DNA of 64,000 nucleotides from Rudanella paleaurantiibacter. Its GTDB lineage: Bacteria > Bacteroidota > Bacteroidia > Cytophagales > Spirosomataceae. Position 1 is the stretch's first letter. Each line of letters begins with the position of its first letter. The DNA lies in NCBI RefSeq assembly GCF_009184635.1, contig NZ_WELI01000005.1, forward strand, positions 620,001 through 684,000, given 5' to 3'. The notes below the pieces were generated by a model. The model was given only the letters and a program-made list of their open reading frames with translations. It made no database searches and was not told the DNA's origin. The position numbers were made by a program, and so were the translations under genes. Shown here piece after piece: positions 1-64,000 of the stretch.

Positions 1-735
1 GCCAATAACCGAATCGTGACCCACCACGGTTTTGCCTCCCAATATGGTGGCGTTGGCGTAAATCACCACGTTATCTTCAATGGTCGGGTGCCGTTTTTTC
101 TGGGCCATATTCTTCGCTACATGCGTTGCGCCCAGCGTGACACCCTGATACACCTTCACGTTCTCGCCAATCACGGTGGTTTCACCAATCACGACCCCCG
201 TGCCGTGATCAATAAAAAACGAGCGCCCAATCCGGGCTCCGGGGTGAATATCAATACCCGTTTGCCCGTGAGCATATTCGGTTAGCATCCGCGGGAGCAA
301 GGGTACATTGAGCCGCAACAAGGCGTGCGCAAACCGGTACACGGCAATCGCGTAAAACCCCGGATATACGGCGATCACCTCTTCAAACCCTTTTGAAGCC
401 GGGTCGTTGTCGGCAATGGCGCGGGCATCGTACAGCAAATCATCGTAAATAGATCGGAGCTGTTCAAAAAACAACATCGACAATTCTTCGGGAGCCTGGT
501 GCAGGTGCCCGGAAAGTGGCCGCATCAGACACACCAACTGGTCATTGAGCTGAGCGTACGTGCGGCTTACATCCTGCGTAGCCGACTGGCAATCCTGCGT
601 GACCGGAAACAGGAACCGCATCAACTGATCGATGAACCGACCCGCGTCGGGCCGCGACGGTAGCCGATACCGAAACAAATCCCGTTGCTGACGGAGGTAC
701 TCAAGCAGATCGTTGGTTTGGTCAGAAGTTGTCAT
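1..735 (-). CDS. cysE: serine O-acetyltransferase (3' end outside window)
   Basis: Acetylates L-serine with acetyl-CoA, the first committed step of cysteine synthesis in the cytoplasm. The visible 245 codons run from ATG at 735 to the window edge. The N-terminal half is helical. From about residue 150 there is a left-handed beta-helix hexapeptide region with the serine acetyltransferase signatures [20 protein letters not shown] and [16 protein letters not shown]. The remaining C-terminus lies beyond base 1. The spacing of the helical and hexapeptide parts fits the EpsC/CysE family. It is divergent from the sugar dehydrogenase gene. A weak -7-like box (TATTCTTG on the minus strand, 742-749) sits just upstream. 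Confidence 0.88.
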
Positions 736-845
736 GCTGTGACAAGAATAGTGGATTCGCTGCCCCGTACTGAGGAACATTCCCAACACCTTATGGGGCG
801 GTAACGCGGTTTATGGGGGCAGCTGTTCCGTTGATTGGTAGGTTT

Positions 846-874
846 TTGGGGCGATTAGCGGTATTCTGTGACTT
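846..874 (+). promoter_or_regulatory. putative Bacteroidota promoter of the sugar dehydrogenase gene
   Basis: TTG at 846-848, then 18 nt, then TGACTTTG at 867-874, one mismatch from the TAnnTTTG -7 consensus. It overlaps the alternative GTG start at 868, which supports translation from the ATG at 943. Confidence 0.4.
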
Positions 875-942
875 TGTTAACAGTAATGGCTTCACTTTTG
901 CCTTGCCACACCGGTAAAAATACGGAGAAGTCCAACAAAGTC

Positions 943-2187
943 ATGATTTATAAAGCCATATCCACATTGTTTCTGTCACTGGCAGCTACAGCGGGCGTTT
1001 CGTCGCTGATTGCCACGGCCTGCGGTGGATCTGGGTCGTCCGAAGATTCACAACCGACTCAGGCCGCAGTCGTTTCGACGCCAGCCCCTGCGGCCAAAGC
1101 CGCGCCTGTTGAGGCCGTTAACGCCTTTCCCAAACTGACCTTCGAGCAACCCGTTGAATTTACGCACGCAAATGACGGCACCAATCGGGTCTTCGTAGTA
1201 GAACAGGAAGGCCGAATCCGCCAATTTGATAATAACGCGGGCGTAGCGTCTGCCGACACCTACCTCGACATCAAAAACCGGGTAACCTCAGGTGGCGAAA
1301 TGGGCCTGCTGGGCCTTGCGTTTCATCCGCAGTTTGCGAAAAACGGCTATTTCTACGTCAACTATACGAAGAATAACCCCCGCGAAACGGTGATCAGTCG
1401 GTTTAAGGCGGCATCCGCCAAAGCCCCGTCCGTAGACCCGGCTACCGAAACCGTTTTGCTGAAGTTCAAGCAGCCCTACTCAAATCATAACGGGGGCAAG
1501 GTGCTGTTTGGACCCGATGGGTACTTGTACATTGCCACCGGCGATGGTGGCAGCGGGGGCGACCCACAAAACAACGGGCAAAATCGGCAGTCGTATCTGG
1601 GCAAGATTCTGCGCATCGACGTGAATGCCGCCGACAAAGGCAACTATGGGATTCCGAAAGACAACCCCTTTGTCGACGATGCGCAGAATGCACTACCCGA
1701 AATTTACGCGTACGGGTTGCGTAACCCCTGGCGCATCAGTTTTGATGGGCAGGGGCGGCTCTGGGCAGGCGATGTAGGTCAGAACAAGCTCGAAGAAATC
1801 GATATTATCCGAAAGGGCGGCAACTACGGGTGGCGCATCAAGGAAGGCCAATCGACCTACAACCGGGAGGGAAACAGCACCACGGCCGTGATTGGCCCCA
1901 TCTGGCAATACAGCCACGACAACGGCGATGTATCGGTAACGGGCGGGCAAGTGTACCGGGGTAAGGCCCACGATGCGCTGATCGGCAAATACATTTACGC
2001 CGACTATGCCAGTGGGCGAGTATGGGCTCTTACAGCCGATGGAAGCCCTACGGGTGGGAAAGCTACGAATCAGCTGCTGCTCAACCGGGCGGGGACCATT
2101 TCGGCTTTTGGCGAAGATGCCCGGAACGAGCTATACCTCTGCGACCATGCCGAAGGGCGTATTCTGAAATTCGCCCCCAGCAAGTGA
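943..2187 (+). CDS. PQQ-dependent sugar dehydrogenase family lipoprotein
   Basis: Glucose/sorbosone dehydrogenase family (PF07995): a six-bladed propeller that oxidises aldoses with PQQ in the periplasm or on the outer membrane. The 414-residue product has a hydrophobic leader ending TAC-GG, a non-canonical lipobox, then a Ser/Pro/Ala-rich linker. Propeller motifs follow in order: FVVEQEGRIRQFD, GLLGLAFHPQF, HNGGKVLFGPDGYLYIATGD and YGLRNPWRISFD. A GTG start at 868 would put 25 polar residues before the signal sequence, so the ATG at 943 is preferred. No PQQ biosynthesis genes are in the window, so cofactor use is a family inference and the substrate is unknown. Confidence 0.85.
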   Translation: MIYKAISTLFLSLAATAGVSSLIATACGGSGSSEDSQPTQAAVVSTPAPAAKAAPVEAVNAFPKLTFEQPVEFTHANDGTNRVFVVEQEGRIRQFDNNAGVASADTYLDIKNRVTSGGEMGLLGLAFHPQFAKNGYFYVNYTKNNPRETVISRFKAASAKAPSVDPATETVLLKFKQPYSNHNGGKVLFGPDGYLYIATGDGGSGGDPQNNGQNRQSYLGKILRIDVNAADKGNYGIPKDNPFVDDAQNALPEIYAYGLRNPWRISFDGQGRLWAGDVGQNKLEEIDIIRKGGNYGWRIKEGQSTYNREGNSTTAVIGPIWQYSHDNGDVSVTGGQVYRGKAHDALIGKYIYADYASGRVWALTADGSPTGGKATNQLLLNRAGTISAFGEDARNELYLCDHAEGRILKFAPSK

Positions 2188-2401
2188 GCTTGTCTGCTGG
2201 CTATTTTTACTCATAGGGTAGTAATGTAACTGATCATACTACATTTTATGGGCAATAAACCAGTTTACACGGAGCCCAATCCGTTGAGTAATGCATTCTC
2301 GAACAACCAATTATCGGTTTTTACGCTGTGAGCGGCATGATGTCTGCTCGAAATAGGCGGAGGTTATGAGCTACCGGTGGCATTTGAGAATCAATTTTAG
2401 G

Positions 2402-2409
2402 TAACTTTG
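2402..2409 (+). promoter_or_regulatory. -7 box of response regulator gene
   Basis: TAACTTTG matches TAnnTTTG, 68 nt before the ATG at 2478. A TTTG at 2383-2386 lies 15 nt upstream, slightly short for a -33 element. Confidence 0.45.
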
Positions 2410-2477
2410 TCTTATTCGGATTAGTTAGTAACTACCTGCTTTTATCCCTGATTACTTATTAGTAATCCATTTCTGTG

Positions 2478-2888
2478 ATGTCGAAACCCATTCGTTGTAT
2501 TTTACTGGTTGATGATGATCCCGATGACAACTTTTTGCACCGGATGATTATTGAAGACTCAGGCTATTGCGATACCGTAAAAGTGGCCGAAACCGGGCAT
2601 CAGGCCCTGCAGTATCTGGTCGATACTTCGTCGACGAATTATTGTAGCCCTGACGTTATTTTGCTGGATATCAATATGCCCGGCATGAATGGGTTTGAAT
2701 TTCTGGAAGAGTACGAAAAGCTGGACCCCGTGTACCATGCCAAGGTGGTGCTGATGATGCTCACAACCTCGCTCAACCCCGACGATGAGCACCGGGCGCA
2801 CCGGCATGGCGTAGTAAACGGCTATAAAAGCAAGCCATTGACCCGGCAAATGCTCGACGACATTGTGAAAACACACTTTTCAGAGTAA
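2478..2888 (+). CDS. single-domain response regulator (CheY/Rcp1-like)
   Basis: A 136-residue stand-alone receiver domain without an output domain, likely a phosphorelay intermediate or protein-protein signalling element in the cytoplasm. Receiver landmarks are visible: acidic pair D12-D13 in ILLVDDDPDD, phospho-acceptor D64 in VILLDINMPG, the switch Thr in LMMLTTSLN, and the conserved Lys in GYKSKPLT. The ATG at 2478 is chosen over the in-frame GTG at 2475. No histidine kinase lies nearby, so the partner is unknown. The Rcp1-like subtype (long alpha4 region, NPDDEHRA) commonly pairs with bacteriophytochrome or hybrid kinases, which is inference only. Confidence 0.9.
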   Translation: MSKPIRCILLVDDDPDDNFLHRMIIEDSGYCDTVKVAETGHQALQYLVDTSSTNYCSPDVILLDINMPGMNGFEFLEEYEKLDPVYHAKVVLMMLTTSLNPDDEHRAHRHGVVNGYKSKPLTRQMLDDIVKTHFSE

Positions 2889-2930
2889 GCCTACACTGGG
2901 CTTTTTTCCGCTTTGCGTTCACACAATACC

Positions 2931-3407
2931 ATGTTTAGTGCCGGATTTGATTCGCCCCTGGGTTGGGTTACAGTTTGGGGCAACGATCACGGAATTACCC
3001 GTATCACCTGCACTGAAGCGCCTACAGATGTTCTTCCTGGCGTGGTTCCGGCCCCCGTTCAGGCTGGCGTTGATCAGTTGCAGGCATATTTTGCCGGTAC
3101 TCTCATGGCGTTCGATCTGGTGCTGAACCCATCCGGCACCGATTTCCAGCAACGGGTCTGGAAAGCCCTACTTGATGTTCCCTTCGGACAAACTCGCTCG
3201 TATCTAAGCCTTAGCCGCACGCTCGGCGACGAGAAAGCCATTCGGGCGGTTGCTGCCGCGAACGGCAAAAATCCCCTCTGGATAGTGGTGCCCTGCCACC
3301 GCATTATTGGCTCCGATGGTAGCCTGACCGGATACGCCGGAGGCCTTTGGCGCAAACAATGGTTGCTCAATCACGAGCAGAAAAGCGGCCAACTTTCGTT
3401 ATTTTAG
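2931..3407 (+). CDS. ogt: methylated-DNA--[protein]-cysteine S-methyltransferase
   Basis: Suicide repair protein that moves methyl groups from O6-alkylguanine (and O4-alkylthymine) to its own cysteine. The 158-residue product has the diagnostic active site IVVPCHRIIG with acceptor C122. The DNA-binding helix-turn-helix (QQRVWKALLDVPFGQTRSY, then IRAVAAANGKNP with the conserved Asn hinge and Arg finger) precedes it. There is no AraC-type Ada domain, so this is the Ogt/MGMT form. The ATG at 2931 is preferred over the upstream TTG at 2913 because it directly begins the conserved N-terminal beta strand. It follows the response regulator by 42 nt and could be cotranscribed. Confidence 0.92.
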   Translation: MFSAGFDSPLGWVTVWGNDHGITRITCTEAPTDVLPGVVPAPVQAGVDQLQAYFAGTLMAFDLVLNPSGTDFQQRVWKALLDVPFGQTRSYLSLSRTLGDEKAIRAVAAANGKNPLWIVVPCHRIIGSDGSLTGYAGGLWRKQWLLNHEQKSGQLSLF

Positions 3408-3529
3408 GGACAACCTATCGGAGTTTGGCCTATTTTAATGCTCGATACCGATAGATAGCGTTTGGCGCTTTCTTTTGCCTCAAACGTTTTCAGGAGTCAG
3501 ATTTACCGTACCAATAAGCGACACGTTCA

Positions 3530-4432
3530 ATGAAACCAATTGTCTGCTGCCTGCTTCTTCTACTTTGCCTAACGGGTTGCTTCCGACGTTTTAGTATGAC
3601 CGAGCGTGAGATTCGGCAGCATTACGCGGGCAAAACAGCACGGCCTACATTTTACACGATCGAAGACGACAGTACCAAGCTCTTCGTGGCTACGCTCGGG
3701 GCCGATACCCTTCCCCCTTTGCTTCTCATTCATGGGGCACCTGGCAACTGGTACGGGTACCTGCGCACCATGGATGACCCTTATCTGCAACAGCGGTTTC
3801 AGATGTTGGTGGTAGAACGGCCGGGGTACGGCAAATCGCGGCAACGTCGCCCCGCCCGGCACCTCCGTACGCGCATGAGCATCGACTTTCAGGCTCGTAG
3901 CATCACCAAGGCACTTTCACTCAATCGCTCGGGGCAACCTGCCATTGTACTGGGCCGGTCATTTGGGGCACCCATTGCCGTGCGCGTAGCAACACTGGTG
4001 CCCGAAAAAGTAGGGCATCTGTTCCTGATTTCGCCCGCTATCGACCCCGACCGCGAAAAGTTCTGGTGGTTTTCCAAATGGGGCCGACTGCCGTTTATTC
4101 AGGCGTTTCTGCCCCGGTCGCTGAACTTAGCGACTTACGAAAAATACGCTCATGCCAACCAACTCCGGGGGCTACTGCCCTACTGGTCGAAGGTACAGGC
4201 ACCTGTAACCGTGGTCCAGGGAGCGCAGGATTGGCTCATCGATCAGGGGAATCTAGCCTTTGCCAAGCGGATGCTCGCGAACAAAAAAGCGTGGTTTCAT
4301 TTGCTGCCCAACGCGGGTCACCTAATCACCAACACCCACGCCGACCTCATGTGCGGAATGCTTGTGAGCACCGCCGACAGCCTGTATCAAAGTCGACTAC
4401 CTCGTACGCTCTCGCAGGTGGGTGGTCAGTAG
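3530..4432 (+). CDS. alpha/beta hydrolase lipoprotein
   Basis: The N-terminus is a lipoprotein signal (CCLLLLLCLTGC, lipobox LTGC), placing the enzyme on a membrane outside the cytoplasm. The alpha/beta-hydrolase fold elements are in order: oxyanion strand LLLIHGAPGNWYG, nucleophile elbow VLGRSFGAP (GxSxG), acid in VVQGAQDWLID, and catalytic His in LLPNAGHLI. The 300-residue length is typical. Substrate cannot be inferred; the HGAPGN loop resembles many Bacteroidota esterases and peptidases. It is convergent with the SASA esterase gene, with stops only 7 nt apart and no hairpin between them. Confidence 0.85.
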   Translation: MKPIVCCLLLLLCLTGCFRRFSMTEREIRQHYAGKTARPTFYTIEDDSTKLFVATLGADTLPPLLLIHGAPGNWYGYLRTMDDPYLQQRFQMLVVERPGYGKSRQRRPARHLRTRMSIDFQARSITKALSLNRSGQPAIVLGRSFGAPIAVRVATLVPEKVGHLFLISPAIDPDREKFWWFSKWGRLPFIQAFLPRSLNLATYEKYAHANQLRGLLPYWSKVQAPVTVVQGAQDWLIDQGNLAFAKRMLANKKAWFHLLPNAGHLITNTHADLMCGMLVSTADSLYQSRLPRTLSQVGGQ

Positions 4433-4439
4433 CATCGGG

Positions 4440-6401
4440 CTACGGAGCAATTCTGACCTGACCGCCTGCGCCAAATTGTAGCGTACCAGCCACCGTCAAC
4501 CGCCCAACTGTCACCAATTGCCCTACTTCAACCCGGTGCCCCGCACTGATGCGGACCCGGTCGGCTACGGTAGGCACGCGGCCACAGTTCCAAGTGGCGG
4601 CATCGGAGAAGCCGCCCGTTTTCACACTGACCAACTCACCTACCGACGGGCAGGCAATTGTGGCCGACGCTTCGGCGGCAGCCTCGGCCTGTGGGGTTAC
4701 AGCCCGAAGCCGGTACTGATAGGTAACGTTATAATTGGTGGAGAGATCGGTAAACGATGTGGTGTTGGCAGGCACCTGTGCCAACGTCAGAAAAGTGGGG
4801 TCAAAGGGTCGTTTCCGTTCGAGAATATATGCTTGTTCAGCCGGATGATCGGTCCAGGTAAGCTGAACAGCAGTCCCAGAAACTACCGTCGCAACCAATC
4901 CTGTAAGCGGAGCTAACGGGGCCGCGATAGGCACCTCCCAGAAACTGAACGCCCGCAGACCCCGACGGTTTCGGATAAACGGCCCCGGAAAAGCCCGTGC
5001 AATACCGGCCTGCGGTTGTCCATTTCCGTAGTTGGGCGGTAGATACGCCATTTTCTGCTCACTACGGGAGCCATCGAGCGTCAGGATTAATTGATTTCCA
5101 ACAGCCCGACCAGCCACCACGCGCCCGGCCTGTTGATCGAGCCAGAGCCAATCGCGAAGCCCGTGGGTAAGCGGATTGCCGTAGTAGTCCAGCACGGTAG
5201 TATCGGCCGGCCAAACCATTTGTTGCCCTTCTTCAAACTGAATGGCCAGCTCACTTTGGGCGGCATTGGTGTAGTAGACCTTCTGCACATTGGGTGAGGT
5301 AATCTGGTCGGTATCGGTCGATCCGTAAAAATCGCGGGCTACGAGCCGAAACACCTCAGCACCCGTTTGTGCGTACCCGGCGGCACTGAAATGAATACCA
5401 TCGTACCCAATTGTACCCACTGTTGCGTGGGTTCGGATGGGCGCGTGTATGGCGCCAGCCCGGCGTTGATAATCACGAAAAACGGCCGTTGCTCCGTTGA
5501 ACCCACCCAGCAAATGAATCTGAAACAGGTAAAATCGGCTAATACCCGGCAAGTCGAGCTGCACATTGCTGTATAGCTCTTCGAATTTGCTCGGCCAGAT
5601 TGGCGCATTACCACTCGTTTCGTTTTCACCCTGCCGAAAAAAGTATGCTTTTATCCCACCCTGCAAACCTCCTTTAGCCACCCGGTAAAGCAAGCGTCCA
5701 TGATTGGTGTTCAGATCCATGGGATCGCCCGCATTGCGTACGCTAAGGTATTCAATACCGGCTCCACCGGCCGCCCCGTTGAGTATACAAACCGGAATCC
5801 CATACTGCTCTATAATACGCCGGGCCATCTCCATGCCCCATACCCCTGCCGATGTAGACCGGGTCAGTCCACAGGTAGTCCAGAGCGTATCGGCCGGGTT
5901 GTAGCTACCCAGATTGAAGTTCTCCCCGTACACACCAAACGTTCGGACATATTCATTTTGGTAGCTGTATTCTTCAGCTGGTACGTAAGCCGATGCGTTG
6001 GATTGCCCGGCAATAATGAATACATCACCGGCCACAATATTCTGCCGGTCGGCTACCAGCACCGAATCCGTTGCGTTTGCCGGATATAGATAAACCTTTA
6101 CCCGATACTGAGCCAGTTCGGCGGGGATGGTAGCCGACAACGAAAACGGGGCCGTACCACCCGTATAAGCAAGTGTTTGTACCTGACGCCCCTGCCATAT
6201 TGTGTTTCGATAGATGTGTGCAGCTACCCGGCTGTAGCCTGTTTGTATCACCCGCCCGGCTATGGGTACACTCGCTACCGACTGCGCATTGCGGGGATAA
6301 AGCTGGTACGATTGAGGGAGTTTAGAAAACGTTACCAACTGAGCATCAGCTGATAGACTCACCAGCAAGCCAAGCAGCAAAAACGGTAAAAGTAGTCGCA
6401 T
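4440..6401 (-). CDS. secreted SASA-domain (sialate O-acetylesterase-like) esterase with FN3 domain
   Basis: Predicted secreted carbohydrate esterase of 653 residues. A signal peptide (LLLLGLLVSLSADA) is followed by a beta-rich region. The SGNH/SASA domain (PF03629) has nucleophile S134 in FIIAGQSNA and a later GQGEN-like block FFRQGENETSG; the segment GTIGYDGIHFSAAGYAQTGA supplies the Asp-x-x-His pair. A fibronectin III domain (about 490-580) and a C-terminal beta-helix-like module common in Bacteroidota (DAATWNCGRVPTVADRVRI) follow. No canonical type IX sorting domain is obvious. SASA enzymes remove O-acetyl groups from sialic acids or xylans; the real substrate is unknown. Confidence 0.82.
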   Translation of the reverse strand: MRLLLPFLLLGLLVSLSADAQLVTFSKLPQSYQLYPRNAQSVASVPIAGRVIQTGYSRVAAHIYRNTIWQGRQVQTLAYTGGTAPFSLSATIPAELAQYRVKVYLYPANATDSVLVADRQNIVAGDVFIIAGQSNASAYVPAEEYSYQNEYVRTFGVYGENFNLGSYNPADTLWTTCGLTRSTSAGVWGMEMARRIIEQYGIPVCILNGAAGGAGIEYLSVRNAGDPMDLNTNHGRLLYRVAKGGLQGGIKAYFFRQGENETSGNAPIWPSKFEELYSNVQLDLPGISRFYLFQIHLLGGFNGATAVFRDYQRRAGAIHAPIRTHATVGTIGYDGIHFSAAGYAQTGAEVFRLVARDFYGSTDTDQITSPNVQKVYYTNAAQSELAIQFEEGQQMVWPADTTVLDYYGNPLTHGLRDWLWLDQQAGRVVAGRAVGNQLILTLDGSRSEQKMAYLPPNYGNGQPQAGIARAFPGPFIRNRRGLRAFSFWEVPIAAPLAPLTGLVATVVSGTAVQLTWTDHPAEQAYILERKRPFDPTFLTLAQVPANTTSFTDLSTNYNVTYQYRLRAVTPQAEAAAEASATIACPSVGELVSVKTGGFSDAATWNCGRVPTVADRVRISAGHRVEVGQLVTVGRLTVAGTLQFGAGGQVRIAP

Positions 6402-6441
6402 GGAATGGGGTTGTAAAAAAGGAATCTGGCAGGATTAAGTC

Positions 6442-7854
6442 CTATTTTTCAGGCACGTACCAGAACGGGATCGCAATCATCTCCCTCGTCTTTTCGGGCG
6501 ACCCACTCACCACACGCACCCGGAGCATATTTTTGCCTGTCCGCAGATTGGAAGGTACCAGAACCGTCTGAAAACCCCGTTGCTGAAGTTCACCGGGCTG
6601 CGAAAAAAGTAAATCTGGCTGCGCATACAGTGAGTCATTAACGGTTATCTGTAGAAGGCGATTTACCTCCCGGTTCCTCCAGACTGCCAAACGTTCGCGA
6701 ATTTCCTGCCGCGACAGAATATCCGACAAGACAGGTTCTTTGGCAACGCGCGTAAACAGAGTATCGAGCGCCTTGGGGTAAGCAATAAATAGACGGATGT
6801 AGGGTTCGCGAATCACATCGGCCTGAATCGCGGCTACGTCTACGTACCCAGACACATCACGCAGATTGTCGTACACGCTTGTATTTACAAACAGGCTATC
6901 GACCCGTGCCGAGTACAAATGTCTCCTGTTAAAGAAAGAAACGCGTGGGTTGGTCCTGGAAATATCATTTAAGTACTCAACAATAAATGCAACCATGAAT
7001 AGGCTCATCGCCACGACCATAGTGCGTATCACTGATTTTTGTGGCAGATTACTGTAAAACGTGTTACTGATGTATGACGAGGGTTTGTGGAGACCCATCA
7101 TCAGGTACTGGTTGAATTTCATATATCGGTAATGAAACTTTGTCCCGGTCGGGTGTTCCATTACCTTTTTATTGCTGAGAACCAGGCTCATGCCAACATA
7201 AACGACTAAAAGAACAGCCCCTCCGATCTTCACCACCTCCCACGCAGGCGGGGGAAGCAGCGGGCGCAACACAGAATACACCAACAGGGTCATTAAATAC
7301 ATCAGCCCCAGAAAGATGAATAGAAAGACAAACTGAAAGGCCAATGCGAAAACGATATTACACCGCCGGTCGAGCCGGAGAATGTACCCATCGAGCGACC
7401 CGAAGTCATCCGCCAGTTTTGCTTTGGCAAATTGCGACATAAACGGTAGCCGATCATACTGGATTCCAGACGGATACACGGCCAATAGACCCACTAAGCC
7501 AACCCAATAAGCCCGCATAACAAAGTTGATCAGAAACGCCAGAAAGAGTACGTTGCCCGTGGCTCTGATCATACTGTAAGCCAGAGACGGCAGCAGCCCC
7601 TGCATCCCCTCTGTTTGGGTCTTGAAATTGTACTGAAAGGAATCAAACAGAACGTCGAGGAGCTCGGGGAGCTGTAAAATGGCAAACATGGCGACCCCGG
7701 ATATGGCCAACTCCATGTTCCAGCTTTGTGAGGTGAGATCGCGTAGTTTCTCCTGGTCATGGGCCGACATCACCGATTGAGTACTGGCTAACGGCTGCGG
7801 CTTTTCGCCGTCTTGAGGTTGTGCGGAAGTGGTCTGGGTAGCGTTGGGCGTCAC
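6442..7854 (-). CDS. uncharacterised multi-pass membrane protein
   Basis: I do not recognise a family. The 470-residue product has a polar Gln/Pro/Thr-rich N-terminus and about five hydrophobic segments (roughly residues 47-65, 99-125, 167-197, 208-226, 276-295). A soluble C-terminal domain of about 170 residues follows, with a run of charged and aromatic residues and beta-rich ending (FQTVLVPSNLRTGKNMLRVR). The frame opens with GTG at 7854; an ATG at 7770 (MSAHDQEKL) is an alternative that removes the low-complexity part. It is downstream of glgB but separated from it by a strong hairpin, so probably has its own promoter. Function unknown. Confidence 0.7.
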   Translation of the reverse strand: MTPNATQTTSAQPQDGEKPQPLASTQSVMSAHDQEKLRDLTSQSWNMELAISGVAMFAILQLPELLDVLFDSFQYNFKTQTEGMQGLLPSLAYSMIRATGNVLFLAFLINFVMRAYWVGLVGLLAVYPSGIQYDRLPFMSQFAKAKLADDFGSLDGYILRLDRRCNIVFALAFQFVFLFIFLGLMYLMTLLVYSVLRPLLPPPAWEVVKIGGAVLLVVYVGMSLVLSNKKVMEHPTGTKFHYRYMKFNQYLMMGLHKPSSYISNTFYSNLPQKSVIRTMVVAMSLFMVAFIVEYLNDISRTNPRVSFFNRRHLYSARVDSLFVNTSVYDNLRDVSGYVDVAAIQADVIREPYIRLFIAYPKALDTLFTRVAKEPVLSDILSRQEIRERLAVWRNREVNRLLQITVNDSLYAQPDLLFSQPGELQQRGFQTVLVPSNLRTGKNMLRVRVVSGSPEKTREMIAIPFWYVPEK

Positions 7855-7886
7855 GACTATCGGATTTAGAACTCACCAAATTACAT

Positions 7887-7928
7887 AAAAAGACAAAACC
7901 CACCTGCTAAGGTAGGTTTTGCCTTTTT
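7887..7928 (-). terminator. rho-independent terminator of glgB
   Basis: AAAACCCACCT and AGGTAGGTTTT form an 11-bp stem with one mismatch around a GCTA loop. A-rich and T-rich flanks on both sides would allow action in either direction. It lies just after the glgB stop and before the next minus-strand start. Confidence 0.8.
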
Positions 7929-7947
7929 ATTTTAGTGATTAAGCCGC

Positions 7948-9972
7948 TCAGGCCTTCGCTTTCAGAACAACAGCCCCCAAAGGTGGTATATTGATTTCGA
8001 GCGAATTGTCTTTACCATGCCAGGGCGATGCCTGTGCTGTTACCGGCTCAGCATTGCCTACGCCACTGCCGTAAAAAGCCCGGTCGTCGGAGTTGAACAG
8101 TTCCACGTACGTACCTGCTGTGGGCACTCCGATTCGGTAGTTAGTTCGGGGAACGGGTGTCATGTTGAGTACCACCACCAATACCTCGGCCGGGTCGTTG
8201 CCTTTGCGGGCGTAGGTCACAATACTGTTTTCCCGATCCGTCGTGTCAATCCATTCGAATCCATCTTCGGTAAAGGTCCGGTCGAACAGGGCCGGTTCCG
8301 AACGGTAAAGCTTATTGAGGGCTTTCACACATTCGGCCATGCCTTTATGGGGAGCATGGTCGAGCAAATGCCAATCGAGGCTGGTATCAAATTTCCACTC
8401 GGCGGTTTGTCCAAACTCGCCCCCCATAAACAGGAGCTTAGTGCCCGAGTGGGTAAACATGTACGAGAACAGGAGCCGCAGGTTAGCAAACCGCTGCCAC
8501 TCGTCGCCGGGCATTTTGTTCACCAGCGAATGCTTGCCGTACACAACCTCGTCGTGCGAAAGGGGCAGCATAAAGTTTTCGGTAAACGCGTACACCGTGC
8601 TGAACGTAAACTCCGACTGATGGAACTTGCGGTAGCCGGGGTCACGCTCAAAGTACCGGAGCGAGTCGTTCATCCAGCCCATCATCCACTTCATACCGAA
8701 GCCCAGACCACCGGCGTACACCGGCCGCGACACGCCCGGAAAGGCTGTCGACTCCTCGGCAATGGTCTGCACATCGGGAAACTGCTCGTACACCGCCAGG
8801 TTTAGCTCCTTGAACAACGAGATGGCATCCAGATTCTCGCGTCCACCAAACATATTGGGTTCCCACTCGCCCGCATTCCGCGAATAATCGAGGTACAGCA
8901 TCGACGCTACGGCATCAACGCGCAGGCCGTCGGCGTGGAACCGGTCGAGCCAGAACAGGGCATTGGACAAGAGAAACGACCGGACCTCGTTGCGGCCGTA
9001 GTTGAAAATATACGATTTCCAGTCGGGGTGGTAGCCCTTACGGGGATCAGGGTGTTCGTACAGGTGCGACCCGTCGAACTCGTAGAGACCGTGCGCGTCG
9101 CCGGGGAAGTGGCTCGGCACCCAGTCGAGAAACACCCCAATGCCAGCCTGATGCAGTTTTTCGATCAGGGCCATGAAATCCTGCGGAGAGCCAAACCGGG
9201 TACTCGGTGCATAGTAACCCGTAATCTGATAGCCCCATGAGGGAGCATACGGGTACTGCATCACAGGCATAAACTCAACGTGCGTGAAGCCCATCTCCTG
9301 CACATACGGCACAAGGGCGTCGGCAATTTCGCCATAACTCAGCTCCCGCTCAGGATTTGACGGGTCGCGACGCCACGACGACAGGTGCACCTCATACACC
9401 GAAATAGGCGCGTTCAGGGCGTTTTTGGCCTTCCGGCTCTGCATCCATTCGCCATCATTCCACTCGTAGTACGTGTCCCACACGCGTGAGGCCGTGAGGG
9501 GTGGTACCTCCCAAAGGTGCGCGTAGGGATCACCTTTTTCGAGTTCCCGACCGCTTTCGTGCACAATAAAGTACTTGTACGTTTGGCCGTTGCCGATATG
9601 CGGGATGAATACTTCCCAGATACCCGACGAGTCCCAGCGCACATTCATGGGGTGGCTGCCTTTATCCCAGCCGTTGAAATCGCCCATTACGGCCACATAC
9701 CGGGCCGAAGGCGCCCACACAGCAAAGTAGGTACCCACCACGCCGTTGTGCTCTACCACGTGCGAGCCAAATTTCTCGTATAGGCGGGTGTGCTTGCCTT
9801 CGCGGAAAAGGTGTATGTCAAAATCAGTAAAGCGGGAGTACGGTCCGCTGGGGGCCGCGATTTCGACAGATTCGGGTTGTGGACTGGCGGGAGTCGGTTC
9901 GGGGGCCGTTTTCTTTTTAGAAGAAGCCTTTACAGGCCCGGTCGGTTCCGAAGCAGGAGTGCGTTTTGCCAT
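7948..9972 (-). CDS. glgB: 1,4-alpha-glucan branching enzyme (GH13)
   Basis: Cuts alpha-1,4 glucan chains and rejoins them as alpha-1,6 branches, making glycogen in the cytoplasm. Order: Lys/Pro/Ser-rich disordered N-terminal tail (1-42), CBM48 module (about 75-165, VAVMGDFNGWD), GH13 barrel. Catalytic residues are visible: nucleophile D353 in DGLRVDAVAS, acid/base E406 in TIAEES, and the stabilising Asp in LPLSHDEVV. The C-terminal beta domain ends in LEINIPPLGAVVLK. The 674-residue length fits. The basic tail is absent from short GlgB forms. No other glycogen genes are adjacent, so glycogen metabolism is not clustered here. Confidence 0.95.
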   Translation of the reverse strand: MAKRTPASEPTGPVKASSKKKTAPEPTPASPQPESVEIAAPSGPYSRFTDFDIHLFREGKHTRLYEKFGSHVVEHNGVVGTYFAVWAPSARYVAVMGDFNGWDKGSHPMNVRWDSSGIWEVFIPHIGNGQTYKYFIVHESGRELEKGDPYAHLWEVPPLTASRVWDTYYEWNDGEWMQSRKAKNALNAPISVYEVHLSSWRRDPSNPERELSYGEIADALVPYVQEMGFTHVEFMPVMQYPYAPSWGYQITGYYAPSTRFGSPQDFMALIEKLHQAGIGVFLDWVPSHFPGDAHGLYEFDGSHLYEHPDPRKGYHPDWKSYIFNYGRNEVRSFLLSNALFWLDRFHADGLRVDAVASMLYLDYSRNAGEWEPNMFGGRENLDAISLFKELNLAVYEQFPDVQTIAEESTAFPGVSRPVYAGGLGFGMKWMMGWMNDSLRYFERDPGYRKFHQSEFTFSTVYAFTENFMLPLSHDEVVYGKHSLVNKMPGDEWQRFANLRLLFSYMFTHSGTKLLFMGGEFGQTAEWKFDTSLDWHLLDHAPHKGMAECVKALNKLYRSEPALFDRTFTEDGFEWIDTTDRENSIVTYARKGNDPAEVLVVVLNMTPVPRTNYRIGVPTAGTYVELFNSDDRAFYGSGVGNAEPVTAQASPWHGKDNSLEINIPPLGAVVLKAKA

Positions 9973-9994
9973 AGGTCAATTGACAGTCAGTCTG

Positions 9995-10017
9995 ATCCCG
10001 ACATGCAGGGTCGGGAT
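9995..10017. other. small inverted repeat upstream of glgB
   Basis: ATCCCGAC and GTCGGGAT are perfect 8-bp arms around a 7-nt loop, 23 nt upstream of the glgB ATG. It could be an operator or leader hairpin; nothing decides between these. Confidence 0.4.
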
Positions 10018-10066
10018 TGAAGTCCGAAAGTTAACAAAAAATGAATGGGGCCATCGCCCGATACTG

Positions 10067-10100
10067 AAAAGGGACAGCGGGCAAGGTGCCAACTGTCCCT
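10067..10100 (-). terminator. possible terminator of the Gfo/Idh/MocA gene
   Basis: On the minus strand GGGACAG, a 15-nt loop and CTGTCCC are followed by TTTT, 80 nt after the stop of the oxidoreductase gene. Confidence 0.5.
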
Positions 10101-10180
10101 CCTGAATAGGTACTACAGGCCGGGTTCGATTGTTCGTTTTTAGGCTAATACCTGACCTTACGAACCCGCCAGAGACCTGC

Positions 10181-11680
10181 TTATCGTTTAGCGACCGGTT
10201 TTTTAGCGGCTGCCTTAGGGCTGGGCGCGCCGGGCCGGGCCACGTTAGGCCGGGCCACGCCAGGCCGGGCCGCTGGTGCCGATGGATTTTTCTGCGTCAT
10301 GGTCACCGGGTCCCAATGCACTACTTTCTGCTCAAAATAGCTTTCGTTGCAGGCCAATACAGGGGCTGCAGCCCGGAAACCAAATACGGGGTCCTCGATG
10401 GTGCCCTGACTCCCCGCCCGCACGTTTTTGAAGAAATCGGCAAAATGCTGGGCATGAGCGTCGTCGGTTTTGGGCGAATCGAACCGCACCTCTTTGGCGG
10501 GTTCTGCCTTGCGGGTCTCAGGCGGATACTGGGCGTCGTACTGGCGTACAAACTCCTGCTGCACCGGTTCCGTAAATGTGAAAAAGCTGTCGTAATTCCC
10601 GTAGCCTGGGGCAATAGGCAGCTTTTTCTTGGTCAGAATCAGGTTGTTTTCCGAAAACTCGATCTGCCCTTCGTTGCCAATAATCCGGGTTACGTTCTGA
10701 ATCTTGCCGGCATTGGCAAAGTTGACCCGAAGTACCATCTGGAAAGCCTCGTGGGCGTCGGTTTTGGGGTAATCCATCACACTCGTCATCACATCGGGCA
10801 CATCGCGGCCGTCTTTCCAGAACGCCAGGTTGCCTGATGAATAAATGCGCGTCGGCCCGAGCGAATTGGTCACGAAATGGACGCCCGTAATGAGGTGTAC
10901 AAACAAGTCTCCTGCCACGCCGGTACCATAATCGCGGTAGTTACGCCACCGGAAAAACCGCTTGGCCTCGAACGGCCGTTTGGGAGCATCGCCCAAAAAC
11001 CGGTCCCAGTCGAGGGTTTGGGCCGAGGCATCGGGCGGCACCGAGTAGTTCCAGGCTCCTATGGCGTTGAACCGGTCGTTGTTGGATTCAATGTAGTTGA
11101 TGGCCCCAATCTCACCAGCCTGCACCAGTCGTTTGGCTTCCTGAAACGCGGCACTGCTAATCCGCTGACTGCCTACCTGCATGGTCTTACCCGACTTTTT
11201 CCAGGCGTCAATCACCGCTTTGCCTTCGTTAATATGGTGCACCATTGGCTTCTCGCAGTACACGTTTTTACCCGCTTTGAGAGCCGCTATCGTGATGTGA
11301 TCGTGCCAGTGGTCGGGTGTCACAACAAGCACGGCGTCTACGTCCGAACGGGTCAGGATTTCGCGGTAATCGCGTGTTGTGAACAGATCACGGTCTTTGG
11401 CAAAGGCCGTTTTGGCGTGTTCGAGCCGACCATCGTACAAATCGGCCACGGCAACCAGCTCTACGTCGGGGTTACGCAGGGCGGCCATGGTGTCGTAGTT
11501 GCCCTGAATTCCCATGCCGATGGTGGCAATACGGATTTTGTCGTTGGGGCTAACTTTTTTCAGATTAGGAATATAGGCGGGGGCACCGGAGCGGGCCATC
11601 ACGCTCGATACCGTGCCCGAAGCTGCCAGCGCCGAGGCTGCGGTCAGTTTCTGCAAAAAGGTACGCCGGGAAGATGTCAT
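10181..11680 (-). CDS. Tat-exported Gfo/Idh/MocA family oxidoreductase
   Basis: NAD(P)-dependent sugar or inositol dehydrogenase family with a twin-arginine signal (MTSSRRTFLQKLTAASALAA), so the folded cofactor-bound enzyme is probably exported. The Rossmann domain begins at IRIATIGMGIQGNYDT. The catalytic EKP motif is seen in AGKNVYCEKPMVHHI, followed by the C-terminal alpha/beta domain. ATG at 11680 is chosen because it starts the Tat signal; the longer frame to 11788 adds an unlikely leader. The last 35 residues are an Ala/Pro/Arg/Lys-rich tail with repeated ARPG/ARPN units encoded by tandem GC-rich DNA repeats at 10215-10275. It is divergent from the GH88/GH105 gene, which suggests shared sugar catabolism. 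Confidence 0.87.
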   Translation of the reverse strand: MTSSRRTFLQKLTAASALAASGTVSSVMARSGAPAYIPNLKKVSPNDKIRIATIGMGIQGNYDTMAALRNPDVELVAVADLYDGRLEHAKTAFAKDRDLFTTRDYREILTRSDVDAVLVVTPDHWHDHITIAALKAGKNVYCEKPMVHHINEGKAVIDAWKKSGKTMQVGSQRISSAAFQEAKRLVQAGEIGAINYIESNNDRFNAIGAWNYSVPPDASAQTLDWDRFLGDAPKRPFEAKRFFRWRNYRDYGTGVAGDLFVHLITGVHFVTNSLGPTRIYSSGNLAFWKDGRDVPDVMTSVMDYPKTDAHEAFQMVLRVNFANAGKIQNVTRIIGNEGQIEFSENNLILTKKKLPIAPGYGNYDSFFTFTEPVQQEFVRQYDAQYPPETRKAEPAKEVRFDSPKTDDAHAQHFADFFKNVRAGSQGTIEDPVFGFRAAAPVLACNESYFEQKVVHWDPVTMTQKNPSAPAARPGVARPNVARPGAPSPKAAAKKPVAKR

Positions 11681-11806
11681 CGTTATAAACGCTTTTGTGG
11701 CTAAAAGCGCGAAAATGAGTGTACATACCCGTCGGGTTGCGCAGGTCCCGACCGGGTAAATCAGGGAGGTCTTGTTGCTTTGCATCACAACTGTTTTCTC
11801 CTTTCT

Positions 11807-12919
11807 ATGAAGTCCCTGTATCTACCAATTGCCGGCCTGCTGGCCGGTCTGATTACGCTCGTTTCGCCGACTGTTTCGGCCCAAACCGCCACGCCCAATG
11901 TGTTCGACCGAGCGTACATCCACGATGTCATGATTCGGGCTACCGACTGGCAATTGGCCCACCCCAAACACAAACTCACCGACTGGACCAACGGGGCGTT
12001 TTATGCCGGGGTATGGGCGGCTTATGAAACGACCAAATCACCCAAAATTCTGGATTCACTCATGGCCATGGGCGAACGCAACGGCTGGCAACCCGGCCGC
12101 CGGTTTGATCATGCCGACGATATTGCCATTTGCCAGACGTACATTAACCTGTACCGGCTCAAAAAAGATAAACGCATGATTCAGGCCACCATCGACACCG
12201 TGCAGAAACTACGGCAGGTGCCGGGCCCCGAGGTGCGTAAGCATGGTATCACGTGGTGGTGGTGCGACGCCTTGTTTATGGCCCCGCCCGTGCTGGCCCA
12301 GCTGAGCAACGAACTGAAAGACCCGTCGTTGCTCACGTTCAACGACTCGTTGTTTCGGCAGACGTACAAACTCCTGTATAACAATGAAGAGCGGCTGTAC
12401 GCCCGCGATGCGTCGTACCTGATTGCCGCCGATGGTACGGGTAAGCGCGAAGCCAACGGGCAGAAGATTTTCTGGTCGCGAGGCAACGGGTGGGTAATGG
12501 GCGGTCTGGTTAAACTCCTGACCGAACTCCCCCGGAAGCACCCAAGCCGGGCGTTTTACCTCGAACAGTACAAGCAAATGAGCGAGCGCCTGCTGGGTTT
12601 ACAACAACCCGATGGCCTGTGGCGGTCGAGCCTGCTCGATCCGGCAGCCTACCCCGGTGGCGAGGCTTCGGGCTCGGGCTTCGACTGCTATGCATTGGCG
12701 TGGGGGATCAATCAGGGTATTTTACCCAAAAAGCAATACCTGCCCGCCGTTCGGAAAGCCTGGGTGGCACTCAACGCGCTGGTTTCGCCCGAAGGCCGGG
12801 TGGGCTGGGTACAACCCATTGGGGCCGACCCACGCCGTAATTTCAGCGCCGATAGCTGGGAGGTGTACGGCACAGGAGCCTTTTTGCTGGCTGGCTCAGA
12901 GGTTTTAAAACTGAAGTAG
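11807..12919 (+). CDS. glycoside hydrolase family 88/105, unsaturated (rhamno)galacturonyl hydrolase-like
   Basis: Releases the 4,5-unsaturated uronic acid left by polysaccharide lyases, for example in rhamnogalacturonan or ulvan degradation. A signal peptide (ending TVSAQ) precedes an (alpha/alpha)6 barrel. Family marks are RRFDHADDIAICQTYINLY (Asp pair), TWWWCDALFMAPP, FWSRGNGWVMGGL and the late block GSGFDCYALAWGI. The 370-residue length fits GH105/GH88. ATG at 11807 begins the signal peptide; the frame upstream to 11780 is unlikely. No lyase is in this window, so its substrate must come from elsewhere or this is a broad family member. Confidence 0.87.
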   Translation: MKSLYLPIAGLLAGLITLVSPTVSAQTATPNVFDRAYIHDVMIRATDWQLAHPKHKLTDWTNGAFYAGVWAAYETTKSPKILDSLMAMGERNGWQPGRRFDHADDIAICQTYINLYRLKKDKRMIQATIDTVQKLRQVPGPEVRKHGITWWWCDALFMAPPVLAQLSNELKDPSLLTFNDSLFRQTYKLLYNNEERLYARDASYLIAADGTGKREANGQKIFWSRGNGWVMGGLVKLLTELPRKHPSRAFYLEQYKQMSERLLGLQQPDGLWRSSLLDPAAYPGGEASGSGFDCYALAWGINQGILPKKQYLPAVRKAWVALNALVSPEGRVGWVQPIGADPRRNFSADSWEVYGTGAFLLAGSEVLKLK

Positions 12920-12941
12920 AAGGCTTTTTTGCAAGTATATC

Positions 12942-12988
12942 TTTCAAAGAGATGTCATCTCTCTAAACGAGATGACATCTCTTTGAAA
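12942..12988. repeat. GATGACATC-family hairpin, copy 1
   Basis: Perfect 20-bp arms (12942-12961 and 12969-12988) around the 7-nt loop TCTAAAC, 23 nt after the GH88/105 stop and before the next gene on the same strand. The left arm carries GATGTCATC and the right arm GATGACATC, the reverse of copies 2 and 4-6. Confidence 0.92.
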
Positions 12989-13007
12989 AACAAACCCCAA
13001 AATGCTT

Positions 13008-13939
13008 ATGACTTCGGTATCGCGTCGTCGTTTTTTGCAGGCTTCGGCTATTTTGGCAGGCGGGGCTATATTGCCGCCTGCATTCGCCCATGGCACCACA
13101 CCAAAGGCACTTCGGTTGGGAGGCCCGATTTTTCTGAAATCTGACGACCCCGACGAGCTCGCCCGCGAACACCGACGGTTGCAGTACAGCGCTGCCTACG
13201 TACCCAAAGTCGATCTGAGCGACTCGGCCCGGATCCGAGCCATCGAGAAAGCCTTTGCGGCCCAAAACGTAATCATTGCCGAGGTGGGTGCCTGGGTAAA
13301 TATGCTCGATGCAGACCCTCAGAAACGTCAAAAAAACCTTGCGTACGTGACCGAGCGGCTCGCGTTGGCAGAGGCCGTGGGGGCGCTCACCTGTGTTGAT
13401 ATCGCGGGCTCGTTTAACCCCACCGACTGGGCAGGCCCCGACGCTCGAAATCTGTCAAACGAGTTTTTTGAGGCTACCGTTGAAAATTGCCGGAAGGTGA
13501 TCGACGCCGTGAAGCCCAAACGTACCCGATTTGCCCTCGAAATGATGGGCTGGAGCCTGCCCGACAGTGCCGACTCGTACCTGAAATTCATCAAAGCGAT
13601 CGACCGGCTGCTTTTGGAGCGCACATCGACATAGCCAACATCATCAACACACCGGGCCGGTACTACCAGAATACAGCACTGATTAACGATACCTTTCGGA
13701 AGTTGGGCCGCTGGATTGTGTCGGCCCATGCGAAAGATATTGTGGGCAAGGATGGACACTTTGCCGAAACCGCACCGGGCCGAGGAGGTATGGATTACAC
13801 GGCTTACCTCCGCAACGTAACCGCTCTCCCGCAGGCCGTACCGCTCATGCTTGAGCACCTCAGCACGCCCGAAGCCTATGATGAAGCCCGGCAGTTTATG
13901 ATCCGCAAAGCCGCCGAGCTTCAGATTCCGCTGGGGTAG
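13008..13939 (+). pseudogene. Tat-exported sugar phosphate isomerase/epimerase (TIM barrel), frameshifted
   Basis: Xylose-isomerase-like TIM barrel family. The first frame carries a twin-arginine signal (MTSVSRRRFLQASAILAGGA) and the barrel up to FIKAIDR, then degenerates and stops at 13634. The second frame continues the barrel (AFGAHIDIANIINTPGRYYQ, then FRKLGRWIVSAHAKDI, ending at 13939). Adding one C near 13608 turns CGGCTGC into CGGCCTGC and gives the continuous DRPAFGAHIDIAN expected for the family. This is either a genuine recent frameshift or a sequence error. The ATG at 13002 is two codons upstream. Its place beside the GH88/105 gene and the Gfo/Idh/MocA gene suggests sugar processing. 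Confidence 0.8.
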
Positions 13940-13944
13940 CCCCC

Positions 13945-15291
13945 TTACTTCACGTAGCCCAGCGTGCGCGGAATCGTGTAGATTTCGGTCTGCCGCCCGT
14001 CGATGTACCGGAACGATTTACCATCAAATGCGCCATCTTCTTCGAGCATAATCCGAATCGTTTTTCGCCACTCGGGCACGTCGACAGCGGCATTTAGCTC
14101 AATCGAGTAGGCGGTGTTGGGAAACAACGGGTAGTCGCCGGAGCCGGGCACGCCTTTCTGCTGATCCCACATCCCAATGGTTGGGCCAGCCGCATGACCA
14201 TGACTCCCAATCGGGTGGGTGTAAATGGTACCCCGAATGCCTTCTTTCCCGGCCTGCTCCAGGGCTTCGCGCAGAATTTGATTGCCCGATTTGCCCGTTT
14301 GAAACCGCTCGGTCAGGATATCCTGTAACCGGTTACCCTGCCGAAAAGCCTCCCGAATAGCCGCAGGCACCTCCGTTTCACCGGGGCGAAGCACGTAGGC
14401 ATGTTGTTGTTGATCGGTGTTCAGGCGGAGGTACGTGATGCCAAAGTCAACATGCAGCAAATCGCCGGGCATGATGACCTCGCCGGAGGGACGCTTGGCA
14501 AACGTACGGAGATGATCAAACTTGGCGTCGTCGGCCCGCTGAATATCGACTGTCGGGTGAAACCACGTATCGAGTCCCAGTTCTGTGACCCGTTGACGAT
14601 ACCACCACACCACGTCATCGGTGGTGGTGATTCCCGGCTGAATCACTTTTTCGGATAGTCCCTCCTGCACTATTTGATGCGACAACCGGCAGATAAGCGG
14701 GTACACCGCCATTTCTTTTTCGGTGCGGGTTTCGAGCCAGCCTACGGCCAGGCGCTCGGCCGACACAAGCCGCTTTTGCAGATCGGCGGGTAGCTTAGCT
14801 GTAAATTCTTTTTGCTCGGTAAACGTCAGGCCGTCCGCGTGGGCGTAATGCTCGGAAAAGTTCAGGCCGATTTTTTTAGGGTTGCGCTTCTGGATAATAT
14901 CAATGAGGGCATCCCACTGATTAGGCCGCACATCGATGTTCCATTCGCCTTTGAGCAGATTACCCACATCGTAGCGGGCAATGGCGAGCCGTTCTACGTC
15001 TTTCCCATTGTCAAAAAACACCATAATTGTCCGCCGACGCGCCGATAGCCAATTGGCGGGTAGCATGGTCTTAAGCACCGGGTCTTCGTTGTATTCGCGG
15101 GAAATAATCACCCACATATCGATACCCTCCCGGCGCATCAGTGTCGGCAACAGATTCTGAAACCGGTCTTCCAGTACCTCATCCACAAACCGGGCCCGGT
15201 CGCGCTCAGAGAGGATGGCGGTTGGCGTTTGGGCAAAGGAGAAAGCGAAGGAAAACAGGAGAATGAAGGAAAGATAAATGTGTTTAGTCAT
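13945..15291 (-). CDS. secreted M24 family metallopeptidase (Xaa-Pro aminopeptidase-like)
   Basis: Pita-bread fold peptidase with a signal peptide (LLFSFAFSFAQ), so periplasmic or exported. The N-terminal creatinase-like domain (about 20-190) precedes the M24 domain. Likely metal ligands are visible: Asp in DLLHVDFGITY, His in IYTHPIGSHGHAAGP, Glu in YSIELNAAVDVPEW and the last Glu in RIMLEEDGAF. The usual second Asp appears shifted to RLNTDQQQHAY, which contains no DxG, so metal binding may be atypical. ATG at 15291 begins the signal peptide. Length 448 residues. It starts 6 nt after the end of the convergent frameshifted gene. Confidence 0.84.
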   Translation of the reverse strand: MTKHIYLSFILLFSFAFSFAQTPTAILSERDRARFVDEVLEDRFQNLLPTLMRREGIDMWVIISREYNEDPVLKTMLPANWLSARRRTIMVFFDNGKDVERLAIARYDVGNLLKGEWNIDVRPNQWDALIDIIQKRNPKKIGLNFSEHYAHADGLTFTEQKEFTAKLPADLQKRLVSAERLAVGWLETRTEKEMAVYPLICRLSHQIVQEGLSEKVIQPGITTTDDVVWWYRQRVTELGLDTWFHPTVDIQRADDAKFDHLRTFAKRPSGEVIMPGDLLHVDFGITYLRLNTDQQQHAYVLRPGETEVPAAIREAFRQGNRLQDILTERFQTGKSGNQILREALEQAGKEGIRGTIYTHPIGSHGHAAGPTIGMWDQQKGVPGSGDYPLFPNTAYSIELNAAVDVPEWRKTIRIMLEEDGAFDGKSFRYIDGRQTEIYTIPRTLGYVK

Positions 15292-15415
15292 GGTTGTTTC
15301 TGAAGGGGGTGGGTAACATAAGGTGTCCACAAGTCCAAAAATGAATCAGACCGGGCGTATCTCCTACACCGGAGGAACAGTTTTTCGGGAAAGAGAGCAG
15401 ATTACCGCGCTAGGG

Positions 15416-16261
15416 CTACGGGGTAAAGGTTTTTTCGAGCTGCCGCTTAAACAGGCGGGTGTACGATTTGGGCAACAAACGGGTGAGCCAGTCAATAAGC
15501 CGTCCGTCGGCCCCGATTACAATGCGGGTATCGCCCTGCCGTACGCCCGTCCAGATCTGCCGGGCCGCTTCGTCGGGCGAGGTACGGGCCATTTGCTTAA
15601 AGCTTGTAGTGGTTTGCGCGTGCATGGCGTCGGTTACGTAGCCACTTGCTCCCCGCCGGGCCGCTCGGGCAATGTTGGTGTCGATACCGCCCGGATGCAC
15701 GCAGCTAACGCCTACGCCGGTGCCCATCAGCTCCATACGCAGGGTTTCGGTAAAGCCCCGTACCCCAAATTTGGCCGTGCAGTAGGCCGATTGCCCCTGA
15801 ATACCGGCAAAGCCAAACACACTCGACAGGTTGACAAGGTGGCTCCCTCCCCCACCCGATCGGCTTTGTTCGAGCATATACGGCAAAAACGCCCGCGTCA
15901 TCCGAATTACACCAAATAGATTGATGCTCAACAGCCAGTCGAACTCCTCGGCCGATGTTTCGGAAAACGGACCGCTGTTCAGGGCCACGCCCGCGTTGTT
16001 GACCAGAATAAGCGGCCGCCCGGCCAACGTCGGGATTACCCGACTGGCGAAGGCCGGAATAGCGTCGGCATCAGCCACGTCGAGCCGGTGCAGCATCAGG
16101 CCCCCTCCCGCGAGTTGGTTTGTCTCGGCCAGGCCAGCCTCGTTAATATCGGTAGCGATTACCTGCCCCCCGAGTTGGGCCGCTTGAATAGCCAACGAGC
16201 GGCCGATACCCGACGCAGCCCCGGTAATCAGAATTACGGAATTAGTCAGCGAAGACTTCAT
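15416..16261 (-). CDS. SDR family NAD(P)-dependent oxidoreductase
   Basis: Classical short-chain dehydrogenase of 281 residues. Cofactor motif TGAASGIG is at about 14-21, NNAG near 90, the catalytic Ser in NLSSVFGFAG, and the YxxxK pair in YCTAKFGV. The C-terminal extension (DWLTRLLPKSYTRLFKRQLEK) resembles that of the second SDR at 25692-26498, so the two are probably paralogues of the same subfamily. The substrate is unknown. ATG at 16261. Confidence 0.88.
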   Translation of the reverse strand: MKSSLTNSVILITGAASGIGRSLAIQAAQLGGQVIATDINEAGLAETNQLAGGGLMLHRLDVADADAIPAFASRVIPTLAGRPLILVNNAGVALNSGPFSETSAEEFDWLLSINLFGVIRMTRAFLPYMLEQSRSGGGGSHLVNLSSVFGFAGIQGQSAYCTAKFGVRGFTETLRMELMGTGVGVSCVHPGGIDTNIARAARRGASGYVTDAMHAQTTTSFKQMARTSPDEAARQIWTGVRQGDTRIVIGADGRLIDWLTRLLPKSYTRLFKRQLEKTFTP

Positions 16262-16325
16262 TAAGGTCTATTGTGAGGTCAGGAAAAATATGGGAACTAA
16301 CTATTTCGTCAGAAAAAAGAGGAGG

Positions 16326-16832
16326 TTACGCCTGAAACTTTCCATCCTGAAGCGTGTAAACCAGTACGTTGTCATAAGCAGGTTGTACGATCCAGTATTC
16401 TCTGACACCTGCTTCCTCGTAAGCCTCGAACTTTTCCTTCATTTCCTTATTGGTATTACCCTTCGACAGTACTTCAATAACCCAGTCCGGTGCTCCCTTG
16501 CACCCTGCGGTATCCAACTTTGTCGGGTCACTGATAACACATAAATCCGGCTGCGTCACGGTGGCAATTTCCTCGTTTGTTACCTTGTGTTTCCGAGGTA
16601 AGCGTACATCAAAAAGGGTCTGATAAACCCGACATGGCTTTCCACGCAAGTACATCCATGTGTTGCCATGCAAATCACTGACAATTTTTTGATGCCGACG
16701 ATTTGGGGCCGATATTTTCCGGACATACCCCCAAATCAGTTCAACCCGCTCCGAAAACTGCCAGGTCAGGTAATCGGCATAGGTGTATTGCTTGTTGGGA
16801 TCAAGTTGGTCAAGACTGGTAATCGAGGCCAT
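16326..16832 (-). CDS. Uma2 family (PF05685, DUF820) restriction-endonuclease-fold protein
   Basis: A 168-residue member of the PD-(D/E)xK-like Uma2 family, abundant in cyanobacteria and Bacteroidota and of unknown biological role. Visible blocks are YTYADYLTW, ERVELIWGYVRKIS (acidic strand), QPDLCVISDP (conserved PD), GAPDWVIEVLS (E-x-S strand) and KFEAYEEAGVREYWIV. The catalytic core D...E-x-L appears intact in PDWVIEVLSKG. A -7 box lies upstream at 16856-16863. No partner gene suggests a restriction or toxin context. Confidence 0.85.
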   Translation of the reverse strand: MASITSLDQLDPNKQYTYADYLTWQFSERVELIWGYVRKISAPNRRHQKIVSDLHGNTWMYLRGKPCRVYQTLFDVRLPRKHKVTNEEIATVTQPDLCVISDPTKLDTAGCKGAPDWVIEVLSKGNTNKEMKEKFEAYEEAGVREYWIVQPAYDNVLVYTLQDGKFQA

Positions 16833-16855
16833 AACTGAAATTGCTGGTTTACGGT

Positions 16856-16863
16856 CAAAAATA
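16856..16863 (-). promoter_or_regulatory. -7 box of the Uma2-family gene
   Basis: TATTTTTG on the minus strand matches TAnnTTTG and ends 23 nt before the ATG at 16832. No clear -33 TTG. Confidence 0.4.
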
Positions 16864-16934
16864 CAAAAAAACGGGCCGTTTCGACAGGGGCATTCGTACA
16901 GGTATTCGGGCCAAAACGACCTGTAAACAGCTAA

Positions 16935-18599
<1,665 letters not shown>

Positions 18600-18611
18600 A
18601 ATTGAATTAGA

Positions 18612-18676
18612 GCAAACGCCAAAAGCGTCTGGTTCTGGGCCACCCTTGGCCTAAAACCAGACGCTTTTGCGTTTGC
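18612..18676. terminator. long hairpin between convergent genes
   Basis: Arms of about 29 bp with one bulge and a few mismatches (GCAAACGCC..AAGCGTCTGG and CCAGACGCTTTTGCGTTTGC) separate the ABC-F gene from the convergent glycosidase gene. There is no long T-tract, but the position fits a shared bidirectional terminator. Confidence 0.65.
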
Positions 18677-18687
18677 AGGCACGGCCC

Positions 18688-20097
18688 TTACTGCTCTAAC
18701 CAGCCGCCCGTGAAGCCCGCCTTCACCAGCCCCCGTCGGATATGCGGATTCTTCTGCATCAGTTTCCAGATAAAGCCCGAACGCAGGTTTTCGGCCATGA
18801 GCAAAATCGGCCCCTGATCAATGCCGAGATAATCGATGTCGAACCAGCCCTGAGCCGTAGACCCGTTGGCCGACAAAGCCCGGTACCGATACGTCGGGTT
18901 AAAAGCATCGCGAAAGCCGTACGGGCCGTACAGCTTTGAGCCATAGCGGGTTTTCATTGCCCGGAGGGCGGGCAAACAAATTTCGGGTGCAAAGGCCATC
19001 GACCCACCCGCGGCTGTGGGGGCAATGGTGCCGTCGTCTACAATCTGCGTGCTGGCAGCCCCGCGCGCCCGGTACGAAAAGAACTGTCGGCCGTTCACGA
19101 GTGTATCTTTCGGACCGTCGCAGGCGGTAAGCCCCCAAATAGTGGGGCCGTAGTCTTGCCAGCGGGCGGGGTTAGCCATGCAATAAGCCCGGTTGGCGTA
19201 GGTAGCCCGGCGCGAATTTTCAAAGTAATCAATACCCCGCCCCCGCATGTACTCGTCTTTGATACCCCGAAAATCAATCCAGACGTGCGAATACTGATGC
19301 CCAAACAAGGGGTCGAAGTTGACGTGCGGCTGGTCGTAGAACGTAGCCCATGGGTACGATTGGGTCCACGCCCGCCATACGGCTGGCTCTAGCGGATGCG
19401 TGGGCGAGCCCAGCGCCAGTACGTACAACAACATGGCTTCGTTGTAGCCCCGCCAGTCGCTCTTGATAAACCCTGACTCCGGGTGCCAGCCCATCGACAC
19501 GAACTTATCTTTGTTCAAAAACCAGGTCCAATCGGCGCGACCGTAGATAAGATCAGCTAACTGACGGATTTCAGTTTCGGCCGGGGTGTTGCCGTCAAAA
19601 TAGGTTTGCGCGCTCAGAATCCCACCCAACAGCAACGCCGTGTCGATAGTCGATAATTCGACCTGCTTGAAGCGTGCGCCCGTTTTCATATCCAGAAAAT
19701 GGTAGAAAAACCCTTTGTAACCGGCCACGCCTGCCGCCTGTTCGGACTGGGGTGCGTTGGCAAAAAAACGGAGTGTTTGCAGGGTTCGCTCGGCGGCCTG
19801 CGCCCGTGTGATGTACCCCCGCTCCACGCCCACGAGGTACGAGGTCAGGCCGAACCCAACAGCGGCAATGCTGGCAAAGGAGTTGGTGGGGGCTCGGTCG
19901 GACACGAGGCCGTTTTGCGAATTTGTTGTCTCCCAGAAGTACCGAAACGTGTCGCGTTGCAGACTATCCAGAAACGTCGCATCGCTCCCCGACAGGCTAA
20001 ATGCAGGCATGGTCGGGAGCACCGTTTGCGGTCGGGACTGGCAGCGCGCCAACTGAACACAGCCACCCAGAAGGCATAAAATAAGGAGTTGCTTCAT
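18688..20097 (-). CDS. PF10091 (glucoamylase/GH144-like) glycoside hydrolase
   Basis: Secreted (alpha/alpha)6 hydrolase of 469 residues with a signal peptide (LLILCLLGGCVQLARCQ, lipoprotein-like or cleaved). Family blocks are DTFRYFWETTN near the N-terminus, NSFASIAAVGFGL, KGFFYHFLDMKTG, GWHPESGFIKSDWRGYNEAM, HQYSHVWIDFRG and WGLTACDGPKD. Characterised members of this Bacteroidota family act on beta-1,2-glucans (GH144), so sophoro-oligosaccharide release is the leading inference. It is the last gene of a SusC-SusD-hydrolase unit on the minus strand, with a GATGACATC hairpin in the 232-nt gap after SusD. No beta-glucosidase is adjacent. Confidence 0.82.
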   Translation of the reverse strand: MKQLLILCLLGGCVQLARCQSRPQTVLPTMPAFSLSGSDATFLDSLQRDTFRYFWETTNSQNGLVSDRAPTNSFASIAAVGFGLTSYLVGVERGYITRAQAAERTLQTLRFFANAPQSEQAAGVAGYKGFFYHFLDMKTGARFKQVELSTIDTALLLGGILSAQTYFDGNTPAETEIRQLADLIYGRADWTWFLNKDKFVSMGWHPESGFIKSDWRGYNEAMLLYVLALGSPTHPLEPAVWRAWTQSYPWATFYDQPHVNFDPLFGHQYSHVWIDFRGIKDEYMRGRGIDYFENSRRATYANRAYCMANPARWQDYGPTIWGLTACDGPKDTLVNGRQFFSYRARGAASTQIVDDGTIAPTAAGGSMAFAPEICLPALRAMKTRYGSKLYGPYGFRDAFNPTYRYRALSANGSTAQGWFDIDYLGIDQGPILLMAENLRSGFIWKLMQKNPHIRRGLVKAGFTGGWLEQ

Positions 20098-20139
20098 GAA
20101 AGAAAGGTATAAAGCCAGCTGTCAGCCGACTATAAAGCA

Positions 20140-20176
20140 CAGAGATGACATTTCGCTTGGAGAAATGTCATCTCTG
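20140..20176. repeat. GATGACATC-family hairpin, copy 2
   Basis: Perfect 15-bp arms (20140-20154, 20162-20176) and 7-nt loop GCTTGGA, between the SusD stop and the glycosidase start. The arm pair ATTTC/GAAAT differs from the other copies on both sides, preserving pairing. Confidence 0.92.
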
Positions 20177-20329
20177 CTAAGATAACGTGAGTTATAGGAA
20201 ATTACCGACGCGTAGGCCTTCGATAGCAAAATCTGTACTACAGACAGTTACAATCCATATCACCCCCAACTCACGTTAAAATAACAAGTTGAATAAAACT
20301 CAAGCTAAAAACTAAGAACCAGGCCCATC

Positions 20330-21829
20330 TTAATACCCCGGATTCTGAGTTAGCTGCCCCCCGCTGAGCTGAATTTGCGGCTGCGGAATCGGGAACAGTT
20401 CGTGCTTACCGGCCACAAAGTTTTTGCCCAGCGCCCGGTACACCTCAGCGGCCCGCCCCTGACGCACCAGATCGAAGTACCGGTCGTGTTCGAAGGCCAG
20501 CTCGACCCGGCGTTCGCGCCAGATAGCCTGCCGCAGGTTGGTTTGCACGGTCGAGGTCAGGTCGGGCAAAACGCCCGTAGCTCCACCCCGCGCCCGCGCC
20601 CGAACCCGGTTGAGGGCGGTCAGGGCTTTGGCCGACTGCCCCAGCTCGTTGGCGGCTTCGGCATTCATCAGCAGTACTTCGGCATACCGTAGTACCCGTA
20701 CGTTTTTGCCTGTTTCCCATGTATTACCATTGTTGGTTTCGCGCGTAAAACTCACGTAAGCCTTGTAGTTGTACCGCGGATTTTCGGCATTGGGGCTCAC
20801 TACGCGGCCATCCCAGAGAGTGGTGCCGCGCTCTATGATGGTCCCCGTCCGGCGCGTGTCACCTGTTTCGTAGGCTTTGGCCAGATCCTCGGACGGTGTG
20901 TTAAAACCCCAACCCCAGCCGTTTTCGCCCCGTGCGCCCTGCGACTCAAAATACCCTTGTACCCCTTTGTTGGGCGTTACGCCCCGGCCCTGAATCTCAA
21001 AAATCGATTCGACTCCGTTCTCCGACGACTCGCGCCAGAGTTCGCCATAGTTAGGCAGGAGCGAGTACTGCCCGGAGGCAATTACCTCGTCGGTGAGCCG
21101 GAGCACCACATCCCATTTTTTCTGGTACATCGACACCTTCGCCAGCAGCGTTTTGGCGGCCCCTTTCGACACCCGACCCAAATCGGCCGCGTTGTACTGC
21201 GACTTTTCGGGCAGGTTAGCAATGGCTGTGTTCAGATCAGTTTCGATTTGGGCGTACACCTGAGCGGCTGTAGACCGTACGCGCCCGTTCTGAATATCGC
21301 TTTGGCTGGTTGGGTCGGCCACTTTAGTAATCAGCGGCACTCCGCCAAACGCACGCACCAGATTGAAGTAAAAATAGGCGCGCAAAAAACTGGCCTCGCC
21401 AATAAGCCGGTTTTTGAGCGTATCGTTGATGCTCAGAGCAGGCAGGTTGTCCAGCGCCTGATTAGCGCGGGCAATGGCTTCGTAATGCCCACCCCACACT
21501 TCGTTGAACGAAATGCTCGACGGGGTAAACGAAAAGTTATCGAGCTGATCTTTATCAGTGCCGGTATCGCCGGGCGAGCTGCCCTTGTCGGCATCGTCGG
21601 AGGCAATGCTGGTGATACCATTCCACGAGAACGAGTGAAAATTCCAGTCGACCATTTTGGCATACACCGCATTCACCAAGCTCGTAGCCGCGTCGGCATT
21701 GCTCGAAAAGAAATCCGTGGGTGTTTGCTGACCCTGCGGAGGCACATCGAGAAACGACTGCGAACAGCCACCCGCAACCAAAAGACCGCCAACACAGGCG
21801 TAGGTTAGAATATTTTGAAGCGTTTTCAT
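20330..21829 (-). CDS. RagB/SusD family nutrient-uptake outer membrane lipoprotein
   Basis: Surface-exposed glycan-binding lipoprotein that caps the SusC porin. The signal ends GGLLVAGGC (lipid-modified C22), followed by SQSFLDVPPQGQQTPTDFF, the typical SusD N-terminus. TPR-like helices include AEASFLRAYFYFNLVRAFG-type residues (here GEASFLRAYFYFNLVRAFG). The C-terminal half carries LRYAEVLLMNAEAANELG and WRERRVELAFEHDRYFDLVR, all SusD hallmarks. Length 499. It starts 13 nt after the SusC stop, so the two are translated from one transcript. Confidence 0.96.
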   Translation of the reverse strand: MKTLQNILTYACVGGLLVAGGCSQSFLDVPPQGQQTPTDFFSSNADAATSLVNAVYAKMVDWNFHSFSWNGITSIASDDADKGSSPGDTGTDKDQLDNFSFTPSSISFNEVWGGHYEAIARANQALDNLPALSINDTLKNRLIGEASFLRAYFYFNLVRAFGGVPLITKVADPTSQSDIQNGRVRSTAAQVYAQIETDLNTAIANLPEKSQYNAADLGRVSKGAAKTLLAKVSMYQKKWDVVLRLTDEVIASGQYSLLPNYGELWRESSENGVESIFEIQGRGVTPNKGVQGYFESQGARGENGWGWGFNTPSEDLAKAYETGDTRRTGTIIERGTTLWDGRVVSPNAENPRYNYKAYVSFTRETNNGNTWETGKNVRVLRYAEVLLMNAEAANELGQSAKALTALNRVRARARGGATGVLPDLTSTVQTNLRQAIWRERRVELAFEHDRYFDLVRQGRAAEVYRALGKNFVAGKHELFPIPQPQIQLSGGQLTQNPGY

Positions 21830-21842
21830 CTGCGTTGTTTAC

Positions 21843-24800
21843 TTAAAAGCCAATGTTCAAACCTGCCAGATAAGCCGACGTGACTGGGTACGTGCTCAAC
21901 TCGATACCGGCATTGAGGGGGTTAGAGCCGGGCAGCTCGGGTGTGTACCCCGAAAATGCCTTGATGGTCAGGGCGTTTTGTGCCGTTACGTAGAACCGAA
22001 CCCGGCTTACTTTTAGGCTCGATACCAGCTCGCGCGGTAAGGTGTAGCCCAGCGTCACGTTATTGACCCGGAAAAACGAGCCCGACTCCACATAGTACGT
22101 CGAGGCAATGGGCACGGCATTACTGGCCCGTGGCTCGGTGGTGCTGGGGTTGGCAGGTGTCCAACGGTCAGCGCGCGACGCTTCAATATTTTCATTACCA
22201 AAGCGCTGGGCTTTTTTGCCATTGTAGACTTTGTTGCCAAAGTTGGCGTACCAGTCTGTCGAGAAATCGAAATTACGGTACGTAAAGCCACCATTTACCC
22301 CGAAGTACAGCTTAGGCTGGTACGAGCCCACAAACACGCGGTCGTTGTCGTCGATGACCCCATCGCCATTCTGGTCTACGTAGCGAAAATCACCGGGCTT
22401 GGTACCCTGAACTTTAGCGCGGGTGTTGTTCACCTCTTCCTGCGTCTGGAAAATACCATCGGTTTGCCAGACCCAGAAACTCCCGATAGGTTGCCCCACG
22501 GCGGTACGGGTGGTAAACTGTCCGTTGCCCAGGCCCCCCTCATTGATAGGCAGCCCGCCCTGTACGTCTTCAAGCTGATTGCGGTTGATGGTCGCGTTGA
22601 CGCCCACGTTGTACGAAAACCCGTTGGTCGCATTGTTGCGCCAGTTGAGGGCAAACTCAAACCCCCGGTTGCGCACACTGGCAGCATTGGTCAGGTACGA
22701 GCCGTCGACATCACCAAAAATGGCATCAATGGGGCGGGTAAAAAGCGCGTCGGTTGTCCGCTTGTTGTAATAGGTGAACTCACCGGTCAGGCGGTTGCGG
22801 GCCAAAGCAAATTCCAGGCCGATGTCGGTGCCGGTGGTCACCTCCCAACGTAGGTTCGGGTCAATCAGGTTAGTAATGGTGCGGCCCTGTTGCAGGGTCT
22901 GATTCGCCCCAAACGCATAATCGAGACCACTGGCAATGGTGTATAAAAACGCGCTAGGGCTGATGCGGTCGTTACCGGTTTTACCCCAACTTACCCGCGC
23001 CTTGAGCTGGTCGAACGGGGTTTTACCGCGCAGGAATGGCTCTTCGCTCAGTACCCAGCCTACCCCCACCGACGGGAAGAACCCCCAACGGTTATTGGTC
23101 GGAAATTTACTCGACCCATCGTAACGGGCCGTAGCCGTGAGCAGATACCGGTCAGAATAGTTGTAATTGACCCGCCCAATGTACGACTGCCGGGTTTGAA
23201 TACTGCCCGACTCGGAGTTGGTTGCCGTCGACGCGTTGCCGGTGTTCAGGTAGAAATAGTTCGACTGCGGGGGTACGTCCTGCCGGGCTGCGCTCAGGAT
23301 ATTATCTTGAAACCGCTCGGCCACGTAACCAGCCAGAATCTTCACGGTATGCTTTTCGGCAAACGTGCTGTTGTATTCCGCCGTGTTGGTCCATAACCAG
23401 CGTGCACTGTTCGACCGGCCCGTGTTGAGCGCGCTGATCAGGTTGCGCTGATTGGCCGACACCTGATACACCGGGTTGTACGTGTAGGCCCGGCTACCAT
23501 TGCTTTCGATACCAAAGTTAGAGAGCAGCGTTACCTTTTTGAAAACCGTCAGATTCCCGTAAAACGACCCTTGTAACCGCAGTCCGCGCGAGCGGTAGTT
23601 GGTGTAATCGAGCTGAGCCACAGGGTTGGCCACGTTATTGCGCGAGGTAAACCCATAGCTACCATCGGCGTTGCGCACGGGTACGGTTGGAGCTTGCTTG
23701 TAGGCATTGGTAAACGCCGAAAAAGCCGCCGTACTGGGTAAAGCCGGGTCGCTGGTACCGGTCAGGTTCGAGTTGTCGTTGGCCAGGCTCAGGTTATGCC
23801 CCAGCTTGAAAGCGGGCGTCAAGGTGTACTCGTTGTTGAGCCGCAGCGTCAGGCGGTTGTAGTCCGAACCTTTCAGAATCCCTTTTTCGGTGAAGTAGCC
23901 CGCACTGAAAAGGTACGTCGACCGGTCGGTACCTCCGCTCACCGAGAGCGCGTGGTTTTGCTGGAAGCCCGTGCGGGTAATAGCCTTGAACCAATCGGTG
24001 TTAGTAGCCGTAGCCGTGGCCGGGTCGAATGGAAGCGGGGCCGTGGGGTTATCGTACCGGACAGCCTCGTTGCTGTAGGCCGCAAATAACTCCGAATCGG
24101 CCATGCGCACCCGGTAAGCGGGCGTTCGGATGCCCACATACCCATCGTAGGTTACGCTCGGTGCGCCGGTTTTACCGCGCCGGGTTGTGATGAGCACTAC
24201 CCCATTGGCCGCCCGAACCCCGTAGATAGCCGTGGCAGAGGCATCTTTCAGCACGTCGACGGAGGTAATGTCGGCCGTGTTGATGTTGCGAATATCTTCG
24301 GTAATAATGCCATCGACTACGTACAGCGGGTCAGCACCGCCCAGGAGCGTACCCGTACCCCGAATCCGAACAACAGGTGCCTGCCCCGGTGCGCCGGAGT
24401 TGATAATCTGCACCCCCGATACCTTGCTTTGTAGGGCCTGCGTGGCCGACAGCACCGGTTGGCGGGCCAGTTCTTCACCTTTCACCTGCGCCACGGAGCC
24501 CGTCACGTCTATTTTGCGCTGGGTGCCGTAGCCAACTACGACCACCTCTTCGAGGGCGCGGGCATCGTCGGCCAATTGAACGTTAATGACCGTCTGATTA
24601 CCCACCGGTACCTCCTGACTCGTCATGCCAATCATGCTAAACTGGAGCACCGCCCCACTCGGCACATTGAGCCCAAAGTTACCGTTCACATCGGTGGCGG
24701 TGCCAGTAGTGGTCCCTTTCACCAGGACGCTGACACCGGGTAACCCCTGTCCATCGGTTTTGCTAACCACCCGACCCGTAACCTGCTGATCCTGTGCATA

Positions 24801-24857
24801 AACACGACCGCATACGACGAGCCATAATCCTGTTAAGATGTAAGCGAGTGTTCTCAT
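21843..24857 (-). CDS. SusC/RagA family TonB-linked outer membrane protein
   Basis: TonB-dependent outer-membrane channel of 1004 residues for glycan oligomers. It has a signal peptide (LTGLWLVVCGRVYAQ), a carboxypeptidase-regulatory-like N-terminal domain (VTGRVVSKTDGQGLPGVSV), a TonB-box/plug region beginning EEVVVVGYGTQRKIDVTGSV, the plug signature LYVVDGIITEDI, and a 22-strand barrel ending AYLAGLNIGF. The ATG at 24857 starts the signal peptide and lies 27 nt after a -7 box; the longer frame to 24947 is unlikely. It is first in the SusC-SusD-glycosidase unit. No SusR, ECF sigma or anti-sigma gene lies beside it, so control is unresolved. Confidence 0.96.
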   Translation of the reverse strand: MRTLAYILTGLWLVVCGRVYAQDQQVTGRVVSKTDGQGLPGVSVLVKGTTTGTATDVNGNFGLNVPSGAVLQFSMIGMTSQEVPVGNQTVINVQLADDARALEEVVVVGYGTQRKIDVTGSVAQVKGEELARQPVLSATQALQSKVSGVQIINSGAPGQAPVVRIRGTGTLLGGADPLYVVDGIITEDIRNINTADITSVDVLKDASATAIYGVRAANGVVLITTRRGKTGAPSVTYDGYVGIRTPAYRVRMADSELFAAYSNEAVRYDNPTAPLPFDPATATATNTDWFKAITRTGFQQNHALSVSGGTDRSTYLFSAGYFTEKGILKGSDYNRLTLRLNNEYTLTPAFKLGHNLSLANDNSNLTGTSDPALPSTAAFSAFTNAYKQAPTVPVRNADGSYGFTSRNNVANPVAQLDYTNYRSRGLRLQGSFYGNLTVFKKVTLLSNFGIESNGSRAYTYNPVYQVSANQRNLISALNTGRSNSARWLWTNTAEYNSTFAEKHTVKILAGYVAERFQDNILSAARQDVPPQSNYFYLNTGNASTATNSESGSIQTRQSYIGRVNYNYSDRYLLTATARYDGSSKFPTNNRWGFFPSVGVGWVLSEEPFLRGKTPFDQLKARVSWGKTGNDRISPSAFLYTIASGLDYAFGANQTLQQGRTITNLIDPNLRWEVTTGTDIGLEFALARNRLTGEFTYYNKRTTDALFTRPIDAIFGDVDGSYLTNAASVRNRGFEFALNWRNNATNGFSYNVGVNATINRNQLEDVQGGLPINEGGLGNGQFTTRTAVGQPIGSFWVWQTDGIFQTQEEVNNTRAKVQGTKPGDFRYVDQNGDGVIDDNDRVFVGSYQPKLYFGVNGGFTYRNFDFSTDWYANFGNKVYNGKKAQRFGNENIEASRADRWTPANPSTTEPRASNAVPIASTYYVESGSFFRVNNVTLGYTLPRELVSSLKVSRVRFYVTAQNALTIKAFSGYTPELPGSNPLNAGIELSTYPVTSAYLAGLNIGF

Positions 24858-24884
24858 ACGTGAGTTAATTTGAAAATAGGGGGG

Positions 24885-24892
24885 CAAATATA
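24885..24892 (-). promoter_or_regulatory. -7 box of the SusC/SusD operon
   Basis: TATATTTG on the minus strand fits TAnnTTTG, 27 nt before the SusC ATG. No clear TTG at the -33 distance, which may mean activator or alternative sigma dependence. Confidence 0.45.
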
Positions 24893-25266
24893 AGCGACCA
24901 ATAGGCTCATTATACATTTGATCTATATAGTCACATCCAATCAACAATGAATCAGCCGCTTAGGGATAAAAATTTTATTAAATACCAGCTGAATGGCCAG
25001 AAACGGCTTTTTGAACCGAAATACGACTGAGTAATGAGGCCTTATAGGGTAGGTTGAAGCGGCTTTACGGCGTCGTTCTCTATAAACTGGGCAGACTGAT
25101 TCAGTGCGCGTGAATCGACTGTATTTCTTACGGTTAAATTATTATCTCAAATATAGATAATAGAAAAATGAGGTTTATATTTACCAGCCGGTTTGGAACC
25201 TCGGCCTTCAACCAAGGCCTTTCCGCCGACCAGAATCGTTCATTTCACCGTTAAACCCTTAGTCCA
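24893..25266. other. intergenic region between divergent SusC and small secreted protein genes
   Basis: About 370 AT-rich bases without a coding frame. A plus-strand TACATTTG at 24913-24920 fits the -7 consensus but is far from the next plus gene. AT-rich runs with ATAGATAATAG-like sequence occur around 25150-25165, and TATATTTA near 25175 is one base off the consensus. Confidence 0.5.
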
Positions 25267-25647
25267 ATGCAACGCTCCCTGTTGTTTCTGTTTGTTTTCG
25301 TGCTGGGCCTGACCGCCACCAGCTTTGCTCAATCAACTACCCCGGCCACACCCGATTTTTTCGCGGGCAAATGGGAAATTGCCGTTGTAGGCACCCCACG
25401 GGGCGATGTCAAATTCCAGACCGAACTGATTCGGAAAGAGGGCAAACTCACTGGCGACCTAGTACTGGCCGATGATACAAACGGCAAGCGCCCCATCACC
25501 CGAGTGGTTGAGAACGGCAACAAACTCACTATTTATTTCAGCTCCTCACAAGGCGACGAAATTTCGATTGATCTGGAAAAATCAGACGAGAACACGTTGA
25601 AAGGCTCCCTTATGAGCTTTGATGCTACCGCCAAGCGGGTTAAATAA
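25267..25647 (+). CDS. small secreted protein of unknown function
   Basis: A 126-residue protein with a clear signal peptide (LLFLFVFVLGLTATSFAQ). The mature part has alternating beta strands (GKWEIAVVGTPRGDVKFQTEL, GKLTGDLVLADD, GNKLTIYFSS, NTLKGSLMSFDATAKRVK), a pattern seen in small lipocalin-like Bacteroidota proteins that carry a GxW motif at the first strand. I cannot name a ligand or pathway. It is 44 nt upstream of the SDR gene in the same direction, so the two may be cotranscribed. Confidence 0.75.
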   Translation: MQRSLLFLFVFVLGLTATSFAQSTTPATPDFFAGKWEIAVVGTPRGDVKFQTELIRKEGKLTGDLVLADDTNGKRPITRVVENGNKLTIYFSSSQGDEISIDLEKSDENTLKGSLMSFDATAKRVK

Positions 25648-25691
25648 TTTGCGGCCTGGGCAACAGCCTCATTCACAGTAATCCCACATTC

Positions 25692-26498
25692 ATGAAACTT
25701 CAGGATAAATTGGTGATCGTGACCGGGGCAGGCAGCGGTATCGGTCGGGAACTGACCCTCCAACTACTGCAAAAAGGGGCACGCGTTGCCGGGGTCGACA
25801 TTCATGCCGATGCCCTTACCCAAACGGGCCAACTGGCAGGGGTTGGCAGTGACCGATTCAGGGGATTTACGCTCGATATTGCCGACAAATCCGGAGTCGA
25901 TGCCTTTCCCGAAACCGTTGCCGCTCACTTTGGCCACCCGGCCGATGGGCTCATCAATAATGCGGGCATTATTCAACCGTTTAAACCCGTAACCGAGCTG
26001 ACCACCGACGAAATTAACCGGGTGTTCAACGTCAACTTTTACGGTACGCTGTACCTGACGCGGGCATTTCTGCCCTCGTTTCTGCAACGCCCCGAAGCCC
26101 ACATCGTCAACATTTCAAGTATGGGCGGGTTTCTGCCCGTACCCGGCCAAACAATCTACGGCGCAGCTAAAGCAGCCGTAAAGCTGTTTACCGAGGGGCT
26201 ATATGCTGAGCTAATCGGTACCAATGTGCGGGTCACGGTGGTATTTCCGGGGGCCATTGCCACTAACATCACCGAAAATTCGGGGCTGGGCACGCCCAAG
26301 GCAAGCACAGAAAGTAGCTCGATAAAACCGATGCCTGCCGACAAAGCCGCCGGGGCAATTCTGGACGCGATAGAAACTAACCGATTCCGGGTTACGGTCG
26401 GCTCTGACGCCCGTTTCCTCGATCTGCTCTACCGGTTCAATCCGCGCTATGCTACTGAGTTTATCGAGAAAAAGATGCGGCAGTTCAGGAAGATGTAG
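25692..26498 (+). CDS. SDR family NAD(P)-dependent oxidoreductase
   Basis: Classical short-chain dehydrogenase of 268 residues with cofactor motif TGAGSGIGRE, NNAG near 90, catalytic Ser in NISSMGGFLP and YxxxK in YGAAKAAVK. The C-terminus (RFLDLLYRFNPRYATEFIEKK) resembles the SDR at 15416-16261, so both belong to one subfamily. A strong terminator follows. Substrate unknown. Confidence 0.9.
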   Translation: MKLQDKLVIVTGAGSGIGRELTLQLLQKGARVAGVDIHADALTQTGQLAGVGSDRFRGFTLDIADKSGVDAFPETVAAHFGHPADGLINNAGIIQPFKPVTELTTDEINRVFNVNFYGTLYLTRAFLPSFLQRPEAHIVNISSMGGFLPVPGQTIYGAAKAAVKLFTEGLYAELIGTNVRVTVVFPGAIATNITENSGLGTPKASTESSSIKPMPADKAAGAILDAIETNRFRVTVGSDARFLDLLYRFNPRYATEFIEKKMRQFRKM

Positions 26499-26518
26499 AA
26501 CACCATTGAATGGTATCA

Positions 26519-26551
26519 ACAGTCAGGCCCCAAACCTGACTGTTTTTTTTG
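26519..26551 (+). terminator. rho-independent terminator after SDR gene
   Basis: AACAGTCAGG and CCTGACTGTT are perfect 10-bp arms around a 7-nt loop, running into an 8-T tract. Confidence 0.93.
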
Positions 26552-26621
26552 GGGTGCCCAATTGGTTTTCATCCAGTCAGCTGACCAACTTCTCGAAGCC
26601 ATACGCCCCTTGTTAGTCTGG

Positions 26622-26818
26622 ATTCAGTACTGGACATTCAGATATTAGATGTATTGAGTGATAAGGTTGTTCTCCTTTTGGCTGTCCTGTACACTCCCTG
26701 CCAGTGGTTCCTTGCGAGAACAGCCTTGTCACCCAATACAATTAGACGTTAGACTTAATAACATTCTGTAGGGAGGTCTAACGTTAATGTCCAACATCTA
26801 ATGTCCGGTACTGAGTAC
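26622..26818. repeat. MITE-like nested inverted-repeat element, long copy
   Basis: Outer arms: CAGTACTGGACATT..TTAGATGT (26625-26651) against ACATCTAATGTCCGGTACTG (about 26794-26813). Inner arms: GTATTGAGTGATAAGGTTGT against the complement of ACAGCCTTGTCACCCAATAC (26719-26740). A third small hairpin CGTTAGAC/GTCTAACG sits on the right side. No coding frame. A shorter relative is at 60598-60676. Confidence 0.75.
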
Positions 26819-27133
26819 TCTGGAGGAAATTTTCGGCTAATCAACTCGTAAAGAGGAATTTCACACAAATTCACATTGAGCAATAGCCTTATTCCTCCTT
26901 GTCGACGTATATAGTCTGGATTCGTATCCGGTCAATTAGTCTTCATAGGTTAGAAAGCGGGCCTCCTCCCGGTCATTGATCGGGAGAAGCCTCCCCCTCC
27001 GCTCCCACTTCTACAGCTCGGTTACGCTACGCCGGGCACTCATTCGCCCTCGCCTGATGTTATCCAGAAACACACCCGACGGGCCATTGCCAACCGGGTT
27101 ATTTTCTCAACGACCGTTTTTGTATTTCCAATT
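26819..27133. other. non-coding stretch before the monooxygenase gene
   Basis: No plausible gene. Short frames here lack family features. No convincing -7 box; CGTTTTTG at 27112-27119 is two mismatches away. Confidence 0.5.
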
Positions 27134-28153
27134 ATGGCATCCATTCCGTTTTCGATACTTGATCTGGCCCCTGTTCCAATGGGCAGCACAGCCGCGCAGG
27201 CCCTCCGCAACACGCTCGATCTGGCTCAGCACGCCGAATGCTGGGGCTACCACCGCTACTGGCTGGCCGAACACCATAACATGACCGGCGTAGCGAGTGC
27301 CGCTACAGCCGTGGCCATTGGCTACGTGGCCGGAGGCACCCAAACCATTCGGGTGGGCTCGGGCGGAATTATGCTCCCCAACCACTCGCCATTGGTTATT
27401 GCCGAGCAGTTTGGCACCCTGGCCTCGCTGTACCCGAACCGAATTGATCTGGGTGTAGGCCGGGCTCCCGGCTCCGATCAGCTCACCGCGCGGGCTCTCC
27501 GCCGGAACCTGACTGGCCCCGACACATTTCCGCAGGATGTAGTGGAGTTACAGCGGTATTTCCAGCCCGCAGCCGACGATGGGGCAATCCGGGCCGTGCC
27601 CGGCGCGGGGCTTAATGTGCCGGTCTGGATTCTGGGTTCGAGCTTGTTTGGGGCGCAGTTGGCGGCTTTGCTGGGTCTGCCGTTTGCGTTTGCGTCGCAC
27701 TTTGCCCCGAACGCGCTCATGCAGGCTATTGATATATATCGGAGTCAGTTCAAGCCATCTGAAAATCTGGCAAAACCGTATCTGATGCTGGCTATCAATG
27801 TAGTAGCTGCCCATACCGACGTCGAGGCTCAACGGCTGTTTACATCGGTTCAGCAACAGTTTATCAATCTCCGAACAGGCACACCGGGCTTACTGCCCCC
27901 ACCGATCGACCATCCCGAACTGCTCAGCTACGCAGCCGAACAGGCGGGTATCAATCAGGCGCTACGCTACGCGGTGGTGGGCTCCCCCGAGACGGTGCAG
28001 CAGGGGCTGGAGCGATTTATCGCCCAAACCCAACCCGACGAACTGATTACCACGGCTCAGATTTACGACCACACGGCCCGGCTCCGGTCATTTGAACTGA
28101 CCGCACACGTGCGCGATGCTCTGGCTCAGCAAGCTACGGTCCAACTCGTGTAA
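27134..28153 (+). CDS. LLM class flavin-dependent oxidoreductase (MsnO8/YhbW-like)
   Basis: Luciferase-like monooxygenase of 339 residues using reduced flavin in the cytoplasm. It opens with [12 protein letters not shown], followed by [35 protein letters not shown] and [23 protein letters not shown], all diagnostic of the group that includes E. coli YhbW. The substrate is unknown; most relatives are orphan flavin enzymes. A pair of GATGACATC hairpins separates it from the convergent esterase gene. Confidence 0.9.
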
Positions 28154-28174
28154 TTAATTTATGAAGAGCCCCAT

Positions 28175-28207
28175 GCGATGTCGTCTTATTCAGAAAGATG
28201 ACATCGC
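28175..28207. repeat. GATGACATC-family hairpin, copy 3
   Basis: Arms GCGATGTCGTCTT and AAGATGACATCGC (13 bp, one G-T wobble) around the 7-nt loop ATTCAGA, 21 nt after the monooxygenase stop. Confidence 0.85.
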
Positions 28208-28257
28208 TCGCCCGAGCAAAGAGTCGGGAAAATGCTTTTTTCGGACTATTCAGCTGT

Positions 28258-28292
28258 AGAGATGACATCTTGTTTGGAAAGATGTCATCTCT
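28258..28292. repeat. GATGACATC-family hairpin, copy 4
   Basis: Perfect 14-bp arms and loop GTTTGGA. The 35-nt unit is identical to copy 5 at 53178. It lies 24 nt beyond the esterase stop. Confidence 0.93.
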
Positions 28293-28315
28293 GTTCTGCG
28301 CATCTCTATTTTGCG

Positions 28316-29092
28316 CTACATATACCGCCCGAAAAACAGCAGGGTATCTTCCAGATGCGTTTCCCAATAGGGCCATTCGTGCCCGCCGGGGTATTCGGCG
28401 TATTCGTGCGGGATACTGGCTTGCGTGAGCGTTTCGTGCAGGGTTTGGTTGGCGGGCAACAAGGTATCGTCGGTGCCGCAATCGAACCGGAACGGGGGCA
28501 ACCGGTCACGGTTTCGGAGCAACAACGCCCCCACCGATTCGTCGGCCGGATCGGCTTGTCGGTACACATCGAGGGGCTCTTCGACAAAATCGGCCATCTG
28601 CGTCAATTCTGTGATCGACGATAGCCCCGAAGCCGCCCGAAACTGTTCGGGATAACGGGCCATGAGTCGTAAGGCACCATACCCACCCATCGACAAACCC
28701 GCGACGAACCGCGATGAAACCGCCCCCGGACAAGCCGCCGGCACATCGTCGATTATCCAGCGGTCAAACCCATACCCATTATGCGGCAGATATCCGCTGC
28801 CATCACCCCAAAGGCCATCGGAGGGCATAGCCAACCGAAACGGCGGCAATTGACCCGCCCGTATGAGCCGGTCGGCGGTGCGGTGAGCACCCGCTTTCAG
28901 GCTCCAGGCCCAATGACTACCATACACCCCATGTAGCAGAATCACGAGCGGCAAGGGCGTATCGGCATCAAACCCTTCGGGCGACCAAAACGTAATATCG
29001 CCCCGCCCACGCAGGTTTGGTGTTTTGACGGTTACAGAACGGAGGCCCTCGTGCTCAAAGCGGGGGTCCGACAGCTCAATGGTGCGAAACAT
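28316..29092 (-). CDS. esterase family protein (esterase D/PF00756)
   Basis: Cytoplasmic-looking alpha/beta hydrolase of 258 residues with no signal peptide. The oxyanion strand is LVILLHGVYGSHWAW, the nucleophile Ser is in VAGLSMGGYGALR, the acid in DCGTDDTLLP, and the catalytic His in YPGGHEWPYW. This order matches the antigen-85/esterase D group, which includes feruloyl and S-formylglutathione esterases. No genes nearby fix the substrate. It may be cotranscribed with the upstream beta-propeller-like protein (35-nt gap). Confidence 0.88.
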   Translation of the reverse strand: MFRTIELSDPRFEHEGLRSVTVKTPNLRGRGDITFWSPEGFDADTPLPLVILLHGVYGSHWAWSLKAGAHRTADRLIRAGQLPPFRLAMPSDGLWGDGSGYLPHNGYGFDRWIIDDVPAACPGAVSSRFVAGLSMGGYGALRLMARYPEQFRAASGLSSITELTQMADFVEEPLDVYRQADPADESVGALLLRNRDRLPPFRFDCGTDDTLLPANQTLHETLTQASIPHEYAEYPGGHEWPYWETHLEDTLLFFGRYM

Positions 29093-29127
29093 ACGCGTAG
29101 CATTAGTTAAGAGTCAGCAACGAGTCT

Positions 29128-29937
29128 TTATCGAATCTCCGATACAATGACCTCGTTGCCTTTGCGGGTGATACCGTACAGAACAAGCGTACCGGTCACG
29201 CTCCGGTCGAAGGCAAACGCCTGTCCCTCGCTTACCGTCGGAATCGTTTTTACGTATTGCAGCACCGAGCCACGGTCGGGCAGTTTAAGTACGTACAGTT
29301 CGGGTTTGTCGTGCCCTGTGCAATACAGGAGCCCGTCGGGCCCCCAGCTTCCGCCGGAAGTGCTATAGGGCGAAAATGCCTGAAGCACCGGGGCTGGAAA
29401 GGTCCAGGATTCTACCGCTTTCCAGTCGGGCGTGTATTTCACCAGCATGGTCCAGCGGTTGTCGCGCCCCTCGGCCGACGCTTTATTGGAGTAGTTGGCA
29501 AAGGCTACCCACCAATGGCCCCGGTAAAAATCGGCCCAGGTTACAGAACCGGGCATGAGCCCAAAGCTATGGGTATCTACGTGCCGCAACGTGCGCGTGT
29601 CGAACAGCTCAATAGAACTGGTCATGGGCACATCGGGGTAGTTTGAATGCGTACAAATGAGGGTATTGCCCCGCACCAAACCGCTGTTCATGTGCTTGAG
29701 CAGGCCCGTGCTGTCTTGCCAGGCCGCCACCTGACGTCCGTCTTTTTTATCGTGCTTCGTGAGCGAATGGTTGTTGATAACGTAGAAAAACGCCTTGTCG
29801 ACAGCCACGCCCTGCTGCACTTGCCCCACGGCATACCGCCGAATTTCGACCGCCCGCTGCGCTTGCCCTATGGCCAGGTGAGGGGCGTAAACCATAATGA
29901 CTAGCAGGAATCGGATAAAGGCGACACGAAACGGCAT
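29128..29937 (-). CDS. secreted beta-propeller-like protein of unknown function
   Basis: Signal peptide (FIRFLLVIMVYAPHLAIGQ) followed by about 250 residues with repeated beta-strand blocks such as GVAVDKAFFYVINNHSLTKHD, VRGNTLICTHSNYP and WGPDGLLYCTGHDKPELYVL. The pattern suggests a propeller, but no enzyme motif is evident. ATG 29937 begins the signal peptide; the frame extends to 29970. It precedes the esterase gene by 35 nt. Identity remains unassigned. Confidence 0.72.
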   Translation of the reverse strand: MPFRVAFIRFLLVIMVYAPHLAIGQAQRAVEIRRYAVGQVQQGVAVDKAFFYVINNHSLTKHDKKDGRQVAAWQDSTGLLKHMNSGLVRGNTLICTHSNYPDVPMTSSIELFDTRTLRHVDTHSFGLMPGSVTWADFYRGHWWVAFANYSNKASAEGRDNRWTMLVKYTPDWKAVESWTFPAPVLQAFSPYSTSGGSWGPDGLLYCTGHDKPELYVLKLPDRGSVLQYVKTIPTVSEGQAFAFDRSVTGTLVLYGITRKGNEVIVSEIR

Positions 29938-30009
29938 ACGTGAATGGATAAAGAATCGGGCAAATCCCAAATCGAGGAGTATAGGGTAAAGATCCAGGGC
30001 CGGGTCTTC

Positions 30010-30756
30010 TTACTTTCTGGGGGCTACCCATGTTCCATTTGGCTGAGCCGCCACTGCCCGGTTGTACGCGTCCAGGCAGCGGTTGAGCGGTTGGCCCTGC
30101 TGATGAATACAATCGCAGAACTCGGCACAGGCCGCCGGGTTACGGCTATCCCGACAATTTTGCTGACAGTCGTTCAGGGTGTTATACGGTTTCATGTCGA
30201 ACAGGTTCAATACGGTAAAGCCCACCGTAACCACCGTGATTAGCCCCCCCCCGAAAAAGGCCAGAGGGAACTCGTTTGAAACCCCTTTCGAACGATTGAC
30301 CAATACGGTACGGGGGTCGGGCAGTAGAATACCCTTCAGGCGGTCGTAATCCCAGCAAAGCAGGTACAGATTGGCCAACACCATCAACGGCGACGACACC
30401 AGCGACCCATCAAACCGTACCGAAAACGACAGAATGCAAATGTTCAGAATAATTGGAAAATAGAGCATGGCTCCCAGCAGGGCTGTTCGGGGAATGAGTA
30501 GCAAAATAGCAGCCGTCATCTGCGCCACGCCAATAAATGTGTAGTAATAACCGGTATGAAAGAGAGCTTCGAGATAATGCCCCATTGGGTGGTTATTCGA
30601 CAGCGACGTGAATCGTTCCCCCGCAATTTTCACATAGCCCGATGGCAAAAAACCAAGTGCCAGCGCCACCCGGTTGAACCCCGTAAAATACCGCATCCAG
30701 CGGTTTTGTTTAGCCTGACAGTATAGCTGACTCAGTAAGAACGTAATTGCCATGTG
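30010..30756 (-). CDS. DoxX-like membrane protein with Cys-rich C-terminal tail
   Basis: About 248 residues with four hydrophobic helices in the DoxX/MauE arrangement. The first helix carries GFNRVALALGFLPSGYVKIAG, followed by FIGVAQMTAAILLLIPRTALLGA and FPIILNICILSFSVRFDGS. An extra helix near 165-187 leads to a tail with six Cys (about 196, 200, 209, 213, 215, 226), two in CX3C pairs. The open frame extends to a GTG at 30888, but a promoter-like pair (30792-30823) lies inside it, so ATG 30756 is preferred; ATG 30816 is a second option. DoxX relatives link to oxidative stress and quinone-dependent redox steps; katG lies next door on the other strand. Confidence 0.75.
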   Translation of the reverse strand, partial: HMAITFLLSQLYCQAKQNRWMRYFTGFNRVALALGFLPSGYVKIAGERFTSLSNNHPMGHYLEALFHTGYYYTFIGVAQMTAAILLLIPRTALLGAMLYFPIILNICILSFSVRFDGSLVSSPLMVLANLYLLCWDYDRLKGILLPDPRTVLVNRSKGVSNEFPLAFFGGGLITVVTVGFTVLNLFDMKPYNTLNDCQQNCRDSRNPAACAEFCDCIHQQGQPLNRCLDAYNRAVAAQPNGTWVAPRK

Positions 30757-30780
30757 CCTGAATATTTCCAGATAAAAAGA

Positions 30781-30797
30781 ACTTTGTTTTGCAAAGT
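30781..30797. promoter_or_regulatory. operator-like palindrome, ACTTTG-N5-CAAAGT, site 1
   Basis: Perfect 6-bp arms with a 5-nt spacer, overlapping the -7 element of the DoxX-like gene. The same motif recurs at 42149-42165 over another promoter. Confidence 0.5.
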
Positions 30798-30823
30798 AAA
30801 CAACAAATTTCCCCATGAACCAA
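30792..30823 (-). promoter_or_regulatory. putative promoter of the DoxX-like gene
   Basis: On the minus strand TTG, 21 nt, then TTACTTTG (one mismatch to TAnnTTTG). It ends 35 nt before ATG 30756 and so favours that start over the longer frame. Confidence 0.4.
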
Positions 30824-33460
<2,637 letters not shown>

Positions 33461-33480
33461 ACCTCTGAGATGATAATCGG

Positions 33481-33515
33481 AAGCCCGGCGTCTACTGGAT
33501 GCCGGGCTTTTTTTG
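33481..33515 (+). terminator. katG rho-independent terminator
   Basis: AAGCCCGGC and GCCGGGCTT, 9-bp perfect arms with an 11-nt loop, followed by a T-tract, 20 nt after the katG stop. Confidence 0.95.
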
Positions 33516-33668
33516 TTGGCCGCCTTACTGAGGTATCTGACGATTAGGCTCGGTAGGCTTCGGTTAATGATCTATCCAAATTTATTTTACCTTCACCTAC
33601 AACTAAAGCGAGCAGTCGGTATCTCTTCTGTTTTTAGTTTGTAACTCAAACCACTAAGCCACAAAACC

Positions 33669-34127
33669 ATGCAGCAATTCTTTCTCATCATTTTGGCTGC
33701 CACCGCACTATTCTCTTGTGATCGTCAGAAGCTAACCACTGATTCGACAGCTACCCAAAACGAACGCCTTGTGCAGGAATACTACGCGTATTTCAACAAA
33801 CACGATTGGGCCAACATGGCAGAGCTGTACACAGAGGTTGCCGACTTTAAAGACCCCTCGCTTGGTGAAGGTATTGTCAAACAGACCAGACAACAGACCA
33901 TTAAGAAGTATTCGGAGCTGGGAGTGATGTTCCCTGACGTGAAAGACGAAGTTGTGCAAATATATTCCTCTGGTGAGAAACACGTCATTGTTGAGTTTAT
34001 CTCATCGGGTACAGCACCCGACAGTACGAAATTTACACTTCCGATCTGCACCATTTTCACCATCGAGAACGGGAAAATCACAAAGGACTTTACTTACTAC
34101 GATAACTTCGAGGATCCGAAACCTTAA
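33669..34127 (+). CDS. SnoaL/NTF2-like lipoprotein
   Basis: A 152-residue lipoprotein (signal IILAATALFSC, lipobox LFSC) with an NTF2-like cone fold: helix ERLVQEYYAYFNKHDWANMAELY, then VADFKDPSLGEG and strands VIVEFISSGT, FTLPICTIFTIENGKITKDFTYYDN. This layout is typical of SnoaL-like/ester cyclase proteins, which bind or isomerise small molecules. The mature part is tethered to a membrane. No catalytic role can be assigned. It stands alone between katG and the Fic gene. Confidence 0.82.
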   Translation: MQQFFLIILAATALFSCDRQKLTTDSTATQNERLVQEYYAYFNKHDWANMAELYTEVADFKDPSLGEGIVKQTRQQTIKKYSELGVMFPDVKDEVVQIYSSGEKHVIVEFISSGTAPDSTKFTLPICTIFTIENGKITKDFTYYDNFEDPKP

Positions 34128-34139
34128 TTTCAATACCCG

Positions 34140-34275
34140 ACATTCGTTCAATACGAAAGGAATGGTACGCGGATGAAACAGATTAAGCCAATTTTCGCGG
34201 ATTGATGAAGAGAATCGGCGTACATCTACCCGATCCGCGTTCAATTGCCACCGATTGGCTAAGTCAATCGTCTGA
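34140..34275. other. decayed repeat-like spacer before the Fic gene
   Basis: Contains GCGGATGAAACAGATTAAGC and, further on, GATCCGCGTTCAATTGC, two pieces that look like halves of an imperfect inverted repeat built on GCGGAT. No coding frame. Confidence 0.35.
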
Positions 34276-34348
34276 TTGTACATTTTGCCCAACACTGAGA
34301 GCCCTAATCAAAGCCGTTTAGCTGGTTTCGATTTTCAACCCATAAAGG

Positions 34349-35122
34349 ATGCAGTTAACCATCATTCCCACAACATTGCTTCAGTCCTACCTTTTGGAAG
34401 TACCCAAAGGGTTGCAAGAGGCATTTGATGCGTTACACGACGCACCCTTATCGACACCTAATTTCAGCTTTTATACCTCGGTTGCATCTGTTTTCAGCAG
34501 TAAGATTGAAGGCGAAAACATTGAATTAGACAGCTACATCAAACACAAACGGGATGGCCTTCCGTTTCTGCCCGATTACACCAAAAAAATTGACGATTTG
34601 TACCAGACCTACGAGTTTGCTCAGCAACGCCCACTGAACAAAGAAAACGTAGTTGAAGCCCATAAACTTCTGGGCAAACATCTCGTCGCAACTGCCTGGC
34701 AAGGCCGGTATCGTATACAGAATATGTACGTATCTACTGAAGATGGACGCATTGAGTATGTAGCGGCTCCACCCGCTCAGGTTCCGACCGAAATGGCTAG
34801 CTTCTTCAGCGATCTGGAAACGCTCCAGAATACCCCGATGGCGATTGAGGAAGTTTTCTTTTATGCCTCACTCGTTCACCTGGTTTTTGTAAAAATTCAC
34901 CCCTGGAACGATGGAAACGGTCGAACCGCCCGCCTGCTTGAAAAGTGGTTTTTAGCCCAAAAGCTGGGCGAAAAAGCCTGGTTTATGCAAAGCGAAAAAA
35001 TGTACTACCAACAACACAGCGTCTATTACCAGAACCTTAGGCGATTAGGGCTCGAATACAACGAACTGGATTACGGAAAAGCCCTCCCTTTTTTACTGAT
35101 GCTACCTCAGGCTGTGAGGTGA
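34349..35122 (+). CDS. class II Fic family AMPylase-like protein
   Basis: Fic proteins usually transfer AMP from ATP to Tyr, Ser or Thr of target proteins. The catalytic motif is complete: HPWNDGNGRTAR with H184, D188, N190 and R192. An inhibitory helix motif (S/T)xxxE(G/N) is present near the N-terminus as S50-SKI-E54-G55, so autoinhibition within the same chain is predicted (class II). The 257-residue product ends soon after the Fic domain, with no C-terminal winged helix. The start ATG is at 34349. It is followed by the arr gene 36 nt downstream, so they may be cotranscribed. Confidence 0.92.
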   Translation: MQLTIIPTTLLQSYLLEVPKGLQEAFDALHDAPLSTPNFSFYTSVASVFSSKIEGENIELDSYIKHKRDGLPFLPDYTKKIDDLYQTYEFAQQRPLNKENVVEAHKLLGKHLVATAWQGRYRIQNMYVSTEDGRIEYVAAPPAQVPTEMASFFSDLETLQNTPMAIEEVFFYASLVHLVFVKIHPWNDGNGRTARLLEKWFLAQKLGEKAWFMQSEKMYYQQHSVYYQNLRRLGLEYNELDYGKALPFLLMLPQAVR

Positions 35123-35158
35123 GTACAGACTTAGGAGAAACCGAGAACTTTCATACCC

Positions 35159-35596
35159 ATGCAACCAACCCCTTCCAACCCCCTCAGCCCGACCGTTTTT
35201 GCCCAAACGTATTTCCACGGCACGAAGGCCAACCTCCAGCTCGGCGACCTCATCAGCGTCGGATTCAACTCGAACTACGGCGAACAGAAGAACGCCAAAT
35301 ACATTTTCCTGACGGCCACACTGGATGCCGCCATCTGGGGCGCCGAATTGGCCGTGGGCGAAGGCCGGGAACGGATTTATCTGGTTGAGCCAACCGGCCC
35401 AATTGAAAACGACCCCGACCTGACTGACAAAAAATTTCCGGGCAACCCGACCCAGTCGTACCGCTCTACCCATCCCTTCAGAGTGGTGGGTGAGGTAACG
35501 AGTTGGCAGGGGCACCCCGCCGAGCAGGTGAACGCCATGAAAGAAGCGCTGGAACGGCTGAAGCAACAGGGAATTAACTCCCTAAACGACGAGTAA
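35159..35596 (+). CDS. arr: NAD(+)--rifampin ADP-ribosyltransferase
   Basis: Moves ADP-ribose from NAD to the C23 hydroxyl of rifamycins, inactivating them. The 145-residue product covers the entire Arr family: TYFHGTKANLQLGDLI with the conserved His (H20), the strand KYIFLTATLDAAIWGAELA, then ERIYLVEPTGPIENDPDLTD with the acidic site and DKKFPGNPTQSYRS. It looks full length and intact. Arr homologues are often chromosomal in environmental Bacteroidota, so this need not be acquired. It lies in a run of small plus-strand genes. Confidence 0.93.
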   Translation: MQPTPSNPLSPTVFAQTYFHGTKANLQLGDLISVGFNSNYGEQKNAKYIFLTATLDAAIWGAELAVGEGRERIYLVEPTGPIENDPDLTDKKFPGNPTQSYRSTHPFRVVGEVTSWQGHPAEQVNAMKEALERLKQQGINSLNDE

Positions 35597-35629
35597 ACGA
35601 CAGTCTAAACAAAGCAGAGCCCCTTTTTT

Positions 35630-36214
35630 ATGAGCCCAACGAACCCCGCAGTCGATTGGTTTTTCGCTAAAACCGGCCCCTGGCAGGAGGCTTATTCTGA
35701 GTTGCGTGAACTGGTACTCGAATCTGGCCTGACCGAAGAACTGAAATGGGGCTGCCCCTGCTACACGGGTCAGGGCAATGTGCTTCTGATTCACGGCCTT
35801 AAAAACTATTGCGCGATCCTGTTCTTGCAGGGGGCTTTGCTCTCTGACCCACAAAAGCGGCTCGTGCAACAAACCCAGAACGTACAGGCTACGCGCCAAC
35901 TGCGGTTTACGAGCGTGGAAGAGATTTTAGCGAACAAGTCGCTCATAACCGCCTACATTCAGGAGGCCATAGCCCTCGACAAAGCCGGTCTGAAAGTTGC
36001 GCTGAAAGAAACGGCAGCCTACCCTACTCCACCCGAGTTTCAGCAGGTGTTAAACGATATGCCCGAACTCCGAGCCGCCTTCGAAGCCCTGACACCGGGT
36101 CGGCAACGGGGGTATTTGCTTTACTTTTCATCGGCCAAACAGGTTAAAACCCGCGAAGCCCGCATAGAAAAGTACCTGCAAAAAATTCTGGATGGCAAAG
36201 GGCTCGACGATTAA
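35630..36214 (+). CDS. YdeI/OmpD-associated (DUF1801) family protein
   Basis: A 194-residue protein with an N-terminal DUF1801 fold (WQEAYSELRELVLESGLTEE, KWGCPCYTGQGNVLLIHGLK) and a C-terminal YdeI helical part (PPEFQQVLNDMPELRAAFEA, LTPGRQRGYLLYF, AKQVKTREARIEKYLQKIL). The family is widespread in Bacteroidota and its role is unresolved. The start of the next gene follows 7 nt after the stop. It shares orientation with Fic and arr. Confidence 0.86.
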   Translation: MSPTNPAVDWFFAKTGPWQEAYSELRELVLESGLTEELKWGCPCYTGQGNVLLIHGLKNYCAILFLQGALLSDPQKRLVQQTQNVQATRQLRFTSVEEILANKSLITAYIQEAIALDKAGLKVALKETAAYPTPPEFQQVLNDMPELRAAFEALTPGRQRGYLLYFSSAKQVKTREARIEKYLQKILDGKGLDD

Positions 36215-36221
36215 GCACATC

Positions 36222-36626
36222 ATGACACCCCCTACGTTCTCGTTTACCTGGCGCTATTTCCTGATCGCCGTGGCCTTGTTCGTGGTCGAGGTGCTGATTG
36301 CTTTGTTTGTGCGCGATCGGTTTGTACGGCCCTACGGCGGAGACTATCTGGTGGTTATCATGCTCTACTATGGCGTAAAGGCATTTGTACGGGCACCACC
36401 CCGGAGTATAGCCCTGGGTGTGCTGCTGTTTGCCTACACGCTGGAACTCCTGCAATATTTCAGACTTGTCGACCGGCTCGGGCTGTCGCACAATGAGGTG
36501 GCTAAAACCGTTATCGGCTACGGTTTTGAATGGTGGGATATGCTCGCTTACACACTCGGTATAATCACGGTATTAGTATGGGAGGAACGAAAAAAGCGAC
36601 TTCGCCCTCTTTTGGATGAACTGTGA
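36222..36626 (+). CDS. DUF2809 family membrane protein
   Basis: A small (134 residues) polytopic membrane protein with four hydrophobic stretches: WRYFLIAVALFVVEVLIALFV, YLVVIMLYYGVKAFV, IALGVLLFAYTLELLQYF and MLAYTLGIITVLVW. The motif FVRPYGGDYLVVIMLYY and the end WWDMLAYTLG are typical of DUF2809. Function unknown. ATG 36222 is preferred to the upstream start at 36192, which lies inside the YdeI-like gene. Confidence 0.83.
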   Translation: MTPPTFSFTWRYFLIAVALFVVEVLIALFVRDRFVRPYGGDYLVVIMLYYGVKAFVRAPPRSIALGVLLFAYTLELLQYFRLVDRLGLSHNEVAKTVIGYGFEWWDMLAYTLGIITVLVWEERKKRLRPLLDEL

Positions 36627-36689
36627 CTTTTGTGACAAAACAACCGACGCAGAAAGGGGAAATTTGCAACTGGGTACTGCAAAACAGAC

Positions 36690-37940
36690 ATGACCAGAAA
36701 CGTAAAACTTGGCCTTAAGCAAAACTGGAAACAGTTTTCCCTCCTGGTACTTATCAATGCCTTTGTGGGCGGAATGGTCGGTATGGAACGGACTATTTTC
36801 CCCCAGTTTGCCCAGGCACAATTTGGCATTGACTCCAAAACCGCAGTTCTTTTGTTTATCACCGCCTTCGGGCTCTCGAAAGCCGTTGCCAACTACTACA
36901 CCGGGCGGCTGGCCAACACATTAGGCCGTAGAAATTTACTTTTGCTCGGCTGGCTAATTGCCATTCCGATTCCGTTCATGCTGATTTATGCTCCGAGCTG
37001 GAATTGGGTGATTTGGGCCAATGTGCTTTTAGGGTTTAGTCAGGGGCTGACCTGGAGCAGTACCGTTGTCATGAAAATTGATCTGGTTGGCGAACAGGAT
37101 CGGGGCTTTGCTATGGGCCTCAACGAGTTTGCCGGGTATCTGGCCGTGGGCGTTGTGGCCTTCCTGACTGGGTTGGTGGCTGACCGGTACGGGGTTACGC
37201 CCTACCCGTTCTACATCGGGATATTTATTGCCACAACTGGCTTTCTTTTAACCCTTTTGTGGGTAAACGATACCCGAGCGTTCGTACAGCAGGAAAGTAA
37301 GACGGTCACCTCAACACAGGTTGACAATGTATTCTGGGAAACAACGGTCAAAAACAAAACCTTGAGTTCGGTTACGCAGGCAGGCCTGGTCAACAACCTG
37401 AACGATGGTATGATCTGGGGCTTGTTCCCGATTGTACTCCTGTCGCTGCATTATACCAACGAAACGATTGGTGTTCTCACCGCTATTTACCCCTCTGTTT
37501 GGGGGATTGGCCAACTCGTTACGGGCAAAATGTCTGACCATTACTCAAAGAAACGAATGCTTTTTTGGGGGATGCTCTTGCAGGGATTAGCCATCTCGAT
37601 CATCCCGTTTATGGATGCCGTTTACGGGTTTGCTCTAATTTCGGGTCTTCTGGGATTGGGTACGGCTTTGGTTTACCCTACGTTCCTGAATACGATTGCC
37701 CAGGCAACCAATCCGCAGCAACGGGCCGAAAGTATCGGCACCTTTCGGCTATGGCGCGACTTAGGCTATGCATTCGGGGCCATTCTATCCGGTATCACCG
37801 CCGACCTGTTCGGCATTGATTATGCCATTTTTCTGATTGGGGCGCTTACACTATTGTCTGCCCTGATCATCAAAGTCCGTATGCCAGCGTCTGCACGCCC
37901 ACCGGTTAACACAAATACCCTCAGCCGGGTGCATCCATGA
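36690..37940 (+). CDS. MFS transporter
   Basis: Twelve-helix major facilitator of 416 residues, probably a drug or metabolite exporter driven by proton motive force. The cytoplasmic loop after TM2 carries the motif YYTGRLANTLGRRNLL, a variant of motif A (GxLaDrxGRr), and a matching loop TGKMSDHYSKKRML follows TM8. The neighbouring Crp/Fnr regulator is encoded 85 nt downstream on the same strand, so regulation by that protein is plausible. No substrate can be inferred. Confidence 0.88.
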   Translation: MTRNVKLGLKQNWKQFSLLVLINAFVGGMVGMERTIFPQFAQAQFGIDSKTAVLLFITAFGLSKAVANYYTGRLANTLGRRNLLLLGWLIAIPIPFMLIYAPSWNWVIWANVLLGFSQGLTWSSTVVMKIDLVGEQDRGFAMGLNEFAGYLAVGVVAFLTGLVADRYGVTPYPFYIGIFIATTGFLLTLLWVNDTRAFVQQESKTVTSTQVDNVFWETTVKNKTLSSVTQAGLVNNLNDGMIWGLFPIVLLSLHYTNETIGVLTAIYPSVWGIGQLVTGKMSDHYSKKRMLFWGMLLQGLAISIIPFMDAVYGFALISGLLGLGTALVYPTFLNTIAQATNPQQRAESIGTFRLWRDLGYAFGAILSGITADLFGIDYAIFLIGALTLLSALIIKVRMPASARPPVNTNTLSRVHP

Positions 37941-37976
37941 GATAAACGAATTTTGGACAAAGCCCTCCTGGTTATG

Positions 37977-38006
37977 TCCGAGACCATTCAGTCCGAGACC
38001 ATTCAG
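37977..38006. repeat. perfect 15-bp tandem duplication upstream of the regulator gene
   Basis: TCCGAGACCATTCAG occurs twice without a gap, 20 nt before the GTG start of the Crp/Fnr gene, inside its presumed control region. Confidence 0.85.
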
Positions 38007-38025
38007 CCCAAAAACCATACACGCT

Positions 38026-38604
38026 GTGCATCATCCGTTAATCAGCTACTTCCTGAAAATAACCACACTTACGCCCCATGAAGTCGATACCCTCATTGCG
38101 AGCATGGAGGTTAAGCAATACCCTAAAAAAGCATTTCTCCTGAAGGAAGGCCAACAACACACCGACACCCTTTTTGTGCTCAAGGGCTGTGTTCGCCAAT
38201 TCCATATCGTTGATGGCAACGACATTACCACCAACTTCTTTACCGAAGAGCAATGGATAATTGCACCCGATACCCTGAGCACAAAAAGGCCCTCACCCTA
38301 TGCGCTAATATGTATGGAAGATACCACCGTAGTGGTAGGCAACGAGCAAAAAGCACAGGCTTTATTCCGGCAATTTCCCAAATTTGAAACCACTTCACGC
38401 CAGATTATCGAGGCTGTACTAATGGAACAGCAACGCTTGCTGACCTCTTACATCACCGACAGCCCGGAGCAGCGTTATCTAAACGTATTAGAAACCCGCC
38501 CCGACTTACTACAGCGCGTACCCCAGTATGATATCGCAACGTACATTGGCGTTAAACCTGAGTCGTTGAGTCGAATCCGACGAAAACTCCAGACGAAGCG
38601 TTAG
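38026..38604 (+). CDS. Crp/Fnr family transcriptional regulator
   Basis: A 192-residue cyclic-nucleotide-binding-fold regulator: cupin-like domain (FLLKEGQQHTDTLFVLKGCV, IVDGNDITTNFFTEEQWI), long dimer helix, and a C-terminal helix-turn-helix (DIATYIGVKPESLSRIRRKL). The usual cAMP phosphate-binding Arg is not evident, as is common for Bacteroidota Crp paralogues. The GTG at 38026 is used as start; the next ATG (38104) would cut the cupin. Its 3' end overlaps the convergent membrane-protein gene by 4 nt. Likely acts on the upstream MFS gene. Confidence 0.88.
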   Translation: MHHPLISYFLKITTLTPHEVDTLIASMEVKQYPKKAFLLKEGQQHTDTLFVLKGCVRQFHIVDGNDITTNFFTEEQWIIAPDTLSTKRPSPYALICMEDTTVVVGNEQKAQALFRQFPKFETTSRQIIEAVLMEQQRLLTSYITDSPEQRYLNVLETRPDLLQRVPQYDIATYIGVKPESLSRIRRKLQTKR

Positions 38605-38996
38605 GTAACCTCCTCCCTTAGCCAGCGCCATGCATACATTATGATAAACAAGGTAGTAGCTATCTCAATCGACGCAAAGAATATGTAATAAAGCGTAGCC
38701 GAACCTATAAAGAAGGTAGCAATCATGACGGCCGTTTTTATACATCCAGCCACAAGATTGGCCCAGCCATTCGCAGTTTTAGGGAGCACGTTTGCCAGCA
38801 GCACCATAGCAATAGGGATCTCCATCAGAATACCTGCGCCAAGCAGAAAAGGCTCATTGATCGTTAGCCCGTCAACCCTTCCGGTCAGGTATTGCCTTAA
38901 CAGGTTTGCATCCATCAACCCGATCAAATCGCAATAGAGATAGTTCAATGTGACGAAAATCCACAGGATTGTAAGCAGTTCCTTTCTTGATTTCAT
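38601..38996 (-). CDS. small four-helix membrane protein (DUF6326-like)
   Basis: A 131-residue protein with four hydrophobic helices (LLTILWIFVTLNYLYCDLIG, LLGAGILMEIPIAMVLLANV, AVMIATFFIGSATLYYIFFA and ATTLFIIMYAWRWL). The spaced pattern VTLNYLYCDLIGLMD near the N-terminus is characteristic of this Bacteroidota family. Function unknown. Its last 4 nt overlap the end of the regulator gene on the other strand. Confidence 0.75.
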   Translation of the reverse strand: MKSRKELLTILWIFVTLNYLYCDLIGLMDANLLRQYLTGRVDGLTINEPFLLGAGILMEIPIAMVLLANVLPKTANGWANLVAGCIKTAVMIATFFIGSATLYYIFFASIEIATTLFIIMYAWRWLREEVT

Positions 38997-39141
38997 AATG
39001 CCGCTGTTAGCAAGGTAGAGCGCAAAAGTATCGGCTCCGGTTTCGGCATTCGTTGACTTCGGTTAAGAAACAACACCCGAAAAACGCCAGATCCAATCAG
39101 CTAAAAGCATAGAAAACAACCCTTAAAAGAAAAAATTATCA

Positions 39142-39149
39142 TAAATTTG
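39142..39149 (+). promoter_or_regulatory. -7 box of the lipoprotein gene
   Basis: TAAATTTG in an AT-rich block, 40 nt before the ATG at 39190. Confidence 0.45.
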
Positions 39150-39189
39150 TATATTAGTCTGCGCAACCTTCTGCGTAAAGTTTATAGGT

Positions 39190-39627
39190 ATGGTAAAATG
39201 CCTTAGTTATATACTAGGCCTGTTTATGCTGGTCTCCTGCCTTCCTCAAAAAGAGGAAGTACCACCCTTGACGGGGGTTTATAAAGCCACGGCCCAATTT
39301 GTTACTTCGTTCGATGGGCAAACCAGCACCCAGGTTATCAACGGTACACTTACGGTTTATTCCGACGAAACAGACCAGATTACCTTTACTCAGGACATTT
39401 TGGGTCATAACGGGATCTACGAAGCCGACCGTACAAGCGATGTCGCCTTTACCCTGGTAAAATCGATTCAGAAAATCACGGTCAATACCGTCGAGTACGA
39501 AGGTGTGTTGCGAGGCAACGGGCAATTTTCGGCCGATAAGCGATCCCTAACCATGAACACAGCCACCGACCTGGTGATCAATGGTAAGCTGGCTTCGCAA
39601 ACCATGCACCTTAACGCCAAACTTTAG
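39190..39627 (+). CDS. lipoprotein of unknown function
   Basis: A 145-residue lipoprotein (signal ILGLFMLVSC, lipobox LVSC) followed by PLTGVYKATAQFVTSF and further short beta strands ending GKLASQTMHLNAKL. The strand pattern suggests a small lipocalin or beta-sandwich fold of about 120 residues. No family recognised. It is preceded by an AT-rich promoter region and precedes the second Crp/Fnr regulator. Confidence 0.75.
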   Translation: MVKCLSYILGLFMLVSCLPQKEEVPPLTGVYKATAQFVTSFDGQTSTQVINGTLTVYSDETDQITFTQDILGHNGIYEADRTSDVAFTLVKSIQKITVNTVEYEGVLRGNGQFSADKRSLTMNTATDLVINGKLASQTMHLNAKL

Positions 39628-39719
39628 CCTCCGCTTCGTTCGGCGACTTCTGCTATACTTGTAGTGGATTCACAACGTACCACCACCGAGCCCACAGGCA
39701 CCCGGCGGCTACTTTATCG

Positions 39720-40298
39720 ATGACAGACCGCTTAAACGACCTCCTGAAAAGCTTAGGCATTGCGAGCCAATTGTTGCGCGACGAGTTTATTGACCACTGC
39801 ACTGTATCTGAGCTGCCCAAAAACACCGATATTCTGGTAGCTGGCAAGACCAACGCAAGCGAGTATATACTGGTGTCAGGAGTAGCACATCGCTACACGG
39901 TATCGGACAAGGGCGACCCGATCACCACCGGTTTTTACGGGTCAGGGGCGGTAATTACCCCGCATTTTGCGCGTACTCAAAACGGCCGGAATCTCTTCAG
40001 CCTGCAAACCCTGACCGATGCCGTTCTGGCCCAAATTCCGGTAAACCAGCTCGACCGGCTGCGGGCTACCCACGCCGACTACCGCGAGTTTGGCCAACGG
40101 GTACTCGAAAATGAGCTCGTGCAGGCGCTTCAGTTTGCGGTATCTTTTCGGTCGTTTAGTGCCAAAGAACGGCTGGTAGCTATGCGCACCCAGTACCCCA
40201 ACCTCGAAAACCTCGTTCCGCACCACATTATCGCGTCGTATCTGGGTATTACGCCCGTGTCGTTCAGTCGGCTTCGCCACGAACTTTCGCGGGCCTGA
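39720..40298 (+). CDS. second Crp/Fnr family transcriptional regulator
   Basis: 192 residues: cupin-like sensor domain (LPKNTDILVAGKTNASEYIL, GDPITTGFYGSGAVI), long helix, and a C-terminal helix-turn-helix (HIIASYLGITPVSFSRLRHE). It is a distant relative of the regulator at 38026, with about the same length. The cAMP-pocket residues are not conserved. It is followed at 79 nt by the alpha/beta hydrolase gene, a likely target. Confidence 0.87.
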   Translation: MTDRLNDLLKSLGIASQLLRDEFIDHCTVSELPKNTDILVAGKTNASEYILVSGVAHRYTVSDKGDPITTGFYGSGAVITPHFARTQNGRNLFSLQTLTDAVLAQIPVNQLDRLRATHADYREFGQRVLENELVQALQFAVSFRSFSAKERLVAMRTQYPNLENLVPHHIIASYLGITPVSFSRLRHELSRA

Positions 40299-40377
40299 CG
40301 ATTTTATCAAATGATAACGGTAACCCAACGGCCCCGCCCCAACTTTGCCTCATTGAAACGCCAACACCGTTCGTTCA

Positions 40378-41271
40378 ATGAGCCATCAACCGACCACCGC
40401 ACGCGTATTTGTCTCCCACCCGAAGGAGACCGCTCAAACCACTCATATCGTCAACCGGGGCGATACACTCTTTACCACATTTTACCCCAATCCGGGCTGC
40501 AAAACCGTAGTGCTGCTCCACGGCGGGCCGGGCTTTCCCAGCGATCTGCCCGAAGTTGTTGAGTGCCTGCGCAGCCGGTTTCAACTGATCACTTTCCATC
40601 AGCGTGGCACTCGACAATCACCTTGCCCTAGTCGCGACTATTCGATGAACGCCTACCTGAGCGACATCGAAGCCGTCCGGCAGCATTACGGTGTTGAGCG
40701 GTTTCATCTATGGGGGCACTCATGGGGTGGCCTTTACGCGCAAATCTATGCCGACCGCTACCCCGATGCACTCTTAAGTCTGTTTCTATGCTGCCCCGGC
40801 TCGGGTACAAACCTGGAATGGAAACAGACCGAGCATGAAGTAATGCAGCTCAATCGGTCAAAGTGTACAAGCTGGGAATGGGTACAAATGGGCTGGAATA
40901 ATCTGCTGGGTATGCTGGGCAGCGACCGGGCCTATGAGCGGCTTTTTACACAGGTAATGAAAAACTACAACCACGAGTTTATTCAGACAGATTACCTGAG
41001 CGTCGACTTCACGAACCTGAAGGCCGAACCGATTAACCGAACGCGGCCCGAAATCCTGAAGTACCCGCTCCTACCCCAACAACCCCACCCGCCGTTTCCG
41101 GTCACGATTGTCTATGGCGATGGCGACATCTACCAATCGAGCAAAAACTTTGTTCTGAACCGGTACCCAACTGCTACCGTACAGACTATTACCCACTGCG
41201 GGCACATTCCGTGGCTACATAACCCAACCGACTACAAGGCTATATTGCAGCGTCATTATACCAACCCATGA
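40378..41271 (+). CDS. alpha/beta hydrolase (proline iminopeptidase-like)
   Basis: A 297-residue hydrolase without signal peptide. The oxyanion loop is LLHGGPGFPSD (HGGPG, as in prolyl iminopeptidases). The nucleophile Ser is in LWGHSWGGLYAQ, the acid Asp in VYGDGDIYQ, and the His in THCGHIPWLH. The motif ITFHQRGTRQSPCP is the typical DQRGxGxS-like strand with His replacing Asp. It overlaps the next gene by 4 nt (ATGA), so the two are coupled in translation. Confidence 0.88.
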   Translation: MSHQPTTARVFVSHPKETAQTTHIVNRGDTLFTTFYPNPGCKTVVLLHGGPGFPSDLPEVVECLRSRFQLITFHQRGTRQSPCPSRDYSMNAYLSDIEAVRQHYGVERFHLWGHSWGGLYAQIYADRYPDALLSLFLCCPGSGTNLEWKQTEHEVMQLNRSKCTSWEWVQMGWNNLLGMLGSDRAYERLFTQVMKNYNHEFIQTDYLSVDFTNLKAEPINRTRPEILKYPLLPQQPHPPFPVTIVYGDGDIYQSSKNFVLNRYPTATVQTITHCGHIPWLHNPTDYKAILQRHYTNP

Positions 41272-41687
41272 AACCAACCCTTTCTGTACTTACGCTGGGC
41301 GTGACCAACCTCCCCCGCGCGGTGGCTTTCTACCGCGACGGGCTGGGCTTGCCCACAAACGGCATCATTGGTGAAGAATTCGAGAACGGGGCGGTGGCTT
41401 TTTTTCAGTTACAGCCTGGCCTGCGGCTCGCCCTATGGCCCCGCCAAAGTATGGCCCATGATACCGGCTTACCGGATGAGGGTTCCTCAACGCTCGCTTT
41501 TACACTCGGTCATAACGTGGATAGCCAGGCCGAGGTAGATACAGTGATGCAACAGGCCGAAAAAGCGGGTGCCCGGATTATAAAACCGGCCCAACCTACG
41601 TTCTACGGCGGCTACGCGGGCTACTTTGCCGACCCCGATGGGCACCTGTGGGAGGTTGTCTGGAATCCGCATCTGGATACGCTTTAG
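41268..41687 (+). CDS. VOC (glyoxalase/dioxygenase fold) family protein
   Basis: A 139-residue vicinal oxygen chelate protein with paired beta-alpha-beta modules: LTLGVTNLPRAVAFYRDGLG at the N-terminus, GSSTLAFTLGHNVDSQAEV in the middle, and GGYAGYFADPDGHLWEVVW at the end, where the Glu is the usual metal ligand. The family covers glyoxalases, fosfomycin-type resistance proteins and ring-cleavage enzymes; nothing here chooses among them. It overlaps the hydrolase gene by 4 nt. Confidence 0.87.
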   Translation: MKPTLSVLTLGVTNLPRAVAFYRDGLGLPTNGIIGEEFENGAVAFFQLQPGLRLALWPRQSMAHDTGLPDEGSSTLAFTLGHNVDSQAEVDTVMQQAEKAGARIIKPAQPTFYGGYAGYFADPDGHLWEVVWNPHLDTL

Positions 41688-41744
41688 TAGCCCTTTTAAT
41701 ACTGCAAATAATTGACAGTAAAGCCATTATATAAAATACGTTAG

Positions 41745-41895
41745 AGTAAGTAATCAAGCAGAATTAAACTGAAGTATTTGGAATAGATGCTTTTGTCATC
41801 CCGACACAGGAGGGATCTTTCTAATTGACTGACTGTAAGATCCCTCCTGCGTCGGGATGACAAACCAAAGTTTAAACTAATTCTGCTTGACTACT
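41745..41895. repeat. nested inverted repeat, element A
   Basis: Outer arms AGTAATCAAGCAGAATTA and the complementary TAATTCTGCTTGACTACT (41878-41896 region) enclose an inner hairpin with arms TTGTCATCCCGACACAGGAG and CTCCTGCGTCGGGATGACAA, plus GGGATCTT/AAGATCCC. No coding frame. Confidence 0.85.
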
Positions 41896-41917
41896 TAAGT
41901 AACCGGACGGTTTTATT

Positions 41918-41990
41918 TTGTCATTCCGAGGAATGAGGAATCTTAGAATGACCTGATCATGAGATTCCTTGTTCCTCATAATGACAAAGA
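41918..41990. repeat. related hairpin, element B
   Basis: TTGTCATTCCGAGGAATGAG..GAATCTT pairs imperfectly with GAGATTCCTTGTTCCTCATAATGACAA. It resembles element A in the GTCAT-CC-GA arm ends, so it is a diverged copy of the same class. Confidence 0.65.
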
Positions 41991-42124
41991 CAACATTTAA
42001 ATAATTGACTCTCACTACTTCCTTAAAAGCCGAAAAACAAGGTAACAGCCGTAAAACAGTTAGTAACGAGACGCAAAATAGTGTGTCTTTGCGCATAGCA
42101 AGGACACTGTTTTTTCTCTTTGGC

Positions 42125-42154
42125 TTGACATTTGGAAAATCATTTTTAACTTTG
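42125..42154 (+). promoter_or_regulatory. promoter with -33 and -7 elements
   Basis: TTG at 42125-42127, 19 nt, TAACTTTG at 42147-42154: the best promoter match in the window. It overlaps the palindrome at 42149-42165 and lies 126 nt before the gene at 42280. Confidence 0.6.
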
Positions 42155-42165
42155 TAATACAAAGT
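42149..42165. promoter_or_regulatory. operator-like palindrome, ACTTTG-N5-CAAAGT, site 2
   Basis: Perfect 6-bp arms over the -7 element. A second CAAAGTACTTTA half-palindrome occurs at 42257-42268, just before the ATG, so a two-site operator is possible. Confidence 0.5.
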
Positions 42166-42279
42166 ACTTCGCAATCTGCCAACCAAAATTGTTCCTGCAT
42201 AATAAAACAACCCGAGCGTTACCGCTCAATTTTTTGAACTATTTACTTTTAAAAACAAAGTACTTTAAAAAAATCAACT

Positions 42280-42618
42280 ATGACACAGCCTGACAATACC
42301 CCAACCCAATCGCTCCATCCGACTCCATTGATCAACCGTGTGCTGGCAGGAGCGGCCCTTGGATTAGTCTTGATTTCAGTTTTTCTGCTGACCGCCGACG
42401 AACCGGACCCCAGTTGGCCTCAGTACTGGATGGTACGCCCGCTGCTGATTGTGCCGATGGCCGGAACTCTGGCGGGAGTTATTAATTACGCGCTTGATTT
42501 TGTGCGGGTTCAGGGAGAAAAGCAAAAGATTGTGGCCAACATCGCCAGCATTCTGATTCACCTGATCGGTCTCTTCATGGGCTTTGTGCTTGGCCTCGAC
42601 GGTACCATGTGGGACTAA
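42280..42618 (+). CDS. small membrane protein of unknown function
   Basis: A 112-residue protein with three hydrophobic helices (NRVLAGAALGLVLISVFLL, PLLIVPMAGTLAGVINYALDF, IASILIHLIGLFMGFVLG) and a polar Pro/Thr-rich N-terminus. Similar short proteins in Bacteroidota are sometimes labelled potassium-transporter-like, but I see no transporter motif. It has a well-formed promoter with operator-like repeats, so it may be tightly regulated. A bidirectional-looking terminator follows. Confidence 0.7.
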   Translation: MTQPDNTPTQSLHPTPLINRVLAGAALGLVLISVFLLTADEPDPSWPQYWMVRPLLIVPMAGTLAGVINYALDFVRVQGEKQKIVANIASILIHLIGLFMGFVLGLDGTMWD

Positions 42619-42655
42619 CCCCTAACGATAGTACTTACTTTCATATTAGTAATGT

Positions 42656-42691
42656 AAAAATCCCGGCACCTCCTGGCTACCGGGATTTTTT
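42656..42691 (+). terminator. terminator between convergent genes
   Basis: AAAAATCCCGG and CCGGGATTTTT are perfect 11-bp arms around a 13-nt loop. A and T flanks allow use from both strands. Confidence 0.9.
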
Positions 42692-42731
42692 GTACACGCT
42701 TAACAAGATGGCTATGCTTTCAAACAACTCG

Positions 42732-43835
42732 TCAGAACACCACCACCCCTTTGGCATTTCGGCCAGCGAGCATATCGTCGAAAGCCGTTTGTAGCTCATC
42801 GAGGGTGTAGGTGCGCGTGATGAGTTCGTCCAGCAGGAGTGCCCCCGTTTCGTATAGTCGTTGGAGGATCGGGAAATCAATATCGGGCCTGCACTGCCCG
42901 TACAACGGATTGATGTACACCTTATCCCACTCAAACAGGTTCATGTCGATGGCGATAGTTTGCTCAATACCGCTCACCTGCACGGCCATGCCCGCATTAC
43001 GCACCATAGCGAGCGGAGCCGCGCCCAACTCCGGTATAGCTGTGCATTCAAACGCATAGTCGGCCCCGCGCCCCCCAGTGAGGGTTTTGACCTGCTGGGC
43101 CGCCTGAAGCAGGCCCGTATCAGCGCGGTCGGCCTGAATGGTGTGCGTAGCACCGTATTGCCGGGCCATATCGAGCCGGTTGGCGTTAATGTCGACGGCG
43201 ATAATCATACTGGCTCCGGCGATGCGGGCACCTTGAATCACGTTCAGGCCCACGCCCCCGCTGCCGAGCACCACCACCGACCGGCCGGGCTTTACCTTAG
43301 CGGCATTAACCACCGACCCGTAACCGGTCATGACTCCACAACCAACAATAGCCGCCGACGGGAACGGCATCTCGGCCGTAAGTCGCACGGCCGCAGCCTC
43401 GCGGACTACTGTGTGGGTCGACAAAGTACCGAGACTAAACGCCCGCTCAATGGGCTGCCCCCGGTACGTGGTCCGTTCGAGGGCCGCGTGCCCCCCACTG
43501 GCCCGGTTGCCCGAAGTGACCGGCGAATTGACCTCGCAAATATGCTGATTCCCTTCCAGACACTGAAAGCAACGCCCGCACGGAATGGCCCAGTTCAGAA
43601 TAACGGCATCACCCGGCCGGAACCGGGTCACGGCAGGCCCTACAGCCCGGACAATCCCGGCACCTTCGTGCCCCATGACAAGGGGTTTCTGCCACGACAA
43701 CGAGTCGTAATCGGTGTGGCAAATTCCGGCCGCTTTCACCTCCACCAGAATCTCGTCGGTCTGGGGTGGGTTCACCTCAATGGTATCGATTCGGAAATGG
43801 CCATCGCCGGTGGCAATGGCAGCTTTTGCGAGCAT
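42732..43835 (-). CDS. zinc-dependent alcohol dehydrogenase (MDR superfamily)
   Basis: NAD(P)-linked medium-chain dehydrogenase of 367 residues. The catalytic zinc ligands fit AAGICHTDY (Cys), MGHEGAGIV (His-Glu) and a later Cys in VGCGVMTGYG. The structural zinc loop is present: CGRCFQCLEGNQHIC gives four Cys. The cofactor fold is VVVLGSGGVGLNVIQGA with a following Asp (AVDINANR) that favours NAD. The order and GHEGAGIV motif resemble class III/glutathione-dependent alcohol dehydrogenases. ATG 43835 begins the conserved N-terminus; the GTG at 43859 is less likely. Confidence 0.9.
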   Translation of the reverse strand: MLAKAAIATGDGHFRIDTIEVNPPQTDEILVEVKAAGICHTDYDSLSWQKPLVMGHEGAGIVRAVGPAVTRFRPGDAVILNWAIPCGRCFQCLEGNQHICEVNSPVTSGNRASGGHAALERTTYRGQPIERAFSLGTLSTHTVVREAAAVRLTAEMPFPSAAIVGCGVMTGYGSVVNAAKVKPGRSVVVLGSGGVGLNVIQGARIAGASMIIAVDINANRLDMARQYGATHTIQADRADTGLLQAAQQVKTLTGGRGADYAFECTAIPELGAAPLAMVRNAGMAVQVSGIEQTIAIDMNLFEWDKVYINPLYGQCRPDIDFPILQRLYETGALLLDELITRTYTLDELQTAFDDMLAGRNAKGVVVF

Positions 43836-43855
43836 GGCAGGTGGGTTTAGGTACC

Positions 43856-44034
43856 GCACTCCCTGTCAGTGCTCAAAGACCCTGACAGTGGAGTGCGGTG
43901 ACTAGAAGGTACTGACAAGGAGGATTACCTTGTCTGGATGTTTCATTACTGACGAACTCTGCAACCACTGACAGGGTTTGTTAGGACCGCGAAGTCTACA
44001 ACCACTGACAGGGTCTTTGACCACTGTCAGGGTT
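43856..44034. repeat. cluster of CTGACAG repeats
   Basis: CAACCACTGACAGGGT occurs at 43962-43977 and 43999-44014, with an inverted-type copy ACCACTGTCAGGGT at 44021-44034. A separate imperfect palindrome, GCACTCCCTGTCAG against CTGACAGTGGAGTGC, covers 43856-43896. No coding frame; it sits between two minus-strand genes. Confidence 0.8.
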
Positions 44035-44058
44035 TGCGGTGTGGTCACCCAAAACTAT

Positions 44059-46656
44059 CTACACCGTAACGGCTTTCGGCTTACGAAAACTCAGGAACAC
44101 AGCGAGTGCGATAAAGGCAATCAGCAACCCGTTGAAAACGGCATCGAGCGTGTCGCCAAGGGCCACAACGGGCGGCTCAAACTTAAACTCGATAGTGTGC
44201 TTACCAGCTGGCACGCGCATAGCACGTAATACGTAGTTAGCGCGCAGGTGCGGCACCTTTTTCCCGTCGATGTACGCATTCCAGTCGGTATCGCCCCGGT
44301 AATAGATCTCCGAAAATACGGCCAACTGTTCGGTGGGGGCGTTGCTTTCGTAGGTCAGATGGTCGGGAATATAGTTGGTCAGGCGGATGGTAGCCCCGGT
44401 TGGGTCGAGGGTGGGCAGGCCATTGAGCTGATCAGCAAACCGCTTGTCGACCACCACCGAATCGCGGGGGTTGAGTGTCTGTACGGCGGCCATTTCAGCA
44501 TCGGCATCGGGTACCTGCACAACGGTCCGCACGAACCACGCATTGCCCAGGGCTTCGGGGTTCGGCTGGGCAACCGGTGCCGAAGGCTGTTGCTGCGGGT
44601 TAGCCGGGTCAGGCTGAGGTTGCATAATGGCATACTTGCCATTGAGCATATTCAGGATATTGAGCGTATTTTTCGGAAAAGCGTATTCAATTAGTTCCTG
44701 ATAACGGCGCAGCTTGGCCGCATGGTACCCCCCAATGGATTTGTGGAAAAACGACGTCCGGTTGTCGTTCATAAAGCTCCCGGTCTGATCCCACACCCGG
44801 TAGCTGAGCGATTTGTCTCCTAAAATCTGGGCATCGGCGGGAGTTTCCTCAAAAGCTGAGTTCACCTGCGTTTTTGGAATAAAGTTGCCGTTGTTCAGGA
44901 ATCGCTTATCGACCATAAACAAATCGAACACCATCAGGGCCAGCAGCAGGGGAAAAAACACCCCGGCTTTCAGCTTCTTCAGCGCAAAGCCGTAGATGGC
45001 AGCAGCCGCCAGCAAAATGAAAATAACCGAACGGAACCCGTCGGCCCGAGCCATGCTCTGACGGTCGCTGATAAGGGCGCGCTGCATGTCGGTCGCCATA
45101 GCCTGATCGCCGAAGTACTGCATCAGCACCGGGATATCGTTGGCCGTCTGGAACGAGAAGAACACACCGCCCAGCAGCGCCAGCACCAGCGCCAGACCCG
45201 CCGTAAGCCCAACGCTGATGGCCAGTGGCTTTTTCAGTTGCTCGGCACTCAGGTTGCGGCTCACGATGGCATGAATCCCCAGCACAGCCCCACCCGCAAA
45301 AAACAACTGCGCCAGCCCCATGGTCATCGTAACAGCCCGGAACTTGTTGAACAGCGGAAAATAATCAAACAGCGGCCCGTTGATCACCAGCAGGTTTTTA
45401 CCCATCGCAATGGCAATCATAAACAAGGCACCTACCAACAGATACCACCGAATACGGTGTGTGGAGAGGGTCAGGCCCAGCAAAAACAAAAACAGCAGCA
45501 CGGCACCGGCATACGACGGCCCGCCCACGCCCGGCTGATCACCCCAGTACGTGGGAGCACCCAGCTCGACAAACTGCCGGGCTGCACCGGGGTCAACACC
45601 TTTGTTGACCAGGGCCTTGTAAAACTCAGAACCCTCGTCGAGGCCACCGCCCGAGCCGCCCCCGAAGAAATTCGGGATGAGCAGGTTGAGTGCTTCGGCC
45701 TTGCCGTAACTCCAGTTGAACGCATAGTCTTTATCGAGTCCGTCTTTGCTACCCGCGGCCGGTGCTGCAGCCGCGGCCGGTGCCGCTGCATCAGCGGTTT
45801 GGGCGGTTGTTTTGGCAGTCAGTTCCGAACGTCCCCGGATGGTTTCTTTCTGGTACTGGTTCAGCACAAGCAATCGCTTGCTGAAACTTGCGGCCCCCAA
45901 GCCCCCGGCTACGGCCAGAAAAGCCAGGCCCACAGCCAGTTGCTTCGCCTTACCCATCCGAACAAGGGCAATGCCTTCCATCAACACATAAATGGCTACC
46001 AGGATAAAGAGGTAATACGTGATCTGAAGGTGATTGGCATTCAGCTCCATACAAGCGAAGAAGGCCGTCAGGGCCGCCCCCGCCCAGTACTTACCCCGGA
46101 GTGTCTGAATTACCCCCGCCAGCACACCTGGCGCGTAGGCCATGGCCCACACTTTTGACACGTGTCCCGCTTCGACGGTCAGCATGAGGTAGGTACCAAA
46201 CGCATACGCTACAGCGCCGGTAGCTGCCAGCCAACGCCGGGCCGCGGGCTTGTCGGGACTGGCGTCGTCGGGATCGGTGCGTCCAATCACGAGCAGGAGC
46301 AGGTACATGCTCACCATCGTGACGAACAGGAGGTTCACGGGCCGGGGAATGAGATTGAGCACCGACTCGACCGTGCGCCCTACAAACGTATAGGGATAAT
46401 CGAAAGCGATCATGTAGGCGGGCATACCGCTGAAGAGGGCGTTGGTCCAAAGCGGAAACTCACCGGTTTGCTTTTTGAACTCACGCAACTCAATGGTTGA
46501 TGCGTAGCTCTGCCGGATATCCTGCATGGGCAGCTCTTTGCCCTGAAACGCCGGAACAAAATAAATACCGGCTAAGACCAGAAAGCCCAGCACAAACAAT
46601 AGATGCGGGCGCAACCGACTTAGACTCGGCCGCTCTAAGGGGGAATTTTGATTCAT
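44059..46656 (-). CDS. YfhO family membrane protein
   Basis: Large polytopic protein of 865 residues with about 13 hydrophobic segments and a C-terminal beta-rich domain. The opening FVLGFLVLAGIYFVPAFQGK, QDIRQSYASTIELREFKKQT and the segment GEFPLWTNALFSGMPAYM are YfhO hallmarks. YfhO is required for glycosylation of lipoteichoic acid in Firmicutes; in Bacteroidota its substrate is undefined. A Pro/Ala/Gln-rich linker (DPANPQQQPSAPVAQP) occurs near the end. ATG 46656 is favoured because a -7 box lies just upstream at 46678-46685, inside the longer frame that begins at 46749. Confidence 0.88.
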   Translation of the reverse strand: MNQNSPLERPSLSRLRPHLLFVLGFLVLAGIYFVPAFQGKELPMQDIRQSYASTIELREFKKQTGEFPLWTNALFSGMPAYMIAFDYPYTFVGRTVESVLNLIPRPVNLLFVTMVSMYLLLLVIGRTDPDDASPDKPAARRWLAATGAVAYAFGTYLMLTVEAGHVSKVWAMAYAPGVLAGVIQTLRGKYWAGAALTAFFACMELNANHLQITYYLFILVAIYVLMEGIALVRMGKAKQLAVGLAFLAVAGGLGAASFSKRLLVLNQYQKETIRGRSELTAKTTAQTADAAAPAAAAAPAAGSKDGLDKDYAFNWSYGKAEALNLLIPNFFGGGSGGGLDEGSEFYKALVNKGVDPGAARQFVELGAPTYWGDQPGVGGPSYAGAVLLFLFLLGLTLSTHRIRWYLLVGALFMIAIAMGKNLLVINGPLFDYFPLFNKFRAVTMTMGLAQLFFAGGAVLGIHAIVSRNLSAEQLKKPLAISVGLTAGLALVLALLGGVFFSFQTANDIPVLMQYFGDQAMATDMQRALISDRQSMARADGFRSVIFILLAAAAIYGFALKKLKAGVFFPLLLALMVFDLFMVDKRFLNNGNFIPKTQVNSAFEETPADAQILGDKSLSYRVWDQTGSFMNDNRTSFFHKSIGGYHAAKLRRYQELIEYAFPKNTLNILNMLNGKYAIMQPQPDPANPQQQPSAPVAQPNPEALGNAWFVRTVVQVPDADAEMAAVQTLNPRDSVVVDKRFADQLNGLPTLDPTGATIRLTNYIPDHLTYESNAPTEQLAVFSEIYYRGDTDWNAYIDGKKVPHLRANYVLRAMRVPAGKHTIEFKFEPPVVALGDTLDAVFNGLLIAFIALAVFLSFRKPKAVTV

Positions 46657-46677
46657 AGATCCAATTGGCAATGAGGG

Positions 46678-46685
46678 CAAAGATA
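46678..46685 (-). promoter_or_regulatory. -7 box of the YfhO-like gene
   Basis: TATCTTTG on the minus strand ends 21 nt before ATG 46656, which decides between it and the start at 46749. Confidence 0.5.
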
Positions 46686-47030
46686 GGGAAGGTTTTGGTC
46701 TCCTGAGATTGCCCCTACACAGTTGACAACGTAACCGGTAGCTCAACAACTATTTTTCCTGCTCCGCCCAGCCCAGTTTATATAGATATGTGGGCAAGCG
46801 ACGATGTAGCTGCGTTTTCGTGGGCTCACTTCCACTAAACAATACCCTCTACGTAACCGCTTGTTGGCCTAACGTACTCATTCTGATTGACGGACAATTA
46901 CGCAACATAAATTACAGCAACCGTTTACATAGAAATACCCTTTTCCTGGTATACAAACCAAAAAGAATGTGGTTATTAGCGCCCTGTTTGCATGTAAAGC
47001 TCACTTTCTATCCTCACACTTATCCTTCCC
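46686..47030. other. intergenic region between divergent genes
   Basis: About 345 bases with no convincing gene, hairpin or repeat. Short frames here have no family features. Confidence 0.5.
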
Positions 47031-47855
47031 ATGATCAACCAAACGCTCCGGCGCAGCCGCTCCCTTTTAAAAAAGGCGTATCAGCAGACCCTCGATACGG
47101 GCGAGCGACTTCTGGGTCTGCGCGATGCCCTTACCCCGCCCCGCTCCATGATTTTTGTGGGAGCCGGCGACTACAAAGAGGTTGGCGAACATTTTCGTAC
47201 CCTGTTTATTGAGCTGGGGGGCCTCAAACCAACTGATCAGGTACTCGATATTGGCTGTGGCATTGGCCGCATGGCCGTTCCGCTGGTCAACTACCTCGCC
47301 CCGACTGCCCGCTACGAAGGCTTCGACATTGTAAAGTCGGGAATCGACTGGTGTCAGCAGCACATTACCCCACGCTACCCGAACTTCCGGTTTCAGCTGG
47401 CCGATGTGTACAACAGTCATTACCAGCCCACCGGCCGCTACCCGGCTACCGAGTACCAATTTCCGTTTCCCGACGCACAGTTCGATTTTATCTTTCTGAC
47501 TTCCGTGTTTACGCACATGCCCAAGCCGGAGCTGGAAAATTACATCGGGCAAATTGGGCGGGTGCTCAAACCGGGCGGGCGGTGCCTGGCTACATTCTTT
47601 CTGCTCGACGAGGAGTCGCGCCGACTTATGCCCTCGCCCCGAAGCCGGTACAACCTGCAATACGAACTGGATGGGCGATACGTAGCCGATCTGAGCGATC
47701 CCGACATCTGTACGGGTTTCGACAAACAGTACGTGCTCGATTTACTGCAACAAAAAGGCTTTAACCCGGCCCCGGCCTTTTACCCCGGCACCTGGTGCGG
47801 TCGGCTCGAAGGCAAGTCGTTTCAGGATATTCTGGTTTTTCAAAAACCCGCCTGA
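47031..47855 (+). CDS. class I SAM-dependent methyltransferase
   Basis: A 274-residue methyltransferase. Motif I is VLDIGCGIGRMAVPL, with motif II-like YEGFDIVKSGIDW, the acidic strand FDFIFLTSVFTHM and the post-IV region RVLKPGGRCLATFFLL. An N-terminal amphipathic basic helix (LRRSRSLLKKAYQQTLD) could bind membrane or nucleic acid. The substrate is unknown. A long hairpin follows the stop. Confidence 0.88.
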   Translation: MINQTLRRSRSLLKKAYQQTLDTGERLLGLRDALTPPRSMIFVGAGDYKEVGEHFRTLFIELGGLKPTDQVLDIGCGIGRMAVPLVNYLAPTARYEGFDIVKSGIDWCQQHITPRYPNFRFQLADVYNSHYQPTGRYPATEYQFPFPDAQFDFIFLTSVFTHMPKPELENYIGQIGRVLKPGGRCLATFFLLDEESRRLMPSPRSRYNLQYELDGRYVADLSDPDICTGFDKQYVLDLLQQKGFNPAPAFYPGTWCGRLEGKSFQDILVFQKPA

Positions 47856-47874
47856 TCATCCCCCTCCTACCTTA

Positions 47875-47931
47875 GGCCCCGGCCCTCGTTTTAGCTTCCG
47901 TTTTATACGGAGCTGAGTGAGGCCGGGGCTT
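47875..47931 (+). terminator. long stem-loop after the methyltransferase gene
   Basis: GGCCCCGGCC and GGCCGGGGC arms enclose a second pair (AGCTTCCG / CGGAGCT) to form a two-step stem. No long T-tract, so termination is likely but not certain. Confidence 0.55.
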
Positions 47932-47980
47932 AATCTATTGATTTAGAAGACAAAGCAAGTCGACACATTCCGTTCGTCTA

Positions 47981-47988
47981 TACATTTG
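47981..47988 (+). promoter_or_regulatory. -7 box upstream of the GLPGLI gene
   Basis: TACATTTG fits TAnnTTTG, 86 nt before ATG 48075. No -33 TTG at the right distance. Confidence 0.35.
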
Positions 47989-48074
47989 GGGCATTCATCG
48001 ATGTTTGGGCGGCATTTCGGGTCTGCGTATAAGCATCCGTGCAACTTTCGAGCGCAATTCTGTTTCTTTGGCGT

Positions 48075-48926
48075 ATGAAAAAAATACACGCTTTTTTACC
48101 CCTTGCAGCCTTTCTGCTGACCCAGACGGTAACGGCACAAGACGCCATCACGTCGGGCGAAATTCGGTACGAAGCCACCCGCCGGATCGACCTTTCGCAA
48201 GTGCGGGTCAATATCAATGGCCAGGAGGTGCGGCCGGGTGGCACCTTGCCCAACGGTCAGACCTTCGATATGCCGCAAACAACCACCTACGGCCAATCGC
48301 TGCTGTTTTCGGGCGATATGGCGATGGAAAAACGAGACGCCCCGGCCATGATGATGCGCAGTATGCGCGTGGGTGGCCCCGAAGGACCCGGCGGAGCAGC
48401 TGGCGGTGACCGTGGCCCCGACAACCGACCCATGCGCAACCGGCAGTTTACGCCCCCTTTCGATAACAGCACGTACATCGATATGTCGTCGCAAACGATG
48501 ATTACGGTGTTGAGCGTGAAAAAAGACTCGGTCACGACGGAGCATTATCGTAACGATGAGCCCATCACCCGCGACTCTACCTGGCGCGAAGACGATAAGA
48601 CCAAGAAGCTGCTGGGCTATAAATGCAAGCGTGCAACGGCCAATATTCGCAATACACCCTATACCATCTGGTACACCACCGAGATTCCGCTGACGTACTC
48701 GCCCGTGGCCCGGCTGACGCCCGACAAAGGTGTAGTGCTCCAGATCGAGAGCGACCAGGAAGCCTTTAAAGCCACTAAAATTGAGTCTAAGGCCATCGAA
48801 GCAGCCACGCTACGGCCCAATGCCAAAGCACAGCTGGTATCGAAAAAACAGATGGAAGAAATCCGGCGGAAATCGATGGCCAGTTTCCGGCAACGCATGA
48901 TGGCCGAAAACCCCATGCGGAATTAA
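48075..48926 (+). CDS. GLPGLI family secreted protein
   Basis: 283 residues with signal peptide (LPLAAFLLTQTVTAQ). It contains the family blocks GEIRYEATRRIDL and KKLLGYKCKRATANIRNTPYTIW, followed by the stretch YTTEIPLTYSPVARL, where the GLPGLI-type motif has become less conserved. A Gly/Pro/Arg-rich segment (GGPEGPGGAAGGDRG) splits the first half. GLPGLI proteins typically sit beside TonB-dependent receptors, as here: the receptor starts 12 nt downstream. Their shared job is unknown, with metal or peptide handling proposed. ATG 48075 begins the signal peptide. Confidence 0.85.
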   Translation: MKKIHAFLPLAAFLLTQTVTAQDAITSGEIRYEATRRIDLSQVRVNINGQEVRPGGTLPNGQTFDMPQTTTYGQSLLFSGDMAMEKRDAPAMMMRSMRVGGPEGPGGAAGGDRGPDNRPMRNRQFTPPFDNSTYIDMSSQTMITVLSVKKDSVTTEHYRNDEPITRDSTWREDDKTKKLLGYKCKRATANIRNTPYTIWYTTEIPLTYSPVARLTPDKGVVLQIESDQEAFKATKIESKAIEAATLRPNAKAQLVSKKQMEEIRRKSMASFRQRMMAENPMRN

Positions 48927-48938
48927 GCCCTCTTTTTT

Positions 48939-51848
48939 ATGCGCCTACTCCTACTTTTCACTATTCTACTGGCTTCCCTTTCCTCCTTCGCGCAGAACCG
49001 AGGTATTGGCACCATTCGGGCCTCGGTTCTGGACTCGACCACCAAACAGGGCCTGCCCGAAGCAACCGTTTCGCTACTTCGCGGACGCGATTCGTCGCTG
49101 GTTACGTTTCAGGTGACCGGGGGCGAGGGCGAATTTATGTTTCGCAACGTGGCTGAAGGCCCCTATCAGCTTCTGATTACGTATGTAGGTTACCAGACGC
49201 TCCGGCGCAATGTGACCATCACCGCGGCCGAGCCCACCCCTAATCTGGGGCCGTTGTACATGGCTACGGAAGCCAAATCGCTCAACGAAGTCACGGTGCA
49301 GGGTGCGCCGGTTGTGATCAAAGGCGACACGCTCGAGTTCAACGCCGGGTCGTTTAAAACCCAGCCCAACGCCGTGGTCGAAGACCTGATCAAGAAACTA
49401 CCCGGCATGGAGGTAGAACGCGACGGGACCGTAAAAGCACAGGGGCAGGAAGTAAAACGGATTCTGGTAGATGGCAAGCCATTTTTTGGCAACGACCCCA
49501 AAATGGCCACCCGCAACCTGCCCGCCGAGATGATTGATAAGGTTCAATTGTACGACCGGCAGTCGGAGCAGTCGCAGTTTTCGGGGGTTGATGATGGCGA
49601 CCGCGAGAAAACCATCAACATCACCACCAAGCGCGACCGGCGCAAGGGCGTGTTTGGGCGGCAATCGCTCGGAATGGGTCAGGAGCCGCCCAGCGGACCT
49701 ACCCGCTACCAAGGTCAGGTAGGAATTAACCGCTTCGACAACGGGCAGCAGCTATCCGTTATCGGGTCGGCCAACAACATCAATCAGCAGAATTTTTCGG
49801 CCGAAGGGCTGGGAAATGGCGGGGGACTGGGTGGTTTTGGCGGGGGTAACAACTTCGGTGGAGGAGGCATGGGCGGCAACGGTGGCAACCGGGGTGGTCA
49901 GGGTGGTAATAGCGGAGGCAATTCGGGCCTGCCTACAGGACAGCAAACGAACCTGACCCGCGCCATTTCGGGGGGTCTTAATTTCTCCGACGGCCTGACT
50001 TCCAAAGTTGATTTCAGCGCCAGCTATTTCTACAACAATACCCGCACCATAACCGAGCAGACGTCACGGCGCGAGAATATTCTGCCGAGTGCGGCCCTGC
50101 GCGGTGCACCCTACCCCGATTCGACGAACATCACCAACCGGCAGTCATCGTCGGTCAGCACGTTTGGCAATCACCGGGTCAATGCCCAACTGATTTGGCG
50201 AATCGACAGCATGAATACGCTGCGCGTGATTCCTAACCTCGTGTTCTCCGACAACGTGTCGAACAGCCTGAGCGACTCGCGCACGGCCTCGAACCGGGGT
50301 ACTCCGCTCAATAGTAGCCTCACCAATTACGACGCCAACGGGCGGGGAGTATCCGGAACCAATACGTTGCTCTGGACGCACAAATTTAAGCGCCGGGGCC
50401 GCACGTTTTCGGCCAACCTCAACACCACGCTCAACTCGCAGGTTACCAATGGCTTCAATCGCTCGAAAAACGAGTATTTTCAGTCGATTACAAACATTCC
50501 GCTGTCAAGTTCGATCACGGGTGGGGGCTCGCTGACGGGGGTTGGTGGCTTATTTGCGGCCAATATCAACCAGCGCAACGAGCAACAGACTGACGCCATG
50601 ACCAGCAACCTCAACCTCTCGTACACCGAGCCGTTGTCGTTGGCGAAAACCCTTGAGTTTCGGTATAATCTGAACACCAACGACAATTCCTCAGACCGGC
50701 AGGTGTTCGACTTCGACGAGCGGGTCAACGCTTATACCTTACCCAACGAACGGCTGACCAACCGGTTCGACAATATTTTCCGCACCCAACGGGCGGGGGT
50801 GTCATTGCAAACCCGGCGGTTGAAATACAATTATACCTTTGGGTTCGATGTGCAGGATGCCAACCTTCAGACCAACAACATCTCGCGCGATATTGAACTG
50901 ACCCGGTATTACCTCAACCTGTTGCCCAACGCCCTGTTTACGTACAACGTGTCGCGCAATCAGCGATTGATGATCAACTACCGGAGCCGGATTCAGCCAC
51001 CCTCGGTCAATCAGTTGCAGCCGGTGCTCAACAATAGCAACCCGCTCAATATTCAGACCGGCAACCCCGACCTGAAACCGGAGTTTGCCAACACGTTGAA
51101 TATCAACTATAACAACTTCGACCCGACGACTTTCCGCTCGTTGTTTGCGTCGATCAACGTAAATCAGATTAACCGCCGGATTGTGAATGCCACCGCTTTT
51201 AACAGCGCCGGTGGTCAGGTAACCAAACCGGTCAACGCCGACGGGTATTACTCAATCACGGGCTTCCTGAATCTGGGTCGTTCCATTGACTGGAGCGGAC
51301 AGCGCGTAAACCTGAGCTGGGCTACCAACGGCAGTTTTGTGAATAACATCAGTTTCGTAAACGACCAATTGAACAAGGGCCGGAACCTGAGCGTGGGGCA
51401 GCGTGTGAGCATCAACACGTTCTGGAAAGACAAGCTCGACCTGAACCTTTCAGGCAATGTCAGCTACCAGTCGGCACAATACTCCCTACAGCCGCAACAG
51501 AACAGCAACTTCCTGTTTACGTCGCTTAACGCCTTTGTTTTCTACCAGTTGCCGGGCCGGTTTACCCTGACTTCCGACTTCAGCTACAATGCTAACTCGG
51601 GCCGGGCTGCCGGGTTCAACCAGCGGTTTGCACTCTGGAACGTGGGCGTAGCCAAACAGTTGTTTAAGCAGAAGCAAGGTGAGTTGCGCCTGTCGGTCTA
51701 CGACTTGCTGAACCAGAACCGGAGCATTATCCGCAACGTAAATGACACGTACATCGAAGACGTACAGAGCCTGGTGTTGCGCCGGTACGTGATGCTCACC
51801 TTCACGTACAACCTCCGCAAGTTCGGTATGACCTCGACCCGGCGATAA
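48939..51848 (+). CDS. TonB-dependent receptor with Gly-rich insertion
   Basis: Outer-membrane receptor of 969 residues with a signal peptide (LLLFTILLASLSSFAQ), a carboxypeptidase-regulatory-like domain (IRASVLDSTTKQGLPEATVSLL) and plug motifs GDTLEFNAGSFKTQPNAVVE and LPGMEVERDGTVKAQGQEV. The barrel ends VMLTFTYNLRKFG. Around residues 286-330 is an extraordinary Gly/Asn run (GGGLGGFGGGNNFGGGGMGG) between the plug and the barrel. This subgroup lacks the SusC-type N-terminal extension. It is cotranscribed with the GLPGLI gene (12-nt gap). Confidence 0.93.
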   Translation: MRLLLLFTILLASLSSFAQNRGIGTIRASVLDSTTKQGLPEATVSLLRGRDSSLVTFQVTGGEGEFMFRNVAEGPYQLLITYVGYQTLRRNVTITAAEPTPNLGPLYMATEAKSLNEVTVQGAPVVIKGDTLEFNAGSFKTQPNAVVEDLIKKLPGMEVERDGTVKAQGQEVKRILVDGKPFFGNDPKMATRNLPAEMIDKVQLYDRQSEQSQFSGVDDGDREKTINITTKRDRRKGVFGRQSLGMGQEPPSGPTRYQGQVGINRFDNGQQLSVIGSANNINQQNFSAEGLGNGGGLGGFGGGNNFGGGGMGGNGGNRGGQGGNSGGNSGLPTGQQTNLTRAISGGLNFSDGLTSKVDFSASYFYNNTRTITEQTSRRENILPSAALRGAPYPDSTNITNRQSSSVSTFGNHRVNAQLIWRIDSMNTLRVIPNLVFSDNVSNSLSDSRTASNRGTPLNSSLTNYDANGRGVSGTNTLLWTHKFKRRGRTFSANLNTTLNSQVTNGFNRSKNEYFQSITNIPLSSSITGGGSLTGVGGLFAANINQRNEQQTDAMTSNLNLSYTEPLSLAKTLEFRYNLNTNDNSSDRQVFDFDERVNAYTLPNERLTNRFDNIFRTQRAGVSLQTRRLKYNYTFGFDVQDANLQTNNISRDIELTRYYLNLLPNALFTYNVSRNQRLMINYRSRIQPPSVNQLQPVLNNSNPLNIQTGNPDLKPEFANTLNINYNNFDPTTFRSLFASINVNQINRRIVNATAFNSAGGQVTKPVNADGYYSITGFLNLGRSIDWSGQRVNLSWATNGSFVNNISFVNDQLNKGRNLSVGQRVSINTFWKDKLDLNLSGNVSYQSAQYSLQPQQNSNFLFTSLNAFVFYQLPGRFTLTSDFSYNANSGRAAGFNQRFALWNVGVAKQLFKQKQGELRLSVYDLLNQNRSIIRNVNDTYIEDVQSLVLRRYVMLTFTYNLRKFGMTSTRR

Positions 51849-51851
51849 GCC

Positions 51852-52241
51852 TCAGCGCGCGGCAAACGATATAGTTTGCCCACCCGAGCTCAGCACTAAT
51901 TCGTTGGTGCTGAGCTTTTTTATTTGCCAGTCAACACCTACGGTTAATGCAGACAGGGCACAGTTAACCAATGCACATTGTGGGTCAGGGGTTTGAGGCC
52001 ATAAAAAGCGCACAATTGTCCTGGTCGATGTAAAGGTAGCTGGCGAGCAACACCAGGCAGGCCGTTTGTCGGGGCCATACAACAGTGTGCCGTCGCGCCG
52101 GAACTCCACGACCACCGGATAAGGCACGGGCTGTCCGCTGGCTGTCTGCGTCCAGGTGCGGAATAGCAACTCTGGTCTAACGTCTTCTTCTTGCCGACAA
52201 CCCAACAAGCCTATCAACAGAAGTATCAGAATCTTTTTCAT
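51852..52241 (-). CDS. lipoprotein of unknown function
   Basis: 129 residues with a lipoprotein signal (ILILLLIGLLGC, lipobox LLGC). The body is lipocalin-like: LLFRTWTQTASGQPVPY, VVVEFRRDGTLLYG, and the end LSTNELVLSSGGQTISFAAR. Four Cys (CC near 66, later two) may form disulphides. The last 30 codons carry the hairpin that acts as terminator for the convergent receptor gene (51888-51922). ATG 52241 starts the signal; the frame continues to 52274. No function assigned. Confidence 0.75.
   Translation of the reverse strand: MKKILILLLIGLLGCRQEEDVRPELLFRTWTQTASGQPVPYPVVVEFRRDGTLLYGPDKRPAWCCSPATFTSTRTIVRFLWPQTPDPQCALVNCALSALTVGVDWQIKKLSTNELVLSSGGQTISFAAR
51888..51922 (+). terminator. terminator of the TonB receptor gene, embedded in a coding region
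   Basis: AGCTCAGCAC and GTGCTGAGCT, perfect 10-bp arms and a T-tract, lie inside the antisense lipoprotein gene (codons for LSTNELVLSS). Confidence 0.85.
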
Positions 52242-52313
52242 CACGTTTGGATCAGAAATGATGCGTTTAGCCATAGACCCTTAAACTACCCTGACGGTTG
52301 GAACGAAACTGAG

Positions 52314-52321
52314 TAAATTTG
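52314..52321 (+). promoter_or_regulatory. -7 box of the MBL hydrolase gene
   Basis: TAAATTTG, 72 nt before ATG 52394. A TTG at 52298-52300 lies too close (13 nt) for a -33. Confidence 0.35.
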
Positions 52322-52393
52322 TCTGTACATACCCACGGCCGGAACGTCGACCTTGCCGCCGGGGTTGTATACTAAAGCCCCCGACAACTGCTA

Positions 52394-53170
52394 ATGTCCT
52401 TATTTATTTCTTCCCTGAACTCGGGCAGCAATGGCAACTGCTATTACGTTGGTAATCATCAGGAAGCCGTACTCATCGACGCCGGTATTTCGTGCCGCGA
52501 AACCGAACGGCGCATGGATCGGCTGGGCCTGTCGATGAAGACGGTGAAAGCCATTTTTATTTCACACGAGCATTCAGACCATATTGTCGGCGTCGACCGC
52601 CTGGCCCGTAAGTACAAGCTGCCGGTGTACATTACGCCCGGTACCCTGCGCAACACCCGCCTGTCGGAGTCGGCCATTACGTTTCAGCCCTTGCGTGGGT
52701 ACGAGCCGGTCCTAGTTGGCGACTTGTCTGTAACGGCTTTTCCAAAGCAACACGATGCGGCCGACCCGCACAGCTTTCTGGTCAGTTTTGGGGGCATCAA
52801 CGTGGGCGTGTTCACCGACATAGGTACGCCCTGCACACACGTAATCGATCATTTTAAGCAGTGCCATGCCGCCTTTCTGGAGGCCAATTACGACGATGAC
52901 CTACTGGCTCTGGGCCGGTACCCTTACTTCCTGAAACAACGTATTTCGGGCGACAACGGACACTTATCCAATCGGCAGGCGCTCGACCTGTTTCTGAACC
53001 ACCGGCCGGTGCACATGAGCCATCTGTTACTGGCCCACCTCTCGCGCGACAACAACAGCCCACAGGTAGTGGCCAATCTCTTTGCTCCTCACCTCGCTCA
53101 CACGCAATTGGTAGTGGCGTCACGCTACGCCGAAACGGCTGTTTACCAAGTCAGTGGAGTGATGAAATAG
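52394..53170 (+). CDS. MBL-fold metallo-hydrolase (WalJ/YycJ-like)
   Basis: A 258-residue cytoplasmic metallo-beta-lactamase-fold nuclease-like protein. The metal site starts ISHEHSDHIVGV (HxHxDH). Further blocks are LNSGSNGNCYYVG (N-terminal SNGN motif typical of YycJ), FLEANYDDDLL, ISGDNGHLSNRQAL and HLSRDNNSPQ. In Firmicutes WalJ affects coordination of DNA replication and cell wall control; in Bacteroidota its role is not established. It has its own -7 box and ends before a pair of GATGACATC hairpins. Confidence 0.9.
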   Translation: MSLFISSLNSGSNGNCYYVGNHQEAVLIDAGISCRETERRMDRLGLSMKTVKAIFISHEHSDHIVGVDRLARKYKLPVYITPGTLRNTRLSESAITFQPLRGYEPVLVGDLSVTAFPKQHDAADPHSFLVSFGGINVGVFTDIGTPCTHVIDHFKQCHAAFLEANYDDDLLALGRYPYFLKQRISGDNGHLSNRQALDLFLNHRPVHMSHLLLAHLSRDNNSPQVVANLFAPHLAHTQLVVASRYAETAVYQVSGVMK

Positions 53171-53177
53171 CAAAAAA

Positions 53178-53212
53178 AGAGATGACATCTTGTTTGGAAA
53201 GATGTCATCTCT
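53178..53212. repeat. GATGACATC-family hairpin, copy 5
   Basis: Perfect 14-bp arms and loop GTTTGGA, 8 nt after the MBL gene stop. It is identical over 35 nt to copy 4, 25 kb away. Confidence 0.93.
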
Positions 53213-53250
53213 GGTGCCGCACAAGTCAGCCCGGTGCTGAAGAACAAAAA

Positions 53251-53285
53251 AGAGATGACATCTCTCGAAACGAGATGTCATCTCT
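53251..53285. repeat. GATGACATC-family hairpin, copy 6
   Basis: Perfect 14-bp arms and loop TCGAAAC, 38 nt after copy 5 and 21 nt before the stop of the convergent gene. The closing pairs are C-G where copies 4 and 5 have T-A. Confidence 0.92.
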
Positions 53286-53306
53286 GATACTCTACAAGCA
53301 GCTTGC

Positions 53307-53936
53307 TTATTTTTTCTCGCTGACGTGCGCGTCGTAGTTCACGCCGTACTGTTTGAGCACCGGCTCAGGTACGCCATCCCACTGATTGGGGACGTTGCCC
53401 ACATAGCCCAGATCCTGAATACCCATTTTTGAGGTCCAGAAACCGGTTGATGTCATGTTGCGCATCATGTTGAAGAACGCAACTCCCTGGCTCATTTCAG
53501 GTTTTGCCTGCTTCGGATAGGCGATCTGATCGACCATCTTGATTTGCTGCTCACCCGTGCACTCGGCAAACGGCTTACCGAACTGCTTGCGGCACTGGTT
53601 ATCGAGCCACCGCAGGCCACCCCGCATGGGGGTCTGGTTGGCGGGCTGATCCTTCATCATAAACTCGATAAAGGCCGGTACACGCGCCTGCGACGCACTC
53701 CCCGACTTTTTGTCGGCCGGAATGATGATGTCGCACAGCAGGGTCACGGTTTTCAGCTCCTGTGGCGTGAAGAACTTCTCAGCCATCAGCTTCGCATCGC
53801 GCTCTGCTTCAAATTTTTGCCGACCGCCCGGTATTTTCACCGCGGGGGTTGGTGGTGGCACCGCAGCCTCGACCGGCCCTACGGCCAACCCGAAACCACT
53901 CAAACCTATTGCCTTAAGTGTGTCTCTGCGTTTCAT
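53307..53936 (-). CDS. gluconate 2-dehydrogenase subunit 3 family protein
   Basis: Small (gamma) subunit of 209 residues that carries the export signal for a GMC dehydrogenase complex. The N-terminus KRRDTLKAIGLSGFGLAVG is twin-arginine-like. The body contains FFTPQELKTVTLLCDIIIPAD, typical of PF13618, then IEFMMKDQPAN and CRKQFGKPFAECTGEQQIKM. The GMC oxidoreductase gene is upstream in the same direction, separated by the four-helix-bundle cassette. The usual cytochrome subunit is absent here. Confidence 0.9.
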   Translation of the reverse strand: MKRRDTLKAIGLSGFGLAVGPVEAAVPPPTPAVKIPGGRQKFEAERDAKLMAEKFFTPQELKTVTLLCDIIIPADKKSGSASQARVPAFIEFMMKDQPANQTPMRGGLRWLDNQCRKQFGKPFAECTGEQQIKMVDQIAYPKQAKPEMSQGVAFFNMMRNMTSTGFWTSKMGIQDLGYVGNVPNQWDGVPEPVLKQYGVNYDAHVSEKK

Positions 53937-53945
53937 CTGTAAAAA

Positions 53946-54464
53946 GAGTTTTTGGTTTTTAGTTTATCGTTTTTGGTTGTCTGAAACTCCATCTGGATCG
54001 TCGAAGCCTACATTGTAAGAAATCAGCTCTTCGCTCAAAAACCGGACGCCTTTGTAATCTGTCTCTTGTAGATACTTCATGAAATTGATAAGCATCCGGG
54101 TAATGACATCCGATTCAGAATAAAGAATTTCAAACGTTTTCGGATCAATATGCCCCCGGTCAGACGCCCGATAAAGTTGTGACTTTACTTCGGTATTTGA
54201 GCCGAGCGCGTAGCTTAAAAACTGTTTAAACTCTGCCCGGCTCCCTCGTCCAAAACCTTCAGCAATATTGTCCATGACTGACCCACTGACTCGCGTTATC
54301 TGATTGCGAAGTTCAATGTCTTTCGAAAATGAGCCTCGCAGTGTCAATGGGTAAATTAATCCATCAACATAACGAGCTTTCTTCCAAACATTTAAGTCTT
54401 CGAATCGCTGAACCGTTGCCATTATGCACCAACCATATACCAAAAACGATAAACCAAAAACTAC
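53946..54464. mobile_element. inverted-repeat-flanked cassette carrying a four-helix-bundle gene (candidate)
   Basis: Left edge AGTTTTTGG-TTTTTAG-TTTATCGTTTTTGG (53947-53976) pairs with right edge CCAAAAACGATAAACCAAAAACT (about 54440-54462), differing by one 7-nt indel. The inverted arms bracket one gene only and fill the gap between the GMC gene and its subunit 3 gene. No transposase, no clear target duplication, so mobility is inferred. Confidence 0.5.
53964..54422 (-). CDS. four helix bundle protein (23S rRNA IVS/S23 family)
   Basis: A 152-residue all-helical protein: FEDLNVWKKARYVDGLIYPL, LRNQITRVSGSVMDNIAEGFG and EFKQFLSYALGSNTEVKSQLY are the family hallmarks. Relatives were first seen in 23S rRNA intervening sequences and resemble the avd protein of diversity-generating retroelements; function of free-standing copies is unknown. 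The stop codon lies inside the left inverted repeat and the ATG (54422) 18 nt from the right one. It is inserted between two genes that normally adjoin. No reverse transcriptase is nearby. Confidence 0.9.
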   Translation of the reverse strand: MATVQRFEDLNVWKKARYVDGLIYPLTLRGSFSKDIELRNQITRVSGSVMDNIAEGFGRGSRAEFKQFLSYALGSNTEVKSQLYRASDRGHIDPKTFEILYSESDVITRMLINFMKYLQETDYKGVRFLSEELISYNVGFDDPDGVSDNQKR

Positions 54465-54466
54465 AT

Positions 54467-56212
54467 TTAGATATTCTTCTTCTTCACCTCGTCAATCAGG
54501 TATTCGCTCGTGCGCATCGAACTGGCCAAAATGGTCCAGGTTACGTTTTTGTCGCCCTGCGAAACAAACGGAGCCGCATCGACTACAAACAGGTTCTTAC
54601 ACTCGTGTGCCTGCTGAAACTTGTTCAGGGCCGACTTCTTCGGGTCATTACCCATCCGAACCGTACCGATCTCGTGGATAATCTTACCGGGAGCCTCCAG
54701 ACCGTAGCCGTGGTTGGTGTTCGGGCCGGGCTTCGGTCCCATCGGGATACCACCCAGAGCATGGATAATTTCTTCGAACGTATCCTGCATGTGCTTAGCC
54801 TGCTTCACTTCGTAGTCAGACCACTTGTAGTTGAACCGAAGCACCGGAATACCGTACTTATCCACCTTGTTCGGGTCGATTTCGCAGTAGTTGTCCTCAC
54901 GCGGAACCGGCTCGCCCCGACCTGCCATGTGCACGTAGGCACCGTAGTAACGGCGATAGTCATCTTTCAGACCAGCTCCGTAACCACCTACCGGCCGGGT
55001 CCGACCGGGCTCCACTGCCTGCGTATTTTCAATACCTGAGCCGAAACCATAGCCCGGCATACCCATGCCACCGCCGTACTCGATGTGGTAGCCGCGTGGG
55101 AAGTCGAGTTTCTTGTTATCGAGCCACCAGGGCGTAAACACGTGCATACCGCCTACGCCATCTTCGTTGTAGCGAACGCGGTCCATCAGGGCAGGCACAA
55201 ATGCACCCCGCGAAGCACCGGTTGAGTCGTTGAGGTATTTACCCACCACGCCACTGCCATTAGCCAGACCGTTGGGGTACCGTGACGATTTTGAGTTGAG
55301 CAGAATCCGCGCCGACTCACAAGCACTTGCACCAAGCATAACCGCTTTGGCACGTACCGTATGCTCCTGCAACGTACCCGTGTGCACATAGCTGACACCC
55401 GTAGCCAGGCCCGTTTGCGGGTCGGTGAGTACCTCGCGGCACATAGCGCCGTTAATGAGCGTCACGTTGCCCGTTTTGATAGCCGGAATACACAGTACCG
55501 ACGACGACGAGAAGTCGGCATACGCCTGACACGCCCGTCCGCACTGATGGCAATAGAAACACTGCCCACGCTCATTGTTGATGGGCTTCGTGAGAATCGA
55601 CAAGCGCGAAGGAACGATCGGTACACCCGCATTTTTGCCCGCTTTTTGCAGCAACAGCTCGTGCAGACGAGGCTTTGGCGGAGGCAGGAAGTACCCATCC
55701 GGCTCGTTCGGGAAATCGGGGAGGTTGGTCCCAAACAAGCCGAGCGTTTTGTCGCAGCGGTCGTAAAACGGCTTGAGATCTTCGTAGGTAATTGGCCAGT
55801 CGTCGCCTACACCCGTAAGCGAACCCCGCCGGAAGTCATCAGGTCCGAAACGGAGCGAGATACGCCCCCAGTGATTGGTCCGCCCACCGAGCATCCGCGA
55901 CCGGAACCAGTGAAATTCGGTACCGGGCTTGGCTGAGTACGGCTCGCCATCGATATCCCAGCCACCCCAGGCGGCATCGAAGTCACCAAACGCCCGGGTA
56001 GTACCCGCACCCCGCCGGGGCGATTCGTACGGCCACTTCAACTGAGTAATGTATTTAGGATCGGCGGGGTCAAAATACCCACCTGCCTCAAGCAGGATAA
56101 CTTTGGCTCCGGCTTTGGCCAGCATATATGCCGCCATACCACCGCCAGCGCCCGACCCGACGATTGCTACGTCGTACTCGACGGGGGCCTTTTTAATTTG
56201 TGGAATGTCCAT
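54467..56212 (-). CDS. GMC family FAD-dependent oxidoreductase (dehydrogenase large subunit)
   Basis: FAD dehydrogenase of 581 residues that oxidises a sugar or alcohol in the periplasm. The dinucleotide site is [19 protein letters not shown], with the GMC C-terminal block [12 protein letters not shown] giving the catalytic His and DKNVTWTI the Asn. A Cys cluster C218-x2-C221-x2-C224-x3-C228 contains the C-x5-C-x3-C spacing described for the 3Fe-4S site of FAD glucose dehydrogenase. It lacks its own signal peptide, consistent with export together with the subunit 3 protein. ATG 56212 is chosen over the TTG at 56239. The partner gene lies beyond the inverted-repeat cassette. Confidence 0.9.
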
Positions 56213-56460
56213 GTAGGAAGACGATTCTGGTTTACTCAATCAAAAGAACAACGTTAAGCAATTTTAATGCTTTCGGGGCAAGATTGCCGACGAAGTTGCC
56301 CAATACCCGCTTATTTTTTTGCTGACCGCTTAAAATCCCGAATTTTTAGTCACTTCTGGACGGATTTACGACCAAAAACCGCAAACGGGCAGGTACCCGG
56401 AGGGGAAAATGAGGAATGAGGAGATAGGAGTGAGAAGGGAGAATGCAGGAGATAGGAGAT
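56213..56460. other. upstream region with polypurine tract
   Basis: No gene. From about 56400 on the plus strand is almost entirely A and G with repeated GGAGATAGGAG units, leading into the inverted repeat at 56461. CAAAAGAA at 56242-56249 is close to a minus-strand -7 box for the GMC gene. Confidence 0.55.
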
Positions 56461-56533
56461 AGGAGGTAGGAGTGAGGAGTTGCTGACGCGTAAGCAATAC
56501 TCATGCGTCAGCAACTCCTCACTCCTACCTCCT
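56461..56533. repeat. 29-bp perfect inverted repeat
   Basis: Arms 56461-56489 and 56505-56533 are exact complements (AGGAGGTAGGAGTGAGGAGT..), separated by a 15-nt loop. It ends 33 nt before the TsaC start and abuts its -7 box. Confidence 0.95.
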
Positions 56534-56548
56534 CACTCAATCTTATAC

Positions 56549-56556
56549 TATCTTTG
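56549..56556 (+). promoter_or_regulatory. -7 box of the TsaC/Sua5 gene
   Basis: TATCTTTG ends 9 nt before ATG 56566, implying a very short leader and excluding the longer frame at 56503. Confidence 0.5.
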
Positions 56557-56565
56557 CCGATAATT

Positions 56566-57519
56566 ATGGCACAAATCGGGACGGATTGTTTAGCCGCCAA
56601 GGCATTTTTAGAAGCGGGTGATGTTGTCGGGATTCCGACCGAAACGGTGTACGGGTTGGCGGGTAATGCGCTCAACCCTGACGCGGTACTCCGCATTTTT
56701 ACGGTTAAAAACCGGCCTGCATTCGACCCCCTCATCGTCCATACCGACACCCTCGATAAAGTAAACCGGTACGTGACCCACCTGCCCGACGCAGCCCGCC
56801 AACTCGCCGAAGCCGTATGGCCCGGCCCACTAACGTTGCTGCTGCCCAAACGAGCACTGGTGCCCGACCTGACTACATCGGGACTGCCAACCGTGGCGAT
56901 TCGCATTCCGAACCACCCACTCACGTTACATCTACTTAGCCAGCTCGACTTCCCGTTGGCCGCCCCAAGTGCCAACCCGTTTGGTTACATCAGCCCTACC
57001 ACGGCGGCCCACGTAGCTGAGCAGTTGGGCGATCAGATTCCGTATGTCCTCGACGGCGGCCCCTGCGGTATCGGGGTCGAATCAACCATTATTGGGTTTG
57101 AGAAGGATCAGCCTACCGTGTACCGGCTCGGTGGTATGGCGCTCGAACAACTGACTGCCCTCGTGGGGCCACTCACCGTCCGCGATCACTCAACCTCGAA
57201 CCCACAGGCACCGGGAATGCTCAGTAGCCATTATGCCCCGCGCAAACCGGTTTTTCTGCTCGACCCCGGCGAGCAACCAGCCGAAACAGACGAACAAACC
57301 GGTGCGCTTGTTTTTACCGATCCCTTGCCGGGCATTCCGCTCGAAAATCAGCGAATATTGGCTCCGGGCGGCACCGTGACCGAAGCCGCCCGCAATCTGT
57401 TTGCCCACCTGCGCGCCCTCGACCAACTACCCCTCGCCCGCATTTACGCCCAACGTGTACCGCCCGAGGGTCTGGGCAGAGCAGTCAACGACCGGCTCAA
57501 ACGGGCAGCGGCCCGGTAG
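56566..57519 (+). CDS. tsaC: L-threonylcarbamoyladenylate synthase (Sua5 type)
   Basis: Makes threonylcarbamoyl-AMP from threonine, bicarbonate and ATP for the t6A37 modification of tRNAs. YrdC domain: GDVVGIPTETVYGLAGNAL, KNRPAFDPLIVH, PGPLTLLLPK, and FPLAAPSANPFGYISPT. The signature GGPCGIGVESTII follows. The C-terminal Sua5 domain (about 205-317) begins after the linker PQAPGMLSSHYAPRKPV. The total of 317 residues distinguishes it from the short TsaC form. ATG 56566 is consistent with the -7 box just upstream. Confidence 0.94.
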   Translation: MAQIGTDCLAAKAFLEAGDVVGIPTETVYGLAGNALNPDAVLRIFTVKNRPAFDPLIVHTDTLDKVNRYVTHLPDAARQLAEAVWPGPLTLLLPKRALVPDLTTSGLPTVAIRIPNHPLTLHLLSQLDFPLAAPSANPFGYISPTTAAHVAEQLGDQIPYVLDGGPCGIGVESTIIGFEKDQPTVYRLGGMALEQLTALVGPLTVRDHSTSNPQAPGMLSSHYAPRKPVFLLDPGEQPAETDEQTGALVFTDPLPGIPLENQRILAPGGTVTEAARNLFAHLRALDQLPLARIYAQRVPPEGLGRAVNDRLKRAAAR

Positions 57520-57522
57520 CTT

Positions 57523-58431
57523 TCACTGTGCGTTGGACGGGGCCACCACCGGCAGGCGATCCTGCGGCAGGCGGCCCTGCAAGCCTCCAGTATGAATAGC
57601 CACCACGCGGGCACCGGGCTCGAAAAACCCCTGACGCGCCAAATCCAGCAAGCCGTAGAGCATTTTGGCCGTGTAGACCTGCTCAATCAGCACACCGGTC
57701 TGGGCTTCGAAATCGGCCATGAACTGAAGCAGTTCGGGATGGGTTTTGGCGTATCCCCCAAAGTGATAATCGGTCAGGTAGTGCAGATTCGGGCAGGCCG
57801 GATCGAGGGGCGGATGCCAGCCTTTGAGGGCCATAAAACCCAGCACCTTCGTCGATTGGGGAGCCGACCGGGCCAGGCCCGCTACGGTACCGCCCGTACC
57901 GACGGCACAACAGACGGCATCAGGCGCTGTACCCAGTTGTTCGGTCAGTTCGGGCATAATTTCAGCCGCCCCCCGGATAGCCTCTTCGTTGGTTCCGCCT
58001 TCGGGCAATACATAGGCAGGGCCGTACAGCTTATGCAGCCCATCCAGAAATTGGGAGGATTCTTTTTCGCGAAAGGCCGCCCGGCTCACCAGGTGCAGGT
58101 GCATACCGGCCGACGCGCAAAACTGAAGCGTAGACGACTGCAACAGAGCAGGTTCATCGCCCCGCACCACCCCGATTGTCCGAAACCCAATCAGTTGCCC
58201 GGCCGCAGCCGTCGCGTACAGGTGATTGGAACGGGCTCCGCCAAAGGTGAGCAACGTATCGAAGCCCGCCTGTTTGGCAGCTAACAGATTGTATTTCAAC
58301 TTACGCCACTTATTGCCCGATACCAGCGGATGCAGCAGATCGTCGCGCTTGAGGTAAAGCTGAACCGGCAACGAACGGGTCAGCGGCACGTCGATACGTT
58401 GCAGGGGCGATGGCTGTTGAAGGGGTAACAT
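57523..58431 (-). CDS. PLP-dependent 1-aminocyclopropane-1-carboxylate deaminase/D-cysteine desulfhydrase family protein
   Basis: Fold type II PLP enzyme of 302 residues. The PLP Lys is in VSGNKWRKLKYNLL, followed by LTFGGARSNHLYATAAAG and the phosphate-binding loop CCAVGTGGTVAGL. The group covers ACC deaminase and D-cysteine desulfhydrase; the residues that separate the two activities cannot be assigned with confidence. The ATG at 58431 is chosen; the TTG at 58470 would overlap the divergent RluD promoter. The gene is convergent with tsaC, the stop codons lying 3 nt apart. Confidence 0.88.
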   Translation of the reverse strand: MLPLQQPSPLQRIDVPLTRSLPVQLYLKRDDLLHPLVSGNKWRKLKYNLLAAKQAGFDTLLTFGGARSNHLYATAAAGQLIGFRTIGVVRGDEPALLQSSTLQFCASAGMHLHLVSRAAFREKESSQFLDGLHKLYGPAYVLPEGGTNEEAIRGAAEIMPELTEQLGTAPDAVCCAVGTGGTVAGLARSAPQSTKVLGFMALKGWHPPLDPACPNLHYLTDYHFGGYAKTHPELLQFMADFEAQTGVLIEQVYTAKMLYGLLDLARQGFFEPGARVVAIHTGGLQGRLPQDRLPVVAPSNAQ

Positions 58432-58475
58432 GGGCAGATAAACAGGTCGGGTAGCGGTTTGGTTGGGCAATCCCG

Positions 58476-58483
58476 TATTTTTG
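58476..58483 (+). promoter_or_regulatory. -7 box of the RluD-type gene
   Basis: TATTTTTG ends 17 nt before ATG 58501, which makes the upstream start at 58459 unlikely. Confidence 0.5.
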
Positions 58484-58500
58484 TACCGACAAGATTAACT

Positions 58501-59535
58501 ATGACAGAGGAAATCTCAGAGTCTTTAGAAGAAGACGACTTATACGAACACCATCGGATTGTGGTCGACGGGGGCCAAAGCCTGCTGCGCATCGACCGGT
58601 TTCTGATGATTAAACTGCCCAACGCGAGCCGAACCAAGCTACAGGCGGCCATCGATGCCGAATCGGTGCGGGTAGCGGGCAAGCCCACCAAGGCAAGTTA
58701 TAAGGTAAAACCGGGCGACGTGATTACGGTGGCGCTGGCACATCCGCCCCGCGAAACCGACCTGGTGCCCGAAAACATTCCGCTCGACATTGTTTTCGAG
58801 GACGACGACCTGTTGGTGGTCAATAAGCCCGCAGGGATGGTAGTTCACCCGGCTTTTGGCAACTGGACGGGTACGCTCGTCAACGCGCTGGTGTACCATT
58901 TTCAGCATCTGCCTTCTATGGCGCCCAGCCACGCGCAGGCCAACGTAATCCGGCCGGGGCTGGTTCACCGAATCGACAAAGACACGTCGGGATTGATGGT
59001 GATTGCTAAAACCGAGCTGGCAATGGCGCACTTGGCCCGGCAGTTTTTCGATCACTCCATTGAACGCACTTACTACGCCCTGGTATGGGGCACCCCCGAC
59101 CCGCCCGAAGGCACCATTACGGGCTACATTGGCCGCAGTGTCCGCGACCGCAAGGTGATGTCGATTTACGACGACGAAACCAAGGGCAAATGGGCCGTAA
59201 CGCACTACCGCACGCTGGAGCCGCTTCAGTACGTATCGTTGGTGCAGTGTAACCTCGAAACCGGACGAACCCACCAGATTCGGGCTCATTTCCAGCACAT
59301 TGGCCACCCCCTGTTCAACGATGCGAGCTACAGCGGAGACCGGATTCTGCGGGGTAACCCCAACGGGTCGTTCAAAGCCTTTGTCGACAATGCCTTCTCG
59401 TTGCTGCCCCGGCAGGCTCTGCACGCCAAGTCGCTTGGGTTTACGCACCCCCGCACGGGCGCACGGCTTCAGTTCGACTCCGAACTCCCGGCCGATTTTG
59501 CGGCCGCTCTTGATAAATGGCGGAAACGCGGCTAA
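58501..59535 (+). CDS. rluD: RluA/RluD family 23S rRNA pseudouridine synthase
   Basis: Converts uridines of 23S rRNA (helix 69 in E. coli) to pseudouridine. The N-terminal S4 RNA-binding domain (about 24-78, LRIDRFLMIKLPNASRTKLQ) precedes the synthase domain. The catalytic Asp is D159 in LVHRIDKDTSGLMV, and ETGRTHQIRAHFQHIGHPL supplies the conserved Arg. The length of 344 is typical of RluD. A terminator follows. Substrate choice between RluD and other RluA subfamilies is inferred from the S4 domain. Confidence 0.93.
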   Translation: MTEEISESLEEDDLYEHHRIVVDGGQSLLRIDRFLMIKLPNASRTKLQAAIDAESVRVAGKPTKASYKVKPGDVITVALAHPPRETDLVPENIPLDIVFEDDDLLVVNKPAGMVVHPAFGNWTGTLVNALVYHFQHLPSMAPSHAQANVIRPGLVHRIDKDTSGLMVIAKTELAMAHLARQFFDHSIERTYYALVWGTPDPPEGTITGYIGRSVRDRKVMSIYDDETKGKWAVTHYRTLEPLQYVSLVQCNLETGRTHQIRAHFQHIGHPLFNDASYSGDRILRGNPNGSFKAFVDNAFSLLPRQALHAKSLGFTHPRTGARLQFDSELPADFAAALDKWRKRG

Positions 59536-59537
59536 TT

Positions 59538-59576
59538 AAAAAGCCGGATGGGGTAGCTTTTCCCGTCCGGCTTTTT
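59538..59576 (+). terminator. bidirectional terminator between rluD and nucleoside hydrolase
   Basis: AAAAAGCCGGATGGG and CCCGTCCGGCTTTTT are 15-bp arms (one wobble) around a 9-nt loop, with A and T flanks on both sides. Confidence 0.93.
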
Positions 59577-59578
59577 GG

Positions 59579-60559
59579 TTATTTCAATACATCCAACACG
59601 ATCTCCTCGAAGCCCGGAAGCGTTTTGTACGCGTACACGGCCCGCCACTTGGTGTCTTTGTAATCGTACGACACTTCGAGGTACGGCTTGGTTTGAGCCG
59701 GGTCGGTATCGCTCTGCCGGGTGTTGATGCACACCGGAATATCAGTATAGTATTTGAAGTATTCCGGGTGTGTCAGGTAACCCAGGGGCGTGGTATCCCA
59801 GGGCACAAACCCATCCACTCCGAACAGCTCCTGGTTGAATTTCTGCCAGGGCCGAAACTGCTCGTACAGCCACTTGTCGCCGGGACGCTTGCTCACGTTC
59901 AGAAAATCAATGTCGGTTTTGCCAAACAGCGTGTACACGCTACACTCGTAGCCCGACAGTACCACCCGCACGCCCGACTCAAACAGCACCCGAAATGCTT
60001 CGGGGTCCATTTCAAAGTTGTAGTCGCCCACCGACAGTTTTTCCAGGCCCGGCTTGAACGGGAGTCCCGGCGTGCGCCCGGCACAAACCACCACCTCTTC
60101 GATTTGTGGAATCAGGTCCGGGTGGTTTTTGATGAGCGTAGCTACGTTTGTCATGGGCCCAATGGCCAGAATCGGCATTTTTTCGCGCCGGAGTGCGGCC
60201 GCCATAGCCCGTGTAGCGTCGTTTTCACGGCCGATGTCGCGCAGGGTATCGGAGCCGCGGTACACCGGAATCGGACGGGCAGGTTTTCCGCCTTTGGGCG
60301 TATTGTACCAATTCAGGAGTTTCTGGGTTACGTCGTAGCCATAGTTGACGTAGGTAACGGTACTGATTCCCACCAGTTCGACCTTGTCGGCATGGCGCAG
60401 GGCCATCAGCAGGGCCACCGCATCATCGACCTCACGCGGGGTTTTGTCTTTCATCCCGACCATGATGTCGGTATCCAGCCAGATACGCCGGGGTTTGGTC
60501 GGGGTGGTTTGGTCTACAGCGACGGTGGTCAGCAGAGCGAGCAAAAGAGCTTTGTACAT
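59579..60559 (-). CDS. nucleoside hydrolase-like protein with altered Asp motif
   Basis: 326 residues with a short signal-like N-terminus (ALLLALLTTVAVDQ), so export is probable. Inosine-uridine nucleoside hydrolases use DTDxGxDDAxAL to bind calcium and ribose. Here the first part is WLDTDIMVG (D29, D31) and the second part EVDDAVALLMAL (D45, D46) comes after an extra ten residues (MKDKTPREV). Later blocks MPILAIGPMTNVA and MDPEAFRVLFESG fit the family. Bacteroidota relatives are often in sugar loci. Activity is therefore uncertain. Confidence 0.83.
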   Translation of the reverse strand: MYKALLLALLTTVAVDQTTPTKPRRIWLDTDIMVGMKDKTPREVDDAVALLMALRHADKVELVGISTVTYVNYGYDVTQKLLNWYNTPKGGKPARPIPVYRGSDTLRDIGRENDATRAMAAALRREKMPILAIGPMTNVATLIKNHPDLIPQIEEVVVCAGRTPGLPFKPGLEKLSVGDYNFEMDPEAFRVLFESGVRVVLSGYECSVYTLFGKTDIDFLNVSKRPGDKWLYEQFRPWQKFNQELFGVDGFVPWDTTPLGYLTHPEYFKYYTDIPVCINTRQSDTDPAQTKPYLEVSYDYKDTKWRAVYAYKTLPGFEEIVLDVLK

Positions 60560-60597
60560 CGTTTGTATTTAAGTGAATGAACCATGTAGAATGCATA

Positions 60598-60676
60598 TTC
60601 AGTACTGGACATTCGGACTTCAGACACTGGACGTTAGACTTATTACCTTTATAGATGGAGGTCTAACATCTAATGT
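60598..60676. repeat. MITE-like inverted-repeat element, short copy
   Basis: AGTACTGGACATT and AATGTCCAGTACT are perfect 13-bp arms with an internal GTTAGAC/GTCTAAC pair. It shares ATTCAGTACTGGACATTC, GACGTTAGACTTA and GGAGGTCTAAC with the long copy at 26622-26818. Confidence 0.85.
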
Positions 60677-60721
60677 CCAGTACTCACATTATTCATTATA
60701 CATTGAATTCAGTCTGACTAC

Positions 60722-61765
60722 TTAGTGCAGGAGATGGGCCGCCCGGTCGAGCAAAGCCACTTTGGTTTCAAGGGATAACGACAATGGAAGTTGGGCCAGT
60801 CCGATAAGCCGACGCATAATTTCGACGCCTGTAAACTGACGGAGCAGGTTTTCATCAAACCCATCGGGGCGGGCATATTGCGCCAGCACCGCGTCGATTT
60901 GGGAAGTCGGTTGCTCACTCATGTGTAGGTGTGCGAGCATCACGCCCAAATCAAATTCGGCCGGGCCGTAGAAGCAAAATTCAGGGTCGATAACCCGCAC
61001 CGACACCCCGTTGGCATCGGCCTGCTGTAGCCGGAGCCAGCTACCGGGATAATAATCGCCGTGCAGGAGTGTAGGGGCCGACCCACGTTGTACCTCGCCC
61101 AGATACACCCGCCCCAGTTGGGTAATGGTTTCTTTGAGGGCTTCGTTCAGCTTGTACGGCATGGCGGCTTCCTGCAACCCTGCCCCGATCCCGTTCAGGT
61201 CGAAGCCATTATCGGGCATAAACGGATACCGGAACATGTGCTCGTGATTGAGCGCCCGCATCGCCTTGTTGGCAAAAGCCGGGTCGGGCTCGGCCTGCCG
61301 GAACTGGTTGTGCAACGTACTCAGATAGTCGACAAGAGCGTTCTGTTCAGCCTCGGTCAGGGTAACGCCCGGCGCGTAGAGATCGGTAAAATCACGCGAC
61401 GCACCGAGGTCTTCCATAACCAGAATATGGTTGTCGGCATCGAGGTCCAACAGCTCAGGCTGCCGGGCGCTAAGGGCAGGTACCCGCCCCGTTTTGCGGT
61501 AAAACTGCCCTTCGATAACGGCCCGGTCGGCGGGTGCGGCAATGCTTGGGTACTTCTCAACATACCCCCGCGACTGCTTCACAATAAGCGAGCGGTTTAC
61601 TGTTGTACGGTCATCTTCAAGCCGGCTTGTCCGCACCCGAAGTGTATAATTCATGTTGCCTTCGCCCGGCTTCTCGGCCGCCACAACCGACTCCTCTTCA
61701 CTAATCCACCCCCGGCGAGTCAGGTACTCCTGTATGGCCTGAGGGTTCTGAGCATCTAAATGCAT
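60722..61765 (-). CDS. mtnK: methylthioribose kinase-like phosphotransferase
   Basis: Choline/aminoglycoside-kinase fold of 347 residues. It carries the MtnK type of Brenner loop, LLHGDYYPGSWL, with Ser where most relatives have Asn, and the metal loop VIDPEFCFYGPAEFDLGVML, which closely follows MtnK (VIDPEF-FYGP-FD-G). An N-terminal nucleotide lobe contains ILVMEDLGASRDFTDLY. MtnK phosphorylates 5-methylthioribose in methionine salvage; no other mtn genes are nearby, so function is inferred. The ATG at 61765 begins the domain. Confidence 0.83.
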   Translation of the reverse strand: MHLDAQNPQAIQEYLTRRGWISEEESVVAAEKPGEGNMNYTLRVRTSRLEDDRTTVNRSLIVKQSRGYVEKYPSIAAPADRAVIEGQFYRKTGRVPALSARQPELLDLDADNHILVMEDLGASRDFTDLYAPGVTLTEAEQNALVDYLSTLHNQFRQAEPDPAFANKAMRALNHEHMFRYPFMPDNGFDLNGIGAGLQEAAMPYKLNEALKETITQLGRVYLGEVQRGSAPTLLHGDYYPGSWLRLQQADANGVSVRVIDPEFCFYGPAEFDLGVMLAHLHMSEQPTSQIDAVLAQYARPDGFDENLLRQFTGVEIMRRLIGLAQLPLSLSLETKVALLDRAAHLLH

Positions 61766-61823
61766 GGGTTATATGATAGACGTTATTGTTTAGATATTTC
61801 TTCGCGGTGAGGTCGCGGTAGTA

Positions 61824-61962
61824 ACCACCCCCTGCCCCCCTCCTGAAAACAGGAGGGGGAGAACTTATCAGTCCAACAAAGAGGCTTTTGCAGTCTCTTT
61901 ATTGGTTCGAGATTGGGTTTACACGCCCCCTCCTGTTGTTCAGGAGGGGGGCAGGGGGTGGT
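61824..61962. repeat. GC-rich inverted repeat between two minus-strand genes
   Basis: Outer arms ACCACCCCCTGCCCCCCTCC (61824 on) and the complement ending GGTGGT at 61962 are perfect over 24 bp. Each side also forms its own smaller hairpin (CCCCTCCTGAAAACAGGAGGGG, CCCCTCCTGTTGTTCAGGAG). No gene. Confidence 0.92.
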
Positions 61963-62015
61963 AACCCTATTAACCCCTACTTTACAAATACGAAGAATGA
62001 GTCTCTTCCGATTGG

Positions 62016-64000
62016 TTAGCGCACTACGGCCACTTTGCCGGCAATTCCCTGTTGCCCGTTAGCACCTATTACCACTACCAAATAAATGCCGGTTTGAGCC
62101 GGTCTCCCGCGATAATCGGCCAAATCCCACGTAGCCGTGCCCCCCTGCGACCGGGTTTCATACGTCAGAATACCACCCGCATCCAGAATTTTCACCACGG
62201 CATTATCGGTCAGGCCCCGAATACTCACCAAACCGGTATAATCGGGCCGCACAGGGTTCGGGAAAATGGTAATACCCGTCAGTGCCTCGGCCGGTTCGGT
62301 AGCCAGCCCACCAAACGACACCAGCCCGCCCGAACTCGAGATAAACACCCGACCGCTCACCGGTTCAACCGCCAACGCGTTGATGTCGGCAGAAGGCAAC
62401 GGACTATCGGCCGGGGTAAACCGGACATCGAGCGTAGTGCCATCGGGACCAAACCGGTACAGTGCCGATGCCGTCGCAACCCATTTGTAATTCCCTCCGT
62501 CGACGGTCATGGCCGTGATGGCCTCGGTAGCCAACAACCGCCGACGTTCGAAAATAGGCGCGTTGGCCGACACATTGCCCGTAAACGCGCCCGCCGGATC
62601 GTCGAACACGGTGACGCCCCGCTCCGTACCCACCCAGATAAACCCACTGCGGTCACGGGTTAGGGCCGTCACGGTATTACCGGGCAAATTACCGTCGCCC
62701 GGTGCGGATGAAAAATAGCGTTGCTGTCCGGTTTTGGGGTTAAATGCAAGCATGACACCGTAACTCAAGCGGAGCCATAGGCTTCCGTAATCATCGGGAA
62801 CAATCTGCACGATGGGTAACGACCGCAACTGCCCGAATGACTCAAAACGACCGTCGGGCCGACGTACATGGAGCGAAGCCGTTCCCTGCCCCGTGCCAAT
62901 CCAGAGATTACCCTCAGCATCGGTAGCCAGAGCCGAAATAGCCGGATTTACGGACGTAGGCAAATTGACCCGCGCGGGAGCCCGCGTTTCGGTCTGTGTC
63001 CATAAACCAGCCCCGTATCCACCCAGAAAAAGTTGCCCTTCACCGGGCAGATAAGCCGCTGCATTAAACGGTTGCCCCACGCCCACAGCCGGGTTAGCTT
63101 GCCAGCGACCCGTTGGCACTTCGTAGTAATCGGCGGGGGGCTGACCAACGCGCAGGCCCGTACTCAATTCTTTATCACCCGTGAGGGCCACCACACCATT
63201 TGGGTAGGCAAATACATCAGCAAACGTATCGGCAAAAGGACCTTCGGGAGTTATGCGGGTGGCCAGATTGGGCGCCCGCAGGTCGAGCAGGCCGCTTGTG
63301 GTGTCGGCCACCCAAACCCGGTTGCCATTGGCTACGACCTCGGCCGGGGCTTGCAACAACGGGCTTGTCAGGGCGCCCGTACCCGGTACCGTTAGCGCGG
63401 GGGAGCCCGCTGCATTCAGGACAAATGTACTTGCCCCGGTCGGGCCGGCAAATACACCCGCCGGCCCCGAGCTACTAGCCACCGACGACCACAGCCCGCC
63501 CACCGGCCGGGCAAAAATGGCTCCACCCCGCCCAGCCGTACTCACCAGCAACCGATTGGCCTCGGCCACAAGCCGGGTAAGTTGGCCCGCTTCGGGTGCG
63601 GGTGAGAGCCGCCAATTGGCAGGGTCGGCGAGGTTGACAGTGGAGGCCAGCCGTACTGCCCGAATGGCCGTTGTACTGGCAAACTGATTCGGACGAGTCA
63701 GGGCATACAAACTGTCGCCCAGGATGGCGGTCATCAGCACCGGCCCCGGTGTACCGCCTGTGGTGGGACTAAAATACGTATCCCGAATTTCGTTGCGGAC
63801 CAGGTCGAACACGACCACGCCAAAATCGGTGCTGAGGTAAGCGATATTGCCCTGCCGGTTGATGTGATTGATGCCCCGAAATGCCGGTTGGATACGGCTG
63901 GATGCGACAATTGTGTTCACATTGAGCACCTCGCCCGGTGTGCCGTCGGGGGCAACGGCCAGAAAATCAATGTTTCCCGACCGGTACACCAGCATCAGTC
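62016..64000 (-). CDS. porZ: PorZ-like type IX secretion protein (5' end outside window)
   Basis: Beta-propeller protein of the type IX secretion attachment complex on the cell surface, where PorZ delivers anionic lipopolysaccharide to PorU. At least 661 codons are open to the window edge, with the first visible ATG at 63995, so the true start and signal peptide are missing. Propeller blades with GNLWIGTGQGTASLHV, GFIWVGTERGVTVFDDPAG and YKWVATASALYRFGPDG are visible. The C-terminus (LTGITIFPNPVRPDYTGLVS ending GIAGKVAVVR) is the type A sorting-domain-like module of PorZ. Two-component-regulator propeller proteins share the blades, so PorZ is the best but not certain call. Confidence 0.8.
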   Translation of the reverse strand, partial: LMLVYRSGNIDFLAVAPDGTPGEVLNVNTIVASSRIQPAFRGINHINRQGNIAYLSTDFGVVVFDLVRNEIRDTYFSPTTGGTPGPVLMTAILGDSLYALTRPNQFASTTAIRAVRLASTVNLADPANWRLSPAPEAGQLTRLVAEANRLLVSTAGRGGAIFARPVGGLWSSVASSSGPAGVFAGPTGASTFVLNAAGSPALTVPGTGALTSPLLQAPAEVVANGNRVWVADTTSGLLDLRAPNLATRITPEGPFADTFADVFAYPNGVVALTGDKELSTGLRVGQPPADYYEVPTGRWQANPAVGVGQPFNAAAYLPGEGQLFLGGYGAGLWTQTETRAPARVNLPTSVNPAISALATDAEGNLWIGTGQGTASLHVRRPDGRFESFGQLRSLPIVQIVPDDYGSLWLRLSYGVMLAFNPKTGQQRYFSSAPGDGNLPGNTVTALTRDRSGFIWVGTERGVTVFDDPAGAFTGNVSANAPIFERRRLLATEAITAMTVDGGNYKWVATASALYRFGPDGTTLDVRFTPADSPLPSADINALAVEPVSGRVFISSSGGLVSFGGLATEPAEALTGITIFPNPVRPDYTGLVSIRGLTDNAVVKILDAGGILTYETRSQGGTATWDLADYRGRPAQTGIYLVVVIGANGQQGIAGKVAVVR

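Follow-up and report, generated by a model that had tools for sequence, protein, structure and literature searches.

The stretch of DNA analysed here (the window) covers 64,000 nucleotides of Rudanella paleaurantiibacter (contig NZ_WELI01000005.1, positions 620,001 to 684,000). A previous reading made from the letters alone (the sequence-only reading) had reported six hairpins with a loop of exactly 7 nt in this region, and all six were found with that loop length at the following positions:

12942..12988, no strand assigned: copy 1, hairpin with 20-bp arms, loop TCTAAAC and a T-centred left arm
20140..20176, no strand assigned: copy 2, hairpin with 15-bp arms, a compensated CATTTC variant, loop GCTTGGA
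28175..28207, no strand assigned: copy 3, degenerate hairpin with 13-bp arms, one G opposite T, loop ATTCAGA
28258..28292, no strand assigned: copy 4, hairpin with 14-bp arms, loop GTTTGGA
53178..53212, no strand assigned: copy 5, hairpin with 14-bp arms, loop GTTTGGA
53251..53285, no strand assigned: copy 6, hairpin with 14-bp arms, loop TCGAAAC

The arms of copies 1, 2, 4, 5, and 6 are perfect over 20, 15, 14, 14, and 14 bp, respectively, and in copy 1 the pairing extends 8 bp past the 11-bp core arm. Copy 3, with its G opposite T, is not perfectly paired as DNA. The core AGATGWCATCT, with one mismatch allowed, appears 12 times in the window versus 0.38 expected from shuffles, and 11 of these matches are arms of the six hairpins. 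The location after gene ends also holds; copy 2 is flanked by two genes of the same direction, with a stop codon about 150 nt upstream of it. No Rfam match was obtained inside the window at gathering scores.

A covariance-model search detected the hairpin in at least 58 distinct places in the genome (a lower bound, counted among the matches listed with 150 of 2455 candidates scored), so the family is not confined to the window. A strict paired pattern gave 31 copies, and none in the reversed-pattern control. The element is composed of two inverted 9-11-nt near-palindromes, (A)GATGWCATC(T), usually 9 nt apart in this genome, which is the reason why each arm is itself nearly palindromic. The A and T at opposite arm centres are complementary in 31 of 31 strict copies (16 A-T and 15 T-A between arms), in a pattern that also permitted A-A and T-T centres. 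Pairing continues at least 8 bp past the 11-bp arm in 7/31 own copies, 14/32 copies of the sister species, and 9/117 other copies, with a maximum of 25 bp. A branched form with inserted CGGGGCCGCCCGGCG was also observed, with 7 own matches and 4 in the sister species.

Concerning their position, the copies show a preference for gene 3' ends. Among the 33 own copies examined, 16 are in convergent gaps, 15 in co-directional gaps, one in a divergent gap, and one inside a called ORF, while the intergenic bases for comparison are 3632 convergent, 7797 co-directional, and 5202 divergent. Moreover, for 22 of the 31 copies in convergent or co-directional gaps, a stop codon is no more than 60 nt away.

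The genome also encodes an intact RAYT-like protein of 201 aa (locus L126) whose gene is flanked by hairpins; the closest strict copies lie upstream at about 140 bp and downstream at about 90 bp. In other genomes, several of them distantly related, GATGACATC pairs adjoin RAYT-like genes at L035, L082, L114, L199, L200, and L205, often at about 25 bp or less, and they also flank RAYT-like genes at L247, L250, and L251, found in 20 genomes chosen for their hairpins. Some of the flanking pairs at L114 and L251 are direct instead of inverted. The other RAYT loci examined had no flanking GATGACATC pair, L210 having two unpaired 9-mers. Arm palindromes reached p values of 0.004-0.047 in the seven GATG rows, and 6 of 14 RAYT-flanking hairpins with other motifs also presented them (p ≤ 0.05 each).

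A RAYT flanked by hairpins was present in 3 of 13 hairpin-positive genomes of a first set (G000, G151, and G297) and in 3 of 20 genomes of a second set (G412, G415, and G416), from which the genomes of L035, L082, and L114 had been excluded, as their flanked RAYTs had been identified before. Two genomes without flanked RAYT are common to both sets according to their matching coordinates (G155/G408 and G348/G405), so that the two sets together hold 31 distinct hairpin-bearing genomes, 6 of them with a flanked RAYT. Flavobacterium sp. SUN052 (L038) is rich in copies, yet it gave no match at all. RAYT-like genes also turned up where the hairpin is absent, in 10 of the 40 hairpin-negative genomes. 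Within the genome sets compared, hairpins and RAYTs did not co-occur in a strict one-to-one manner.

In the final tree, all eight hairpin-flanked RAYT rows group within a single clade of 11 (support 90/93), and two of the three remaining members have different two-sided hairpins. Exclusive monophyly of the eight was marginally rejected (p-AU 0.0445). Eight fragments or duplicates (L205, L207, L218, L221, and L223-L226) were dropped from an earlier tree, and the same eight together with four rows below 130 aa (L200, L268, L274, and L275) from the final one. The flanked gene of R. paleaurantiibacter was found by a profile built from L035, L082, and L114. In none of the 12 RAYT-like proteins scanned did PF01797 reach its cut-off, if it matched at all, and neither of the two over-threshold PF01797 hits in the genome is the hairpin-flanked gene. 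NF047646 (REP-associated tyrosine transposase) gave below-cut-off matches in the six proteins scanned. A fold search with an AlphaFold model of the L035 protein, of modest confidence (pLDDT 57, 3 sequences), had as its top PDB match 4er8, the structure of a RAYT in complex with a REP hairpin; when PDB sequences were searched with the RAYT profile, no match was returned. L126 carries the motifs NHVH, FQ, and YIHCNP, while NHFH and YIHxNP predominate in its relatives. Identity among the associated proteins is only about 37 percent, while the repeat core is conserved across phyla.

The hairpin, with the same arm core, has a patchy distribution among other Bacteroidota and outside them. In the sister species (G001), where the cognate RAYT is absent, there are 32 strict copies, and most sites are conserved, since 24 of the 31 strict own sites are occupied there. 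No clean empty-versus-filled site was detected among the own sites compared with this species, and at L014 and the L126 RAYT locus the difference between the two species exceeds the hairpin alone. Twelve sister loci were without own match; six own stretches were compared, of which L171 and L175 aligned across the site and the others did not align or did so at the edge only. With a third species (G002) as polarising outgroup, the hairpin sites failed to align with the own ones. Recent movement of the hairpins is not supported by the comparison of own sites with the sister species.

The orthologous sites did reveal changes inside the hairpins. The loop was inverted in 10 and the same in 11 of 21 comparable hairpins, three of the 24 pairs given being without a comparable hairpin. 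The loop of copy 2 is inverted in the sister species and that of copy 4 reads TCCAAAC, an exact inversion; the counterpart of copy 5 has a stem with one compensated change and that of copy 6 one mismatch in an arm. Some stems were rewritten symmetrically between the two species, and at L011/L162 the left arm in the sister species exactly matches the reverse complement of a right flank common to both. An automatic comparison gave 7 inverted, 9 same, and 11 without a similar hairpin; it missed several pairs and placed the family hairpins L194 and L196 among the controls; the family figure comes from the 21 comparable hairpins above. Among 14 non-family hairpins of the window, three had no ortholog, three had no sister hairpin, two had a changed loop that was left unclassed, three had an inverted loop (56461, 61836, and 61926), and three had the same loop (two after gene ends, 33481 and 42656, and one in an ORF, 16700, which is a weak control). 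A fourth other hairpin with unchanged loop orientation lies in L020.

In a set of 22 hand-chosen distinct sequences (20 own and 2 sister), 5 of 12 stem pairs were changed on both sides, a value that none of 500 shuffles reached. The paired changes noted by the sequence-only reading are confirmed, but its inference of a selected structure is weakened, since inverted loops and symmetric rewriting are the published signature of template switching and can arise without selection. In yeast, template switching homogenises arms and inverts spacers, and in rRNA genes it yields paired changes as well as inverted loops (PMC8604942, PMC8794818). From these patterns, replication template switching between arms would best explain the paired changes and loop inversions, and the covariation argues only weakly for an RNA structure under selection.

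Other explanations have to be considered. The hairpins could be bidirectional intrinsic terminators selected as RNA at gene ends and functionally unrelated to a transposase. The gene-end positions fit this proposal, as does the T-rich tail that 14/31 own copies have on one strand or both, over a background of 3 percent; nevertheless, the tail is present in only 5/32 sister and 32/117 other copies, so it is not a family-wide feature. Unrelated terminators would not be expected to have one arm sequence across phyla or to lie beside one RAYT clade, and the two non-family hairpins of the window that follow gene ends and could be compared (33481 and 42656) keep their loop orientation. This account is improbable although worth keeping in mind. 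The near-palindromic arms, whose centres in this genome are about 20 bp apart, near two helical turns, might instead be duplex sites for a dimeric DNA-binding protein, but extended pairing would be superfluous for duplex binding, the copies lie at gene ends and not upstream of genes, and one RAYT-linked copy presents a paired change (AGCTGTCATCT/AGATGACAGCT) that keeps the hairpin and destroys the arm palindromy. This function seems very unlikely. In Neisseria and Pasteurellaceae, DNA uptake signals act as terminators when paired, which inverted pairs at gene ends resemble. An uptake signal is expected with a large excess of single sites, and the genome contains just 162 GATGWCATC sites (22 in the reversed control), 62 of them within the 31 strict pairs; an uptake sequence was consequently rejected as hardly credible.

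The RAYT itself could flip and rewrite the arms by hairpin excision, re-insertion, and fold-back synthesis, without template switching. TnpA_REP is able to cut and rejoin REP sequences (PMC6006769), and flipping was seen in the family and three other hairpins and not in four others. However, the cognate RAYT is absent from the sister species and template switching alone suffices in yeast and rRNA genes (PMC8604942, PMC8794818), which leaves the proposal doubtful. Similarly unlikely is a reading of the RAYT-linked doublet hairpins as self-correcting mobile DNA, in which an active hairpin-specific process would flip the loop and copy one arm with its neighbouring unique sequence onto the other, either by RAYT-assisted fold-back synthesis or by template switching at very high frequency. 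If it were true, the element's own chemistry, and not RNA selection, would maintain and extend perfect pairing.

Among known systems, REP/REPIN repeats with their RAYTs are similar in being short extragenic palindromes in tens of copies, with inverted doublets, patchy distribution, and repeats flanking a RAYT-like HUH/Y1 gene. Unlike them, the doublet is compressed here to a single 31-35-nt hairpin, the same core is conserved across phyla, and there is no conserved GT[AG]G/GGAG foot (immediately preceding AGATG, with both strands considered, in 4/31 own and 1/32 sister copies), the lack of which rules out a canonical GTAG-tagged REP. TnpA_Y1 subclass 2.6 (Quentin et al. 2018; Bertels group 5; PMC6006769) is a possible group for these genes, sharing with them Bacteroidetes hosts, an SS motif after the core, and flanking non-GTAG structures (there "atypical secondary structures") with copies elsewhere in the genome. 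Its motifs NH[LIV]H, WQ, and YIH[QN]NP agree partly with those found here (FQ instead of WQ; YIHxNP). In TIRtrons (Di Nocera et al. 2013, PMC3733652), inverted repeats, some self-complementary and forming dispersed families, also flank RAYT-like TIRYT genes. The motif GGGGWSAS, which according to that paper a majority but not all of the TIRtrons have, was detected at a single one of the 10 flanked genes when 300 bp on either side were scanned (L114, one per side; the scan downstream of L251 covered 56 bp). The HTH-like C-terminal domain ascribed to TIRYT proteins there was not found either, with no Pfam hit to an HTH family in 12 RAYT-like proteins (3 at E ≤ 0.001, 9 at E ≤ 0.1). Template-switch hairpin evolution (PMC8794818, PMC8604942) shares the paired multi-base changes, arm homogenisation, loop inversion, and intact stems; what differs is that such changes are seen here in a bacterial repeat family, at roughly half of its orthologous copies that could be compared. 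Literature listings searched for the hairpin sequences or for such a RAYT type in Bacteroidetes did not describe the family, and neither did the papers cited here. It had been called unexplained by known elements; the kind of element, REP/REPIN-like, is known, and the particular family is undescribed in the literature searched.

Regarding all these data, the hairpins probably constitute a compact REPIN-like family, cognate to a clade of RAYT-like HUH/Y1 transposases, with paired changes and flips produced via template switching. By analogy with TnpA_REP on REPs, the RAYT would nick and move the hairpin as single-stranded DNA, and template switching between arms during replication would homogenise the arms, extend the stems, and flip the loops. 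The copies may persist at gene ends because they are tolerated in such places and occasionally serve as terminators. Of the initial proposal of a REP- or terminator-like family, the first half is supported by the many copies, nearly all of those examined being extragenic, and by their presence beside a RAYT-like gene in this genome, and terminator use by some copies is possible.

These results call for caution when covariation is analysed in bacterial hairpins, as copying of one arm onto the other can yield paired changes, and loop inversion at orthologous sites offers a simple test for it. Furthermore, a clade of RAYT-like genes in Bacteroidota and neighbours, possibly the group whose atypical secondary structures are mentioned in PMC6006769, gains a cognate repeat whose core has been kept across phyla despite the low identity of the proteins.

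The six hairpins placed between 12942 and 53285 by the sequence-only reading, each with two near-palindromic GATGWCATC arms inverted around a short loop, were all present where it had located them, with a loop of 7 nt in every copy. Its claim of paired arms stood for five copies, which are perfect over 14-20 bp, but in copy 3 a single G faces a T. AGATGWCATCT, allowing at most one mismatch, occurs at 12 sites in the window versus 0.38 expected, and 11 of these 12 are within the six hairpins. Genome-wide, a strict paired-arm pattern yielded 31 copies and its reversed control none. The pattern imposed no complementarity on the central A/T, which is complementary between arms in 31/31 copies (16 versus 15 by orientation). 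A covariance model trained on 22 distinct sequences, with 150 of 2455 candidates scored, gave 112 matches (both strands counted), corresponding to at least 58 distinct places, the six window copies among them. No description of this hairpin was found in the literature searched, which was covered at surface level apart from the works cited.

The covariation of the arms had been taken as the sign of a selected structure. The sister species (G001, about 88 percent identity over the window) has 24 of the 31 strict sites occupied (L148 is a less certain member), 5 unoccupied and 2 unplaced (L142 and L143); its copies are imperfect at L004, which shows a branched form, and at L009, L012 and window copy 6, which carry a mismatch. 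At L001, L003 and L007 the outer stems have changed between species yet still pair, and the stem extension shows one paired change in L010 and none in L012. Of the 24 pairs, 21 had comparable hairpins, of which 10 show an inverted loop and 11 an unchanged one (one of the 11, W_11400, is a marginal call). At L011 the left arm of the sister is the exact reverse complement of the right flank common to both species, and R. paleaurantiibacter does not have this arm; copying of one arm would give such a pattern. According to two studies, template switching produces homogenised arms and inverted spacers in yeast (PMC8604942), and paired changes together with loop inversions in rRNA genes (PMC8794818). 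Because of these precedents, the L011 arm and the loop inversions, most of the covariation is attributed to template switching with moderate confidence, although it incompletely explains how stem segments of L001, L003 and L007 came to be replaced symmetrically and wholesale.

Other hairpins were also compared. Three non-family window hairpins (56461, 61836 and 61926) have inverted loops in the sister, and orientation is kept by those at 16700 (within an ORF), 33481 and 42656 and by one in L020. The hairpin at 56456-56538 has 39-nt arms with 90 percent pairing, and its 15-nt loop is exactly inverted. The two CCCCCTCCTG hairpins (61836-61859 and 61926-61950), also with exactly inverted loops, are perhaps another repeat family. 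The 28-bp hairpin TTTGTCATCCCGACACAGGAGGGATCTT at 41792-41864, similar to none found at the sister site, may be a separate REP-like repeat. The branched form, with an inserted CGGGGCCGCCCGGCG mini-stem, occurs at L126 (2102-2150), L182, L183 and L008, with 7 matches in this genome and 4 in G001.

RAYT-like genes (REP-associated tyrosine transposases) lie between hairpins at three loci of a hairpin scan (L035, L082 and L114), and a profile built from them identified three RAYT-like genes in R. paleaurantiibacter, one of them as follows:

L126 1492-2097: RAYT-like gene, profile match
L126 1319-1349: strict hairpin on one side of the gene
L126 2183-2213: strict hairpin on the other side

A compensated hairpin variant and the branched form are also nearby. 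The GATGACATC pair is absent at the other two genes, and one of them, L127, has a different flanking repeat, CGCTCAACCACTGCCAG..., at 1358-1410 and 2164-2216. Hairpin-flanked RAYT genes were also found in G151, G297 and 3/20 further hairpin-positive genomes; the remaining RAYT loci of the same comparisons are without the GATGACATC pair. The final tree covers 49 proteins; its 8 flanked rows all fall within one clade of 11 (support 90/93), where L248 and L249 have two-sided hairpins of other sequence and no flanking hairpin was found for the eleventh member, L260. The RAYT-like proteins score below cut-off against NF047646 and give a weak match or none to PF01797, and the best PDB match of a low-depth protein model is 4er8, a RAYT structure. 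G297 carries a RAYT-like gene with its flanking hairpins twice (L200 and L205), in two copies of an 837-bp segment with 96.7 percent identity, and a stop was reported inside the match in both. In L250, a GATGTCATC hairpin (1690-1719) is inside the RAYT-like open frame, between the HUH and tyrosine motifs, and the frame is intact.

As for the proposed REP-like nature, the arrangement is like that of a REPIN, an inverted doublet of REPs, and putatively works alike. However, the GTAG-type foot of canonical REPs is not conserved here (the tetranucleotide appears in 4/31 own and 1/32 sister copies), and therefore the hairpin is not classed as a canonical REP. In PMC6006769, the genes of subclass 2.6 in Bacteroidetes are reported to have atypical structures without GTAG on their flanks; in PMC3733652, terminal inverted repeats, self-complementary in some cases, are described on either side of RAYT-like genes. 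Of 50 RAYT loci, 21 have matching hairpins on both sides, with many sequences represented. Since arms are also palindromic (p<=0.05 each, uncorrected) in 6/14 two-sided loci with other motifs, each arm is read as one mini-REP and the whole hairpin as a compact doublet.

A terminator-like role had also been suggested. A simple ORF caller placed 16 of 33 own copies (the strict 31 and two degenerate from the window) in convergent gaps, 15 in co-directional gaps, 1 in a divergent gap and 1 within a called ORF; in 184 kb of this genome, the intergenic background is 3632, 7797 and 5202 bases for convergent, co-directional and divergent gaps, respectively. The nearest stop codon is at most 60 nt away for 22 of the 31 copies in convergent or co-directional gaps. 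In the sister, convergent and co-directional gaps have 13 copies each, with 1 further copy divergent and 5 within called ORFs. A T-rich tail on at least one strand, found at 3 percent of random positions, accompanies 14/31 own copies, but just 5/32 in the sister and 32/117 elsewhere. A terminator role is thus possible for some hairpins and is no family-wide trait.

The scan of genome contigs gave at least 93 stretches; the matches listed come, by their titles, from several Bacteroidota groups, Ignavibacteria, Melioribacteraceae and Marinimicrobia, and in rare cases from elsewhere, for instance one actinobacterial contig. In an even draw from the phylum, 10/395 genomes, this one included, carry the strict pattern, so the distribution is patchy. 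Against a simple pairing with RAYT, flanked genes were present in 3/13 and 3/20 genomes of two sets, both chosen for hairpins. Two genomes without a flanked RAYT, G155 (contig of L055) and G348 (contig of L108), are common to both sets, judging from identical contig coordinates of their hairpins, which gives 6/31 distinct genomes, several of the hairpin-chosen ones being metagenome assemblies. A cognate RAYT was not found in G001, whose main contig measures 6.3 Mb and which carries 32 strict copies. RAYT-like genes are in 10/40 hairpin-negative genomes too. The hairpins may outlive their transposase. Flavobacterium sp. SUN052 has copies with the GTTTRGA-type loop of R. paleaurantiibacter, which suggests a horizontal spread of the hairpin.
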